64,000 bases of DNA from Amphiura filiformis (Eukaryota; Echinodermata; Ophiuroidea; Amphilepidida; Amphiuridae), in assembly GCF_039555335.1 (NCBI RefSeq), contig NC_092631.1, forward strand, positions 2,232,001 through 2,296,000, read 5' to 3'. The notes under the pieces were generated by a model. That model saw only the letters and a program-made list of their open reading frames with translations. It searched no databases and was not told where the DNA came from. Of this stretch, positions 1 through 64,000 are shown one piece after another (within the stretch, counting starts at the first letter, position 1; each line of letters opens with the position of its first letter). The translations under genes were made by a program, and so were the position numbers.

Positions 1-269
1 GACCAGACTAACTTTTGCAAAGGTGCCACAACAACTCGCTCTGCGTTCAGTGGCATCCTCATTATTTTCACCATATTATACGATGTTTGCTTTTTTTTAT
101 ATTGTATTTATTTGTATGGATGGAATTTGATGAAATAAAACTGAACTAAACTGAACCGGCCTAGTTGATGCTTCACCAATGGCAGTATAATTACAGCTCT
201 TTTGATCCGCCATGTAAATCCAAAACGGTTGAGAAAGGTGCGCGATAATTATTTTTTCCCGAAGAACTA

Positions 270-1162
270 CGAGGGTCATTCAATAAGTTCTACCTCCTGT
301 CTTATAACTTTGGTTCTGTAAAGGATAGCTTCTTCAAATTTAACATGATTATACATTGGAATATCACCTACAAATTACAGCAAATGTATATTGATACCCA
401 TTCCATTTTTTGTATGTAACCTTGGATGCAAAATAAGATTTGATACAATGGAAAAGCTAAAAAATCGTAAAACAAAATAGGTGTGTATCCATCCTACGAA
501 TATGCTCGATATGCAAGGGTTATAACTATGCTAATAGATTATACCTTAAACAGCAATAAATGTATAGCCAAACAGCAAGATGGCCATTAATGAAAATGCA
601 TTTTAATTTTAAAAAATATACCAGCATCCCGTTTTTACTGTTATCTCTGATGGTCTTTCGGAGCATGAGAATCTGCTTGGGAACGTATGAAATGACTTTT
701 AAGTTTTGTGTCAGAGCTGAAAGTTAAAAATAAAAACACCCTACCACTTTTTGTCACTTTTAAATTAGTTTACTAGGTGTTCAATTATTTGATAACAGTT
801 CTTATCTAATCTTATCGTTTCTTGTTGGAGTGAGGTTGCTTTTTTTTGTCATTTTACATAACTTTCGATATTTTCTGTTTGTTCTTCAATTCAAGCCATT
901 TAAATTGACGAAATGGTATTCTATGGTCACTTCAAATTGGTCTACTTATTTTTTCCCTGTATTATGTACACATTTTCTCCATTTCCGTGGCAATATTGAT
1001 TTAATTTTTACTTCGCCTTCAACAGATAAACAAATATATTAAAAGTACATTTTCTCACAAGCAAGATAAGATACTAGGATATAATCGTGAAAGTATGAAA
1101 CGGCAACTATTTGCAGAAGCTGAAATACGAGTGTGGAAGTAGAACTTTTTGAATGACCCTCG
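270..1162. mobile_element. Mariner-like element, non-autonomous or decayed
   Basis: The ends are inverted copies of CGAGGGTCATTCAA.AAGTTC, flanked on both sides by TA, the target typical of Tc1/mariner elements. The terminal sequence resembles known mariner ends. No transposase reading frame is visible in the 893 bp. The paralogous copy at 44020-45046 has about 130 bp more in the middle, so this copy has suffered an internal deletion near 780. Confidence 0.65.
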
Positions 1163-1164
1163 TA

Positions 1165-1920
1165 TAACAAAATTTTGAGGAAGTCAAGTTTTTAAGTATT
1201 ACATGTATGAGAGGAATTGGAGAAATTATTCCAGGGATTGGAAAAAGAAAAAATGCGAGGAAGAAACATAACACAGTGAAGATGGTGTACAATGCAAGAT
1301 AATTATCTCTTTTACAGCACTTTTAAGCATCAATAGTACGCCAATATAAAACTTTATTTCACTTTGTATAGCATTGGTTAGATGTTGGGATTGGCGTATC
1401 TTTAAGTGGCAAGCTAACAAGTAAAAAACAGCATCCAATCATACAGAGAAACATTGAGATAACATAACTTTACACATATTTATATGGCGTATAACCTTCA
1501 AAATCTATATTGAATAGCTAGCAAAATACAACTTTAAACTGCAGCTAAAGCTACGATCACTTAAATCGAAGAAATAAAGACTAACAGACTATACAATATA
1601 AGTAACAAATCTAGATAAACAAATCAAAGAAACCAAATGGAAACTATTTTTCTCCTGTCACATAGAAACATCTTCTCCCTTGCAAAAAATAAACTTCAAC
1701 GAAGGATTTGTTCATATGTAAAGTAAATATCTACTAATGGGGTGTCAATTTATTTCAATGTAAATAGTGTCTTCGGATTTTGTTATTTTGCTTCTATCTT
1801 TGAACAAATCTCTTTTCTATGAAATTTCTTGCTTAAAAGAGCATTCCTTACATCAGTATTTCTAGAGAATTACAATAAAAAATCAGTAGATAATTGAATA
1901 TTTTTCTTGTATCTGTCAAT
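1165..1920. other. AT-rich intergenic DNA, no gene seen
   Basis: No convincing reading frame, RNA gene or complete element is visible. The part from about 1440 onward is paralogous to the 5' flank of R5 (from about 16080) and of R6 (from about 45320), so it belongs to the duplicated receptor unit. Confidence 0.5.
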
Positions 1921-2274
1921 TGTGAATGCGAATAATTCGCGCAAGAATTACATTCGATTCGCTTTCTTTCTATTTATTGTAAAACCTGGTTGTTCACGGG
2001 CGTCGGTACGTCAGTATCCTCATGCAGGTCGTGGCGTAACAAGCTACGTTCGTGCTAAGCTGAAATCATAATACTGTCGTATATTTTAATCACAGCATAT
2101 AATTGTGGTGTTTCCGAATGACCTGTTTTCAGTTCTGGTAACGAAAATCGGAAATCAATTGAAACATTTGAAGGCATTTAAACGTCATATACATTCCATA
2201 GCATCTCAATTAAAGTTACGGAGAATAATATTCATCCGATTTGAGACTTTTCTGCCGATAACACGAGTCTTCTG
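1921..2274 (+). promoter_or_regulatory. Conserved 5' flank of R1 (candidate promoter/5'UTR)
   Basis: About 350 bases directly upstream of the R1 start codon are conserved before R5 (split by an insertion) and R6, and more loosely before R2, R4, R7 and R9. Shared landmarks are 'cgcgcaagaatta', 'gcaggtcgtggcgtaaca', 'gctaagctgaaatca' and 'gaatgacctgttttcag'. The last could be a 3' splice site of a 5'UTR intron. Conservation next to each exon suggests that each unit carries its own promoter. No TATA box or start site can be assigned from sequence alone. Confidence 0.45.
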
Positions 2275-3336
2275 ATGGATTACGTGGATGGAAGTATGTC
2301 TCTCGTAACGCTTTCGCCAGACACCCTTTTTGGTACCGAACCAAGCCCTAGTAGTAGTAGTAGCAGAAATTCTGGGGGTTTGCTCTTTGAAGCAAGTATC
2401 ACTGTTGCTGTGGTCAGCACTCTCATAAGCTTCATCACTGTAGTTGGCAACATTTTTGTTTTCTATATAATCTATACAGACAAACGCCTTCTTACATACA
2501 CTAACTATTACATCTTGGCCCTCTCAGCATCTGATATAGTTGCAGGTGGATTTACAATGCCGTTATATTCAGTCTATTGGATTCTTGGATATTGGCCTTT
2601 CAGCGATATGCTATGCGATGTGTACCTTTATGCAAACCAAGCTTTCATGCACATCAGTATCATAATGATTGTCACCATTGCGTACGATCGCTGGGATGCG
2701 CTGGAACATGTCGAACACCCTCTTCAACATCTTAAGAGACGGACCCTAAGCCATGCAATAAAGCTAATAAGCATAAGCTATATCATACCATTGCTAATCT
2801 GGCTTTTTGCATCTTTTCTCTGGCCGTATCTAAAGGGCTCCCGCAATATCCTGCCAGGTCGTTGCTACCCTCAGTATGTAGCTGACAGTTTTATATTTCT
2901 CTTATTTGCACCAATAATTTTCTTCTGGGCTCCCTTTGTCATCATATGTGTGCTGTACGCTCGTATATACCAGATTATCCGTCGCACTGGGATCTTGCAG
3001 AAACCTTATCGACTCCCTGCTGCTGAACATATCGGTACAACAGGCAAGTCAACAAGTGTGGCTGTAGTCGTCACTAAGAAAGCATCTGAAGATAAAAACA
3101 CCCATGATAATCCAGCTTTCTCCAAAGACGAAGAACATGATGGGTCAGATAAATCTGGCAGGGATCAGCCAGGAGCAAATTCTGCTCATATTGACAAGTT
3201 TCGCAAGGAGAATAGGCGTGCCAACCGAACATTGACATTGATTTTGATCGCTATGGTGATATCATCGTTACCATGGTCAGCTTTGGCTCCTGTTTATGGT
3301 AGCTGTAGGTCATGTATTCCATTGTCATTGTATCAG
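2275..3336 (+). CDS. R1: muscarinic-like class A GPCR, exon for TM1-6
   Basis: This open exon encodes 354 residues of a rhodopsin-class receptor acting at the cell surface. Visible landmarks are a Ser-rich N-terminus (residues 1-40), TM1 with N59, TM2 with the sodium-site D87, TM3 starting at C114 and ending in DRW 138-140, ECL2 C197, TM5 P220, a polar third inner loop (about 233-316), and TM6 with P333 followed by C344-x-x-C347-IPL. Spacing from C114 to DRW and from P333 to C344 matches muscarinic receptors exactly. Key differences are N121 for the amine-binding Asp, and S331 and S335 for the TM6 Trp and Asn. A three-residue insertion (VEH) lies in inner loop 2. The exon ends in cag|gtaagt at phase 0; an in-frame stop follows two codons later. 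The start MDYVDGS is supported by R5 and R6. No TM7 exon is seen. Ligand unknown. Confidence 0.85.
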
Positions 3337-4366
3337 GTAAGTTAAAAAACAATTGTGAAATAATTAAAGAAGTTAAACTCCATTAAGTATCCTTGTTTGA
3401 GGACGTTGGGAAGGCGCGTTATGTCTTTTCAGACTCCCAGGGTGGAGTAGTCAGCAGCGTCAGATAGCAATGGTCTGTTTATGTCACAGAAGGTTCTTTT
3501 TTGGACCGGATCGGATTTTGTTAATTGTCTGCTTGTGTTTTTTCTGCGAGTATAAGAAATGTCTACTTTAATTTCTGGAGAAATTTTCAAATGACAATAC
3601 CTGGCTGCAGATAATGAAGTAACTAACTAAATTAACTACGTATTCTTTTTATAAACTATCTAAACTAACTTTTCATTTGCCCAATGTATTCATGTAAAAT
3701 ATTTGAACCAGAGATGATTAAGGAATAGGGAGCCCTTCCAAAGGTGGATCAGCCAAGGGGTTTGAGGTTTGTACTAACATATTTTGTGAGTATTCTAACT
3801 AAACAATCTCAGAAGGCTGCTTGTTTATGTCTGCTGTTTTAGATGTACATTATTGCAAGAGTGGTGTTTTTAATCTTGCATATTATACTAATATTATACT
3901 AACCTTGATTTAATATATTATATTTTACCTAATTTTGACATTTCTTATGGTACACAAATGTCATGTTTGTCATGTCGGTGCATATTGTCAAATAATTCAC
4001 TATGTTGGATTGAAAGTATCTTACATTACTTTTAAATTCATCATAATTAAATGATTGCAATTACTTGTAAATGACAACATTACATTCTGTAATGCATATT
4101 ATGTACATTTTGTGCATTGTTTAAATAATTGTGTTTCCATTTACTTTAATGCCACATCCATAATATTTTGAGTAATTTTTCACAAAATGCAATGTCTCAA
4201 ATATGGACAATATTTTGAAGCACTGATCAGCGCAGATAATTGATTTTAGTTTGATAAGCATACCGAAACACATATTACGCGGATGTGCATATGATGGAAA
4301 CACAAAACACTTCAACATGATTGGCCACTGGCTTGTGCAACTTGATCACATGGGCAGTCTACACCT
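3337..4366 (+). other. 3' flank of R1 (start of intron or intergenic)
   Basis: This begins with the splice donor gtaagt and an in-frame taa. The first roughly 900 bases are paralogous to the 3' flanks of R4 (12495-13340) and R6 (47189 onward), and the first 100 or so also match R5, so the duplicated unit extends past the exon. I read it for a TM7-type exon (Trp/Tyr-rich, Asn-Ser-Thr-x-Asn-Pro) and found none. Confidence 0.5.
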
Positions 4367-4370
4367 TTAA

Positions 4371-4738
4371 GGGTATACGATGTATTGTTGGTCGAAGCAG
4401 CCAAAAAAAGTAGTTCGCAGCATCTTGCGAATGACAGTGAGCTTTATCAAAAATTGCATTGCTCAATTCATAGCGAGCGTGTAGAAGAATTCAAATATCA
4501 CAGATATAGTATAGGTCCTGTGGTTCTTGAGTTATTTTGTAAAGAGGGCTGAAACAACATCACTTTTGTAAAACGTACATAACTCATTAACAACAATAAA
4601 TTAAGCAAGTTTTCAAAGTATATGATTTGTAGAATGAACTTTTGCAAAACACCAAAGTGTTATTTTTCAATAATATATTGATTCAGATAATGAAAATCGA
4701 TTTTTTGGCTGCTTCGACCAACAATACCTCGTATACCC
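4371..4738. mobile_element. TTAA-site MITE, family 1
   Basis: A 368-bp element has inverted ends (GGGTATACGA.GTATTGTTGG...) and TTAA on both sides. The ends are complementary over about 45 bases, down to TTTTTTGGCTGC. TTAA targets point to the piggyBac or Kolobok superfamilies. There is no coding capacity. The paralogous copy is at 48211-48577. Confidence 0.75.
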
Positions 4739-4742
4739 TTAA

Positions 4743-5741
4743 ATCTGAAAACTATTTATTAATATACGGAAAGAAAGTGTATTGTTTGTGAATTATATTG
4801 CAAGTTAGTGGCTAACTTTTTAAGGTTATTATACATGCAACAGACTATTCCCTTTTAAAGGGGCACTTCTTGATCCACAACTTAATCAAAAAATTATAGA
4901 GATTTTTATGCCATTAGAAAACATAATGTTTGTGTACAAAACCTTTCTTGCAGATTCGGTGGTTTGAAAAAGGACCAATTTGTATTTCTACAATTACAAC
5001 ACAGTAGACTATGCCATAGTCGAATTTTATTTAAAATATGTTATTATTAGTCATGATAAACCCATTTCGTTGAACTCAAAATTATACTGATGTTTATTAA
5101 AATTAAAGTATTCAATAGTAAAATGGTCATAAAGAGTTAAAAATATCAGATAATTAGTGACAATAAAAGTAACTGAATGCAACATTATCTTGCATAATTA
5201 TAATGGCTCACTTTAATACTGAACAATTCTGATTTTGGAATCTACCAGTTTATTGATAGCGAACCCCGAAAAAGCTAACAAACAGAGGGAGTGCGGTGAC
5301 TGAAAAGATCAGATACAGATGTGAAAATCTATCAGTTGCACACAAATCAATATAAATAAGAGTTTTATGCTTAAATGTAATGACCAGAGTATGCAAAATG
5401 GGCAAGTGGACTACGGAGAAGTCTAACACAGTGGCATGATATGGAGCACTGTAATATACATACATAATTATACAATTATGCGTAACTCGCAAATTCAATT
5501 GAAATTCATTTCAACTGAAATATTGGTAATAAGCTTTTTTGTGGATATCTTTCGAACCATACACTTAAAAGAGGATGATAAAATCACGAAATGTCCCATT
5601 AAAGGAATTTTTCATTTGAGATAATGTGTATCAGAATCGTTAATGATCCCCTCACTCGATAAAAGCGCCTGTGGAAAATACAGTTATTACTCCAAATGAA
5701 TGGATACGAGGTAGCTCTAATTTGTTACACGCATGTGATTT
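4743..5741. other. AT-rich intergenic DNA
   Basis: No gene is visible. The stretch from about 5430 to 5640 belongs to a dispersed repeat that also occurs at 49150-49345 and, more diverged and in the opposite orientation, near 20340-20500; a related end is seen near 31255. The shared core is 'tatccac.aaaaagctta' and 'cgcgagtta/cgcaagtta'-like sequence. The remainder is duplicated in copy B. Confidence 0.45.
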
Positions 5742-5880
5742 TAAAGGGTGTCCCAGAAAAAATGACCGGGTGAATGAATTTGAACATAATTCGAGCAAGG
5801 TATCAGAATCCAAAAATTTAACTTGAATCGGTTGAATGATTGCGAAGAAATGAGTGATTACATAATGCATGCGTCAATTC

Positions 5881-6299
5881 TCGCTATTCGCAATAAGGGC
5901 GCCGCCAGCGGTTTGCGATGTAATCGTGATGTATCATGGGAAAATCGTGATGTATCATGGGAAAAGGTCGACATCCAAGTCCGCGCAATACGAATATTAC
6001 CATGCTATTACATAGGAACACGTGACAATATTCTTTAGTTTGTCAATATAACGGTATTACACGCAAATCGATAGAGAAAAAATTAATTGTGCACATTTCA
6101 AATCACATTATTAAGTATTATTGAGTATCAATTCGCGTGTAACACCTTTATTTTGACAAACTACAAAAATTTTGTCACGTGTTCCTATGTAATAGCATGG
6201 TAATATTCGTATTGCGCGGACTTGGATGTCGACCTTTTCCCATGATACATCACGATTACATCGCAAACCGCTGGCGGCGCCCTTATTGCGAATAGCGAG
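5881..6299. mobile_element. 419-bp MITE with 5-bp target duplication AATTC
   Basis: Long inverted ends (TCGCTATTCGCAATAAGGGC..., about 130 bp, with one tandem 17-base duplication in the left arm) are flanked by AATTC on both sides. The paralogous site in copy B (around 49605) reads gtcAATTCacttc without the element, a clean empty site. It therefore inserted after the block duplication, or was absent from the other lineage. There is no coding capacity. The superfamily is uncertain; a 5-bp duplication would fit Transib, but the ends do not identify it. Confidence 0.85.
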
Positions 6300-6942
6300 A
6301 ATTCACTTCATTCCTAGTTTGATAGAAACTGGTTAACATGTCAATCGGCTTTATATTATTTTGTTTTATTGAAATCCTTTTCGTTCTTTTAAACAAATCT
6401 TCAAGTTTGACAATACTGCACGATATTAAAAATGAAAGCCTGCGTTTAAGATGATGCTCTGTATTTTGTAAATATCTTTTCTTCGTTAATGTTAATATAA
6501 TTATTGCTTAAATAATTATTACATAATGTTTTCTTACAATGTTTTTCAAATATTACCAAGAAATATAAATTTCTTAAAACATCAACATAATGTTGCATGA
6601 TATCAAAAATCACACGTAAAGCTGTAAGCTCTTGACCATCATGATCATTGTCATTCTTGGCTCAAATGTTCTTTGGAAAGTTAAAATATAACATATTGCA
6701 CAACATTAATAATTAAAGCTGGGAAGCTGCCAACGGGGAGAAAGTTTTTGCAGGCAAGCTGTTGCTTTTAATATTGTCATAAGTAATTAATACTAAAAGT
6801 TTTATCTTTAAACAAAAACTAAAAACATTAAACATAATATTCCACAATATGAAAAATTGAAGCTGCAAGCTCATCATTTAATCATGTCTTTCTCGGTTTT
6901 TTGAAAAGATTAACACATTGCATGACAAATTAGAGCTGTTAA

Positions 6943-7302
6943 GGGGGTACTACACCCCTCGATAAATTTGTGTTTATTTTTGCATTTTTCTCAAAAACTA
7001 ATATTACAGTGGTAACAAAAGTTATGTATATTATAGGGGCAAGGAATCCAATTACTACACTGGAATTTCAGTGACCCAAGACAAGCGGTTCGTTATTTAT
7101 GATAAGAAATAAGGTACCGCTGGGATGTACCTCATTTCCTATCATATATACTGAACCGCTTGTCTTGAGTCACTGCAATTTCAGTGTAGTAATTAGATTC
7201 CTTGCCCCAATAATATACACAACTGTTGTTACCAGTGTGTTATTATTTTTTGAGAAAAATGCAAAATTAGTCACAAATTTATCACAGGGGTGTAGTACCC
7301 CC
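6943..7302. mobile_element. TTAA-site palindromic MITE, family 2
   Basis: A 360-bp, nearly fully self-complementary element begins GGGGGTACTACACCCCT and ends in the inverse, with TTAA on both sides. It is nested in the mariner-like element 5744-7651. Other copies are at 20958-21317 (complete) and 50244-50562 (truncated and internally altered). No coding capacity is visible. Confidence 0.8.
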
Positions 7303-7653
7303 TTAACATGGTTAATGTTATAGCTACCCAATTTCAGGAATCCATGTTAAGTTTCTTATAATTTAACCACTGTGTATTAATGCGAAGGCAAATCAAAAGT
7401 TATATTCAGGTAGTCCACCTTCAGCAAATATGAGCGAATATGACAAAAAAACCAGCTGTTGATCAAACTTGCATTGGTGCGCGTATTATGTATCGCTCAT
7501 TTCTTCGTAATTCATCCGAATCTATAATCCATAAAATTTACGTATAATGCACAATAAAATGAGCTGCTAGCCGCTTTTTTAATTTTTGGATTCCAATGTC
7601 TATTTCTCGACCTTTGCTCAAATTTATTCACCCGGTTATTTTTCTGGGACATA

Positions 7654-8211
7654 CAGGCAGTATGTTCAATATTAACTGATTTAGATGCAATTACAAACCA
7701 ATCGAAACTAATATTTTGCTTCTCTCGTCACTTAGAAACAGCTTTTCTCACAAAAAGGGTGCTTTATAAACTTCAACAAAGGACGTGTTTGTTTAATATG
7801 AAACATATACTATGGGTATTAATGTATTTCAATTATATAATTGCTTTGAATGTTGTTAGTTTGCTTCCAGCTTTAAACACAATGATTGTAATATACTTGA
7901 ACAAATCTTTTTTATGATTTCCTGCTTAATAGGGATTCCTTACGTTAGGTTTTCACTATTTGTAAATGTCTAGAGATTTACAATAAATCCGGCAATAGTG
8001 AAGTATTTTTGATTTGCTATCTTTCTTTTCATTGTAAGACTTGGCTGTAAATGAGGAGAACGCTTTGCGCCAGTATTCTTACATAGATGCCTCAACAAGT
8101 TCGTGCTAAACTGAAGTCTTATTATTTCGTATTTTTTAATCACTGCATAAAATAACCTCTCAGCCGATTTGCTTTATTTGAGACTGTTCTGCCGATAACT
8201 CGCATCTTCTA
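7654..8211 (+). promoter_or_regulatory. 5' flank of R2
   Basis: This is the region upstream of the R2 start, matching 50868-51426 upstream of R7. From about 8010 it shares diverged landmarks with the R1/R5/R6 flank ('tttctt..cattgtaa.actt', 'caagttcgtgctaa.ctgaa', 'gataac.cg..tcttct'). It is a possible promoter or 5'UTR; no core element can be assigned. Confidence 0.35.
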
Positions 8212-9113
8212 ATGGATAATGAAAATATGACTCCCGTAACACTTTCGCCAGACACCTTCTTTGGTACCGACGGTTCATCAAGCAGTATAGTAGCAGCAAT
8301 TCTAGGGGCTTGCCATTTGAAGCAAGCATCATTGTAGCTGTGGTCAGCACTCTCGTAAGCTTCATCACTGTAGTTGGCAACATCGGCGTGTTCTATATAA
8401 TCTATACAGACAAACGCCTTCTTACGTACACCAACTATTACATATTGGCTCTAGCTGCATCTGATATAGTTGGTGGTTTTACAATGGCGTTATATTCAGT
8501 CTATTGGATTCTTGGATATTGGCCTTTTAGTGATATACTGTGTGATGTGCACCAATATGTAAAAGCAGCTTTCATTCACATCAGTGTCCTAACGATTGTC
8601 ATCATTGCGTACGATCGCTGGGATGCGCTGGAACACCCTCTTCAACATCTCAAGAGACGGACTCTAAGCCATGCAATGAAGTTGATAAGCATTACCTATA
8701 TTATACCACTGATGTACTGGTTTTTTGCAATTTTCCTCTGGCGGTATCTTAACGGCTCCCGCAATATTCTGCCAGGTCGATGTTACCCTCAATTTGTAGC
8801 TGACAGCTTTACGTTTCTCTTATTTGTACCTATTGTTATATTCTGGGCTCCCTTCGTCATCATATGTGTGTTGTACGCCCGAATATACTTGATTATTCGT
8901 CGCACTGGCGCTTCACAGAAACTTTGTCAACTCCCTACTGCTGTCAGAAATCAACCAGGAGCAAATTTTGCCCATCACGATCAGGAGAATAAGCGTGCCA
9001 ATCGAACATTAACATTGATTTTAATCGCAATGGTGCTAGCATCTTCACCATGGTCGACTTTAGCTCCTGTTTATGCTAGCTGTAGTTCATGTATACCATT
9101 GGCATTGTATAGT
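8212..9113 (+). pseudogene. R2: TM1-6 receptor exon, damaged copy of R7
   Basis: The start MDNENMTPV at 8212 matches R7, but two extra bases in the Ser-codon run near 8286 shift the frame. The correct frame reopens from about 8310 (MPFEAS...) and continues through TM1-6. At the 3' end, R7 reads tat-cag|gtaagttaa whereas R2 reads tat-agttaa: six bases are missing, removing the last codon and the GT of the donor. Exon splicing is therefore probably impossible, and a stop follows at once. The rest is nearly identical to R7, including the short third inner loop and Lys at the TM3 amine-site position. Loss looks recent. A truncated protein from the internal Met cannot be excluded. Confidence 0.8.
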
Positions 9114-9432
9114 TAAGGGTACACGTAGGGTCACTATAAGTGGGGAATTTTACACATTGTTTTGTATCGTATCGTAAAAAGGAACGATGATAAGGTCATA
9201 AAAGTACACATTTTTAGACAGAAAATGATATAAGAAATCCAACTATAGCACAGCAGATTTCTGAAAAAAAGAAAAAAGAAATAGCTGTTTTTGAGCAAAG
9301 CACCAAAATATTTGATTGTCCATACTACTAGTAATTTTGTTAGAAACCTTAAATTTCCAAATCGATGAAAACTGCATACTAATGTTCTAAAGACACAGCC
9401 TGACTATTTAAAAAGGTAAATTGCACGTTCAT

Positions 9433-9866
9433 TTATTACTTCTTGGCTCTAGCTGTATAGTTGCTGGTGGTTTTACAATACCGTTGTATTCATTCTATTG
9501 GATTCATGGGTATTGGTCTTTTAGGGATATGCTATAAAATATTTACCTATATTTGAATCACGGATACATTCACATCAGTATCATAATGATTGTCACCATT
9601 GCTTACAATCGCTGGGATGCATTTGCAACGCTTTTCAACTTCTCTTAAGAGGTGTACTCTATTCAGCAGTGAAGATTGCTCTGTAAGGCGACGAAAAAAG
9701 AAAACCCTTTTCTACGGGCCCGACCGACCCGGATTTTGAACAAATTTTTGAACAATTTCCTGTGAATGCCGACCCAAATTTCGGAAATTACAGGAAGAAA
9801 TATTTTCTCAAATTGCAAATTATTTATAGATTTTGGTGATTTTGGGTCATTTCCAAAAAAAAAAAG

Positions 9867-9897
<31 letters not shown>

Positions 9898-10674
9898 CCG
9901 ACCGATCGACCCTACTTGAAAGGTCCGTCCGCCAGTAGAACAGGGTTTCTTTTTTCGTCGCCTAATGGATGATCTGGTATATAACGCGTTTGATAACAAA
10001 GGAAGTCCAGAATATAATAAGAATGTTTCAATTACGCAATTTGATTTGATATTGCGGCTCTTTGGATTAATGTTCCTAGTATTCCATTCTAATTGCTTTG
10101 ACTAAATACTAATTCCCATTTCTTATCTGGCTCTTTGCACCTTTTTTCTTCTATGGCCGTATCTAAAGGGCGCTCGCAGTATACTGCCCGGTCGATACTA
10201 CGCACAGTATGTAACCGAACGCTTATATTCGTCTTATTTGCACCTATTATTTTTTATTATGGGCACCCTTTATATTATATGTGTCATTTACGCCCGTATA
10301 TACTTGATTATGCGTCGCACTGGAGGTTTACTGAAACCTTATTGGCTCACTGCTGCTGATCATCAGATCATGTCGGTACAACAAGTAACTCAACAAGCAT
10401 GAATAGTCGTCACCAGGAAAGCATCTGAAGATAGAGACGCCAATGATAATCCAGCTTTCTTCAAAAACGAAGACATGGGTCCCTAGACAAATCTGTCGAG
10501 GATCCATCAGAAACAAATCAGCTCATAACGACAACTTTGGCAAGGAGAATAGGCGTGCCAATCGAACATTGACATTGATTTTGATCGCTTTATGGGATAT
10601 CATTGTTACCATTGACAGCTTTGGCTCCTGCTTATGGTAGCTGTAGGTCGTGTATTCCATTAGTATTGTATCAG
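9433..10674 (+). pseudogene. R3: decayed receptor remnant
   Basis: Two stretches of receptor-like sequence remain. The first, 9433-9675, covers TM2 to the start of inner loop 2 (recognisable 'ttgtattc.ttctattggatt', 'atcgctgggatgc'). The second, about 10114-10674, covers TM4 to TM6 and ends at a weakened donor (cag|gtatta). Several stops and frameshifts interrupt both. A TA-site MITE (9685-9961) sits between them, and TM1 and the start codon are missing. The remnant is paralogous to R8 at 52643-53279, so it was already decaying before the block duplicated. Confidence 0.8.
9685..9961. mobile_element. TA-site MITE with poly-A stretch
   Basis: Inverted ends AGGCGACGAAAAAAGAAA.CCC are flanked by TA on each side, 277 bp. 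The middle holds an A-rich run of about 50 bases. There is no coding capacity. It lies inside the R3 remnant and is absent from R8, where a different GC-rich stretch occupies the corresponding region. Confidence 0.7.
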
Positions 10675-11245
10675 GTATTAAAGTTAAGCGATGTGTTTTA
10701 ATGCATTTTAATCTAAGTAATGAGTATTTTAAGTGAAAAGTGAATGCTGAGAAGTCGCGCAAGAATTACTTTTGATTTGCTTTCTTTCAATTTATTGTCA
10801 GACTTTGTAGTATATGAGGAAAGCGCAATCAATCCCAGCATAGAACTGCAGCGTGTTCAACTGAACTGTTTTCCGGTAATAATAATCGGAAATTAATTGA
10901 AAGCATTTGAGCGTAATATACCTTTCATTATATCTCAAATCAAGTTCCAGGGAAATAGTCAAAAAACTTGTTTGTACGCGGGCGTTAGTATCCTCATGAA
11001 GGTCGTGGCGTAACAAGTACGTGTTTAGCTGAAATCATATTATTGATATACTGTCGTGTTTTTAATCACATCATAGAATTGTGACGTTTCCGAATGACCT
11101 GTTTTCAGTTTTGGTAATGAAAATTGGAAATCAATTAAAGGCATTTTAGCGTCATCATACATTTCATAACATCTCAAGTTACGGAGAAAATATTCAGCCG
11201 ATTAGCCTCATTTGAGACAGTTCAGCCGATAACACGAGTCTTCTA
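10675..11245 (+). promoter_or_regulatory. 5' flank of R4
   Basis: This matches the R9 flank (53280-53977) and, in part, the R1/R5/R6 flank. 'cgcgcaagaattac' is at about 10757. A second partial copy of the conserved block ('atgaaggtcgtggcgtaaca' through 'cctgttttcag') lies at about 10990-11111, followed by 'ataacacgagtcttct' before the start codon. Parts of the block are present twice, as if assembled from two units. Confidence 0.4.
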
Positions 11246-12494
11246 ATGGATTATCAGGATAGAAATATGTCGCTCGTAACGCATTGGCCAGACACATTCT
11301 TTGCTACCGAAACTTCAAGCAGTAGTAGTAGCAGCAAGAATTCGGGGGGTCTGTTCTTTGAAGCAAGCATCATTGTCGCTATGGTCAGCACTCTCGTCAG
11401 CTTCATCACTGTAATTGGCAACATTTTTGTTTTCTATAATTATAATCTATACAGACAAACGCCTTCTAACGTACACTATACTTTGGTTCACCTTAAGTTT
11501 GGTAGTGACGTCAATGCTCTTTCGCGGTTGCGCCGCAAGCGTGCTTACAAATCGCCCATGTGCGCGTGCGTGTACACTCAGGGCGTTTAACTTTACGCGC
11601 GCGATTTGATACTGCGGCAAGCGAAATAAGCACCTACGTCACTACCGAACTTGAGATGAACCAAAGTATAACTATTACATATTGGCTCTAGCTGCATCTG
11701 ATATAGTTGCAGGTGGATTTACAATGCCGTTATATTCAGTCTATTGGATTCTTGGGTACTGGCCTTTCAGTGATATGCTATGTGATATTTACCTATATTT
11801 AAATCACGCTTTCATCCACATCAGTATCATACTGATCCTCACTATAGCGTATGATCGCTGGGATGCGTTGGAACATCCTCTTCAACATCTCAAGAGACGG
11901 ACTCGAAGTCATGCAATGAAGTTGATAAGCATAAGTTGCATCATACCATTGCTGATCTGGCTTTTTGCATCATTTCTATGGCCATATTTAAAGGGCTCTC
12001 GCAATATCTTACCAGATCGATGCTACCCTCAGTATGTAGCTGACAGCCTTATATTTCTCTTATTTGTACCTAGTCTTTCCTTCTGGGCTCCCTTTGTCGT
12101 CATATGTGTGCTGTACGCTCGTATATACCAGATTATCCGTCGCATTGGGATCTTGCAGAAACCTTATCGACTCCCTGCTTCTGAACATGTCGGTGCAACA
12201 GGCAATTCAACAAGCACGACTATAGTCGTCGCTAAGAAAGCATCTGAAGATAAAAACGTCCATGATAATCCAGCTTTCTCTAAAGACGAAGAACATGGTG
12301 GACCAGACAAATCTGTCAGGGATCAGCCAGAACCAAATTATGTTCATAGCGAAAAGTTTCGCAAGGAGAATAGGCGTGCCAATCGTACATTGACATTGAT
12401 TTTGATCGCTATGGTGATATCATCGTTACCATGGTCAGCTTTGGCTCCTGTTTATGGTAGCTGTAGTTCATGTATTCCATTGTCATTGTATCAG
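11246..12494 (+). pseudogene. R4: TM1-6 receptor exon split by a MITE
   Basis: The N-terminus MDYQDRNMSLVTH (with an N-M-S glycosylation sequon) and TM1 are followed by two lesions. One is a four-base insertion in TM1 (ttctataattataatc against ttctatataatc in its relatives). The other is a 190-bp MITE at 11479-11668 between TM1 and TM2. After the MITE, TM2 through ECL3 is open again (11682 on), ending in cag|gtaagt. The TM3 amine-site residue is Asn (YLNH). The 5' half resembles R9, while inner loop 3, TM6 and the 3' flank resemble R1/R5, suggesting gene conversion or unequal crossover. Confidence 0.85.
11479..11668. mobile_element. 190-bp TA-site MITE inserted in R4
   Basis: The inverted ends are TACTTTGGTTCA.CTTAAG, continuing to GGTAGTGACGTCA. 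TA flanks both sides, and removing one TA and the element restores the receptor sequence seen in R1 and R9. The middle is CG-rich (gcgcgtgcg). This is a Tc1/mariner-type target; no coding capacity is visible. Confidence 0.85.
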
Positions 12495-13345
12495 GTAAGT
12501 TAAACAACAATTGTGAAATAATTAAAGAAGTTAAACTCCATTAAGTATCCTTGTTTGTGGACGTTGGGAAGACGTGTTATGTCTTTTCAAACTCCCATTG
12601 TGGAGATGTCAATAGCGGCGAATAGCAAGTGTCTATCTATCTATGTCACAGAAGATTCTTTTTTGATTGATTTCAATTGTTAACTGTCTGGGTTTTTTTC
12701 TGTGAGTATAATACATTGTATTACGGGGAAATTCTCAAATAAGAATACCTATACACTTAAATGAAGTAACTCTAACTAATTAACTAAGCATTATTTTTTT
12801 ATAAACTAACTATCTAATTTGTCATTGGCCCCATATTTATAATTGCGTATTCATATAAAATATATAACCAGAGGTGGATTAAGGAAATGGCTCTGTCAGT
12901 AATTCAGCCCGGAGACCCTTCCAGAAGCGGATCCGCCGCCAAGAGGGAGAGGGCTTGTACTAACACGTTTCTGTTTCTTTATGGCTGCGGTTTTTGATGT
13001 GCATTGTTTTAACCTTGCATATTATCATACTAACCTTTCATTATTTTATATGCCAATTATGCCATAATATATATATATATGTGTATAAAAGCATCAACAC
13101 ATTAAGAAACCCATATTGGTATTGCAAAAATTTGCTGGATTGAAAGTATCTTACATTACTTTTTTTTTAATTCGTCATAATTAAATGATTTGCAATTATA
13201 TGGATAATGACAATATTACATTTCTATACCTAAAGAATATAATGTACATTTTTATTATTTGTTTTCACAAAATGCAATGGCTTAAATATGGAAAGCTACA
13301 ACTGATCAGCAGAGATAATTGAAATTACTTTGATAAAAAGCGTAT
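12495..13345 (+). other. 3' flank of R4, paralogous to 3' flank of R1
   Basis: It begins with gtaagttaa and follows 3337-4260 with moderate divergence ('attgaaagtatcttacatta', 'aaatgcaatg.cttaaatatgg'). A short (TA)n run lies near 13065-13081. No TM7 exon or other gene is seen. Confidence 0.5.
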
Positions 13346-14339
13346 TAGGTAATCTGGCTATAGATATTCAAACATGGATATAACTGGCAAAAATACACAG
13401 ACGAAAGGGTCGATATCATCCATGACAGGATATCCGATTATTTTCTTAACCTTTCTATCTAAGGATGGCACAGAATTGTATTACTTTGAATTTAAATTTG
13501 GCTGTTGCTATAAGGCAATGTACACCAAGGTGGTGTGGGCACAAACAGGAAGCAAAATCACACAAAACCGTAGAAGGGGGTAACTTTGTCAGGTTTTTGC
13601 AGATCATGATTTTCATTGTAAAGATTATAAAGAGCGAATTTTGATTGAACGAAAATGCGTGCAAACATCTGTCAAAGAGGCTATTTTCGTGCAGTGATAT
13701 TAAAAATCCGTGCAGTGACAATTGAAAATCCGTGCTTAAAATATGCAGTAGAGATGCTTAGCAGAGCCTTTCTTACGATCATTTTCAGCTAAAATTGTCA
13801 AATTTTTGTTTTTATGCACTTTTGAGCGCACTTAACACTTCGACAACACTTCAGCATCCCTTTTCTTGAAAACAACATTTGATAGGGTACGATACATATA
13901 GAAATAGTTTCTCAAAAAAAGTGAAGAGGAGAAAAGGAGAAACAATGGATAAAATAGAAAAGGAGAGACTAGAGAACAGAAAATGGAGGGGAAGCAGGGT
14001 AAACAACAGGTTAACTGGTGGGTAAATGCCCACCTAGTACATTATTTTGTCCACCCAGTAAATTCATCCTGCCCCTTGCCAATTTGCCCACCTAGTAAAT
14101 AGTTTTGTCCAAACAAATATGGGCACCATACAATGATCGTTAAATTATAGTATCATCATTATTTCTTCAAATCAACTCTTGATATTTGAAGTTGTATCTT
14201 TTCATAACATTTGCCATATATGTTTAATTGAAGTTCAATTACAACTTCGGAGCAGGGATAAATATCACACAGTACACAATGGCATATAGGAGGCTAAAAT
14301 TATTAGTTTCCACACAAAACCTGAAAGAATTCAGGGAAC

Positions 14340-14765
14340 CCATACATTTAGCTTTATATTATCTGAATCAATCAGTTCAAAGCACATCCAACGACACTGG
14401 CAAATACAAAATCAAATTTAAATTTTACCATTGTTACACTACAGATCATATAAAGCTTTTGTAGAGTTCCTTTAGTAAAAAGCAAGTACACGAAATTTAT
14501 GTTTTGCCTTATATTATCGGAAATTAAATGCACTTCAGAGAAAATCTTAGACGCAGGTATCTATAAAATTGAATATAATTTTCCTACTATTACACTACAG
14601 AAAAAAGATTTTAGAGTTTGATTCCTTCTTTAATGAAAAACAAGTACGAAAAACTGAAGTTTTGCCTTATATTATCTGAAATTAAATAAAATATAATGTT
14701 GCTACTGTCACCCCACAGATAAAGCTTTTAGAGCTTGGTTCCTTCTTGAGTGAAAAACGTGCTAA
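14340..14765. repeat. Three degenerate tandem units
   Basis: The phrases 'cttatattatc.gaa', 'actacaga..a.a..ctttt.gag' and 'ttccttctt.a.tgaaaaa' recur about three times with 100-200 bp spacing. The units are strongly diverged, and no family name can be given. Confidence 0.4.
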
Positions 14766-14996
14766 ACGTCGTAATGTGCGAATGACAATGAAGTTGTCAA
14801 CTGTCATACCCTCTTTGTCATTATGCAAGAAGTGATTTTTTTTCAAAATGAAAATCGTGTTGTGCAAGTTATAGTGGGAGGTGAATCCTTACAGCGTTCT
14901 GGAAGAAGCTAATTTGTGCGAGGCGCTATGGTAAGTGTTTGTCCATAGTGAAAATTCGAATCCTCCTATCCTAGATATTTTCATGATTTATAACTT

Positions 14997-15074
14997 TTGA
15001 GTTTTAGCTTATAGTCTTTTGAAAATGAATATTTAAAAATATTCATTTTCAAAAGACTATAAGCTAAAACTCAA
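14997..15074. repeat. Perfect 38-bp inverted repeat (2-nt spacer)
   Basis: Positions 14997-15034 (starting TTGAGTTTTAGC) are exactly complementary to 15037-15074, with AA between them. The transcript would form a 38-bp perfect hairpin. No target duplication is obvious at the edges. Confidence 0.9.
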
Positions 15075-16590
15075 TATGAATGATATCACAACAACAAAAA
15101 ATATTTCATGATAACAATTATGGTATACTTTACCGGTACTAGATCAACTCCCAAAATGCATGATATTGAACAGAAATTTCCATCAAGAGATCAGTATTGA
15201 TGCATTTTAACCATATTATATTGACGCATAAAAGATTTGTGCATACTTTGTATAAAGTACCTAAAAATGCTGTATATGATTTTTGAGATCGGCGTTTCTT
15301 ATAATTACCAAAAAGTGGCGTAGCCAGCCGTATAATTTGCCCATAGTGTGCGAGATTATGTAAATTTTCTCCAAGTAGTTTTTCCTCCTCCAATTTTCGT
15401 TCTCAATTATTTTTGTCTCTTTTTCTTTCTCTTGTATTTCCCTTTTTTACTCTCCTTTCCCTTGGAAAGAAAGGCGGCCAAAAGCCCAATCATAACAAAT
15501 GCGACTCTATTGGTCATTATGGGAAGAAACCCGCTGGGCCGGGTACCTCCCTCCTGGGAGTGGAGACATTTTGCATTGTCCAAAACAATCTTCAATTTTT
15601 GTTCAGAGAAAGGGGTGGGTACACCCGAGCGCCTCAGGATCCACCCATGCCTATCAAGTTTCAAAGTCGGGTTGATGGTGGTACGTGTAGGTCTATGATT
15701 ATTTTAGGTCCAAGTCGGGTACACGGATATACGCAACAATAGTGTAAAAAGAGTGCACCAAATGGCTTTAATTGTCATCATGTTCAAAAATTTGTCACCT
15801 TTTTCCATTTCAGACAAACGCGAAGCCATGGCCGATTCGTGACCATATTTACAATTTTGATGATCCTTTTTGCAGGCGTGCAAAAGACTTTTCCCTCTTA
15901 GAATAGCCCCTGCTGGTCCCCACACACACCCATGGGCGTCAATCCGGGAGGGGGGCAGGGGGACCCCACTTTTCGGCAAAATGACACATTTTTATAGTTC
16001 TTTTCTGCCACTTTTTACCAACCCACGCCGGATTTGCACTAATGCACACACCTACACCCCATCCAATGATATACCGAAACATGACTTTACACATATTTAT
16101 AACCTTCAAAATTTATATTGAATAACAAGCAAAATACAACATTAAACTGCAGCTAAAGCTGCGATCACTTAAATCGAAGGAATAAAGACTACCAGACTAT
16201 ACAATATAAATAAAAAATCTATAGATAAACAAATGAAAGAAACCAAGTGGAAACGACTTATTTTTCTCCTGTCACATAGAAACAGCTTCTCTCGAGAAAA
16301 ATAAACTTCAACTAAGGATTTGTTCATATGTAAGGTAAATATCTACTAATGGGGTGTCAATTTATTTCACTGTAAAGAGTGTCTTCGGATTTTGTTATTT
16401 TGCCTCTATCTTTGAACATGGTGATTATACTTTGAACAAATCTCTTTTCTATGAAATTATTTGCTTTAAAGAGCATCCCTTTACATCAGTATTTGTTTAC
16501 TTTATCATGATATATAGTTTAGATATCTAGAGAATTACAATAAAAATTTCAATTAGTAGATAATTGAATGTTTTTCTTATATCTGTCAAT

Positions 16591-16763
16591 TGTGAATGCG
16601 AATAATTCGCGCAAGAATTACTTTTGATTCGCTTTCTTTCTATTTATTGTAAAACTTGGTTGTTCACGGGCGTCAGTACGTCAGTATCCTCATGCAGGTC
16701 GTGGCGTAACAAGTCACGTTCGTGCTAAGCTGAAATCACATTATTGATATACTGTCGTATTTT
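16591..16763 (+). promoter_or_regulatory. Conserved 5' flank of R5, distal part
   Basis: This is almost identical to the R1 flank from 'tgtgaatgcgaataattcgc' to 'atactgtcgtattttt', where it is broken by the insertion at 16764-18321. It resumes at about 18352 ('acagcatagaattgtggtg') and runs to the R5 start. The preceding part (16080-16590) is also R1-flank-like. Confidence 0.5.
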
Positions 16764-18321
16764 TGTGGCGCCCTCTACGGAGGGGCCACATATAGGCATG
16801 TACTTTGTGAAATCTTCTAATTTCAGTCTTGCTAGATTTACTCCTTAATTGTTTTGCTAAAATTATGCCCAGCTCAGAAATAAAACCACAATATGCTAGG
16901 ATTTTATTTTATTATTGTTTTCTGATATGCACGGGATAAAATGATGTGTGTATATTCTTTGTTTAAAATACAAAATTAATGGACTTATAAAACACCAAAT
17001 AACCCGTGACCTTTGTATGGTTTAAACCAGTTTACCGCCTCTTAGAACCCGATAGACGGTGACATTTGACCATTCTAATTATGTATGTTTTGAACATGTT
17101 TGCACATGAACTAGTTGTTTACAGTGTGAAGAATCTACAACATGCTTATCTATCAGGGCACAGTTCTTTAACCCCAATACATTTGTGCATTCATTGAATG
17201 ACCTTTGAAAATGTGAGTACAAAACTCATACTTTGCAAATTAAGGTCAAATTTTGCACTATGATTGTTTAATTGAGGTTATTGATAATATAGTGATTGCA
17301 CACAGTGCACCTAATCATAAACAAACACCAATTAATTATAGTTGACCAACACAACCACTGACCAAACATGAAATCACTAATGGTTTATGTGCTTGAATAC
17401 AGCTCAGTATCTTTGTGGTGACTATCACTGATAAAAACAAAACATTAATTAACGAAAATCAACCCTGGTCAGCAGAGAAAGGAATAAATTTGGAAGACAT
17501 GACTGTGTTGAAGGTCAGAAGTTTATTTGCAAAAATAATATTTATTGTAATATGCCTAACTGCTGGGATGGGTTCCTAGCAAGGTAAAGTGAAAGAAACC
17601 CCAATGGCTATTTTGTCTGTTTAAAATAGAGTTCTATGGCCGACTTAAAGTCATAATTATGACGTAATTTTGTTATTTATTAATTAATTTTTAGCAGAAT
17701 TAATAACATAAAAATGGGCTGTGCCGTTTCATGAAGAATAACGATCGATCTTACCCTTGATTTAACAGGCCTGTCAATTTCTTGGTATTGTTTGATATGA
17801 AAGGAGGGTATGATTGTTTTGTATTAGTTTAAGTATTTCCTAGCCTCTCTTAGCCACATGGTTGGCTACAAAAGACACAGAGTAGCCTATACCTTATAAA
17901 CTGGCATGAGTGCGCCGACCCCAAGTTTTCAACATTTCAGGATTGTTTCTGGACGGAGGTCGGGTGAAAAACGAAATTACGTTTACATGACTTTGTCGAA
18001 ATTCGTCGTGTGACAAGAATGAGTGTATAGATGACTAGGGGAAGCTTACTTATTTGTGTCTTCTAGTTATCCATCATATACCCTAGGCCCTGATAACGAA
18101 ATTCAACAATATTCAATATCCAAAGCAATATCCTCACTACAACGGCCCCCAAAACAGAACTCCCACCCACATAATCGCAAATTGACACGAAAGCTTCATT
18201 CCATGAAGCATTTCTCTCGTATTTGATCATCTTCTACTCTTCCCTAAAAAAATCATTATAATACCAAATCTAATCACCATGGAATTCACCATATCCCGTC
18301 CAGCTCACATTGGGCGCCACA
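16764..18321. mobile_element. 1.56 kb insertion in the R5 5' flank; possible solo LTR
   Basis: The ends are TGTGGCGCC and GGCGCCACA, a perfect short inverted pair of the TG...CA kind seen at LTR termini, and no reading frame is present. Sequence on both sides matches the uninterrupted R1/R6 flank. A clear target duplication is not visible, so the class is uncertain; a non-autonomous DNA element is also possible. Confidence 0.4.
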
Positions 18322-18344
18322 TTCCTTTTTTAAAGGAATTTTTA

Positions 18345-18533
18345 TTTAATTACAGCATAGAATTGTGGTGTTTCCGAATGACCTGTTTTCAGTTCTGGTA
18401 ACGAAAATCTGAAATCAATTGAAGGCATTTTAACGTCATATACATTTCATAGCATCTAAATTCAAGTTGCGGAGAATATATTTAGCCGATTTGCTTCATT
18501 TGAGACTGTTTTGTCGATAACACGAGTCTTCTA
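18345..18533 (+). promoter_or_regulatory. Conserved 5' flank of R5, proximal part
   Basis: Matching R1 2090-2274, it contains 'gaatgacctgttttcag' (a possible 3' splice site) and 'ataacacgagtcttct' just before the start codon. The 1.56 kb insertion separates it from the distal conserved half. Confidence 0.45.
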
Positions 18534-19580
18534 ATGGATTACGTGGATGAAAGTATGTCTCTCGTAACGCTTTCGCCAGACACCTTCTTTGGTACCGAAC
18601 CAAGCAGTAGTAGTAGCAGAAATTCTGGGGGTTTGCTCTTTGAAGCAAGTATCACTGTCGCTGTGGTCAGCACTCTCGTAAGCTTCATCACTGTAGTTGG
18701 CAACATTTGCGTTTTCTATATAATCTATACAGACACACGCCTTCTTACGTACACTAATTATTACATCTTGGCTCTCTCAGCATCTGACATAGTTGCAGGT
18801 GGTTTTACAATGCCGTTATATTCAGTCTATTGGATTCTTGGGTATTGGCCTTTCAGTGATATGCTGTGTGATGTGTACCTTTATGCAAACCAAGCTTTCA
18901 TGCATATCAGTATCATAATGATTGTCACCATTGCTTACGATCGCTGGGATGCGCTGGAACACCCTCTGCAACATCTTAAGAGACGGACCCTAAGCCATTC
19001 AATAAAGCTAATAAGCATAAGCTATATCATACCATTGCTAATCTGGCTTTTTGCATCTTTTCTCTGGCCGTATCTAAAGGGCTCCCGTAATATCCTGCCA
19101 GGTCGTTGCTACCCTCAGTATGTAGCTGACAGCTTTATATTTCTCTTATTTGCACCAATAATATTCTTCTGGGCTCCCTTTGTCATCATATGTGTGCTGT
19201 ACGCTCGTATATACCAGATTATCCGTCGCACTGGGATCTTGCAGAAACCTTATCGACTCCCTGCTGCTGAACATGTCGGTACAACAGGCAAGTCAACAAG
19301 CATGGCTGTAGTCGTCACTAAGAAAGCATCTGAGTATAAAAACGTCCATGATAATCCAGCTTTCCCCAAAGACAAAGAACATGATGGGCCAGACAAATCT
19401 GTAAGGGATCAGCCAGAACTAAATTCTGATCATAGCGACAAGTTTCGCAAGGAGAATAGGCGTGCCAATCGAACATTGACATTGATTTTGATCGCTATGG
19501 TGATATCATCGTTACCATGGTCAGCTTTGGCTCCTGTTTATGGTAGCTGTAGTTCATGTATTCCATTGTCATTGTATCAG
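18534..19580 (+). CDS. R5: muscarinic-like class A GPCR, exon for TM1-6
   Basis: This open exon encodes 349 residues ending in cag|gtaggt at phase 0, with an in-frame stop two codons into the intron. It is R1-like throughout: MDYVDESMSLV start, Ser-rich N-terminus, GYWPFSDMLC before TM3, Asn at the TM3 amine-site position (residue 119), DRW, inner loop 2 with EHPLQHLKRRT (no VEH insertion), ECL2 Cys in GRCYPQY, TM6 ending SSLPW and CSSCIPL. Inner loop 3 differs from R1 at scattered positions but stays in frame. Its nearest relatives are R1 and R6, so it is a recent duplicate. No TM7 exon follows. The conserved upstream block is split by a 1.56 kb insertion, which may affect its expression. 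Cell-surface receptor; ligand unknown. Confidence 0.85.
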
Positions 19581-20729
19581 GTAGGTTAAACATCAATTGT
19601 GATTGTGAAATAATTAAAGAAGTTAATTCCATTGACCATCAGTGTTTGAGGATGTTGGGAAGGCGTGTTACATCTTTTCAGATTTCCGGTGCGCAACATT
19701 TAAGCAACTTTGAAATTTGACCCCTGCGTTGATCTTTGACCTTGAATATGGCCGGAGGGCCGGGACTTATTTTTGTTAACATTTTGAATGTGTTATAGGA
19801 CCATAAAAGGAAGCAAAAAGTTGGTTTGGTAGAGTCCTGGGGGGATACAATATGTAGGGCGGGGGCGAGGAGATTGGACAGAGGCAAAGGGTAGAGACTG
19901 CAACTGGCTGTACATTTGAAAAGTAAAATCCAAATTCGAAAATATTAACACGGGGAGCGAGTTGCAACCCTGAGTCCTGGGTTCAAGCCGTGCTCAAGGA
20001 ATGTATGTGCACTTGGTTTATCCCGATACATGCTCGCTCTAACAGGTTTTATCCGGGATCTCCGATTTACTCCTGCTTCAAAATCAGTGATTAGTTGTTT
20101 GGTTATCAAAAAATACTTCCTTGGGGAGCTGCACAGATAATTGGTGGATGTTACAATCTATTTAAGTGCGGATAGGTGTGCGCCGGGTTCGGCTGCAACC
20201 ATTGATTTATAATTGAAAGCATAGCTCTTGTGATAATAAGTTTATACCTAACGCGCAAGAGACATATCTTACGTATTTATTATCCTTCTATAATTTTGTT
20301 TATCATATATTATTTAAAGGAGGGTTTCGTGATCCTATCGTCTTCTTTTTATAACATTTTTCAGTAGATATCCACGAAAAAAGCTTACTCCCAAAATTTC
20401 AGTTGATTTTGATTTTGTGTTTGCGAGTTATGCATGATTATGTGTATTTACACTGCTCTATAGGCCACTGTTGTAATTTCGTTCTGGTATACAAGAACGA
20501 AATTCAAATTTGACGATATTTTTGCTAAACGAATTAATCTGCAAGAAATAGTTGGTATATAAACTTTATGTAGCCAGAATTTTCCAGTGGTATAAAATCT
20601 CAACTTCTTTTGAGAAAAGTGAGTGGACGAGGCTGTGGATCACGAAATACCCTTTTAATACTAACTTTTGTAAAGGGTGCCACAACAACACGCTCTGCGT
20701 TCAGTGGCATCCTCATCATTTTCACCATA
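19581..20729. other. 3' flank of R5 and intergenic DNA
   Basis: The first 100 bases match the R1 and R4 3' flanks. A diverged, inverted copy of the dispersed repeat at 5430-5640 lies near 20330-20500. Positions 20640-20729 match window positions 1-75, the start of the duplicated block. No gene is recognised. Confidence 0.5.
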
Positions 20730-20899
20730 CCGTATTCACTCGATAGTTAGCACATGTGCCTACTATCGAGGGCTTTTGAAAACGTGCAAAAACGAAAAAA
20801 AAAAATGAACAGCACCATCCACAAAAGTGACAAAAGTGTAAAGGGTTTTGAGCAAATCATCAATACACATAGCTATATACGAACAATTAAACCTACAAA

Positions 20900-21480
20900 T
20901 TTGTGTGTTAACTACATTAGCTTAGTTGGTAAAGCGACAGAATTTGAATCATCTTAAAGGGGTACTACACCCCTCTAAAAATTTGTGTCTATTTTTGCAT
21001 TTTTCTCAAAAACTAATCACACACTGGTAACAAAAGTTATGTATATTATTGGGGCAAGGAATCCAATTACTACACTGGAATTGCAGCGACCCAAGGCAAG
21101 CAGTTCGTTATTTATGATATGAAATAAGGTACCGTTAGGATGTACCTCATTTCCTATCATATATACGGAACCGCTTGTCTTGAGTCACTGAAATTTCAGT
21201 GTAGTAATTGGATTCCTTGCCCCAATAATATACATAACTTTTGTTACCAGTGTGTTATTATTTGTTGAGAAAAATGCAAAAATAGTCACACATTTACCAC
21301 AGGGGTGTAGTACCCCCTTAAGAAGAGCGAACTGAGCAGGAGTTCGAGGCTCGTTATAAACTTTTCCGTTGTTTAATTTTTATTCTTGATAAATTTAATC
21401 TTTTTTTGCTTTGTTTTTCATTTTTTTCCTTATTGTTTCTTATTTGCTTTATTTTGTTTTGTTTTTTCTTTTCTCTTCTT
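20900..21480 (+). repeat. tRNA-derived SINE-like sequence, split by a MITE
   Basis: An A-box-like TTAGCTTAGTTGG (20917-20929) and a B-box-like GAGTTCGAGGCTC (21340-21352) are separated by the 360-bp TTAA MITE at 20958-21317. A pyrimidine-rich tail follows. The uninterrupted inverted counterpart on the minus strand is at about 43360-43580 (boxes at 43547-43559 and 43487-43500). RNA polymerase III promoter boxes plus a tail point to a SINE. Confidence 0.6.
20958..21317. mobile_element. TTAA-site palindromic MITE, family 2 (copy 2)
   Basis: A complete copy of the family at 6943-7302, flanked by TTAA. The uninterrupted SINE in the right arm (near 43520) shows a single TTAA-type site (rc of ttattaagatg), which confirms insertion into the left arm after the arms formed or separated. 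Confidence 0.8.
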
Positions 21481-22029
21481 TTTCCTCTTTCTTTCTTTTT
21501 TGTTCTATTCATACTGGGGTCATGGGCCTATTTATTCAACAATGTAGTTGGGTATGCCCTCAATGTTAATGAGGTGGTTATGGTCCTCTTTGCCATAACA
21601 CGCTACAGAAATTCCATATTTTTCAAAGGCTCTGATGATGGTTCCTTCTATCAAATGACTATCATTGAAGACTGAGTTCCGCAGTCTATTTCAAAATACT
21701 GACTTCGTTTTACATCAAGAAGGACACAATAACTGCGACTTAAACGTGATATGGACATGCTTTTTAACCGCAAAGAAATCTTTTGCATTTTATAATTTTA
21801 ACCTTATCCATTATACTTTTATGATTTTGTGCAATACGAAAAATAAAAAACAAAGAGCGTGTTTATAGTGAGCCAGATTATGCGGTATTTAGCTGGACTG
21901 CCACACATGTAACGACGCATAACGTAACAAAAACGCATAACGTAACAAATTGTTATGTTATGCGTTCAAAACCGTTTGCCACTAAGAAAAAGGGACAACT
22001 TTTTGGCTGCTCGACGCATAACGTAACAA

Positions 22030-22760
22030 AAAAATTAAAATGATCAGAAATGACAAATACTTGAAAGATTTTATGTTTAATGTCCTCCCTCCCTCTGTTC
22101 AAGTTAAAACTCGGCCCATGCTATCTCGTCCACACCAATTTTGTCCCCCGAAATATAAAAAAATCAGAAATAACAAATACTTAAAAGATTTTATGTTGGA
22201 AGTCGTCCCTCCCTTTGTTCAAGTCAAAACTCGGCCCATGCTATATCGTCCACACCAAATTTGTCCCCCGAAATAAAAAATTTCAAAAATAACAAATACT
22301 TCAAAAATTCAATATGTTGGAAGTCGTTTTCCTTCTCTTCATGTCAAAACTCGGCCCCTGCTATCTCGTCCACACCAAATTTGTCCCCCGAAATAAAAAT
22401 TTCAAAAATAACAAATACTTCAAAAATTCAATATGTTGGAAGTAGTTTTCCTTCTGTTCATGTCAAAACTCGGCCCATGCTATCTCGTCCACACCAAATT
22501 TGTCCCCGAAATAAAAATGTCAAAAATAACAAATACTTCAAAAATTCAATATGTTGGAAGTCGTTTTCCTTATGCTATCTCGTCCACACCAAATTTGTCC
22601 CCCGAAATAAAAATGTCAAAAATAACAAATACTTCAAAGATTTTATGTAAGAAGTCGTCCCTCCCTCTGTTCAAGTCAAAACTCGGCCCATGCTATCTCG
22701 TCCACACCATCTTTGTCCCCTATATGCAAATTTAAAAAATAACGAATACTTCAAAGATCT
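22030..22760. repeat. Left subterminal array, about 120-bp units
   Basis: Roughly seven units contain 'aacaaatactt.aaagattt', 'actcggcccatgctatctcg' and 'ccacaccaaatttgtcccc'. Because the unit length is near a multiple of three, apparent reading frames repeat the same peptide; these are not genes. The mirrored array is at 39690-40450. Confidence 0.85.
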
Positions 22761-25700
22761 TATGTTTGAAGTAGACCCACTATAAATTTCTTTTATCCGG
22801 ATTTTTTTGCACGAATCGACTTGAATTGACTTCCGGTTTATATTTATCGAAGAAATAAAAAGATTCGGGTGGGTCTAACTTTTTGTTACGTTATGCGTTT
22901 TGGAGGTTACACTGTCGAAAAAGCTCTTTTATCCGGATTTTTTCGCATATATGGACATGACTTGACCTCCGGTTGATATTTATCGAAGAAAGAAAAAGAT
23001 TCGAGTGGGTCTAACTTTTTGTTACGTTATGCGTTTTGGAGGATACACTGTCGGAAAACCTCTTTTATCCGGATTTTTTCGCATATATGGACATGACTTG
23101 ACCTCCAGTTGATATTTATCGAAGAAAGAAAAAGATTCGAGTGGGTCTAACTTTTTGTTACGTTATGCGTTTTGGAGGATACACTGTCGGAAAACCTCTT
23201 TTATCCGGATTTTTTCGCATATATGGACATGACTTGACCTCCGGTTGATATTTATCGAAGAAAGAAAAAGATTCGAGTGGGTCTAACTTTTTGTTACGTT
23301 ATGCGTTTTGGAGGTTACACTGTCGGAAAACCTCTTTTATCCGGATATTTTCGCATATATGGACATGACTTGACCTCCGGTTGATATTTATCGAAGAAAG
23401 AAAAAGATTCGAGTGGGTCTAACTTTTTGTTACGTTATGCGTTTTGTAGATTACACTGTCGGAAAACCTCTTTTATCCGGATATTTTCGCATATATGGAC
23501 ATGACTTGACCTCCGGTTGATATTTATCGAAGAAAGAAAAAGATTCGAGTGGGTCTAACTTTTGTTACGTTATGCGTTTTGTAGATTACACTGTCGGAAA
23601 ACCTCTTTTATCCGGATATTTTCGCATATATGGACATGACTTGACCTCCGGTTGATATTTATCGAAGAAAGAAAAAGATTCGAGTGGGTCTAACTTTTTG
23701 TTACGTTATGCGTTTTGGAGGTTACACTCTCGGAAAACCTCTTTTATCCGGATATTTTCGCATATATGGACATGACTTGACCTCCGGTTGATATTTATCG
23801 AAGAAAGAAAAAGATTCGAGTGGGTCTAACTTTTTGTTACGTTATGCATTTTGGAGGTTACACTGTCGGAAAACCTCTTTTATCCTGATATTTTCGCATA
23901 TATGGACATGACTTGACCTCCGGTTGATATTTATCGAAGAAAGAAAAAGATTCGAGTGGGTCTAACTTTTTGTTACGTTATGCGTTTTGGAGGTTACACT
24001 GTCGGAAAACCTCTTTTATCCGGATATTTTCGCATATATGGACATGACTTGACCTCCGGTTGATATTTATCGAAGAAAGAAAAAGATTCGAGTGGGTCTA
24101 ACTTTTTGTTACGTTATGCGTTTTGTAGGTTACACTGTCGGAAAACCTCTTTTATCCGGATATTTTCGCATATATGGACATGACTTGACCTCCGGTTAAT
24201 ATTTATTGAAGAAAGAAAAAGATTCGAATGGGTCTAACTTTTTGTTACGTTATGCGTTTTGGTGGTTTACATGTCGAAAATGTTCCTTTATCCGGATTTT
24301 TTTTCATGAATCGACTTGATTTGACCTCCAATGATTATCAATGGAATAAGAAAAGCAATTTCCAGGCGTTTTGGAACACTTTGGAGCAAAAATAAAATTT
24401 TGTTACGTTATGCGTCAGTCATGCTAAAAGTTGTCCCTTTTGTATGTGTTTTTAGTATCGACTTGATTTGACCTCCAATGATTATCAATGGAATAAGAAA
24501 AGCAATTTCAGGCGTTTTGGAACACTTTGGAGCAAAAATAAAATTTTGTTACGTTATGCGTCAGTCATGCTAAAAGATGTCCCTTTTTGTATGTGTTTTT
24601 AGTACTCCGACGCATAACGTAACAAACTTGTTTTTTCGAGTTTTGAGCTCTATAAATTTCTTTTATCCGGATATTTTTGCATGAATCGACTTGACTTGAC
24701 CTCCCGTTCCTAATTATCGAAGAAAAAAAAAGTTTGGAGTGGGTCTAATTTTTTGTTACTTTATGCGTTCTGGAGGTTACACTGTCGGAAAACCTCTTTT
24801 ATCCGGATATTTTCGCATATATGGACATGACTTGACCTCCGGTTAATATTTATTGAAGAAAGAAAAAGATTCGAATGGGTCTAACTTTTTGTTATGTTAT
24901 GCGTTTTGATGGTTTACATGTCGAAAATGTTCCTTTATCCGGATTTTTTTTCATGAATCGACTTGATTTGACCTCCAATGATTATCAATGGAATAAGAAA
25001 AGCAATTTCCAGGCGTTTTGGAACACTTTGGAGCAAAAATAAAATTTTGTTACGTTATGCGTCAGTCATGCTAAAAGTTGTCCCTTTTTGTATGTGTTTT
25101 TAGTATCGACTTGATTTGACCTCCAATGATTATCAATGGAATAAGAAAAGCAATTTCCAGGCGTTTTGGAACACTTTGGAGCAAAAATAAAATTTTGTTA
25201 CGTTATGCGTCAGTCATGCTAAAAGTTGTCCCTTTTGTATGTGTTTTAGTACTCCGACGCATAACGTAACAAACTTGTTTTTTTCGAGTTTTGAGCTCTA
25301 TAAATTTCTTTTATCCGGATATTTTTGCATGAATCGACTTGACTTGACCTCCCGTTCCTAATTATCGAAAAAAAAAAAAGTTTGGAGTGGGTCTAATTTT
25401 TTGTTACTTTATGCGTTCTGGAGGTTACACTGTCGGAAAACCTCCTTTATCCGGATATTTTCGCATATATGGACATGACTTGACCTCCGGTTGATATTTA
25501 TCGAAGAAAGAAAAAGATTCGAGTGGGTCTAACTTTTTGTTACGTTATGCATTTTGGAGGTTACACTGTCGGAAAACCTCTTTTATCCTGATATTTTCGC
25601 ATATATGGACATGACTTGACCTCCGGTTGATATTTATCGAAGAAAGAAAAAGATTCGAGTGGGTCTAACTTTTTGTTACGTTATGCGTTTTGTAGGTTAC

Positions 25701-26260
25701 ACTGTCGGAAAACCTCTTTTATCCGGATATTTTCGCATATATGGACATGACTTGACCTCCGGTTGATATTTATCGAAGAAAGAAAAAGATTCGAGTGGGT
25801 CTAACTTTTTGTTACGTTATGCGTTTTGTAGGTTACACTGTCGGAAAACCTCTTTTATCCGGATATTTTCGCATATATGGACATGACTTGACCTCCGGTT
25901 GATATTTATCGAAGAAAGAAAAAGATTTGAGTGGGTCTAACTTTTTGTTACGTTATGCGTTTTGGAGGTTACACTGTCGGAAAAGCTCTTTTATCCGGAT
26001 TTTTTTGCATGAATCGACTTGACTTGACCTCCGTTCCTAATTATCGAAGAAAAAAAAAGTTTGGAACGGGTCTAAGTTTTTGTTACGTTATGCGTTCTGG
26101 AGGTTACACTGTCGGAAAAGCTCTTTAATCCGGATTTTTTTGCATGAATCGACTTGACTTGACCTCCCGTTCCTAATTATCGAAGAAAAAAAAAGTTTGG
26201 AACGGGTCTAAGTTTTTGTTACGTTATGCGTTCTGGAGGTTACACTCTCAAAAAATCTCT
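22760..26260. repeat. 136-bp satellite array, left arm
   Basis: About 25 head-to-tail units, each containing 'ttttatccggat', 'gacatgacttgacctccgg', 'cgaagaaagaaaaagattcg' and 'ttgttacgttatgcg'. The period measured between 23046 and 23182 is 136 bp. Variant units with 'gattatcaatggaataag' form a higher-order repeat of about 649 bp (compare 24262 and 24911). The mirrored array lies at 35440-39690. Confidence 0.92.
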
Positions 26261-29200
26261 TTCAGTCGGATTTTTTGCAAACATCGACTTGGATTTGATC
26301 TCCGATCATTATTTATGAAAGACAAAAGCAATTTCTAGAGGTTTTGGACCACTTTGATGCCCACCTGAAGAGCGCCACCATAATTTATGAGCTTGCACGT
26401 TTGCTTCCTTAATACCAAATCTGCACGCGGATTTGTTTCGAGCGCCCATTCTTCGTTCCAGATCATGCACCATTTGGTGATATTCTGAACATTTATCAGT
26501 TGCATATCTTTTAATTTAGGCCCTAATTATAATTAACAGTCGTGGCTATTCATCTTGCTCCAAAGCGACACCCACTTGTTTGCAGTAGGCCTACGGACCT
26601 ATGTTTTACCGGAACTATCAGGGGTTACACCAAATGCGGAAGAAAATAGTAGTGTGCCGGCTCTAATGGCACATGTCGTCGCCTTATCAGGCGGTATAGT
26701 TCACGCGACACGTGACGTACGAGGATGGCGAAAATACAAGGCCGACAGCCCCATTCAAAATAGACGGTTACAAATTGAAAAACAACATAGGCCTACTTAC
26801 AGTGGGGTACTTTGTCGAACCTCAGGGGGTTTGAGAATAACATATTAAATTTTGCTTTGACACCACATAACACATTTAGAATTGTTTGTGAAGGTTTTAT
26901 GTTTACGTGTTTATCCAATGGTGACGTCAAAAATGGCGATATCGCATCCGCCACCACCTGGCCATATATAGTTTAGTTGGAAAAAGTGACTACCGTGCGG
27001 TGCACACGCAGTAATCAACTTCTAATCGACGTCTGTAGATCAGAAAAAAATGCGTAGAAAACGATATGCTATTTGAAAATTTAAAAAAAAATGTCTATAG
27101 GGTCAACAGGGGTCAAATTTGATACAACAGGGCTTAAATTTCAAAATTTCTCAGGTTTCGTCAAAAAATACGCCAAAGAAGCCTATTCTTCTGATCATAA
27201 TGATTCTGCACGAAGGCCCCCTTCTTCCACTAAACTAATAGGCCTAGGGCTTAACAAGATTTGCAACTTGGTGATGTGAGTTCTTAAGGGGGATGTCATT
27301 TTCTTTGAAATTGGGCGGGGGGGGGCTTGTAAAACCCTACGAATGAGGACTTTTTTGTGTGCTTTCCCTACTAATTGGGGACTTTGCGCAAAGCAGGGAC
27401 GTCCCCAGTTGTAAAACAGGCTAGGGCTCCCCTAAATAGCATTACTCCAACTGGGTACTTTTTAGGTGTAGGGTGAGGTTCCCGGTTGTACTAAACTTGA
27501 GAACACACAGGTCCCCGATTAGTAGGAGTTTGGCACATAAAAGTCCCCGGTCGACACACAACTCATAAAAAAAAGTCCCCAGTTGTTAAAAAAAGTCCCC
27601 AGTCGGCACACATTACAAGTAGGGGTGGTCATGAATTTACTGGGGATCATAGCGTTTGTAGGCCTATACCAAAAATATTCAGTATTACAAATCAAAAATT
27701 GCGGGGGGGTGTATAAAATTATTAAGGGCTTGTGACACAAAATTTTAGCGCGTTATGCGAGCATTCTTTTAACTTAAAATAAAAATGTAGAGTTATACTC
27801 GTATACCGCAACATTTGTACACATACAATGAAAATGTTAGCATGCACCGCACCCTTTCTTTGCACTTACAATCAAAGTTTTTCCACGCTTCGCGCTAGTC
27901 CAACGAATGTCAGTGCCGGCGACAAGGGGGTTAAGGGGGTGTGTTACCCCCGGGCCACGGTATCTTTTCTTTACTTTTTACGGGCCCACTACGGTCTCTT
28001 TCGGTTACGGTTTTCTTTGCTTTTACTGGTTCATTACAGGGTATGTTTTCTTTGCTCTTTTACGGCCCATAAAAAGCAAACGAAAGTAGCGGGCCTGTAA
28101 AAACAAGTATAATAAAAAGAAACGTGAATTAACAATACAAGCTAGCCTTTGACATACAATTTCTAAAACTATTTCACATGATTATTATGTTACTGTCTGC
28201 TTTTGCCACAATGATGATCATCCTCGATATAATGAAGACTTCGAGAAATCAGGGAATGCAGCTTAATCGTGGGAACACAAATTGAAGATTTCCGCGCGCT
28301 TCGCGCGCATTTTGCCCTCCAACGTTCATTGTTATTAATTTTGATTATTCAACTTAAAATTGACAATTTTTCCAATAACTTCAATCTGGTAGCAAAAGCC
28401 GGTATTTTCGAATTGCAAATTTTGGCGCGATTCGCGCGCATTTGTCCAATTCAACGGTTCAAACTTGATCATTTTAGCTTCAACTTGATATTAAATTGGC
28501 ACATTTTCTGCACTTTGCGCGGAAGTTGTTCAGAGTCTATGTTCAGAGAAACTTAATCTTAATATGTCACTTTCAAATTTCAAATTTGTGCGCGCTTCAA
28601 CTTTGAACATAATGTTCAAGCATTTTACACCAATCCCCCGTCCCCATGTCACCAAGAAATTTACGCCCTGTTGCCCCCCCCCCACACACACACACACACC
28701 CCTACACCCATGAAGTCATACACCCTCACCATCATCACTCGGATCAAAGGGGCCCGTGCGTTGATTTTACCCCCGTGCCCGTAATGGCTCTCGGCGGCAC
28801 TGCCTGAACGATAATGGATTGAGCCTGTCTGGCGGATCGCGGAAGGGGGGAGTCACAAAAATTTTCATCCAGATTTAGGGGGTCAAAAAAAAAAATTAAG
28901 CCAGTGATAGGGGGGTCATACAAATTGACTCTTGTCACCGATATATTCATGACTTCCTTTCCAAAAAAGGACATCCCCCCTATCGATGCGTGACATCCCC
29001 TATCAGTAAGGCCTACATACTCGTACATATACGGTAAGGGCCTACGATTATAAACGGCAACTGAGTTCCATTATATATGCACGCTTCATATGCATCATGT
29101 GTCAATAGTCCTTTTTTGAGGCAAACTATAGGCCTACACAAATAAAAAATGAATTCCATTTGTTAAGCAGCTTACACCCCCTTTTTTGGACCGGACGTAA

Positions 29201-29471
29201 CTTACACCCAATCTCCCAATTTTACATCAACAAATTTACCGGCAAATTTAATGTTTTTGCAGACTTTTGCCCAGAAAGTTATTTTTCCCTCCTCAATGAC
29301 ATCTAATTTTCAGTGGTCCCACACTGACTCACTCCCATTTTCTTTGGAGTCCACGCTAAATGCTCCCTCCCCCTTTTTCGGAAAAAATTCCTATACCGAT
29401 AGTCTCCTGGGGCGAGTTTCTCGAGTATTTGCTAAGCAGTTGGCTAGTCTATCCTCAAGGCTAACAAGGTC
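26260..29471. other. Core of inner element, left part; no gene recognised
   Basis: Contents seen: diverged short repeats around 'agtccccagttgt' and 'ggggactttt' (27330-27620), CG-rich degenerate repeats with 'cttcgcgcgcatttt' (28280-28620), and a C-run with (CA)n at 28672-28700. The reading frame at 26555-26848 (97 codons) has no recognisable domain, signal peptide or codon signature. I make no gene call. Confidence 0.4.
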
Positions 29472-29479
29472 GTAAGACC

Positions 29480-29924
29480 CCCGGGGGGCACTCCAACTTT
29501 GGAGGTGACGCGTATGTAGGGCTGTTAAGACCTCCTTTTTCAGCATCGCTGTCACCCAAAGACCCAATATTTTTTACGAACACATGCTCTGTCACCCGAA
29601 GACCCCCTATTTTTCAATTTGATCTGTCACCCAAAGACCCTTACAAGTTCAATTTGAACAGCAACTTTCATTTATCACTGATTTTGTTACTTATTTTGAA
29701 AAAACAATGAAATTTGAAGCCATTTAGGACTAGAAATTCGATTTTCCGAGGTTTTTGCGGCGCTGTTTCGGCTCTCACCCAAAGATTCCATTTAAAAAAA
29801 GGTCATGTTCTCACCCAATGATCCCATGTTTTTTTAATTTTGCTCTCACCGAATGCCCCTTAGTGCGAGAGTGTCAGCCCTACACCTATATCCATTTCAT
29901 ATTGAAGTGCCCCCCCCCCCTGGG
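29480..29924. mobile_element. hAT-type MITE, 8-bp target duplication GTAAGACC
   Basis: G/C-run ends (CCCGGGGGGCACTCCAA and its imperfect inverse) and 'gtagggctg' are mirrored on both sides, flanked by GTAAGACC at 29472-29479 and 29925-29932. The interior has several copies of 'ctgtcacccaaagaccc' spaced by tens of bases. Its ends resemble those of the 1171-bp insertion in R9. There is no coding capacity. Confidence 0.7.
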
Positions 29925-30639
29925 GTAAGACCAGGCTTAACTGCAAACACGTTTCCCGAAGCACGGCTACCATAGCCTCGAGTCTTAGTTAGCCGTGGGT
30001 ACAGGCTTGTATGATAAGCACAGGCTTCGCTAAAAATACTCAGCATTGATTTGGTAATACTTTCAGGCATATGTTTCCATAGGCCTACACCATGAAACTG
30101 AAAATAAAAACACAGTTCGCATTGAGACTTTCGCGTTACTTAATATTGGAAACATTTTTTTAGCCTAACAGGTATATCGCGAAAAAAATGTGCTTCTTTA
30201 GTCTTTAGATTCCTCATTACAAAAAGTGCACGAAAATAATCAACAATAATTAATATAATAGAGGTTTCGACTTCATTTTAAGCTCCATAATAAAAAAAAA
30301 AGTCATTATTATTCTTTACAACTGACTCAATTCCAAAAAAAACAAACAAACAAACAAAAAAAAAAAAAACAGCAACAGAAAATCAACTATAGGTCTGCTG
30401 TATAAAATATTATTCTGGTGCGTATTAATTGCAATGAATATTATTTATAGAAGCCAATAACAAGTACAATTTGCAAACGATTTACAGTAATTACTTGATC
30501 CTGATTCATTTGCTTTTTCTTAATATGACGGATTTAAACACCACGGTACATCTTTTTCGGGAATATAATAAAATCCAGAATAGGCCTACCCCAACAGTAT
30601 AACCTCCAAGTTAAAATAATGCCATGATTGATCGTATAT

Positions 30640-32000
30640 TGAATGGCATTGGTTACATATAAGCACTACGGCAACGTTACACACAGTGAGTGAATTGGGG
30701 CGAACTAGTCGTGATGCGAAATTTGTGTTGGACGAACCTATCTGGGGCGAATGAGTTTCGGGGTAAAACGTCTCGAATTCAAAAATATAGGAGAGCACGC
30801 CATTCCCTGACTGGTAGTATTTTTTTAAATATCTAATGTCTACGGTGAGTCGGTGACTGATATGTGACTTTTTTTTCAGACTCATAAAAAATAAATAATT
30901 AATGCAAATAAAGTCATAATTATTCGGGAATTAAACGTTTCATTCACGAATCAAACGTTTTATTCGCGAATTAACCGTTTTATTTGTGAATTAAATGTTT
31001 TATTCGCGAATTAAATGTTTTATTCGCGAATTAAATGTTTTATTCGCGAATTAAATGTTTTATTCGCGAATTAAATGTTTTATTCATGAATTAAATGTTT
31101 TATTCGTGAATTAGAATGATTTTATTCGCGAATAAAATATTAAATTCCTGAATTAAATATTAAATTCAGTCGCGAATTGAATGATTAAATTCGCGAATTG
31201 AATTATTAAATTTTCTTACAGATTAATTCGTTAAGCAAAGATATGGTGAATTTGTGTGCCAGAACGAAATTACAACACATTGTCTATGGAGCAGTCTAAT
31301 ACACATATTCATATGTAACTCGCGAATTAGTCTGGTTTTTTTTATCTCCGTCTTTCATTATAAAAACCCCATCAATGCAAGTATTGATGAGAGCCATTAA
31401 ACATTTTAATATATGTTATCCATGTTCTATAAGCTGCATGTCCTATCAACGACTGCTATACCTTGTTTAGGACATTCTAAAGAAGTATCTGCATGTGCAA
31501 CCATGACTGTTTCAAAATAGCCCGCCAAAGTCATGCAGGTAACGCCGAGGTCGTGCATTGAATTAGTTTGAATGAGGAATACTACGGGAACCAGTGCCTT
31601 TTGTTAGATGTCACACATGAGTGAAGTGGATAACCTCTATTCGTCACTTATAGCTAATATCATTTATTTTTTATTTTTGATATATCTAAAAAAAATTAAA
31701 TATGTCACATATCAGCCACCGTAAATGTCAATTAGTATGATCGAGCATATATATTTCGAGACGTTTCACCCCATAACATATTCGCCCTACTACCGGTCAG
31801 GGGATGGAATGCTCTCTTATATTTTCATGTTCCTCTTATCATTTTTGGAAGACTTTTGTGTTCATGCTTTTTGATTTATTCCGTCCCTTTTTAAAAGTTT
31901 GTGTTTTCATGTTTATATCATTAAAGTGTCTTTTATATTATAGTATTTTTTGGGGCGAAGTGGTATTGAAGTGAAACGTCTTGAATTTATTCCAATTCCA
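30640..32000. repeat. Scattered repeats with 'gggcgaa...aaacgtctcgaa' motif
   Basis: The motif and neighbouring 'cc.tgactggtag' or 'ctaccggtcagg' occur at about 30700-30860 on one strand and about 31695-31840 on the other, with a third partial copy at 31950-31990. This suggests a diverged inverted pair surrounding the 20-bp tandem repeat. A further piece of the dispersed repeat seen near 20340-20500 lies at 31255-31400. Confidence 0.4.
30923..31215. repeat. 20-bp tandem repeat with palindromic TTCGCGAA
   Basis: About ten units of 'ttattcgcgaattaaatgtt', regular at 20 bp in 31001-31100 and more diverged on both sides. Each unit contains the palindrome ATTCGCGAAT. Confidence 0.9.
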
Positions 32001-33145
32001 TTCTATAGCTACAATTCCCAGGGCCGTGTGAACATTTTTCACGATTTCGTCGGAAATATATCGATTTGGAGCATCAAATTTCAGGATGGTAATGAGAAAT
32101 TTACTATCTAGTATGTGATATCAGCAATGAGAAAAATCGTTGGTGAGGGTGAGGCTGTCGATTGCGTCATGGACCTTTAACAAAATTCAAGTGATATACT
32201 TCAGAAAGTACAAAAGTTGCTGTGACAGCTATCTTTAAGGGATGTGGCTATAGGAACAAAGACCAAACAAACATATTCTTGTTTACGCCGTAATATTGTA
32301 GTATTTCAACCATTTTACAACTTCAGCTGTGTAACTTGCAAAAATTCCCGCTAAAAAGTGGTTCTTTGAATTTTTTAAAATACATTAAAAATCGCATTGG
32401 ACTTTTCGTACTGATTATACTATAATGATTACCTGCCTATAATGTTCTGATCACACTATAGACTGGGATTATATGTGACCCCATTGCCAGGCAATTTGTT
32501 CCTATTGTTCCTTGTCTGGAAAAATTCAGGGACTGTGCTTTTAAATAACCCGCCAGAACACAATAAGGCCATTGACCTGTGTAGTGGTCATACGTTGTTC
32601 ATTCGACCATAAAGATTTCTAGTCCCTCAGCAACTCATTAAAAATGCGTTGCATCAGGTCAGGGATTCTATTATAATAATTCTAATCCTTTCTTTGAGGT
32701 GAATAGATAAAAGAGAGTTCTTGAAAAACAGGTGTGATGTTGTAGATAATATATTATCATCAAAGTTGCTGGCATATAGGACATTTCGTGGAAGTGGCGC
32801 TTATTATATATTTCTTGTAAACACAATCTAATGTGGTACTCGCTACATGGAGAAGGTCGGTCTGCAAATGTCATGCATGAAGCTATATAGTAGAGATATT
32901 ATAGCTTCATGTTCAGTGTAAATCAATTAAAATACTATAGCTGGATATCAAAAATCGTGATGCATTCCTTCTTGTTATGGACGATATTAATTTTGATATT
33001 ATTGTGACAAAATCCATTCCCTTCTCAATTGATTAGGCTCCAGTCTTAGGCTTTCTTTTCTAAAAATAAATCCTAGGGCCTAAAGGCAATTAAATATGGG
33101 CTAAACCCATATTCGGTATGCGGAAAGTTTTCATAGTCATCTATT
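32000..33145. other. Core of inner element; nothing recognised
   Basis: AT-rich DNA without a convincing reading frame, RNA gene or complete element. Confidence 0.4.
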
Positions 33146-33153
33146 ACCTATAC

Positions 33154-33465
33154 CAGGGGTCCGCAAATAGCGTGGCTTCCCGAGTGGCGCGAGGCGCCGT
33201 TTAGATTTAAAATAAATAAATAAATAAATAAATAAATTCCCATGTTCTCCGTGTAAAGACAGGCTAAAATAGTGCAAAATATTGCACCAAATGGCGTCAT
33301 TTGCACCTCAACTTAAAAAACAAAACGATAACTTCACAGGGGGGCACCCCTCTGCCTCCCCCGGCCGTGCTAAAGCACCGCGAAAGCTGCTTCGCAGCCA
33401 TTGAGTGNCNCTTTTCAGTCTTTTATTTCATGTGGCGCTTCAACAAACCTATTTGAGGAAGCCTG
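33154..33465. mobile_element. hAT-type MITE, 8-bp target duplication ACCTATAC
   Basis: The ends CAGGGGTCCGCAAATAG and the inverse of CAGGCTTCCTCAAATAG fit the hAT pattern, flanked by ACCTATAC at 33146-33153 and 33466-33473. It contains an (AAAT)n run and two ambiguous bases at 33408 and 33410, the only Ns in the window. The right target duplication overlaps the left end of the next element. No coding capacity is visible. Confidence 0.8.
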
Positions 33466-33470
33466 ACCTA

Positions 33471-33795
33471 TACCAGTTTTCACCCCGATGTGGCAGTGAC
33501 GTCAACACGTTGAAGCAGCTGTTTCGCTCGCGCATCTATGCGGCGTCTTTAAGCGTGTGCGAGTGTACATCAGCGCTTTGATCGAACGCTAGGGAGTGCA
33601 CGGTAATGAAATTCATACAGTGCTGATGTCACTGCCATATCAGTAGCCTGAATCCTTCTGGCCTCTAATGACGGCGTCTTTTATTTACCCACAATCCGTC
33701 ACGTTGCCTTATTCACCAACAGCACAACCCGATGACCGTGCGTAGTTGTTGAAAAACTGAAGGATCCAGTCTACCACATCAGGGTGAAAATGGTA
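33471..33795. mobile_element. TA-site MITE
   Basis: Inverted ends TACCA.TTTTCACCC.GATGTGG are flanked by TA on both sides; 325 bp with a CG-rich interior. The hAT MITE to its left inserted at its very end. No reading frame of note. Confidence 0.7.
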
Positions 33796-33797
33796 TA

Positions 33798-34906
33798 GCT
33801 TATCGCAAACCAGCCAAATTTGTATATGTTTGAATAGCTATAGAATACCCGTGAATATAGTGTCAGAAACTCTCACACATCTTGGGATAACCTTGTCATT
33901 AATGTGAGACTGAAAGCAACGCCATTTTGGGGATATATTTGAACATCGCGAGGGAAAACATTGCGGTAAAAGTAAGTTAATCATGAAAATCGTTTAATTC
34001 TAATAATATCAACCAGTAACGGACACTTAGCCAAGACTATGTGAGAAGTTTGGGGTATGTAAAGCATTTTCTTGTTATAAAAAACAAGGAAACAGCAGTC
34101 CAAAATTAAACAACTCGATATTTAAAGAAAGTACATTTTGAGAAGGCCTACGCTGGTTCTTTTAATTCTAGTTCAAAATCTGTTCATCACCTGCAGTCCG
34201 ATTTGGTATCTATGGTTTCATAAAAGTATTGGGAACTCTTTTTATGATATTTTGGTTTAAAAAACGATACTGTTAAAAATATCGGTATTTATGCCAGCGA
34301 CATTTCTATTACGTAAAATGCATTGAAAATTGTCGGCTAAAAAGTGCATAAATTAAAATCGCGAACAGTAATAGAAACAACAACTATCTACATTCCAAGC
34401 GGAAACGCTTTTTCAAAAACATACCACCTTTTTCGGGCAATCGCTGAAACCGAAATATGAAATTCTAGGCCATCTGTAAAAAAAAGTGCGTGAGCAGAAA
34501 TGACCATGAACTTGGGTCACCGAAATAAGTGTTTATATTGGTGTCAGGCCTTTCATAGTGATACAACAATTAGCCCCCAATAATGGCTTTCATTTGAACC
34601 GTTATTTGTTAAACTGCGATTTTTACTTTTTGAGAAATCAATGAATGTATCAAAAAACTTTTCGAAAGTCGATTAAAAATGGCCTAACCCGTTAATGCAT
34701 ATACTAACAGCCTACTGTGCTACAATAATTGCCTATTAGTCATTTTTTGTAATTTTGAAAACAAAGTACAAAATATGGTTCAAGCATGCATTTTATTTAT
34801 TCATCAATCTTTGAACAAGAACAAATGATAATTGACTTATTATCGTAATAGGTAGACCTCTTTTCTTTGCTTCGGGCCCCATGGGCCCCATAGCATGGCT
34901 GACGCA
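33798..34906. other. Core of inner element; nothing recognised
   Basis: AT-rich DNA with no supported gene or complete element. Confidence 0.35.
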
Positions 34907-35420
34907 TAAGGCTGAGTTCACATAGAAGTATACGGTATACGGTATTCGCTATACAAAATACGCTCATTCGATCAGGCTGAGTTCATATAGGAGTATACTA
35001 TGTGAACTCAGCCTGGTCAAATGAGCGTATTTCGTATAGCTAATAGCGAGTATACATTTGTAGGTCAGTTTACCAATTTTCTTCGTCTAATCAAATGCTT
35101 GTAACTTTACTTCTGGAGGTCACATTGCATTGAATGAGGTGTCATAATGTGCAGAATTAGATAGTGCATCTAGGGTAGGCCTACCTGCAGGTAATATGGG
35201 ACCATTAAGGACGTTTAGCTTATTTGCATAAAAACTAAAGAAGATATGCCCACAAGAGATTGTTATGATGAACAACCTGTCCTTTAAGATTAATAAAACA
35301 GGCAATGTTACCTTGTTTTTATGTTTGTTTGGACGCTATGACGTCAAAATGACGTCATCGTCAAGTGTCCCATATTACCTGCATACCCGAATAGTATACT
35401 TCTATGTGAACGCAGCCTTA
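34907..35420. mobile_element. MITE with nested palindrome
   Basis: The ends TAAGGCTG.GTTCACATAGAAG are inverted at 34907 and 35420. The left 150 bp (34910-35060) is itself self-complementary ('tgaactcagcctg', 'gagcgtattt.gtata'), as if a second copy or an internal duplication were present. The target duplication is unclear. It abuts the right satellite arm. Confidence 0.6.
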
Positions 35421-35439
35421 CGTAACTAACATTTTTTCC

Positions 35440-38400
35440 CATTAATAATCATCGGAGGTCAAATCAAGTCGATTCATGCAAAAAGATCCGGATAAAACTA
35501 TTTTTTTGACATGTAAACCATCAAAACGCATAACGTAACAAAAATTAGACCCACTCGATTTTTTCCGACAGTGTAACCTCCAAAACGCATTACGTAACAA
35601 AAAGTTAGACCCACTCGAATCTGTTTCTTATTTCGATATTAACTGGAGGTCAAGTCATGTCCATATATGCGAAGAAATCCGGATAAAAGAGCTTTTCCGA
35701 CAGTGTAAACTCCAAAACGCATAACGTAACAAAAAGATTAGACCCACTCGAATCTTTTTCTTTCTTCGATAAATATCAACCGGAGGTCAAGTCATGTCCA
35801 TATGCGAAAATATCAGGATAAAAGAGGTTTTCCGACAGTGTAACCTCCAAAACGCATAACGTAACAAAAGATAGACCCACTCGAATCTTTTTCTTTCTTC
35901 GATAAATATTAGCCGGAGGTCAAGTCATGTCCATATATGCGAAAAAATCCGGATAAAAGAGGTTTTCCGACAGTGTAACCTCCAAAACGCATAACGTAAC
36001 AAAAAGTTAGACCCACTCGAATCTTTTTCTTTCTTCGATAAATATCAACCGGAGGTCAAGTCATGTCCATATATGCGAAAATATCAGGATAAAAGAGGTT
36101 TTCCGACAGTGTAACCTCCAAAACGCATAACGTAACAAAAAGTTAGACCCACTCGAATCTTTTTCTTTCTTCGATAAATATCAACCGGAGGTCAAGTCAT
36201 GTCCATATGCGAAAATATCAGGATAAAAGAGGTTTTCCGACAGTGTAACCTCCAAAACGCATAACGTAACAAAAAGATAGACCCACTCGAATCTTTTTTT
36301 CTTTCTTCGATAAATATCAGCCGGAGGTCAAGTCATGTCCATATATGCGAAAAAATCCGGATAAAAGAGGTTTTCCGACAGTGTAACCTCCAAAACGCAT
36401 AACGTAACAAAAAGTTAGACCCACTCGAATCTTTTTCTTTCTTCGATAAATATCAACCGGAGGTCAAGTCATGTCCATATATGCGAAAATATCAGGATAA
36501 AAGAGGTTTTCCGACAGTGTAACCTCCAAAACGCATAACGTAACAAAAAGATAGACCCACTCGAATCTTTTTCTTTCTTCGATAAATATCAGCCGGAGGT
36601 CAAGTCATGTCCATATATGCGAAAAAATCCGGATAAAAGAGGTTTTCCGACAGTGTAACCTCCAAAACGCATAACGTAACAAAAAGTTAGACCCACTCGA
36701 ATCTTTTTCTTTCTTCGATAAATATCAACCGGAGGTCAAGTCATGTCCATATATGCGAAAATATCCGGATAAAGAGGTTTTCCGACAGTGTAACCTCCAG
36801 AACGCATAACGTAACAAAAAGTTAGACCCACTCGAATCTTTTTCTTTCTTCGATAAATATCAACCGGAGGTCAAGTCATGTCCATATATGCGAAAAAATC
36901 CGGATAAAAGAGGTTTTCCGACAGTGTAACCTCCAGAACGCATAACGTAACAAAAATTAGACCCACTCCAAACTTTTTTTTTTCTTCGATAATTAGGAAC
37001 GGGAGGTCAAGTCAAGTCGATTCATGCAAAAAAAATCCGGATAAAAGAAATTTATAGAGCTCAAAACTCGAAAAAATAAGTTTGTTACGTTATGCGTCGG
37101 AGTACTAAAAACACATACAAAAGGGACAACTTTTAGCATGACTGACGCATAACGTAACAAAATTTTATTTTTGCTCCAAAGTGTTCCGAAACGCCTGGAA
37201 ATTGCTTTTCTTATTCCATTAATAATCATTGGAGGTCAAATCAAGTCGATTCATGAAAAAAAATCCGGATAAAGGAACATTTTCGACATGTAAACCATCA
37301 AAACGCATAACGTAACAAAAAGTTAGACCCATTCGAATCTTTTTCTTTCTTCAATAAATATTAACCGGAGGTCAAGTCATGTCCATATATGCGAAAAAAT
37401 CCGGATAAAAGAGCTTTTCCGACAGTGTAACCTCCAAAACGCATAACGTAACAAAAGTTAGACCCACTCGAATCTTTTTCTTCCTTCGATAAATATCAAC
37501 CGGAGGTCAAGTCATGTCCATATATGCGAAAAAATCCGGATAAAAGAGGTTTTCCGACAGTGTAACCTCCAAAACGCATAAAGTAACAAAAAGTTAGACC
37601 CATTCGAATCTTTTTCTTTCTTCAATAAATATTAACCGGAGGTCAAGTCATGTCCATATATGCGAAAAATCCGGATAAAAGAGCTTTTCCGACAGTGTAA
37701 CCTCCAAAATGCATAACGTAACAAAAGTTAGACCCACTCGAATCTTTTTCTTTCTTCGATAAATATCAACCGGAGGTCAAGTCATGTCCATATATGCGAA
37801 AATATCCGGATAAAAGAGGTTTTCCGACAGTGTAACCTACAAAACGCATAACGTAACAAAAAGTTAGACCCACTCGAATCTTTTTCTTTCTTCGATAAAT
37901 ATCAACCGGAGGTCAAGTCATGTCCATATATGCGAAAAAATCCGGATAAAAGAGGTTTTCCGACAGTGTAACCTCCAAAACGCATAACGTAACAAAAAGT
38001 TAGACCCACTCGAATCTTTTTCTTTCTTCAATAAATATCAACCGGAGGTCAAGTCATGTCCATATATGCGAAAAAATCCGGATAAAAGAAGTTTTCCGAC
38101 AGTGTAACCTCCAAAACGCATAACGTAACAAAAAATTAGACCCACTCCAAACTTTTTCTTTCTTCGATAATTAGGAACGGGAGGTCAAGTCAAGTCGATT
38201 CATGCAAAAATATCCGGATAAAAGAAATTTATAGAGCTCAAAACTCGAAAAAACAAGTTTGTTACGTTATGCGTCGGAGTACTAAAAACACATACAAAAA
38301 GGGACAACTTTTAGCATGACTGACGCATAACGTAACAAAATTTTATTTTTGCTCCAAAGTGTTCCAAAACGCCTGGAAATTGCTTTTCTTATTCCATTGA

Positions 38401-39690
38401 TAATCATTGGAGGTCAAATCAAGTCGATTCATGAAAAAAAATCCGGATAAAGGAACATTTTCGACATGTAAACCATCAAAACGCATAACGTAACAAAAAG
38501 TTAGACCCATTCGAATCTTTTTCTTTCTTCAATAAATATTAACCGGAGGTCAAGTCATGTCCATATATGCGAAAATATCCGGTTAAAAGAGGTTTTCCGA
38601 CAGTGTAACCTACAAAACGCATAACGTAACTAAAAGTTAGACCCACTCGAATCTTTTTCTTTCTTCGATAAATATCAACCGGAGGTCAAGTCATGTCCAT
38701 ATATGCGAAAATATCCGGATAAAAGAGGTTTTCCGACAGTGTATACTCCAAAACGCATAACGTAACAAAAAGTTAGACCCACTCGAATCTTTTTCTTTCT
38801 TCGATAAATATCAACCGGAGGTCAAGTCATGTCCATATATGCGAAAATATCCGGATAAAAGAGGTTTTCCGACAGTGTAATCTACAAAACGCATAACGTA
38901 ACAAAAAGTTAGACCCACTCGAATCTTTTTCTTTCTTCGATAAATATCAACCGGAGGTCAAGTCATGTCCATATATGCGAAAATATCCGGATAAAAGAGG
39001 TTTTCCGACAGTGTAACCTCCAAAACGCATAACGTAACAAAAAGTTAGACCCACTCGAATCTTTTTCTTTCTTCGATAAATATCAACCGGAGGTCAAGTC
39101 ATGTCCATATATGCGAAAAAATCCGGATAAAAGAGGTTTTCCGACAGTGTATCCTCCAAAACGCATAACGTAACAAAAAGTTAGACCCACTCGAATCTTT
39201 TTTTTTCTTCGATAAATATCAACCGGAGGTCAAGTCATGTCCATATATGCGAAAAATCCGGATAAAAGAGCTTTTCCGACAGTGTAACGTCCAAAACGCA
39301 TAACGTAACAAAAAGTTAGACCCACTCGAATCTTTTTCTTTCTTCGATAAATATCAACCGGAGGTCAAGTCATGTCCATATATGCGAAAAAATCCGGATA
39401 AAAGAGGTTTTCCGACAGTGTATCCTCCAAAACGCATAACGTAACAAAAAGTTAGACCCACTCGAATCTTTTTCTTTCTTCGATAAATATCAACCGGAGG
39501 TCAAGTCATGTCCATATATGCGAAAAAATTCCGGATAAAAGAGCTTTTCCGACAGTGTAACCTCCAAAACGCATAACGTAACAAAAAGTTAGACCCACTC
39601 GAATCTTTTTATTTCTTCGATAAATATAAACCGGAAGTCAATTCAAGTCGATTCGTGCAAAAAAATCCTGATAAAAGAAATTTATAGTGG
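35440..39690. repeat. 136-bp satellite array, right arm (inverted)
   Basis: About 30 units of the same satellite as 22760-26260 but in reverse orientation ('cgcataacgtaacaa', 'ccggaggtcaagtcatgtcc'). The variant units with 'aataatcattggaggtcaa' recur near 37200 and 38400. The arm is longer than its partner, so the arrays have changed in copy number independently. Confidence 0.92.
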
Positions 39691-40450
39691 GTCTACTTCA
39701 AACATAAGATCTTTTAAGTATTCGTTATTTTTTAAATTTGCATATAGGGGACAAAGATGGTGTGGACGAGATAGCATGGGTCGAGTTTTGACTTGAACAG
39801 AGGGAGGGACGACTTCTTACATAAAATCTTTGAAGTATTTGTTATTTTGACATTTTTATTTCGGGGACAAATTTGGTGTGGACGAGATAGCTTGGGCCGA
39901 GTTTTAACTTGAACAGAGGGAGGGACGACTTCCAACATAAAATATTTTAAGTATTTGTTATTTTTGAATTTTTTTATTGCGGGGGACAAATTTGGTGTGG
40001 ACGAGATAGCATGGGCCGAGTTTTGACATAAACAGAAGGAAAACGACTTCCAACATATTGAATTTTTGAAGTATTTGTTATTTTTGAAATTTTTATTTCG
40101 GGGGACAAATTTGGTGTGGACGAGATAGCAGGGGCCGAGTTTTGACATGAAGAGAAGGAAAACGACTTCCAACATATTGAATTTTTGAAGTATTTGTTAT
40201 TTTGAAATTTTTATTTCGGGGACAAATTTGGTGTGGACGATATAGCATGGGCCGAGTTTTGACTTGAACAAAGGGAGGGACGACTTCCAACATAAAATCT
40301 TCTAAGTATTTGTTATTTCTGATTTTTTTATATTTCGGGGACAAAATTGGTGTGGACGAGATAGCATGGGCCGAGTTTTAACTTGAACAGAGGAGGAGGA
40401 CATTAAACATAAAATCTTTCAAGTATTTGTCATTTCTGATCATTTTAATT
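39690..40450. repeat. Right subterminal array, about 120-bp units (inverted)
   Basis: Mirror of 22030-22760 with about six units ('gggacaaatttggtgtggac', 'gcatgggccgagtttt'). Apparent minus-strand reading frames here are repeated peptides of the array, not genes. Confidence 0.85.
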
Positions 40451-40799
40451 TTTTTGTTACGTTATGCGACGAACAGCCAAAAAGTTGTCCCTTTTCCTTA
40501 GTGCCAAACGGTTTTGAACGCATAACGTAACAATTTGTTATGTTATGCGATTTTGTTACGTTATGCGTCGTTACACACGCAGTCTATATTTGTTTATGTT
40601 TTACTAACCATTGCAAATCTAGACTATGCGGTAGTTTAGATAAATAACGGAAAGATTGTCTCACTATAAACACGCTCATTCCAGCTAAATACCGCATAAT
40701 CTAGCTCACTATAAACACGCTCATTGTGTAACATGTAAAATCCCGCTCCGATTCAATTGTGCCTGTTACATTGTGTGCTATATTGAATCAGGGACCTTG

Positions 40800-41007
40800 T
40801 ATAGAGGCCCTGCATGAAATTATCGATTGGCTCCAGACAAAGGATTAGAACCGGTGTCCTTCACCGTAGTTATAGCGGAGTGCAGTCCATTCAATCAAAT
40901 GTTGTCATCAACCTATTTGATCGTAGTGCAGGGTTATGTGTGTGAGACGAACTGTCACGGTAGATTGCAATCATGCTTTTGTTGAATGCATTTGAGTAGT
41001 CCGCCAT
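40800..41007 (-). repeat. tRNA-derived SINE-like repeat, copy 1
   Basis: This matches 62941-63150 over about 200 bp ('gcatgaaattat.gattggc', 'agtgcagtccattcaatca', 'catcaacctatttgatcg'). Read on the minus strand it has a B-box-like stretch (cf. ggttcaaatcc in the other copy), suggesting a tRNA-related head. Confidence 0.6.
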
Positions 41008-41147
41008 ATTTACGGGATGATACGTCACATGCAAGGCCTCTATATGGAGGGACTGGAAACGGCTTCCACCCATTGTATCCAAGCACAGTTACAACTCAGC
41101 GCGTGGCTTGTCTTGTACATTGCGAAATGAGCCTACATGTTTGCCTA

Positions 41148-41390
41148 TAGACCACTTGGCATGTGACGTCATTGCCCGGCAGTGTGCGCGCGAATTATGG
41201 CAATTTCCATTGTTCTTTGCCCTGCAGTGTGCGTACGCATCGTAGTTTGCTTAGGGCACGTGCATTTTAAATCGCCCGCCACATTTCATATAGTACAAGA
41301 AAGCCATTGGAACAGTGTAGCGGCTCGTTCAAGCATATCGATAGACGAATCCCTCGCCTTTGTTGATAAACAGTGATGTCAAGTGGTCTA
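41148..41390. mobile_element. TA-site MITE
   Basis: Inverted ends TAGACCACTTG with TA on both sides, and 'tgacgtca'/'tgatgtca' just inside. 243 bp, no coding capacity. Confidence 0.7.
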
Positions 41391-41392
41391 TA

Positions 41393-42315
41393 ATGACAGA
41401 CTCTAGAAATGCCAACATAAATCTTCAAAGAACATCATCTTAAGAATTATTTCAGTATCGAAATCAGTAGGAATACCAAGCGTACGGTGTACACATTCCA
41501 AAAAAAAATATAATTTTGTTTGTTCTAGCATTCTGTATCTCCACAAAATTATCACATTTTGTCTTCAAAATCCTATGTAAATGATTTTCCATGCTACACA
41601 GATAATGTATATCCAAGAACTATGTTTTCATTCAACATTTTTTATTCAACATTACTGAAAAAAAAAGTTTTTTATTTGACCGAGAATTTTCAAAGCAAAA
41701 AGGCGTATTTCTGAATTGTGCTGAGTTCAACATGTATCGACCAACTTTTAGCACGACTATGCGTAACAATTCGCAAGGGAAATGTTACGTGTAATCCGAT
41801 TATCACTGTCAGCTGGATCACGCTTTTGAGTTCTGCACCACGATCGATATGATCGCAACACAAAGTATATGGCATTCAACGCCATTTATTGTTCTATTGT
41901 GTCCCAGCAGCTATGTCTTCCATTGAGGTGTATCATGGGTGTAGGAATGCATGAAATTGGATGTAGGGGTGAAATTTTAAAGTTGATCCAATTATTCGCC
42001 AGCGACGTGTTACGTGTAATCCGATTATCACTTTGTCTATTAGACACGAAATGAGCGTATTTATTTGCCTTCAAAAAGGTGCGTGATCCAGTTACCAAGG
42101 AGTTATGTAACCACTCCACTTTCAATCCAACTGATCTCTAATTGTTCCTTTGGTAAAAATAAATAAATAAATAAATAAAAAGCCCACAAAAACCTTCAAG
42201 AATTGTCAAATGTAGGCCTATATTCGTAGTTAAAAAAAGACCTGTAAAACAAACATGGCAGAGAAAAAAATCTAAATAGTGAAATACTGAACAGGTTTGA
42301 ACTTCATCGAGTCTC
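41393..42315. other. Right flank inside the 23 kb element; short repeats only
   Basis: The phrase 'tgttacgtgtaatccgatta' with 'tcac' occurs at about 41783 and 42008 as a direct repeat. A short (AATA)n run lies at about 42160-42181. From about 42285 the DNA is the tRNA-like SINE into which the next element inserted. No gene seen. Confidence 0.4.
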
Positions 42316-43206
42316 AGACAGGGTCTAATTAGCTCGAGATACTCTAGCTAAAATACAGGTTTACATTTACTATCTTACATTATCTTGCTGTATTTCAGCT
42401 AGAGCTCCAAACGACAAGCTTCCGGGTTTTTTTGGAGAACAATACTGTTACGTAAGATGAAGAAGAAACCCGCCTCGGAGCCCGCCCTACTCATTATTTC
42501 ATTGTACTTATTGCAATTTGCCTCCACACATTACGTAATCAACACAAAGCTTTTGTGAGGATTAGTGAGTGGATAAGAAATTGACAGTGGAGGATACGAA
42601 GGACACGCCGATTGTTAGTTGTCAATCATGAATTGCCGCAACGTATTAATATTTTACTGCATGGCATTCCGCAAACACCAAGACAAATTATGCCGTATTT
42701 TTCCAAAGATCATCTCATATGAAGTAAGCTGAATGCGATCTGTACTTTTGTAACATTCCGATCGCTTTTGATCACCTATTATCGGCGAATTTGCTTGAAA
42801 ACACGTGAGTTCATGTTGTGTAAACATAATTAGCATAGACACAAATGAAATTACGATGCAATACAATGTAATTTGAATGCGCAGCAGATCTATAGAAATA
42901 ACGTTGCCCGGTTTTATGCAGAATTAGACCCTGTCCTTCGTATCCTCCGCTGTCAATTTCTTATCCACTCACTAATCCTCACAAAAGCTTTGTGTTGATT
43001 ACGTAATGTGTGGAGGCAAATTGCAATAAGTACAATGAAATAATGAGTAGGGCGGGCTCCGAGGCGGGTTTTTTCTTCATCTTACGTAACAGTTTTGTTC
43101 TCCTAAAAAACCCGGAAGCTTGTCGTTTGGCGCTCTAGCTGAAATACAGCAAGATAATGTAAGATAGTAAATGTAAACCTGTATTTTAGCTAGAGTATCT
43201 CGAGCT
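42316..43206. mobile_element. Foldback element, 10-bp target duplication ATCGAGTCTC
   Basis: Arms of about 275 bp (42331-42605 and 42930-43206) are near-perfect inverted copies (AGCTCGAGATACTCTAGC...). ATCGAGTCTC flanks the element at 42306-42315 and 43207-43216. The sequence on the two sides makes one continuous tRNA-like SINE head on the minus strand. A 9-11 bp duplication is typical of Mutator-like elements. No transposase reading frame is visible. Confidence 0.75.
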
Positions 43207-43216
43207 ATCGAGTCTC

Positions 43217-43600
43217 GAAGTCCGGCGTTTTCCAAACTGAGCTAATGGGGTTCAGACATACATTTGCAGGTTGAATTGTTCGTATATCGGTATGGTTTGA
43301 ATAAATAACACATGACCCCAGTATGAATAGAACAAAAAAGAAAGAAGAAAAGAAAAGAAAAGAAAAAACAAAACAAAATAAATCAAATAAGAAACAATAA
43401 AGAAACAAAATGAAAAACAAAGATTAAATTTATCAAGAAAAGCTCAAACCCCAAAATAAAAATAAAGCAACGGAAAAGTTTATAACGAGCCTCGAACTCC
43501 TGCTCAGTTCTCTCTTATTAAGATGATTCAAAGTCTGTCGCTTTACCAACTCAGCTAATGTAGTTAACACACAAATTTGAAGGTTTAATTGTTCGTATAT
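43217..43600 (-). repeat. tRNA-derived SINE-like sequences, minus strand
   Basis: Two related heads occur. One near 43217-43260 has an A-box-like ATTAGCTCAGTTTGG on the minus strand and is interrupted by the foldback element. The other has boxes at 43547-43559 and 43487-43500 and a purine-rich tract (43320-43440) that is the tail. The second is the mirror of 20900-21480. Confidence 0.55.
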
Positions 43601-44019
43601 AGCTATGTGTATCGATGATTTGCTCAAAACCCTTTACACTTTTGTCACTTTTGTGGATGGCGCTGTTCATTTTTTTTCTTTTTTTTTTTTTTTTTTAATC
43701 CCTCGATAGTAGGCACATGTGCTAACTATCGAGTGAATACGGTATTATATAGACTCGCTTGCCAGTCCTATATATATACGCCGTACCTATGTAGTATTAT
43801 ACGATGTTTGTAAAAGCTTTTTTATATTGTATTTATTTGTATGGAATTTGGTGAAATAAAACTGAACTGAACTGAACCGGCCTAGTTGATGCGATCTAAT
43901 TTTGATGATTCACCAATGGCATCACAATTACAGTTCTTTTGATCCGCTGTAAAACTATGCCATATAAATCCAAAACGGTTGAGGAAGGTGCGCGATAATT
44001 ATTTTTTCCCGAAGAACTA

Positions 44020-45046
44020 CGAGGGTCATTAAATAAGTTCTACCTCCTGTCTTATAACTTTGGTTCTGTAAAGAATAGCTTCTTCAAATTTATCATAATT
44101 ATACATTGGCATGTCACCTATACATGATAGCAAATGTATATTGATACCCATTCCATTTTTCTAGGTGAGCAAAATAAGATTTGATACAATGGAAAAGGTA
44201 AAAAATCGTAAAACAATTACAAGAAAATAGGTGTGTATCTGTCCTACGAATATGCTCGATATGCAAGGGTTATAACTATGCTAACAGATTATACCTTAAA
44301 CAGCAATAAATGTATAGCCAAACAGCAAGATGGCCATTAATGAAAATGCATTTTAATTTAAAAAAAATATATAGCATCCCGTTTTTACTGTTATCTCTGA
44401 TGGTCTTTCGGAGCATGAGAATCTGCTTGGGAACGTATGAAATGACTTTTAAGTTTTGTGTCAGAGCTGAAAGTTAAAAATAAAAACACCCTACCACTTT
44501 TTGTCACTTTTAAATTAGTTTCCTTGGTGTTTAATTACCTAGTGCCATTTCCATAGCAGGTTTAAAATATTTCCAGATAGCTAGTTTTATCTAATACAGA
44601 CAATATCTATATACGGTAGATATCTTTTGGGCATTTTAAAGAAAAACATTAAATTTGATAACAGTTCTTATCTAATCTTATCGTTTCTTTGCTAAAAAGC
44701 AACAGATTTTGTTGGAGTGAGGTTGCTTTTTTGTCATTTTACATAACTTTCGATTTTTTCTGTTTGTTCTTCAATTCAAGCCATTTAAATTGACCAAATG
44801 GTATTCTATGGTCACTTCAAATTGGTCTACTTATTTGTTCCCTGTATTATGTACACATTTTCTCCATTTCCGTGGCAATATTGATTTAATTTTTACTTCG
44901 CCTTCAACAGATAAACAAATATATTAAAAGTAAATTTTCTCACAAGCAGGATAAGATACTAGGATATAATCGTGAAAGTATGAAACGGCTACTATTTGCA
45001 GAAGCTGAAATATGAGTGTGGAAGTAGAACTTTTTGAATGACCTCG
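44020..45046. mobile_element. Mariner-like element, copy B counterpart of 270-1162
   Basis: Same TA-flanked ends as 270-1162, about 130 bp longer in the middle (near 44550-44680). No transposase frame visible. Confidence 0.65.
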
Positions 45047-45802
45047 TATAACAAAATTTTGAGGAAGTCAAGTTTTAAGTTTTACATGTATGAGAGGAAT
45101 TGAAGAAATTATTCCAGAGATTGGAAAAAGAAAGAAATGCGAGGAAGAAACATAACACAGTGAAGATAGTGTACAATGCAAGATAATTATCTCTTTTACA
45201 GCACTTTTAAGCATCAATAGTACGCCAATATAAAACTTTATTTCACTTTGTATAGCATTGGGATTGGCGTATCTTTAAGTGGCAAGCTAACAAGTAAAAA
45301 ACAGCATCCAATCATACAGAGAAACATTGAGATAACACAACTTTACACATATTTATATGGCGTATAACCTTCAAAATCTATATTGAATAGCTAGCAAAAT
45401 ACAACTTTAAACTGCAGCTAAAACTACGATCACTTAAATCGAAGAAATAAAGACTACCAGACTATACAATATAAATAACAAATCTAGATAAACAAATCAA
45501 AGAAACCAAATGGAAACTATTTTTCTCCTGTCACATAGAAACATCTTCTCCCTTGCAAAAAATAAACTTCAACGAAGGATTTGTTCATATGTAAAGTAAA
45601 TATCTACTAATGGGGTGTCAATTTATTTCAATGTAAATAATGTAAATAGTGTCTTCGGATTTTGTTATTTTGCTTCTAACTTTGAACAAATCTTTTTTCT
45701 ATGAAATTTCTTGCTTAAAAGAGCATTCCTTACATCAGTATTTCTAGAGAATTACAATAAAAAATCAGTAGATAATTGAATATTTTTCTTATATCTGTCA
45801 AT

Positions 45803-46132
45803 TGTGAATGCGAATAATTCGCGCAAGAATTACATTCGATTCGCTTTCTTTCTATTTATTGTAAAACCTGGTTATTCACGGGCGTCGGTACGTCAGTATC
45901 GTCATGCAGGTCGTGGCGTAACAAGCTACGTTCGTGCTAAGCTGAAATCATAATACTGTCGTATATTTTAATCACAGCATATAATTGTGTGTTTCCGAAT
46001 GACCTGTTTTCAGTTCTGGTAACGAAAATCGGAAATCAATTGAAACATTTGAAGGCATTTTCATATACATTCCATAGCATCTCAATTAAAGTTACGGAGA
46101 ATAATATTTCTGCCGATAACACGAGTCTTCTG
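45803..46132 (+). promoter_or_regulatory. Conserved 5' flank of R6 (candidate promoter/5'UTR)
   Basis: Nearly identical to the R1 flank. An upstream in-frame ATG at 45989 would add 48 residues to R6. The corresponding sequence of R1 is out of frame through small indels, so that extension is not conserved and is probably untranslated. Confidence 0.5.
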
Positions 46133-47188
46133 ATGGATTACGTGGATGGAAGTATGTCTCTCGTAACGCTTTGGCCAGACACCTTTTTTGGTACCGAACC
46201 TTCAAGCACTAGTAGCAGTAGCAGCATCAATTCTGGGGGTTTGCTATTCGAAGCAAGTGTCATTGTCGCTGTGGTCAGCACTCTCGTAAGCTTCATCACT
46301 GTAGTTGGCAACATTTTTGTTTTCTATATAATCTATACAGACAAACGCCTTCTTACGTACACCAACTATTACATCTTGGCTCTCTCTGCATCTGATATAG
46401 TTGCTGGTGGTTTTACAATGCCGTTGTATTCAGTCTATTGGATTCTTGGGTATTGGCCTTTTAGCGATATGTTATGCGATGTGTACCTTTATGCAAACCA
46501 AGCTTTCATGCACATCAGTATCATAATGATTGTCACCATTGCGTACGATCGCTGGGATGCACTGGAACACCCTCTTCAACATCTCAAGAGACGGACCCTA
46601 AGCCATGCAATAAAGCTAATAAGCATAAGCTATATCATACCATTGCTATTCTGGCTTTTTGCGTCATTTCTCTGGCCGTATCTAAAGGGCTCCCGCAATA
46701 TCCTGCCAGGTCGTTGCTACCCTCAGTACGTAGCTGACAGTTTTATATTTCTCTTATTTGCACCAATAATTTTCTTCTGGGCTCCCTTTGTCATCATATG
46801 TGTGCTGTACGCTCGTATATACCAGATTATCCGTCGCACTGGGATCTTGCAGAAACCTTATCGACTCCCTGCTGCTGAACATGTCGGTACAACAGGCAAG
46901 TCAACAAGCATTGCCGTAGTCGTCACTAAGAAAACGTCTGGAGATAAAAACGACCATGATAATCTAGCTTTCTCCAAAGACGAGGAACATGATGGGTCAG
47001 ACAAAATCGTCAGGGATCAGCCAGGACCAAATTCTGATCATAGCGACAAGTTTCGCAAGGAGAATAGGCGTGCCAATCGAACATTGACATTGATTTTGAT
47101 CGCTATGGTGATATCATCGTTACCATGGTCAGCTTTGGCTCCTGTTTATGGTAGCTGTAGTTCATGTATTCCATTGTCATTGTATCAG
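46133..47188 (+). CDS. R6: muscarinic-like class A GPCR, exon for TM1-6
   Basis: This open exon encodes 352 residues from MDYVDGSMSLV and ends in cag|gtaagt at phase 0; a stop follows two codons into the intron. It is the copy B counterpart of R1. Features: Ser/Thr-rich N-terminus, TM2 ASDIVAGG, GYWPFSDMLC, Asn at the TM3 amine-site position (residue 122), DRW, EHPLQHLKRRT in inner loop 2, GRCYPQY in ECL2, WAPF in TM5, a loop 3 of about 84 residues rich in Lys, Asp and Glu, SSLPW in TM6 and CSSCIPL in ECL3. The longer frame from 45989 is not supported by R1. No damage is seen. No TM7 exon follows within the intergenic DNA. Plasma-membrane receptor by family; ligand and G protein unknown. Confidence 0.87.
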
Positions 47189-48206
47189 GTAAGTTAAAAA
47201 ACAATTGTGAAATAATTAAAGAATTTAAACTCCATTAAGTATTTTTGTTTGTGGACGTTGGGAAGGCGCGTTATGTCTTTTCAGACTCCCAGGGTGGAGT
47301 AGTCAGCAGCGTCAAATAGCAATTGTCTGTCTATGTCACAGAAGGTGTTTAAAAAAATCAATTTCAATTGGATCGGATTTTGTTAACTGTCTGCTTGTGT
47401 TTTTTTTTCTGCGAGTATAAGAATTGTCTACTTTAATTCTGGAGAAATGACGATACATGCACTTAGATAATGAAGTAACTAACTAAATTAACTACGTATT
47501 CTTTTTATAAACTAGCTATCTAATCTAATTTTTCATTTGCCCAATGTTCAAAATTGGGTATATGGAGCCCTTCCAAAGGTGGATCAGCCAAGGGGGTTGG
47601 GGTTTGTACTAACATATTTTGTGAGTATTCTTACTAAACAATCTCAGAAGGCTGCTTGTTTATGTCTGCTGTTTTAGATGTGGATTATTGCAAGATTGGT
47701 GTTTTTATAAAATTCTTGCATATTATACTAATATTATACTAACCTTGATTTAATATATTATATTTTACCTGATTTTGACATTTCTTATGGTACACAAATG
47801 TCATGTTTGTCATGTCGGTGCATATTGTCAAATAATTCACTATGTTGGATTGAAAGTATCTTACATTACTTTTAAATTCATCATAATTAAATGATTGCAA
47901 TTACTTGTAAATGACAACATTACATTCTGTAATGCATATAATGTACATTTTGTGCATTGTTTAAATAATTGTGTTTCCATTTACTTTAATGCCACATCCA
48001 TAATATTTTGAGTAATTTTTCACAAAATGCAATGTCTCAAATATGGACAATATTTTGAAGCACTGATCAGCGCAGATAATTGATTTTAGTTTGATAAGCA
48101 TACCGAAACACATATTACGCGGATGTGCATATGATGGAAACACAAAACACTTCAACATGATTGGCCACTGGCTTGTGCAACTTGATCACATGGGCAGTCT
48201 ACACCT
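47189..48206 (+). other. 3' flank of R6
   Basis: Begins gtaagttaa and follows the R1 3' flank closely, near-identically from about 47740. No TM7-type exon or other gene is seen. Confidence 0.5.
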
Positions 48207-48210
48207 TTAA

Positions 48211-48577
48211 GGGTATACGATGTATTGTTGGTCGAAGCAGCCAAAAAAGTAGTTCGCAGCATCTTGCGAATGACAGTGAGCTTTATCAAAAATTGCATTG
48301 CTCAATTCATAGCGAGCGTGTAGAAGAATTCAAATATCACAGATATAGTATAGGTCCTGTGGTTCTTGAGTTATTTTGTAAAGAGGGCTGAAACAACATC
48401 ACTTTTGTAAAACGTACATAACTCATTAACAACAATAAATTAAGCAAGTTTTCAAAGTATATGATTTGTAGAATGAACTTTTGCAAAACACCAAAGTGTT
48501 ATTTTTCAATAATATATTGATTCAGATAATGAAAATCGATTTTTTGGCTGCTTCGACCAACAATACCTCGTATACCC
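48211..48577. mobile_element. TTAA-site MITE, family 1 (copy B)
   Basis: Counterpart of 4371-4738 with the same TTAA flanks. It was present before the block duplicated. Confidence 0.75.
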
Positions 48578-48581
48578 TTAA

Positions 48582-49466
48582 ATCTGAAAACTATTTATTA
48601 ATATACGGAAAGAAAGTGTATTGTTTGTGAATTATATTGCAAGTTAGTGGCTAACTTTTTAAGGTTATTATACATGCAACAGACTATTCCCTTTTAAAGG
48701 GGCACTTCTTCATCCACAACTTAATCAAAAAATTATAGAGATTTTTATGCCATTAGAAAACATAATGTTTGTGTACAAAACCTTTCTTGCAGATTCGGTG
48801 GTTTGAAAAAGGACCAATTTGTATTTCTACAATTACAACACAGTAGACTATGCCATAGTCGAATTTTATTAAAAATATGTTATTATTAGTCATGATAAAC
48901 CCATTTCGTTGAACTCAAAATTATACTGATGTTTATTAAAATTAAAGTATTCAATAGTAAAATGGTCATAAAGAGTTAAAAATATCAGATAATTAGTGAC
49001 AATAAAAGTAACTGAATGCAACATTATCTTGCATAATTATAATGGCTCACTTTAATACTGAACAATTCTGATTTTGGAATCTACCAGTTTATTGATAGCG
49101 AACCCCGAAAAAGCTAACAAACAGAGAGACTACGGAGAAGTCTAACAACACAGTGGCATGATATGGAGCACTGTAATATACATACATAATTATACAATTA
49201 TGCGTAACTCGCAAATTCAATTGAAATTCATTTCAACTGAAATATTGGTAATAAGCTTTTTTGTGGATATCTATCGAACCATACACTTAAAAGAGGATGA
49301 TAAAATCACGAAATGTCCCATTAAAGGAATTTTTCATTTGAGATAATGTGTATCAGAATCGTTCAATGATCCCCTCACTCGATAAAAGCGCCTGTGGAAA
49401 ATACAGTTATTACTCCAAATGAATGGATACGAGGTAGCTCTAATTTGTTACACGCATGTGATTTTA
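48582..49466. other. AT-rich intergenic DNA, duplicated from copy A
   Basis: Matches 4743-5743 apart from a deletion of roughly 130 bases near 49128 (between 'aacaaacagag' and 'actacggagaag'). No gene seen. Confidence 0.5.
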
Positions 49467-50865
49467 AAGGGTGTCCCAGAAAAAATGACCGGGTGAATGA
49501 ATTTGAACATAATTCGAGCAAATAGGTATCAGAATCCAAAAATTTAACTTGAATCGGTTGAATGATTGCGAAGAAATGAGTGATTACATAATGCATGCGT
49601 CAATTCACTTCATTCCTAGTTTGATAGAAACTGGTTAACATGTCAATCGGCTTTATATTATTTTGTTTTATTGAAATCCTTTTCGTTCTTTTAAACAAAT
49701 CTTCAAGTTTGACAATACTGCACGATATTAAAAATGAAAGCCTGCGTTTAAGATGATGCTCTGTATTTTGTAAATATCTTTTCTTCGTTAATGTTAATAT
49801 AATTATTGCTTAAATAATTATTACATAATGTTTTCTTACAATGTTTTTCAAATATTACCAAGAAATATAAATTTCAAAAACATCAACATAATGTTGCATG
49901 ATATCAAAAATCACACGTAAAGCTGTAAGCTCTTGACCATCATGATCATTGTCATTCTTGGCTCAAATGTTCTTTGGAAAGTTAAAATATAACATATTGC
50001 ACAACATTAATAATTAAAGCTGGGAAGCTGCCAACGGGGAGAAAGTTTTTGCAGGCAAGCTGTTGCTTTTAATATTGTCATAAGTAATTAATACTAAAAG
50101 TTTTATCTTTAAACAAAAACTAAAAACATTAAACATAATATTCCACAATATCAAAAATTGAAGCTGCAAGCTCATCATTTAATCATGTCTTTCTCGGTTT
50201 TTTGAAAAGATTAACACATTGCATGACAAATTAGAGCTGTTAAGGGGTACTACACCCCTCGATAAATTTGTGTTTATTTTTGCATTTTTCTCAAAAACTA
50301 ATATTACAGTGGTAACAAAAAATAAAACAAACGAAGACGGGAAACAGTTGTACAGCAAATTTTCGGTACTGGGCCTTCAGGCTTTATTACATATGATAAG
50401 AAATAAGGTACCGCTGGGATGTACCTCATTTCCTATCATATATACTGAACCGCTTGTCTTGAGTCACTGAAATTTCAGTGTAGTAATTAGATTCCTTGCC
50501 CCAATAATATACATAACTTTTGTTACCAGTGTGTTATTATTTTTTGAGAAAAATGCAAAATTAAGTTTCTTATAATTTAACCACTGTGTATTAATGCGAA
50601 GGCAAATCAAAAGTTATATTCAGGTAGTCCACCTTCAGCAAATATGAGCGAATATGACAAAAAAACCAGCTGTTGATCAAACTTGCATTGGTGTGCGTAT
50701 TATGTATCGCTCATTTCTTCGTAATTCATCCGAATCTATAATCCATAAAATTTACGTATAATGCACAATAAAATGAGCTGCTAGCCGCTTTTTTATTTTT
50801 TGGATTCCAATGTCTATTTCTCGACCTTTGCTCAAATTTATTCACCCGGTTATTTTTCTGGGACA
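49467..50865. mobile_element. Mariner-like element, copy B counterpart of 5744-7651
   Basis: The same TGTCCCAGAAAAA ends next to TA. It lacks the 419-bp AATTC-flanked insertion and contains the truncated family 2 MITE. No transposase frame visible. Confidence 0.65.
50244..50562. mobile_element. TTAA-site MITE, family 2 (copy 3, altered)
   Basis: The left end and most of the right half match 6943-7302. About 70 bases of unrelated sequence (around 50321-50390, with 'gacgggaaacagttgtacag') replace part of the middle, and the right end with its TTAA is deleted together with about 90 bp of flank. Confidence 0.7.
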
Positions 50866-50867
50866 TA

Positions 50868-51426
50868 CAGGCAGTATGTTCAATATTAACTGATTTAGAT
50901 GCAATTACAAACCAATCGAAACTAATATTTTGCTTCTCTCGTCACTTAGAAACAGCTTTTCTCACAAAAAGGGTGCTTTATAAACTTCAACAAAGGACGT
51001 GTTTGTTTAATATGAAACATATACTATGGGTATTAATGTATTTCAATTATATAATTGCTTTGAATGTTGTTATTTTGCTTCCATCTTTAAACACAATGAT
51101 TGTAATATACTTGAACAAATCTTTTTTTATGATTTCCTGCTTAATAGGGGATTCCTTACGTTAGGTTTTCACTATTTGTAAATGTCTAGAGATTTACAAT
51201 AAATCCGGCAATAGTGAAGTATTTTTGATTTGCTATCTTTCTTTTCATTGTAAGACTTGGCTGTAAATGAGGAGAACGCTTTGCGCCAGTATTCTTACAT
51301 AGATGCCTCAACAAGTTCGTGCTAAACTGAAGTCTTATTATTTCGTATTTTTAATCACTGCATAAAATAACCTCTCAGCCGATTTGCTTTATTTGAGACT
51401 GTTCTGCCGATAACTCGCATCTTCTA
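50868..51426 (+). promoter_or_regulatory. 5' flank of R7
   Basis: Almost identical to the R2 flank (7654-8211) and distantly similar to the flanks of the R1 group. Candidate promoter/5'UTR only. Confidence 0.35.
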
Positions 51427-52326
51427 ATGGATAATGAAAATATGACTCCCGTGACACTTTCGCCAGACACCTTCTTTGGTACCGACGGTTCATCAAGCAG
51501 TAGTAGCAGCAATTCTAGGGGCTTGCCATTTGAAGCAAGCATCATTGTAGCTGTGGTCAGCACTCTCGTAAGCTTCATCACTGTAGTTGGCAACATCGGC
51601 GTGTTCTATATAATCTATACAGACAAACGCCTTCTTACGTACACCAACTATTACATATTGGCTCTAGCTGCATCTGATATAGTTGGTGGTTTTACAATGG
51701 CGTTATATTCAGTCTATTGGATTCTTGGATATTGGCCTTTTAGTGATATACTGTGTGATGTGCACCAGTATGTAAAAGCAACTTTCATTCACATCAGTAT
51801 CCTAACGATTGTCATCATTGCTTACGATCGCTGGGATGCGCTTGAACACCCTCTTCAACATCTCAAGAGACGGACTCTAAGCCATGCAATGAAGTTGATA
51901 AGCATTACCTATATTATACCACTGATGTACTGGTTTTTTGCAATTTTCCTCTGGCGGTATCTAAACGGCTCCCGCAATATTCTGCCAGGTCGATGTTACC
52001 CTCAATTTGTAGCTGACAGCTTTACGTTTCTCTTATTTGTACCTATTGTTATATTCTGGGCTCCCTTCGTCATCATATGTGTGTTGTACGCCCGAATATA
52101 CTTGATTATTCGTCGCACTGGCGCTTCACAGAAACTTTGTCAACTCCCTACTGCTGTCAGAAATCAACCAGGAGCAAATTTTGCCCATCACGATCAGGAG
52201 AATAAGCGTGCCAATCGAACATTAACATTGATTTTAATCGCAATGGTGCTAGCATCTTCACCATGGTCGACTTTAGCTCCTGTTTATGCTAGCTGTAGTT
52301 CATGTATACCATTGGCATTGTATCAG
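51427..52326 (+). CDS. R7: short-loop muscarinic-like GPCR, exon for TM1-6
   Basis: This open exon encodes 300 residues and ends in cag|gtaagt at phase 0. The start MDNENMTPV has an N-M-T sequon. TM1-6 are complete with the sodium-site Asp in TM2 (AASDIVGG, one residue shorter than R1), C110 before TM3, DRW, GRCYPQF in ECL2, P in TM5, SSPW in TM6 and CSSCIPL in ECL3. Two things set it apart from R1: inner loop 3 is only about 30 residues, and the TM3 amine-site position is Lys117 rather than Asn or Asp. It is the intact partner of the damaged R2. Both features suggest a different ligand or coupling; that is inference. No TM7 exon is seen downstream. Confidence 0.85.
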
Positions 52327-52642
52327 GTAAGTTAAGGGTACACGTAGGGTCACTATAAGTGGGGAATTTTACACATTGTTTTGTATCGTATCGTAAAAAG
52401 GAACGATGATAAGGTCATAAAAGTACACATTTTTAGACAGAAAATGATATAAGAAATCCAACTATAGCACAGCAGATTTCTGAAAAAGAAAAAGCTGTTT
52501 TTGAGCAAAGCACCAAAATATTTGATTGTCCATACTACTAGTAATTTTGTTAGAAACCTTAAATTTCCAAATCGATGAAAACTGCATACTAATGTTCTAA
52601 AGACACAGCCTGACTATTTAAAAAGGTAAATTACACGTTCAT
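52327..52642. other. 3' flank of R7
   Basis: Begins gtaagttaa, matches the R2 3' flank (9117-9432), and differs from the R1-type flank. No gene seen. Confidence 0.5.
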
Positions 52643-53279
52643 TTATTACTTCTTGGCTCTAGCTATTTCTGATATAGTTGATGGTGGTTTTACAATACCG
52701 TTGTATTCATTCTATTGGATTCATGGGTATTGGTCTTTTAGGGATATGCTATAAAATATTTACCTTTATTTGAATCACGCATACATTCACATCAGTATCA
52801 TAATGATTGTCACCATTGCTTACAATCGCTGGGATGCATTTGCTGGGATGCGTTTTGGCCGCCCCTGCTTTTACCCAGGGGCTGGCGCCCCAAAGTCCCC
52901 CCACCCCAAAAAAAAAAATACGCGCATGGGTTTACTGAAACCTAATTGGCTCACTGCTGCTGATCATCAGATCATGTCGGTACAACAAGCAATTCAACAA
53001 GCATGAATGTAGTCGTCACCAGGAAAGCATCTGAAGATACAGACGCCAACGATAATCCAGCTTTCTTCAAAAACGAAGACATGGGTCCATAGACAAATCT
53101 GTCGAGGATCCGTCAGAAACAAATTCAGCTCATAACGACAAGTTTGGCAAGGAGAATAGGCGTGCCAATCGAACATGACATTGTTTTTGATCGCTTATGG
53201 GATATCATTGTTACCATGGACATCTTTGGCTTCTGCTTATGGTGGCTGTAGATCGTGTATTCCATTTGTATTGTATCAG
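52643..53279 (+). pseudogene. R8: decayed receptor remnant
   Basis: Counterpart of R3. TM2 and TM3 codons are recognisable ('ttgtattc.ttctattggatt', 'gatgcatttgctgggatgcg'), with a stop after the TM3 Cys region. A GC-rich unrelated stretch (about 52856-52928) replaces TM4 and TM5. Loop 3 and TM6 follow with frameshifts, ending at a weak donor (cag|gtatta). The start codon and TM1 are absent. Confidence 0.8.
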
Positions 53280-53977
53280 GTATTAAAGTTAAGCGTTAGG
53301 TAAGTTCGACGCGAAACATTCGCAATGTGTTTTAATGCATTTCAATATAAGTAATGAGTATTTTATCTTTAACATAATGAATTGTAATTTCTTGGGCATT
53401 ACAGCAAACATCACTAGCAATGAATACACTAGTACACAATTAAATATTTTTTAAATCAAGCAAAAGTGAATGCTAAGAAGTTGCGCAAGAATTACGTTTG
53501 ATTTGCTTTCTTTCAATTTATTGTCAGACTTTGTAGTAAATGTGGAAAGCGCAATCAATCCCAGCATATAATTGCAGTGTTTTCAACTGAACTGTTTTCC
53601 GGTAACGATAATCGGAAGTTAATTGAAAGCATTTATGCGTAATATACCTTTCATTTTATCTCAAATCAAGTTCCAAAGCTTTCCAGGGAAATAAAAACTT
53701 GTCTGTACGCGGGCGTTAGTATCCTCATGAAGGTCGTGGCGTAACAAGTACGTGTTTAGCTGAAATCATATTATTGATATACTGTCGTGTTTTTTAATCA
53801 CATCATAGAATTGTGACGTTTCCGAATGACCTGTTTTCAGTTTTGGTAATGAAAATTGGAAATCAATTAAAGGCATTTTAGCGTCATCATACATTTCATA
53901 ACATCTCAAGTTACGGAGAAAATATTCAGCCGATTTGCTTTATTTGAGACAGTTCAGCTGATAACACGAGTCTTCTA
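53280..53977 (+). promoter_or_regulatory. 5' flank of R9
   Basis: Close to the R4 flank (10675-11245). Contains 'ttgcgcaagaattac', then 'atgaaggtcgtggcgtaaca', 'gaatgacctgttttcag' and 'ataacacgagtcttct' before the start codon. Candidate promoter/5'UTR. Confidence 0.4.
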
Positions 53978-56197
53978 ATGGATTATCAGGATAGAAATAT
54001 GTCGCTCGTAACGCATTGGCCAGACACATTCTTTGCTACCGAAACTTCAAGCAGTAGTAGTAGCAGCAAGAATTCGGGGGGTCTGTTCTTCGAAGCAAGT
54101 ATCACTGTCGCTGTGGTCAGCACTCTCGTAAGCCTCATCACTGTAATTGGCAACATTTTCGTTTTCTATATAATCTATACAGACAAACGCCTTCTTACGT
54201 ACACCAACTATTATATCTTGGCTCTATCGGCATCTGATATAGTTGCAGGTGGATTTACAATGCCGTTATATTCAGTCTATTGGATTCTTGGATATTGGCC
54301 TTTCAGCGATATGATATGTGATATTTACCTATATTTAAATCACGCTTTCATCCACATCAGTATCATAATGATCGTCACTATAGCGTATGATCGCTGGGAT
54401 GCGCTGGAACACCCTCTTCATCATCTCAAGAGACGGACTCTAAGCCATGCAATAAAGCTAATAAGCATTAGCTATATCATACCATTGCTATTCTGGCTTT
54501 TTGCGTCATTTCTCTGGCCGTATCTAAAGGGCTCTCGTAATATCCTATCAGGTCGATGCTACCCTCAGTATGTAGCTGACCCGGGGGGGGGCCACTCAAA
54601 TATGAGAGTGTACGCATGCGTGACCAAATTTTTTTCGAACACCCCCTAAACAAGTTTTCCTCTGTGAGCAAAATGACCCCCTAAACAAGTTTTTAGCGCG
54701 CTTTCCCCAAAAATTTGACCCCCTAAACAGGTTTTTGTCTAATTTTGACCCCCTAAACAAGTTTTTGTCTAATTTTGACCCCCTAAACAAGTTTTTGTCT
54801 AAATTTGACCCACGTTACAAGTTTTGATGGATTTTGACAAATTGAACAAATTTTTAGGCCTACTAAGTTAGTAACTTTTCATTGAACACTAAAACTGAGT
54901 CCACCTCCTGGATATAGGCCTACCCCCCCCCCCCGGTAGGCCTATACCTGCCATATCGTACCACTTTAAAATATAAATAATTCAGATTCGTAGCTTGTTA
55001 CATGAATCTGATTGGATTCTCGTAAAGTAGTTTTGTGAGAATATACCAATAGGCCTATTCAGCGTAATTTATCATCATAGTTTATCCAGACGCAACGTTA
55101 AAGCAGTTTTCACATCGTATTTGGTTCCGAATTCGGCACCTAAAGTTGATTATCGTGTCCTGATATCAGCGGCCCTTTTCATGCTTTCTACTGCATATAT
55201 AATTTCCTAAAGTAATCCAGAGAAGGGGAAACTCGCAAATCTACCAGCAGGAGTAGTGAATAATGTGAGGAATCTATAAAGGTCCTAAAAATCTTTTTGA
55301 AATAGGGCCTACATATGATATTTTCATTCCGGATTTTCGTCTCCCCGTTTTGTCCACTGAACTATATACCCATCATCATAATCATGACGTCATTAATTAA
55401 TATGCACGTTTTTAATCTAAACGGTATTTTACATAGAAGTACGAGGCCATGGTTAAATCACATGTAACACGTCATGAAATATATTTGCATAACATAGTGC
55501 TTTAAACATTTATACGACACTGGAATAAACTTTTTCGGAATCGGAGTTTCAGCAGATTTGAAAAGCGGATTAAAATGGTACCCTAAATGCGTTACAAACG
55601 ATTTTAAAACAACCCCTTTCATGAAAATCACCGTTTTTTCCCCCTTAACGCGTCACGCGCGTAACGTGCCCAACCGAAAAAAACACCCCTTTTCACGCGT
55701 TTTTTTGGTCACGCATGCTTACATCATTATATTTGAGTGGCCCCCCCGGGGTAGCTGACAGCTTTACATTTCTCTTATTTGTACCAATTCTTTCCTTCTG
55801 GGCTCCCTTTGTCATTATATGTGTGCTGTACGCTCGTATATACCATATTATCAGTCGCACTGGGATCTTTCAGAAACCTTATCGACTCCCTACCACTGAG
55901 TGTATGGGTACTGCAGGCAATCCAACAAGCATGGCTAAGAAAGCATCTGAATATAAAAACGCCCATGATAATCCAGGTTTCTCAAAAGACGAAGAACATG
56001 GTGTCCCTGACAAATCTGGCGGGGATCCGTCAGGAAGAAATTCTATTCATAACGACAAATTTCGCAAGGAAAATAAGCGCGCCAATCGAACATTGACATT
56101 AATTTTGATCGCTATGGTGATATCATCGTTACCATGGTCAGCTTTGGCTCCTGTTTATAGTAGCTGTAGTTCATGTATTCCTTTGGCATTGTATCAG
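53978..56197 (+). pseudogene. R9: TM1-6 receptor exon split by a hAT-type element
   Basis: Exon sequence runs 53978-54580 (MDYQDRNMSLV with an N-M-S sequon, through ECL2 GRCYPQYVAD) and resumes at 55752-56197 (TM5 to ECL3, CSSCIPLALYQ, donor cag|gtaggt). Between them lies a 1171-bp element flanked by an 8-bp duplication of the receptor sequence TAGCTGAC. Apart from it the exon is open, so loss is due to this insertion alone and looks recent. The TM3 amine-site residue is Asn (YLNH). Loop 3 is shorter than in R1 and lacks the Val-rich stretch. The 3' part and flank differ from R4, its positional partner. Confidence 0.87.
54581..55751. mobile_element. hAT-type element in R9, 8-bp duplication TAGCTGAC
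   Basis: The ends are G/C runs followed by GGCCACTCAAATAT.A and GCATGCGTGACCAAA, inverted at the two sides, with TAGCTGAC at 54573-54580 and 55752-55759. Near the left end a tandem repeat of about 30 bp ('ccccctaaacaagttttt') occurs several times. No transposase frame is visible. The ends resemble those of the element at 29480-29924. Confidence 0.85.
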
Positions 56198-56746
56198 GTA
56201 GGTTAAACAGCGGGTATGTTTCTCAAATAGTCGTTATTTTTCGTTGTATTTTTCTAACTGACAAAAAAGTTGCTGGAATATTATAGTAGCTGACGTTTCC
56301 ACCCACTGCCGGGTATTTTGAACATTCCTGCACACCTTATACATGATAAATTGTATTCCAAACACAAGTGATATTATCATTATGGATAAGTAACAAAGAA
56401 ACGGTATATTGAGATATGTTGGTAAATACAGCAGCTTACGCTAGTAGACACGAACGTGTTATCAACTTGTTTGTAAATATATAATAAATAAATAAGCAAA
56501 TGAACAAATAATAATATACATGTACATAAATCTATAAATAAATAATAAATGACAACATAAATAAATACAATAAATGAATAAATATAAATAAATAAATAAA
56601 TAAATAAATGAATAAATATAAATAAATAAATGAATAAATATAAATAAATAAATGAATAAATATAAATAAATAAATGAATAAATATAAATAAATAAATGAA
56701 TAAATATAAATAAATAAATGAAAAATGAATAAATATAAATACATAT

Positions 56747-56778
<32 letters not shown>

Positions 56779-58270
56779 AAAACTTAATAAATAAAAGCAA
56801 TGCAGTATATATATAACTAGTATTCCCCAATCCACGTGGAAATATTTAGATAAACAGCGGTGTCCCGCTAGTTATCTTTTCATTTAATATGTTAAAAAAT
56901 ATATGCAGAAATAATAATAAAACAGACAGAATATAAAATATTATAATTCCCATTTTGTCCGCTTTCTAATTAGTGTTTGCTTAATTTTTCCTGGTTTTGT
57001 TTTGTGTGTCTATATGTAGTTACCTAAAAATAAATGTTCCTTTTACATATATGTACAAGAGGAAACCTAGGTGATGTATTTATTACATTATTAAACATGT
57101 AAAGATAATAATTTCTTTCTTATTTGTTTCTGTCAATTGTTCCGGTTTAATTTTTGCGTCCAAACACAGTTACAGTTAGTCGATACTAAATGCAACTTAT
57201 CTCATAATGTAAAGTTTTGTCTGATAATGATACATCTTATCTGTTCGTTCAAATATCTTTGTAGTTAAATAAACATCTGAATATAATTGGCACTGTCAGA
57301 TACGGGGAAAGTCCGTCTCGTATGAAGGATTTGATCATTAACAATATCCCATGGTACAAATCACCAATCTAATATGAGTCTTATTAAATCTAAATTCATA
57401 TTAAGCTAAATAAAATAATCATGATAATGGCGGATGGGTGGATGGATTGCATATAGGGTTAGGTAACTGTTTCAAGAGGAAATTAACATTATTAATTGAG
57501 TGCAAATATGCGCATGTGTATGTAACTATCCAAAGAAAAGCAAGTCTGTGGATAGATGGGACCCAACTTAGCACAATACGCACCTACCCACTCAGTATAC
57601 ATCAAGGACTCTGGCATAAATATTTTCTCAATGGGTGAAGCCTAAAAGTACAATTTGCTAGAAGCTCACGAGACATAATGTTATTATCATATTATTGTTC
57701 TTTCAGTAGTATCTATATTTTAGTGATAATCAATTGTAAACCATATACATGATATAATAATACGATTGCGTTTAATATTGAGGATCCAGTGGCGTAGATT
57801 CTTTTTAGTAGAGTATAGTGAATCAAGCAGCTTTTGGCGGCAGAAGTTTATGGTACAAATACCCACGAAGCGCGCGAAAAAGTTTGTCATATTGAAAATA
57901 AAATGGTGTAATATTTTACAAAAGTGGAACAATTGCGTGCGAAAAGCGCAAAAATTGGCACTTTGTGCCTAACTGGCCAAATATGAGGATAATTTGATCA
58001 GAAACCTACATACAGGCGTCAACATGGAGGATGTACAGACCATTCCCTCTTATAAAAATATTGGGGTGATTCACTCCCCTATCACCCCCCACCCATGTAC
58101 GCCTATGCCAGGATCTGTGGTGAAATGAATTATGGGAATGGGTAATTGTTCTATTGCTTGATTGTGTCTAAAATAACAGCAAATAGGTCTACGTAATGTT
58201 TTACTATTCTTACTTCCTTCTGAGAAAGGATTAAAATCGTGACGTACTTATATGGCATGTGTATTGTTAG
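56198..58270. other. Intergenic DNA between R9 and R10
   Basis: Contains the (AAAT)n tract at 56477-56790 and, at about 57780-58110, a stretch resembling dispersed CG-rich repeats ('acgaagcgcgcgaaaaagttt', 'gtacgcctatgccagg'). No TM7 exon or other gene recognised. Confidence 0.45.
56477..56790. repeat. Interrupted (AAAT)n microsatellite
   Basis: Long runs of 'aaataaat' are interspersed with regular 'gaataaatat', giving a secondary period of about 22-24 bp. The Tyr/Ile/Leu/Phe-rich minus-strand frames here are simply the translated repeat. Confidence 0.9.
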
Positions 58271-59416
58271 ATGATGTTTAGCAGTGGAAACAGTACACAT
58301 TGTTTCCTCGAGAGAAGCAAAATGGACGTGCCCAAAACTTTGGATTACGTTAGTGCGTACAATGCTATTGTGCTCCAGCATGAGACTAACGATACAAACC
58401 AAACAAACGTGACCGATAGATTGGATATACATCTGTCAACTCAGGCTATTACTATCGCAGTTTTTAGTGGATTTTTTAACACTATCACTCTGTTGGGGAA
58501 TTTACTAGTAGTTTACGCTTTCTGCACCACTCCAAAGCTACATACTTATACCAATTACTATGTATTGAGTTTGGCTGTCTCTGACATCATTGCCGGTGGA
58601 TTTACTATGCCTATTTATTCGGTTTACTGGGTTTTAGGCTACTGGCCTTTTAGTGACGCTTTTTGTGATGCTTACTTATATATCAACCACGTATTCATTC
58701 ATATCAGTATTTTAGTTATTGTATCCATCGCCTTTGATCGTTGGCAAGCTTTAGTGATGCCTCTGCAACATCTAAGCAAACGTACCCTTAAACACGCACT
58801 GAGTCTTATATCACTGAGCTACATTATTCCGTTTCTGGTATGGTTACCCGGTTGTCTTCTGTGGCCTTATATGCATGGGGGAAGGACAATTCGTTCAGAA
58901 CAATGCTATCCACAGTATGTTTCGGACAGTTTGGTATTTTCGTGTTTTGCGCCAATAATCCTGTTCTGGTTTCCATTGCTTGTAGCAACGATACTTTATT
59001 GGAGAATAATAATTGTCATTCGACGCGCAAAAATGTTAAAAAATAAGAGAAAGTATACAGTAACTATGGAAAGCTTAAGTAGGTCTTCAAGACTAAGTCA
59101 ACGAGCACGTACGGAACTTGAGAATGGAATAAACCATACTAAAGAAAGAAACGCATCTATTAGCCTCCAAGGTGACAACTTTGAAGTGAATGAAGGTTTT
59201 ACTGATGATGTAACACCAACGGTGAACACCCGTAAGCGTACAGTGACTGCGGAAAAGGTTAAACGAGCAATCGAGAAATTAAGGCGGGAAAATGTACTTG
59301 CTACTAATACTCTTACATTGGTATTCATTGCGATGGTGCTGGCCTCCGTACCGTGGTCTGCACTTGTACCTGCTTACAGCGCATGTGGAGAATGTATTCC
59401 ATTGGCACTATATCAG
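58271..59416 (+). CDS. R10: diverged muscarinic-like GPCR, exon for TM1-6
   Basis: This open exon encodes 382 residues and ends in cag|gtaggg at phase 0. A second Met (residue 18, at 58322, context aaaATGg) could be the true start. The N-terminus has N-glycosylation sequons (NST, then NDT, NQT, NVT around 40-48). TM1 has GN, TM2 has the sodium-site Asp in AVSDIIAGG, TM3 starts at C122, the amine-site residue is Asn129, then DRW, with HPL replaced by MPL in inner loop 2. ECL2 has EQCYPQY; TM5 has WFPLL; loop 3 is about 90 residues and basic near its end; TM6 has ASVPW and ECL3 CGECIPL. It shares the exon design of R1-R9 but is clearly diverged, so it may represent the ancestral or an outlying paralogue. 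No TM7 exon was found in the remaining 4.6 kb. Confidence 0.85.
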
Positions 59417-61165
59417 GTAGGGAGTAGGACCGGGGACGGTGGAGGAGAACATCATGATACTTGAGTTGCTCTCTTTCAGAACAAATGTTTTCACAATCAT
59501 ATTATTTCCACATTTACATCTTGTGCGCGCGAGTACGAAAAACTTGCGCCAAGGCCAATCATTTCTTGTGAAATTGTTGTACTCAACATCACATTCACAA
59601 GCAGTATATGTTATGATTAACAGAGGAGATGACGGCATTATGTATTTGCTCCGATCAGCGGCGAATAATAGAGAGCGTACAAGGACTTGAACCCCAGTTA
59701 AGACTATCGCCTCTTCCCTCAATGCCCCAACATGAGCTTAGATGCCTGTTGAAAAGATCCCCTTTGCCGACCATATATTACAAAAAAAGCTGGTTATATG
59801 CTACTGGCTCCGATATCCCACAATTGCAGAATAGTTGTCATTATTTAATACTTATCTAATCAAAGAAAATATTTCATTTCAGCATATCCTGCAGTGCAAC
59901 AATATAACAGACTCTGTTTATGTAATCTCGACTAGAAGCAACATGCGCTTCATAATATTCAACAAATATTCTGTGCAAAATTTGTTGTCTAACTGGTCCA
60001 CTAAAATGATCAACACATTTAACGTACTGTTCTATAATTCAAACGAACTAGTTATTAATCTAAGTACATTATTATACTATTAATATAATATGCTACTTAT
60101 TGGGATACAATTTAGTCTTATTCTTGTTCCTGATCAGTTTTGCCTCATTAAATCATTAAAGTAATGTCCAGTTACAAAGTCCGGCGAAGTCCAATGTAGA
60201 CTTAAAGACTGGCAAAATGTAATACATCGCGATACTAATGAAACACAAAACAATGTTACTGTCATTATTCACTCCTTTCCAAGAAACTGAAGTATTAATT
60301 CATTCTGATCCACTTGACAGAACTGTAGAATTTTATGAATTAGAGCACAGAATATCGAAGAAGACAAAATAAATCCTTCTCTTGGGAAAATGTGCACTTA
60401 TGACGTAATCTTAAAAATCTTCATCTCTCAGCGTATGAATTTATAGCAATTTGAATGGTATCTGGTTCCAAATGCTCTACTTTAAAAGGGGATTTAACTG
60501 GGCTTATCATATCTTAATCTTAAAGACTACCACGATTTGTTATTTGTCTCAAGCTTCTAATATTAGTTCCTTCCAATGCTTTTTTATTAGGTTATACCTG
60601 GGGATTCCCCTTGGTATTTCCATTTTGTAATGCACTAATTTAATTCTCATATCTGAGGATTTCGCAAAACAAATATAGCCATGTGATGATGTCATTGTAA
60701 ACAAGGGATTTCCCAAAATGATCTCAAGGGAGCTAATGTTCTGATTACATGATAGGGTATGATCAAATTACCTACTCACCTGACAATAATTTGTTGATTT
60801 TAACCCCCTCGACACTACTGTTCATCTAACAGCAATTCTGATTGGTTGATAACTTGAAATGTTCATTTCAATTGCCAATTATGACTAGACTTTTAAACTA
60901 TGTATGGTCAAGCTTGCATTCGCAGATGATCTTATTAATACACTCCTTGATTGGTTCAAAATTGGACACAATATTTATTTTGGCCAATCGGCTCAGGAGA
61001 AACGGCCAAAAAGAAGTACCGTAAAAACCCGTCTACAAGGAATAGTAGCGACTGTGATGATAGCATATTTCACGCTAGCGCCCTCCACAATATTATATCA
61101 TTATTGAATTTGAGCAAATCATTTACCGACACAAGCAGGTATACAATGTATTATTTTATCTTTAT
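59417..61165. other. Region downstream of R10; start of intron or intergenic
   Basis: The donor gtaggg opens this region. I read it for a TM7 exon and found none. A short frame with FADDL at about 60904 is not supported as a reverse transcriptase. Mostly AT-rich DNA without recognised elements. Confidence 0.4.
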
Positions 61166-61169
61166 TTCG

Positions 61170-61432
61170 CATCTCACGAGCATAGCTCACCTGGCAAGGC
61201 ATAAGACTTTGGTTCTTTAGATCGGAAGATGGTGAGTTCGAGCCTCATCACGGTCACACAAACTTTTATAAACAAAATATTGTTCAAACTTTTCATTTAT
61301 ATTTTCTTGCATTTTCTAAAGACTCCTTTCGTGATCATTTTTATTTTCATATTTAGTTTAATTTATTCTATTGTTTTTCTTTTGTTTCTTTTCTTTGTCT
61401 TTTTTCTTGTTTTTTTCTTTTTTTTTCTTTGA
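61170..61432 (+). repeat. tRNA-derived SINE-like repeat with pyrimidine tail
   Basis: An A-box-like ATAGCTCACCTGG (61182-61194) and a B-box-like GAGTTCGAGCCTC (61234-61246) lie about 50 bases apart, as in a tRNA. They are followed by a long T-rich tail to 61432. This could also be a decayed tRNA gene, but the tail favours a SINE. Confidence 0.6.
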
Positions 61433-61911
61433 TTCATATAATATTGGCAGGATAAGGAGAGGAGTGTACTAAAGACCAATTCAGTGATATGCTCATACGG
61501 ACGATCGTAAAAATCATCAAAATTCACCTTTGTCATTGTCATAGATGTGGTAACATAGCCTGCTAGTGGTTCAGCAGAAAACCGTGTGACACATAATATA
61601 CATTTGGCTACATTTTATTATACGATAAATACGAATTTATTAAACATGGTAACAAATATTCTCTAGCAGATCGGTTATACGATGGAACTGGTAGGCATAG
61701 GCCTATTATAAATTCGGGATATTAAATATCTTCCTGACGAGACAGATCTGCGCATGTGGTCTTACTAGCCACAGACCGTCCGCTGGAATTAGTTGAACAT
61801 GAACCATTCGCTATGGCTGTTGGTCGGACCTCTCATCTCTCCACATCGATTGTGACCTATAAACCCCGACATTGCCCTTATGAACTCACATCCTCCTGTT
61901 TTATTCCAATA

Positions 61912-62211
61912 CGCTGGCGAAGTTACGTAATAATCGGATTAACTACCATAGCAATAGGTGAAAACAATTTTTGAATATACCGCGTTATACACTGATACGT
62001 TCAGGCGGTACCTCTTCATTGAACCATATCATGCTGCACCTGTAAGATTAGTATCTTTGAAAAGACCAGTATTGTATTCAATCTATGATTGCAGACATAC
62101 ACAGTACAGGTGATGAGTGTAACCTGCTTGTAGCGCAGCGCGATATGTTCAAAATTGTTTTCACCTATTGCTATGGTAATTAATCCGATTAATTACGCAA
62201 CTTCACCAGCG
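61912..62211. mobile_element. TA-site palindromic MITE
   Basis: Inverted ends CGCTGG.GAAGTT.CGTAAT.ATCGGATTAA continue to 'ctatt.gtgaaaacaatttt' (about 75 bp), with TA on both sides. Another half copy with 'cgctgtcgaagtgacgtaat' lies just downstream at about 62273-62320. No coding capacity. Confidence 0.7.
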
Positions 62212-62320
62212 TATAATGGCCGAATAAATTCTGACCATCACTTGGCTTGTTGGATTCGTCTATACTACAATTCGCTGTCGAAGTGACGTAATAATCGCAA
62301 TAACTACCATCAAGCAGATT

Positions 62321-62940
62321 GCACTATTGTCTGTCCAATTAACTTAGACACCCAGTTTTTCTTACTTATTTGAAAAAATATCCACTTTCAAAGAAAGTCA
62401 TGAAAGAAAAGTGTTAACATTCGCTGAGACCTAACGGGATAGTTGAGTTTCCAAAGCATTGAGTGAGAGTTTACCAGAATTTCTATTGAAATTGGAAGGT
62501 TTTTCACAACACTTTAAAAATAATCCGGTAGAAGTTGGGTACCACTATTTTGGAAGGTCTCATTATACAGATTTGTAGGTATTGTGATTTTGGATAGTGA
62601 ATGGATGAATAGTAAATTAATTATACTCCTCACCAAAAACATTTTATAAAAATGAAAAATATAATTCAGTTCATATAATGCAGACAGTGTTTCTAATTGG
62701 CATATTTATTCTTAGTGTATTAACTCAGTGTCCCTCAACCAATTACAACAATTCGGCGCGGTATATGAATCTTGTTCTGTGCATGCTTTTGGCTTGGTCC
62801 AATTCCAAGACAATACAAATTGTATGCCCTATGAATGTTCTGATGTTATTGGTGAGGAGTATAATTCACAATACACTCCAGACGCATAGTAACTTGCCCT
62901 ATCATTTGTTATAATGCATCAACTGTGACATCTTTTGAGT
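62321..62940. other. AT-rich intergenic DNA, nothing recognised
   Basis: No gene, element or RNA supported. Confidence 0.35.
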
Positions 62941-63150
62941 TATAGAGGTTGTGCATGAAATTATTGATTGGCTCCAAACAAAGGATTTGAACCAAAGGTC
63001 CTTCACCGAAATCATGGCACAGTGCAGTCCATTCAATCAAATATTGTCATCAACCTATTTGATCGTAGTGTATTTGTTATGCGTGTGAGACGACCTCTCG
63101 CGGTAGATTGCAAACATGCTTTTGTTGAATGCATTTGAGTAGACCGCCAT
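62941..63150 (-). repeat. tRNA-derived SINE-like repeat, copy 2
   Basis: About 200 bp shared with 40800-41007 in the same orientation. On the minus strand it carries a B-box-like GGTTCAAATCC. Confidence 0.6.
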
Positions 63151-63960
63151 TATTGTGAATTAGTAAAAGGATTACACCACATTTCGCCATAATATATTCT
63201 AGAAACGCTTGCTGTTAGAATAAGAAAAATTTTAATTGTAATTATTGCACAGGTCACGGCGACCCTGTGACCTTTCCGGAAAAAGCCGAGTGGCAGGTTT
63301 TTCAAATAAATATTTTCTGTGTAAAAACTGTACCATCAGATAGGTAATGGAATATATGAATATTAACTGTACATCTATCACAACAATTTTTGATAACAAC
63401 TTGCGTCACAATTGATCTAGTATAGAAGGTAGATAATTTATTTAAATCTTATATACGCCATTTTTTTTTTGGAATTAAGTGAAAATTAATTCTGTAAAAA
63501 CTGTATTTTTTTAATGTAATTTTCACATTAGACCCGACAAAAGATTACCGTTTTGTTGTTATGATAATCTAATCTTTTGATTTTGTAAATAAAATTAGGG
63601 GTCTAATGTGGATTTAGGATGCAAACTGGAACAATCCAATGCCTTGTCAAAATCATTTGCTTCAAAATGGATTTCGGATGCACTTCGTAATACAACTTCC
63701 GCCACTGCGGGAAACCACATGCACAGCAGAGCACATGGCCGATATCAAAATCGATTTTATGTATTGTGTATGTAGGCCTATTCATAGGACCCTCGTATTA
63801 ATTGTCTCTATGCGCTTGAGAATTCAACAATATAAATAATGGTAGCTTTATTATAATACACATTAATGTTTTAAGCAGATAAAATTCCAAAATATGATGC
63901 AGTAATGAAGTTGCGATTTATTAATATTATATGTATAAATTTTCACGATGACACTATCAA
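63151..63960. other. AT-rich intergenic DNA, nothing recognised
   Basis: No supported gene. Short frames on both strands near 63603-63839 overlap and show no protein features. Confidence 0.35.
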
Positions 63961-63961
63961 G

Positions 63962-64000
63962 TTCTTCGTGGTCGAGCGGTCTAAGGCGCTGGACGTATGG
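63962..64000 (+). other. tRNA-Leu-like 5' half, cut by window end
   Basis: The sequence GTGGTCGAGCGGTCTAAGGC is a good match to the D-arm/A-box of a leucine-type (class II) tRNA. The anticodon and B box lie beyond the window, so a genuine tRNA gene and the head of a tRNA-Leu-derived SINE cannot be told apart. Confidence 0.5.

Follow-up and report, generated by a model that had tools for sequence, protein, structure and literature searches.

Tandem exon copies at the locus

The window analysed here, a 64-kb stretch of DNA, carries ten tandem copies of one long class A GPCR exon, all on the + strand (Table 1). Each copy runs from a start codon through an extracellular N-terminus and TM1-6 into part of ECL3, and the seventh helix is absent. 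Five of the ten copies are intact (R1, R5, R6, R7, and R10). The remaining five are not: R2, R3, and R8 have decayed, and transposon-like inserts split R4 and R9. The R4 insert (~190 bp, 11477-11670) has inverted ends, with a frame break just upstream of it. The R9 insert (1171 bp, 54581-55751) likewise has inverted ends and is accompanied by an 8-bp target duplication. Both copies had been listed among the exons in an earlier reading made from the letters alone (the sequence-only reading), and neither proved whole.

Table 1. Exon copies and leader block in the window (the slash marks the exon end)
Feature	Position	Strand	Description	Donor site
Leader block before R1	2085..2274	+	Common to R4, R5, R6, R9; shortened in R2, R7	
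R1	2275..3336	+	Intact TM1-6 exon; pN/pS 0.24-0.25 vs R5, R6	CAG/GTAAGT
R2	8212..9110	+	R7-type copy, decayed; 2-nt frameshift	Gone; 6 nt missing across donor
R3	9418..10674	+	Decayed, in pieces	CAG/GTATTA at donor position
R4	11246..12494	+	Insert-broken copy	CAG/GTAAGT
R5	18534..19580	+	Intact TM1-6 exon	CAG/GTAGGT
R6	46133..47188	+	Intact TM1-6 exon	CAG/GTAAGT
R7	51427..52326	+	Intact TM1-6 exon; third intracellular loop shorter	CAG/GTAAGT
R8	52644..53279	+	Decayed; starts 318 bp past R7 donor	CAG/GTATTA
R9	53978..56197	+	Insert-broken copy	CAG/GTAGGT
R10	58271..59416	+	Intact TM1-6 exon, most divergent (48% identity to R6)	CAG/GTAGGG

Open reading frames of at least 150 aa number 12 in the window, comprising nine receptor frames and three in repeat arrays. 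The 49 frames of at least 85 aa were inspected by eye, and Rfam and tRNA scans of the window were empty. A search for relatives in IMG/VR returned 89 pattern matches, none of which was a relative.

Receptor class and selection

In the four copies tested against Pfam (R1, R6, R7, and R10), the match to 7tm_1 began at profile position 1 and extended to 223-236 out of 260. The best PDB relatives were the muscarinic receptors M1-M5 (E 3.1e-43 for R10 and 5.7e-39 for R6), and the alignments of both exons ran through TM6 into ECL3. Residue pairing was read from these two alignments. All five intact copies keep N1.50, D2.50, C3.25, D3.49-R3.50, W4.50, the ECL2 cysteine, P5.50, and P6.50. Together with the Pfam match, these TM1-6 signature residues assign the exons to class A. 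The scans found a TM7 with NPxxY in no exon or interval of the window; as this helix would be expected outside it, we class the exons as parts derived from a GPCR and not as complete receptors.

The ligand residues of muscarinic acetylcholine receptors are D3.32, W6.48, Y6.51, and N6.52. The exons differ from M1-M5 at each of these: position 3.32 is Asn in four intact copies and Lys in R7 instead of Asp, and 6.48/6.51/6.52 read S/W/S in all five. They also carry Trp at 3.51 (DRW for DRY). Positions 3.32 and 6.48/6.51/6.52 led us to reject a muscarinic acetylcholine receptor identity for all five intact copies. Judged by these residues, the exons are muscarinic-related and are not acetylcholine receptors. 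An AlphaFold model of R6, computed from an alignment of the five intact copies, showed six long helices followed by a short end, but its mean pLDDT of 43.5 was too weak to use.

Pairwise comparison of the intact exons gave pN/pS values of 0.18-0.45 in all ten pairs. Ratios were lowest among R1, R5, and R6 (0.18-0.25), pairs which rest on few changes, and were 0.33-0.35 for R7 against these three copies (pS ~0.3). Pairs with R10 gave 0.44-0.45, with synonymous sites near saturation (pS ~0.8). The largest Fisher p across the ten pairs was 1.7e-6, a value that treats sites as independent and, like the ratios themselves, takes no account of exchange between copies. By this measure, the five intact exons show purifying selection.

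Exon boundaries and flanking sequence

The leader block, a possible promoter or 5'UTR, was compared among copies. Its distribution (Table 1) agrees with the claim that each copy has its own conserved upstream block for R1, R4, R5, R6, and R9, and in shortened form for R2 and R7; R10 had no match among the matches listed. R1, R5, and R6 have ~0.8 kb of upstream sequence in common, split in R5 by 1.6 kb. A duplicated unit starting 190 bp before the ATG was dropped as a candidate. R5 becomes homologous to R1 and R6 again 1.6 kb further upstream (16078-16764), and the edge ~190 bp before the ATG therefore reflects an insertion. In R7 and R2 the shared part is the last 25-52 bp before the ATG, with weak patches further up. 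The element 'CACAG', a possible acceptor, lies ~180 bp before the ATG in R1, R5, and R6 and is altered in R4, R9, R2, and R7; it bears on the choice between internal and first exon.

At the 3' side, all seven copies listed in the sequence-only reading (R1, R4, R5, R6, R7, R9, and R10) end at the same point in ECL3, with last codons CIPL[S/A]LYQ and a phase-0 donor. This part of that reading stood, except that the R10 donor is GTAGGG and not gtaagt or gtaggt. The three copies outside this set of seven (R2, R3, and R8) have decayed. In R1, R4, R5, R6, R7, and R9, six of six, the reading frame meets a TAA two codons past the donor. The stop within two codons claimed for R1-R9 is lacking in R3 and R8, which carry GTATTA at the donor. 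The unspliced frame of R10 continues for 15 further codons past the donor before a TGA. A six-helix product would be possible.

Outside the large block duplication, what the copies share is the exon, a stretch of leader, and continuous intron sequence of no more than 0.4 kb. Past the donor, homology of R10 to other copies ends at +3 to +5, that of R7 and R9 to R1, R4, R5, and R6 at +9 to +12, and that of R5 to R1, R4, and R6 at ~+100. R1 and R4 remain homologous to ~+390, with weaker patches to ~+920. A wider comparison of the intervals found no homology resuming further past the donors. For the intervals that follow R9 and R10 no matching interval was found, and the R7 interval has its only match in that of R2. 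Beyond ~+100, the interval after R5 contains only two stretches that match others, those of R1 and R6, in both orientations or inverted; these appear to behave as dispersed repeats do.

Parts of 74-9626 have matches in 43795-52843 at 88-98%, and R3-R4 align with R8-R9 at 87-94% as far as the donor. R1-R4 and R6-R9 therefore look like two copies of one quartet, and no TM7 was found in the intervals of this duplicated quartet either. A comparison of the R1 and R6 blocks gave 20 differences in 1284 sites of the upstream flank (1.6%) and 52 in 1053 sites of the exon (4.9%). The windows starting at 3450 and 3600 had 13 in 141 and 14 in 125. Each of nine windows from 3900 to 5249 differs at 0-1 of ~150 sites, and the last 50-bp edge window at 4. 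The tract at 2.25-3.9 kb diverges more than its flanks, yet its pN/pS is 0.24. The simplest reading, though not proven, is that this tract was replaced from another copy. Other copies agree with R1 at 50 of 100 sites and with R6 at 28, a count that takes in intron sites at which R5 and R9 lack homology and that does not tell which block changed.

A predicted shared TM7 exon

We sought a TM7 exon across the 64 kb by motif, profile-HMM, and acceptor scans, none of which rose above shuffle level. This bears out the earlier statement that no TM7-type exon was found in any interval or after R10. The motif search gave six matches, four of them inside the third intracellular loop of copies. The profile was built from 18 real TM7 sequences (17 aminergic) and could overlook a TM7 that is unusual or split; its best window scored 10.1 bits. 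Maxima on 20 shuffles of non-overlapping dinucleotides were 7.6-16.6 bits (4 of 20 above 10.1), compared with 22.1-75.2 bits for the 18 sequences when each was held out in turn. The acceptor pattern (phase-0 AG, hydrophobic stretch, and NPxxY-like motif) matched 13 times on the + strand and 11 times on the minus strand; 20 shuffles gave 1-14 matches. Of the 13, three were R10's own TM1, two were R2 and R7 read out of frame, and a further one fell in R3; on inspection, none of the remaining seven was TM7-like. A private TM7 exon after each copy was set aside, as the three scans found none.

A 3' partner is required by any TM1-6 exon that is intact, constrained, and equipped with a good donor. 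The window has several of these in tandem, alike in donor and phase and without a recognisable private 3' exon. As the remains of R8 start so close behind R7, the partner of R7, if any, lies past R8. We favour, with a probability of about 0.6, the reading that the window is the 5' part of a variable-exon cluster whose shared TM7/C-tail exon would lie beyond 64,000 on the + strand. One such exon would be the simplest arrangement. The locus would represent a lineage-specific, muscarinic-related class A GPCR in which each long exon serves as an alternative coding exon, its phase-0 donor probably being joined to the common exon. Copies lying between the chosen exon and the shared exon would be removed as intron. 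The live exons R1, R5, R6, R7, and R10 would then give five 7TM receptors differing in TM1-6, with TM7 and tail constant. The proposal of tandem exons sharing one TM7 exon came from the sequence-only reading. The five intact constrained exons, the intervals lacking a recognisable TM7, the homology ending soon past the donors, and the 318-bp gap between R7 and R8 give it indirect support, while the shared exon, splicing to it, and own promoters are elements that we infer.

Several observations weigh against a shared exon: neither a TM7 exon nor an acceptor nor a transcript is in evidence, the 4.6 kb past R10 contain nothing, the intron of R1 would have to exceed 60 kb, and five of ten copies are dead. 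The last of these would also suit a locus with one live gene, formed by R10 and a TM7 exon past 64,000, where R1-R9 are tandem first-exon duplicates that yield no receptor and owe their conserved appearance to recent duplication and exchange. R10 is the copy nearest the expected exon, and the R1-R4 and R6-R9 blocks are recent relatives. We nevertheless consider this unlikely, as R7 is intact and constrained at pS ~0.3 from R1, R5, and R6, and these three have kept open frames and near-consensus donors. A TM7 exon inside the window, private or shared, that is too divergent or split for recognition seems quite improbable. The largely aminergic profile, with 22.1 bits for its most distant held-out sequence, leaves room for it, but all three scans stayed at shuffle level, only 318 bp separate R7 from R8, and the intervals after R5, R7, R9, and R10 have no common block fit for a private exon.

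The in-frame TAA straight after the donor in six copies raises the idea of unspliced, stand-alone six-helix proteins, perhaps dominant-negative partners of full receptors. Known 6TM variants lend it precedent: PMC3477067 tabulates those of the alpha1A, H3, mu-opioid, FP, and V2 receptors, most marked dominant negative. The alpha1A-adrenoceptor and H3R cases resemble the present exons in that the break falls between TM6 and TM7 (past the Tyr that closes ECL3 in rodent H3R), but come from single genes with their own TM7 and without tandem TM1-6 exons. Such proteins would leave the near-consensus donors of five intact copies without explanation, and R10 has no early stop. The TAA sits in a tract shared by descent, and its retention is therefore not independent evidence. 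We regard this explanation as very improbable.

Insect chemoreceptors are a superfamily unrelated to GPCRs. The closest plan to the proposed shared-exon cluster is that of Drosophila Gr39a, for which PMC2204066 describes four large exons with six TM domains apiece and, shared by them, three small ones that encode TM7 and the C-terminus, with exons gained and lost; Gr28b, Gr23a, Or46a, and Or69a are alternatively spliced as well. Both loci have several large six-TM exons to be followed by shared TM7 exons, the counterpart here being predicted. They differ in that the shared exons and transcripts of Gr39a are known, whereas the variable exons alone are in view here. By analogy, the Gr39a plan would count for the shared-exon model. 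The Pcdh and UGT1 clusters also join tandem variable exons to common 3' constant exons, and in fugu Pcdh the 3' parts of exons are homogenised by gene conversion (PMC1852091, PMC1885805). These are not GPCRs, and their constant exons are known and their own promoters established.

In the literature searched, in which subscription journals were thinly covered and sources partly accessible, no locus came to light in which alternative TM1-6 exons of a class A GPCR stand in tandem. Should a shared TM7 exon exist, choice among exons, with TM7 and tail fixed, could generate diversity in class A GPCRs, as it does at Gr39a in a superfamily unrelated to them. How a receptor is chosen would come down to splicing or promoter use at a single locus. 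Gene models of the 'six-TM fragment' kind in genomes like this one would have an explanation, and the locus would offer a natural receptor set differing in TM1-6 only. A fuller, tentative picture, to which we give well under even odds, is a protocadherin-like class A GPCR locus. At least five live TM1-6 first exons with own promoters would feed one TM7/tail exon, the cell would choose one ligand-binding bundle, intron retention would add six-helix forms, and exchange would reshuffle the bundle.

Tandem expansion and turnover suggest, as a guess, a chemosensory-type role. In sea cucumber, PMC7042368 describes OR-like GPCR genes that are mostly single-exon and arranged in tandem arrays, some of them with two exons.

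Duplication and possible conversion among the exon copies

The TM1-6 exon copies R1-R4 (74-12506) and R6-R9 (43795-56209) appear to be one quartet present in two copies. When the R1 and R6 blocks were compared, the tract spanning the R1 exon and approximately 0.5 kb of intron (2250-3900) was more divergent from its R6 counterpart than were the stretches flanking it in that duplication, and pN/pS between R1 and R6 within this tract was 0.24. This is a possible conversion tract.

The final 120 bp of the exon (3215-3334 in R1 coordinates) differed by only 0-3 bases among R1, R4, R5, and R6, while R9 differed from these four by 6-8 bases. The near-uniform ends of the four exons are reminiscent of fugu Pcdh variable exons, whose 3' ends are homogenised (PMC1852091, PMC1885805).

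Inserts and repeats

Inserts and repeat-filled segment in the window
Feature	Position	Size	Description
Repeat-filled segment	21908-40575	~18.7 kb	between R5 and R6
R9 insert	54581-55751	1171 bp	inverted ends, target duplication
R4 insert	11477-11670	~190 bp	inverted TATACTTTGGTTCA ends

The insert that breaks R9 is bounded by CCGGGGGGG...CCCCCCGG and an 8-bp duplication, TAGCTGAC; its size is typical for hAT elements. The R4 insert is MITE-like. The repeat-filled segment looks like a large mobile element: its termini are inverted copies (21908-24057 vs 40575-38409, 95%), tandem repeats of 136 bp and 119 bp fill it, and its central part yielded no long frame in an open-frame scan.

On inspection by eye, 61186-61262 and 63965-64000 are tRNA-like. 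ARAGORN and Rfam scans reported no tRNA at either position, and both are perhaps SINE heads. A dispersed repeat, matching in both orientations, occupies 6939-7308 and 20954-21321.
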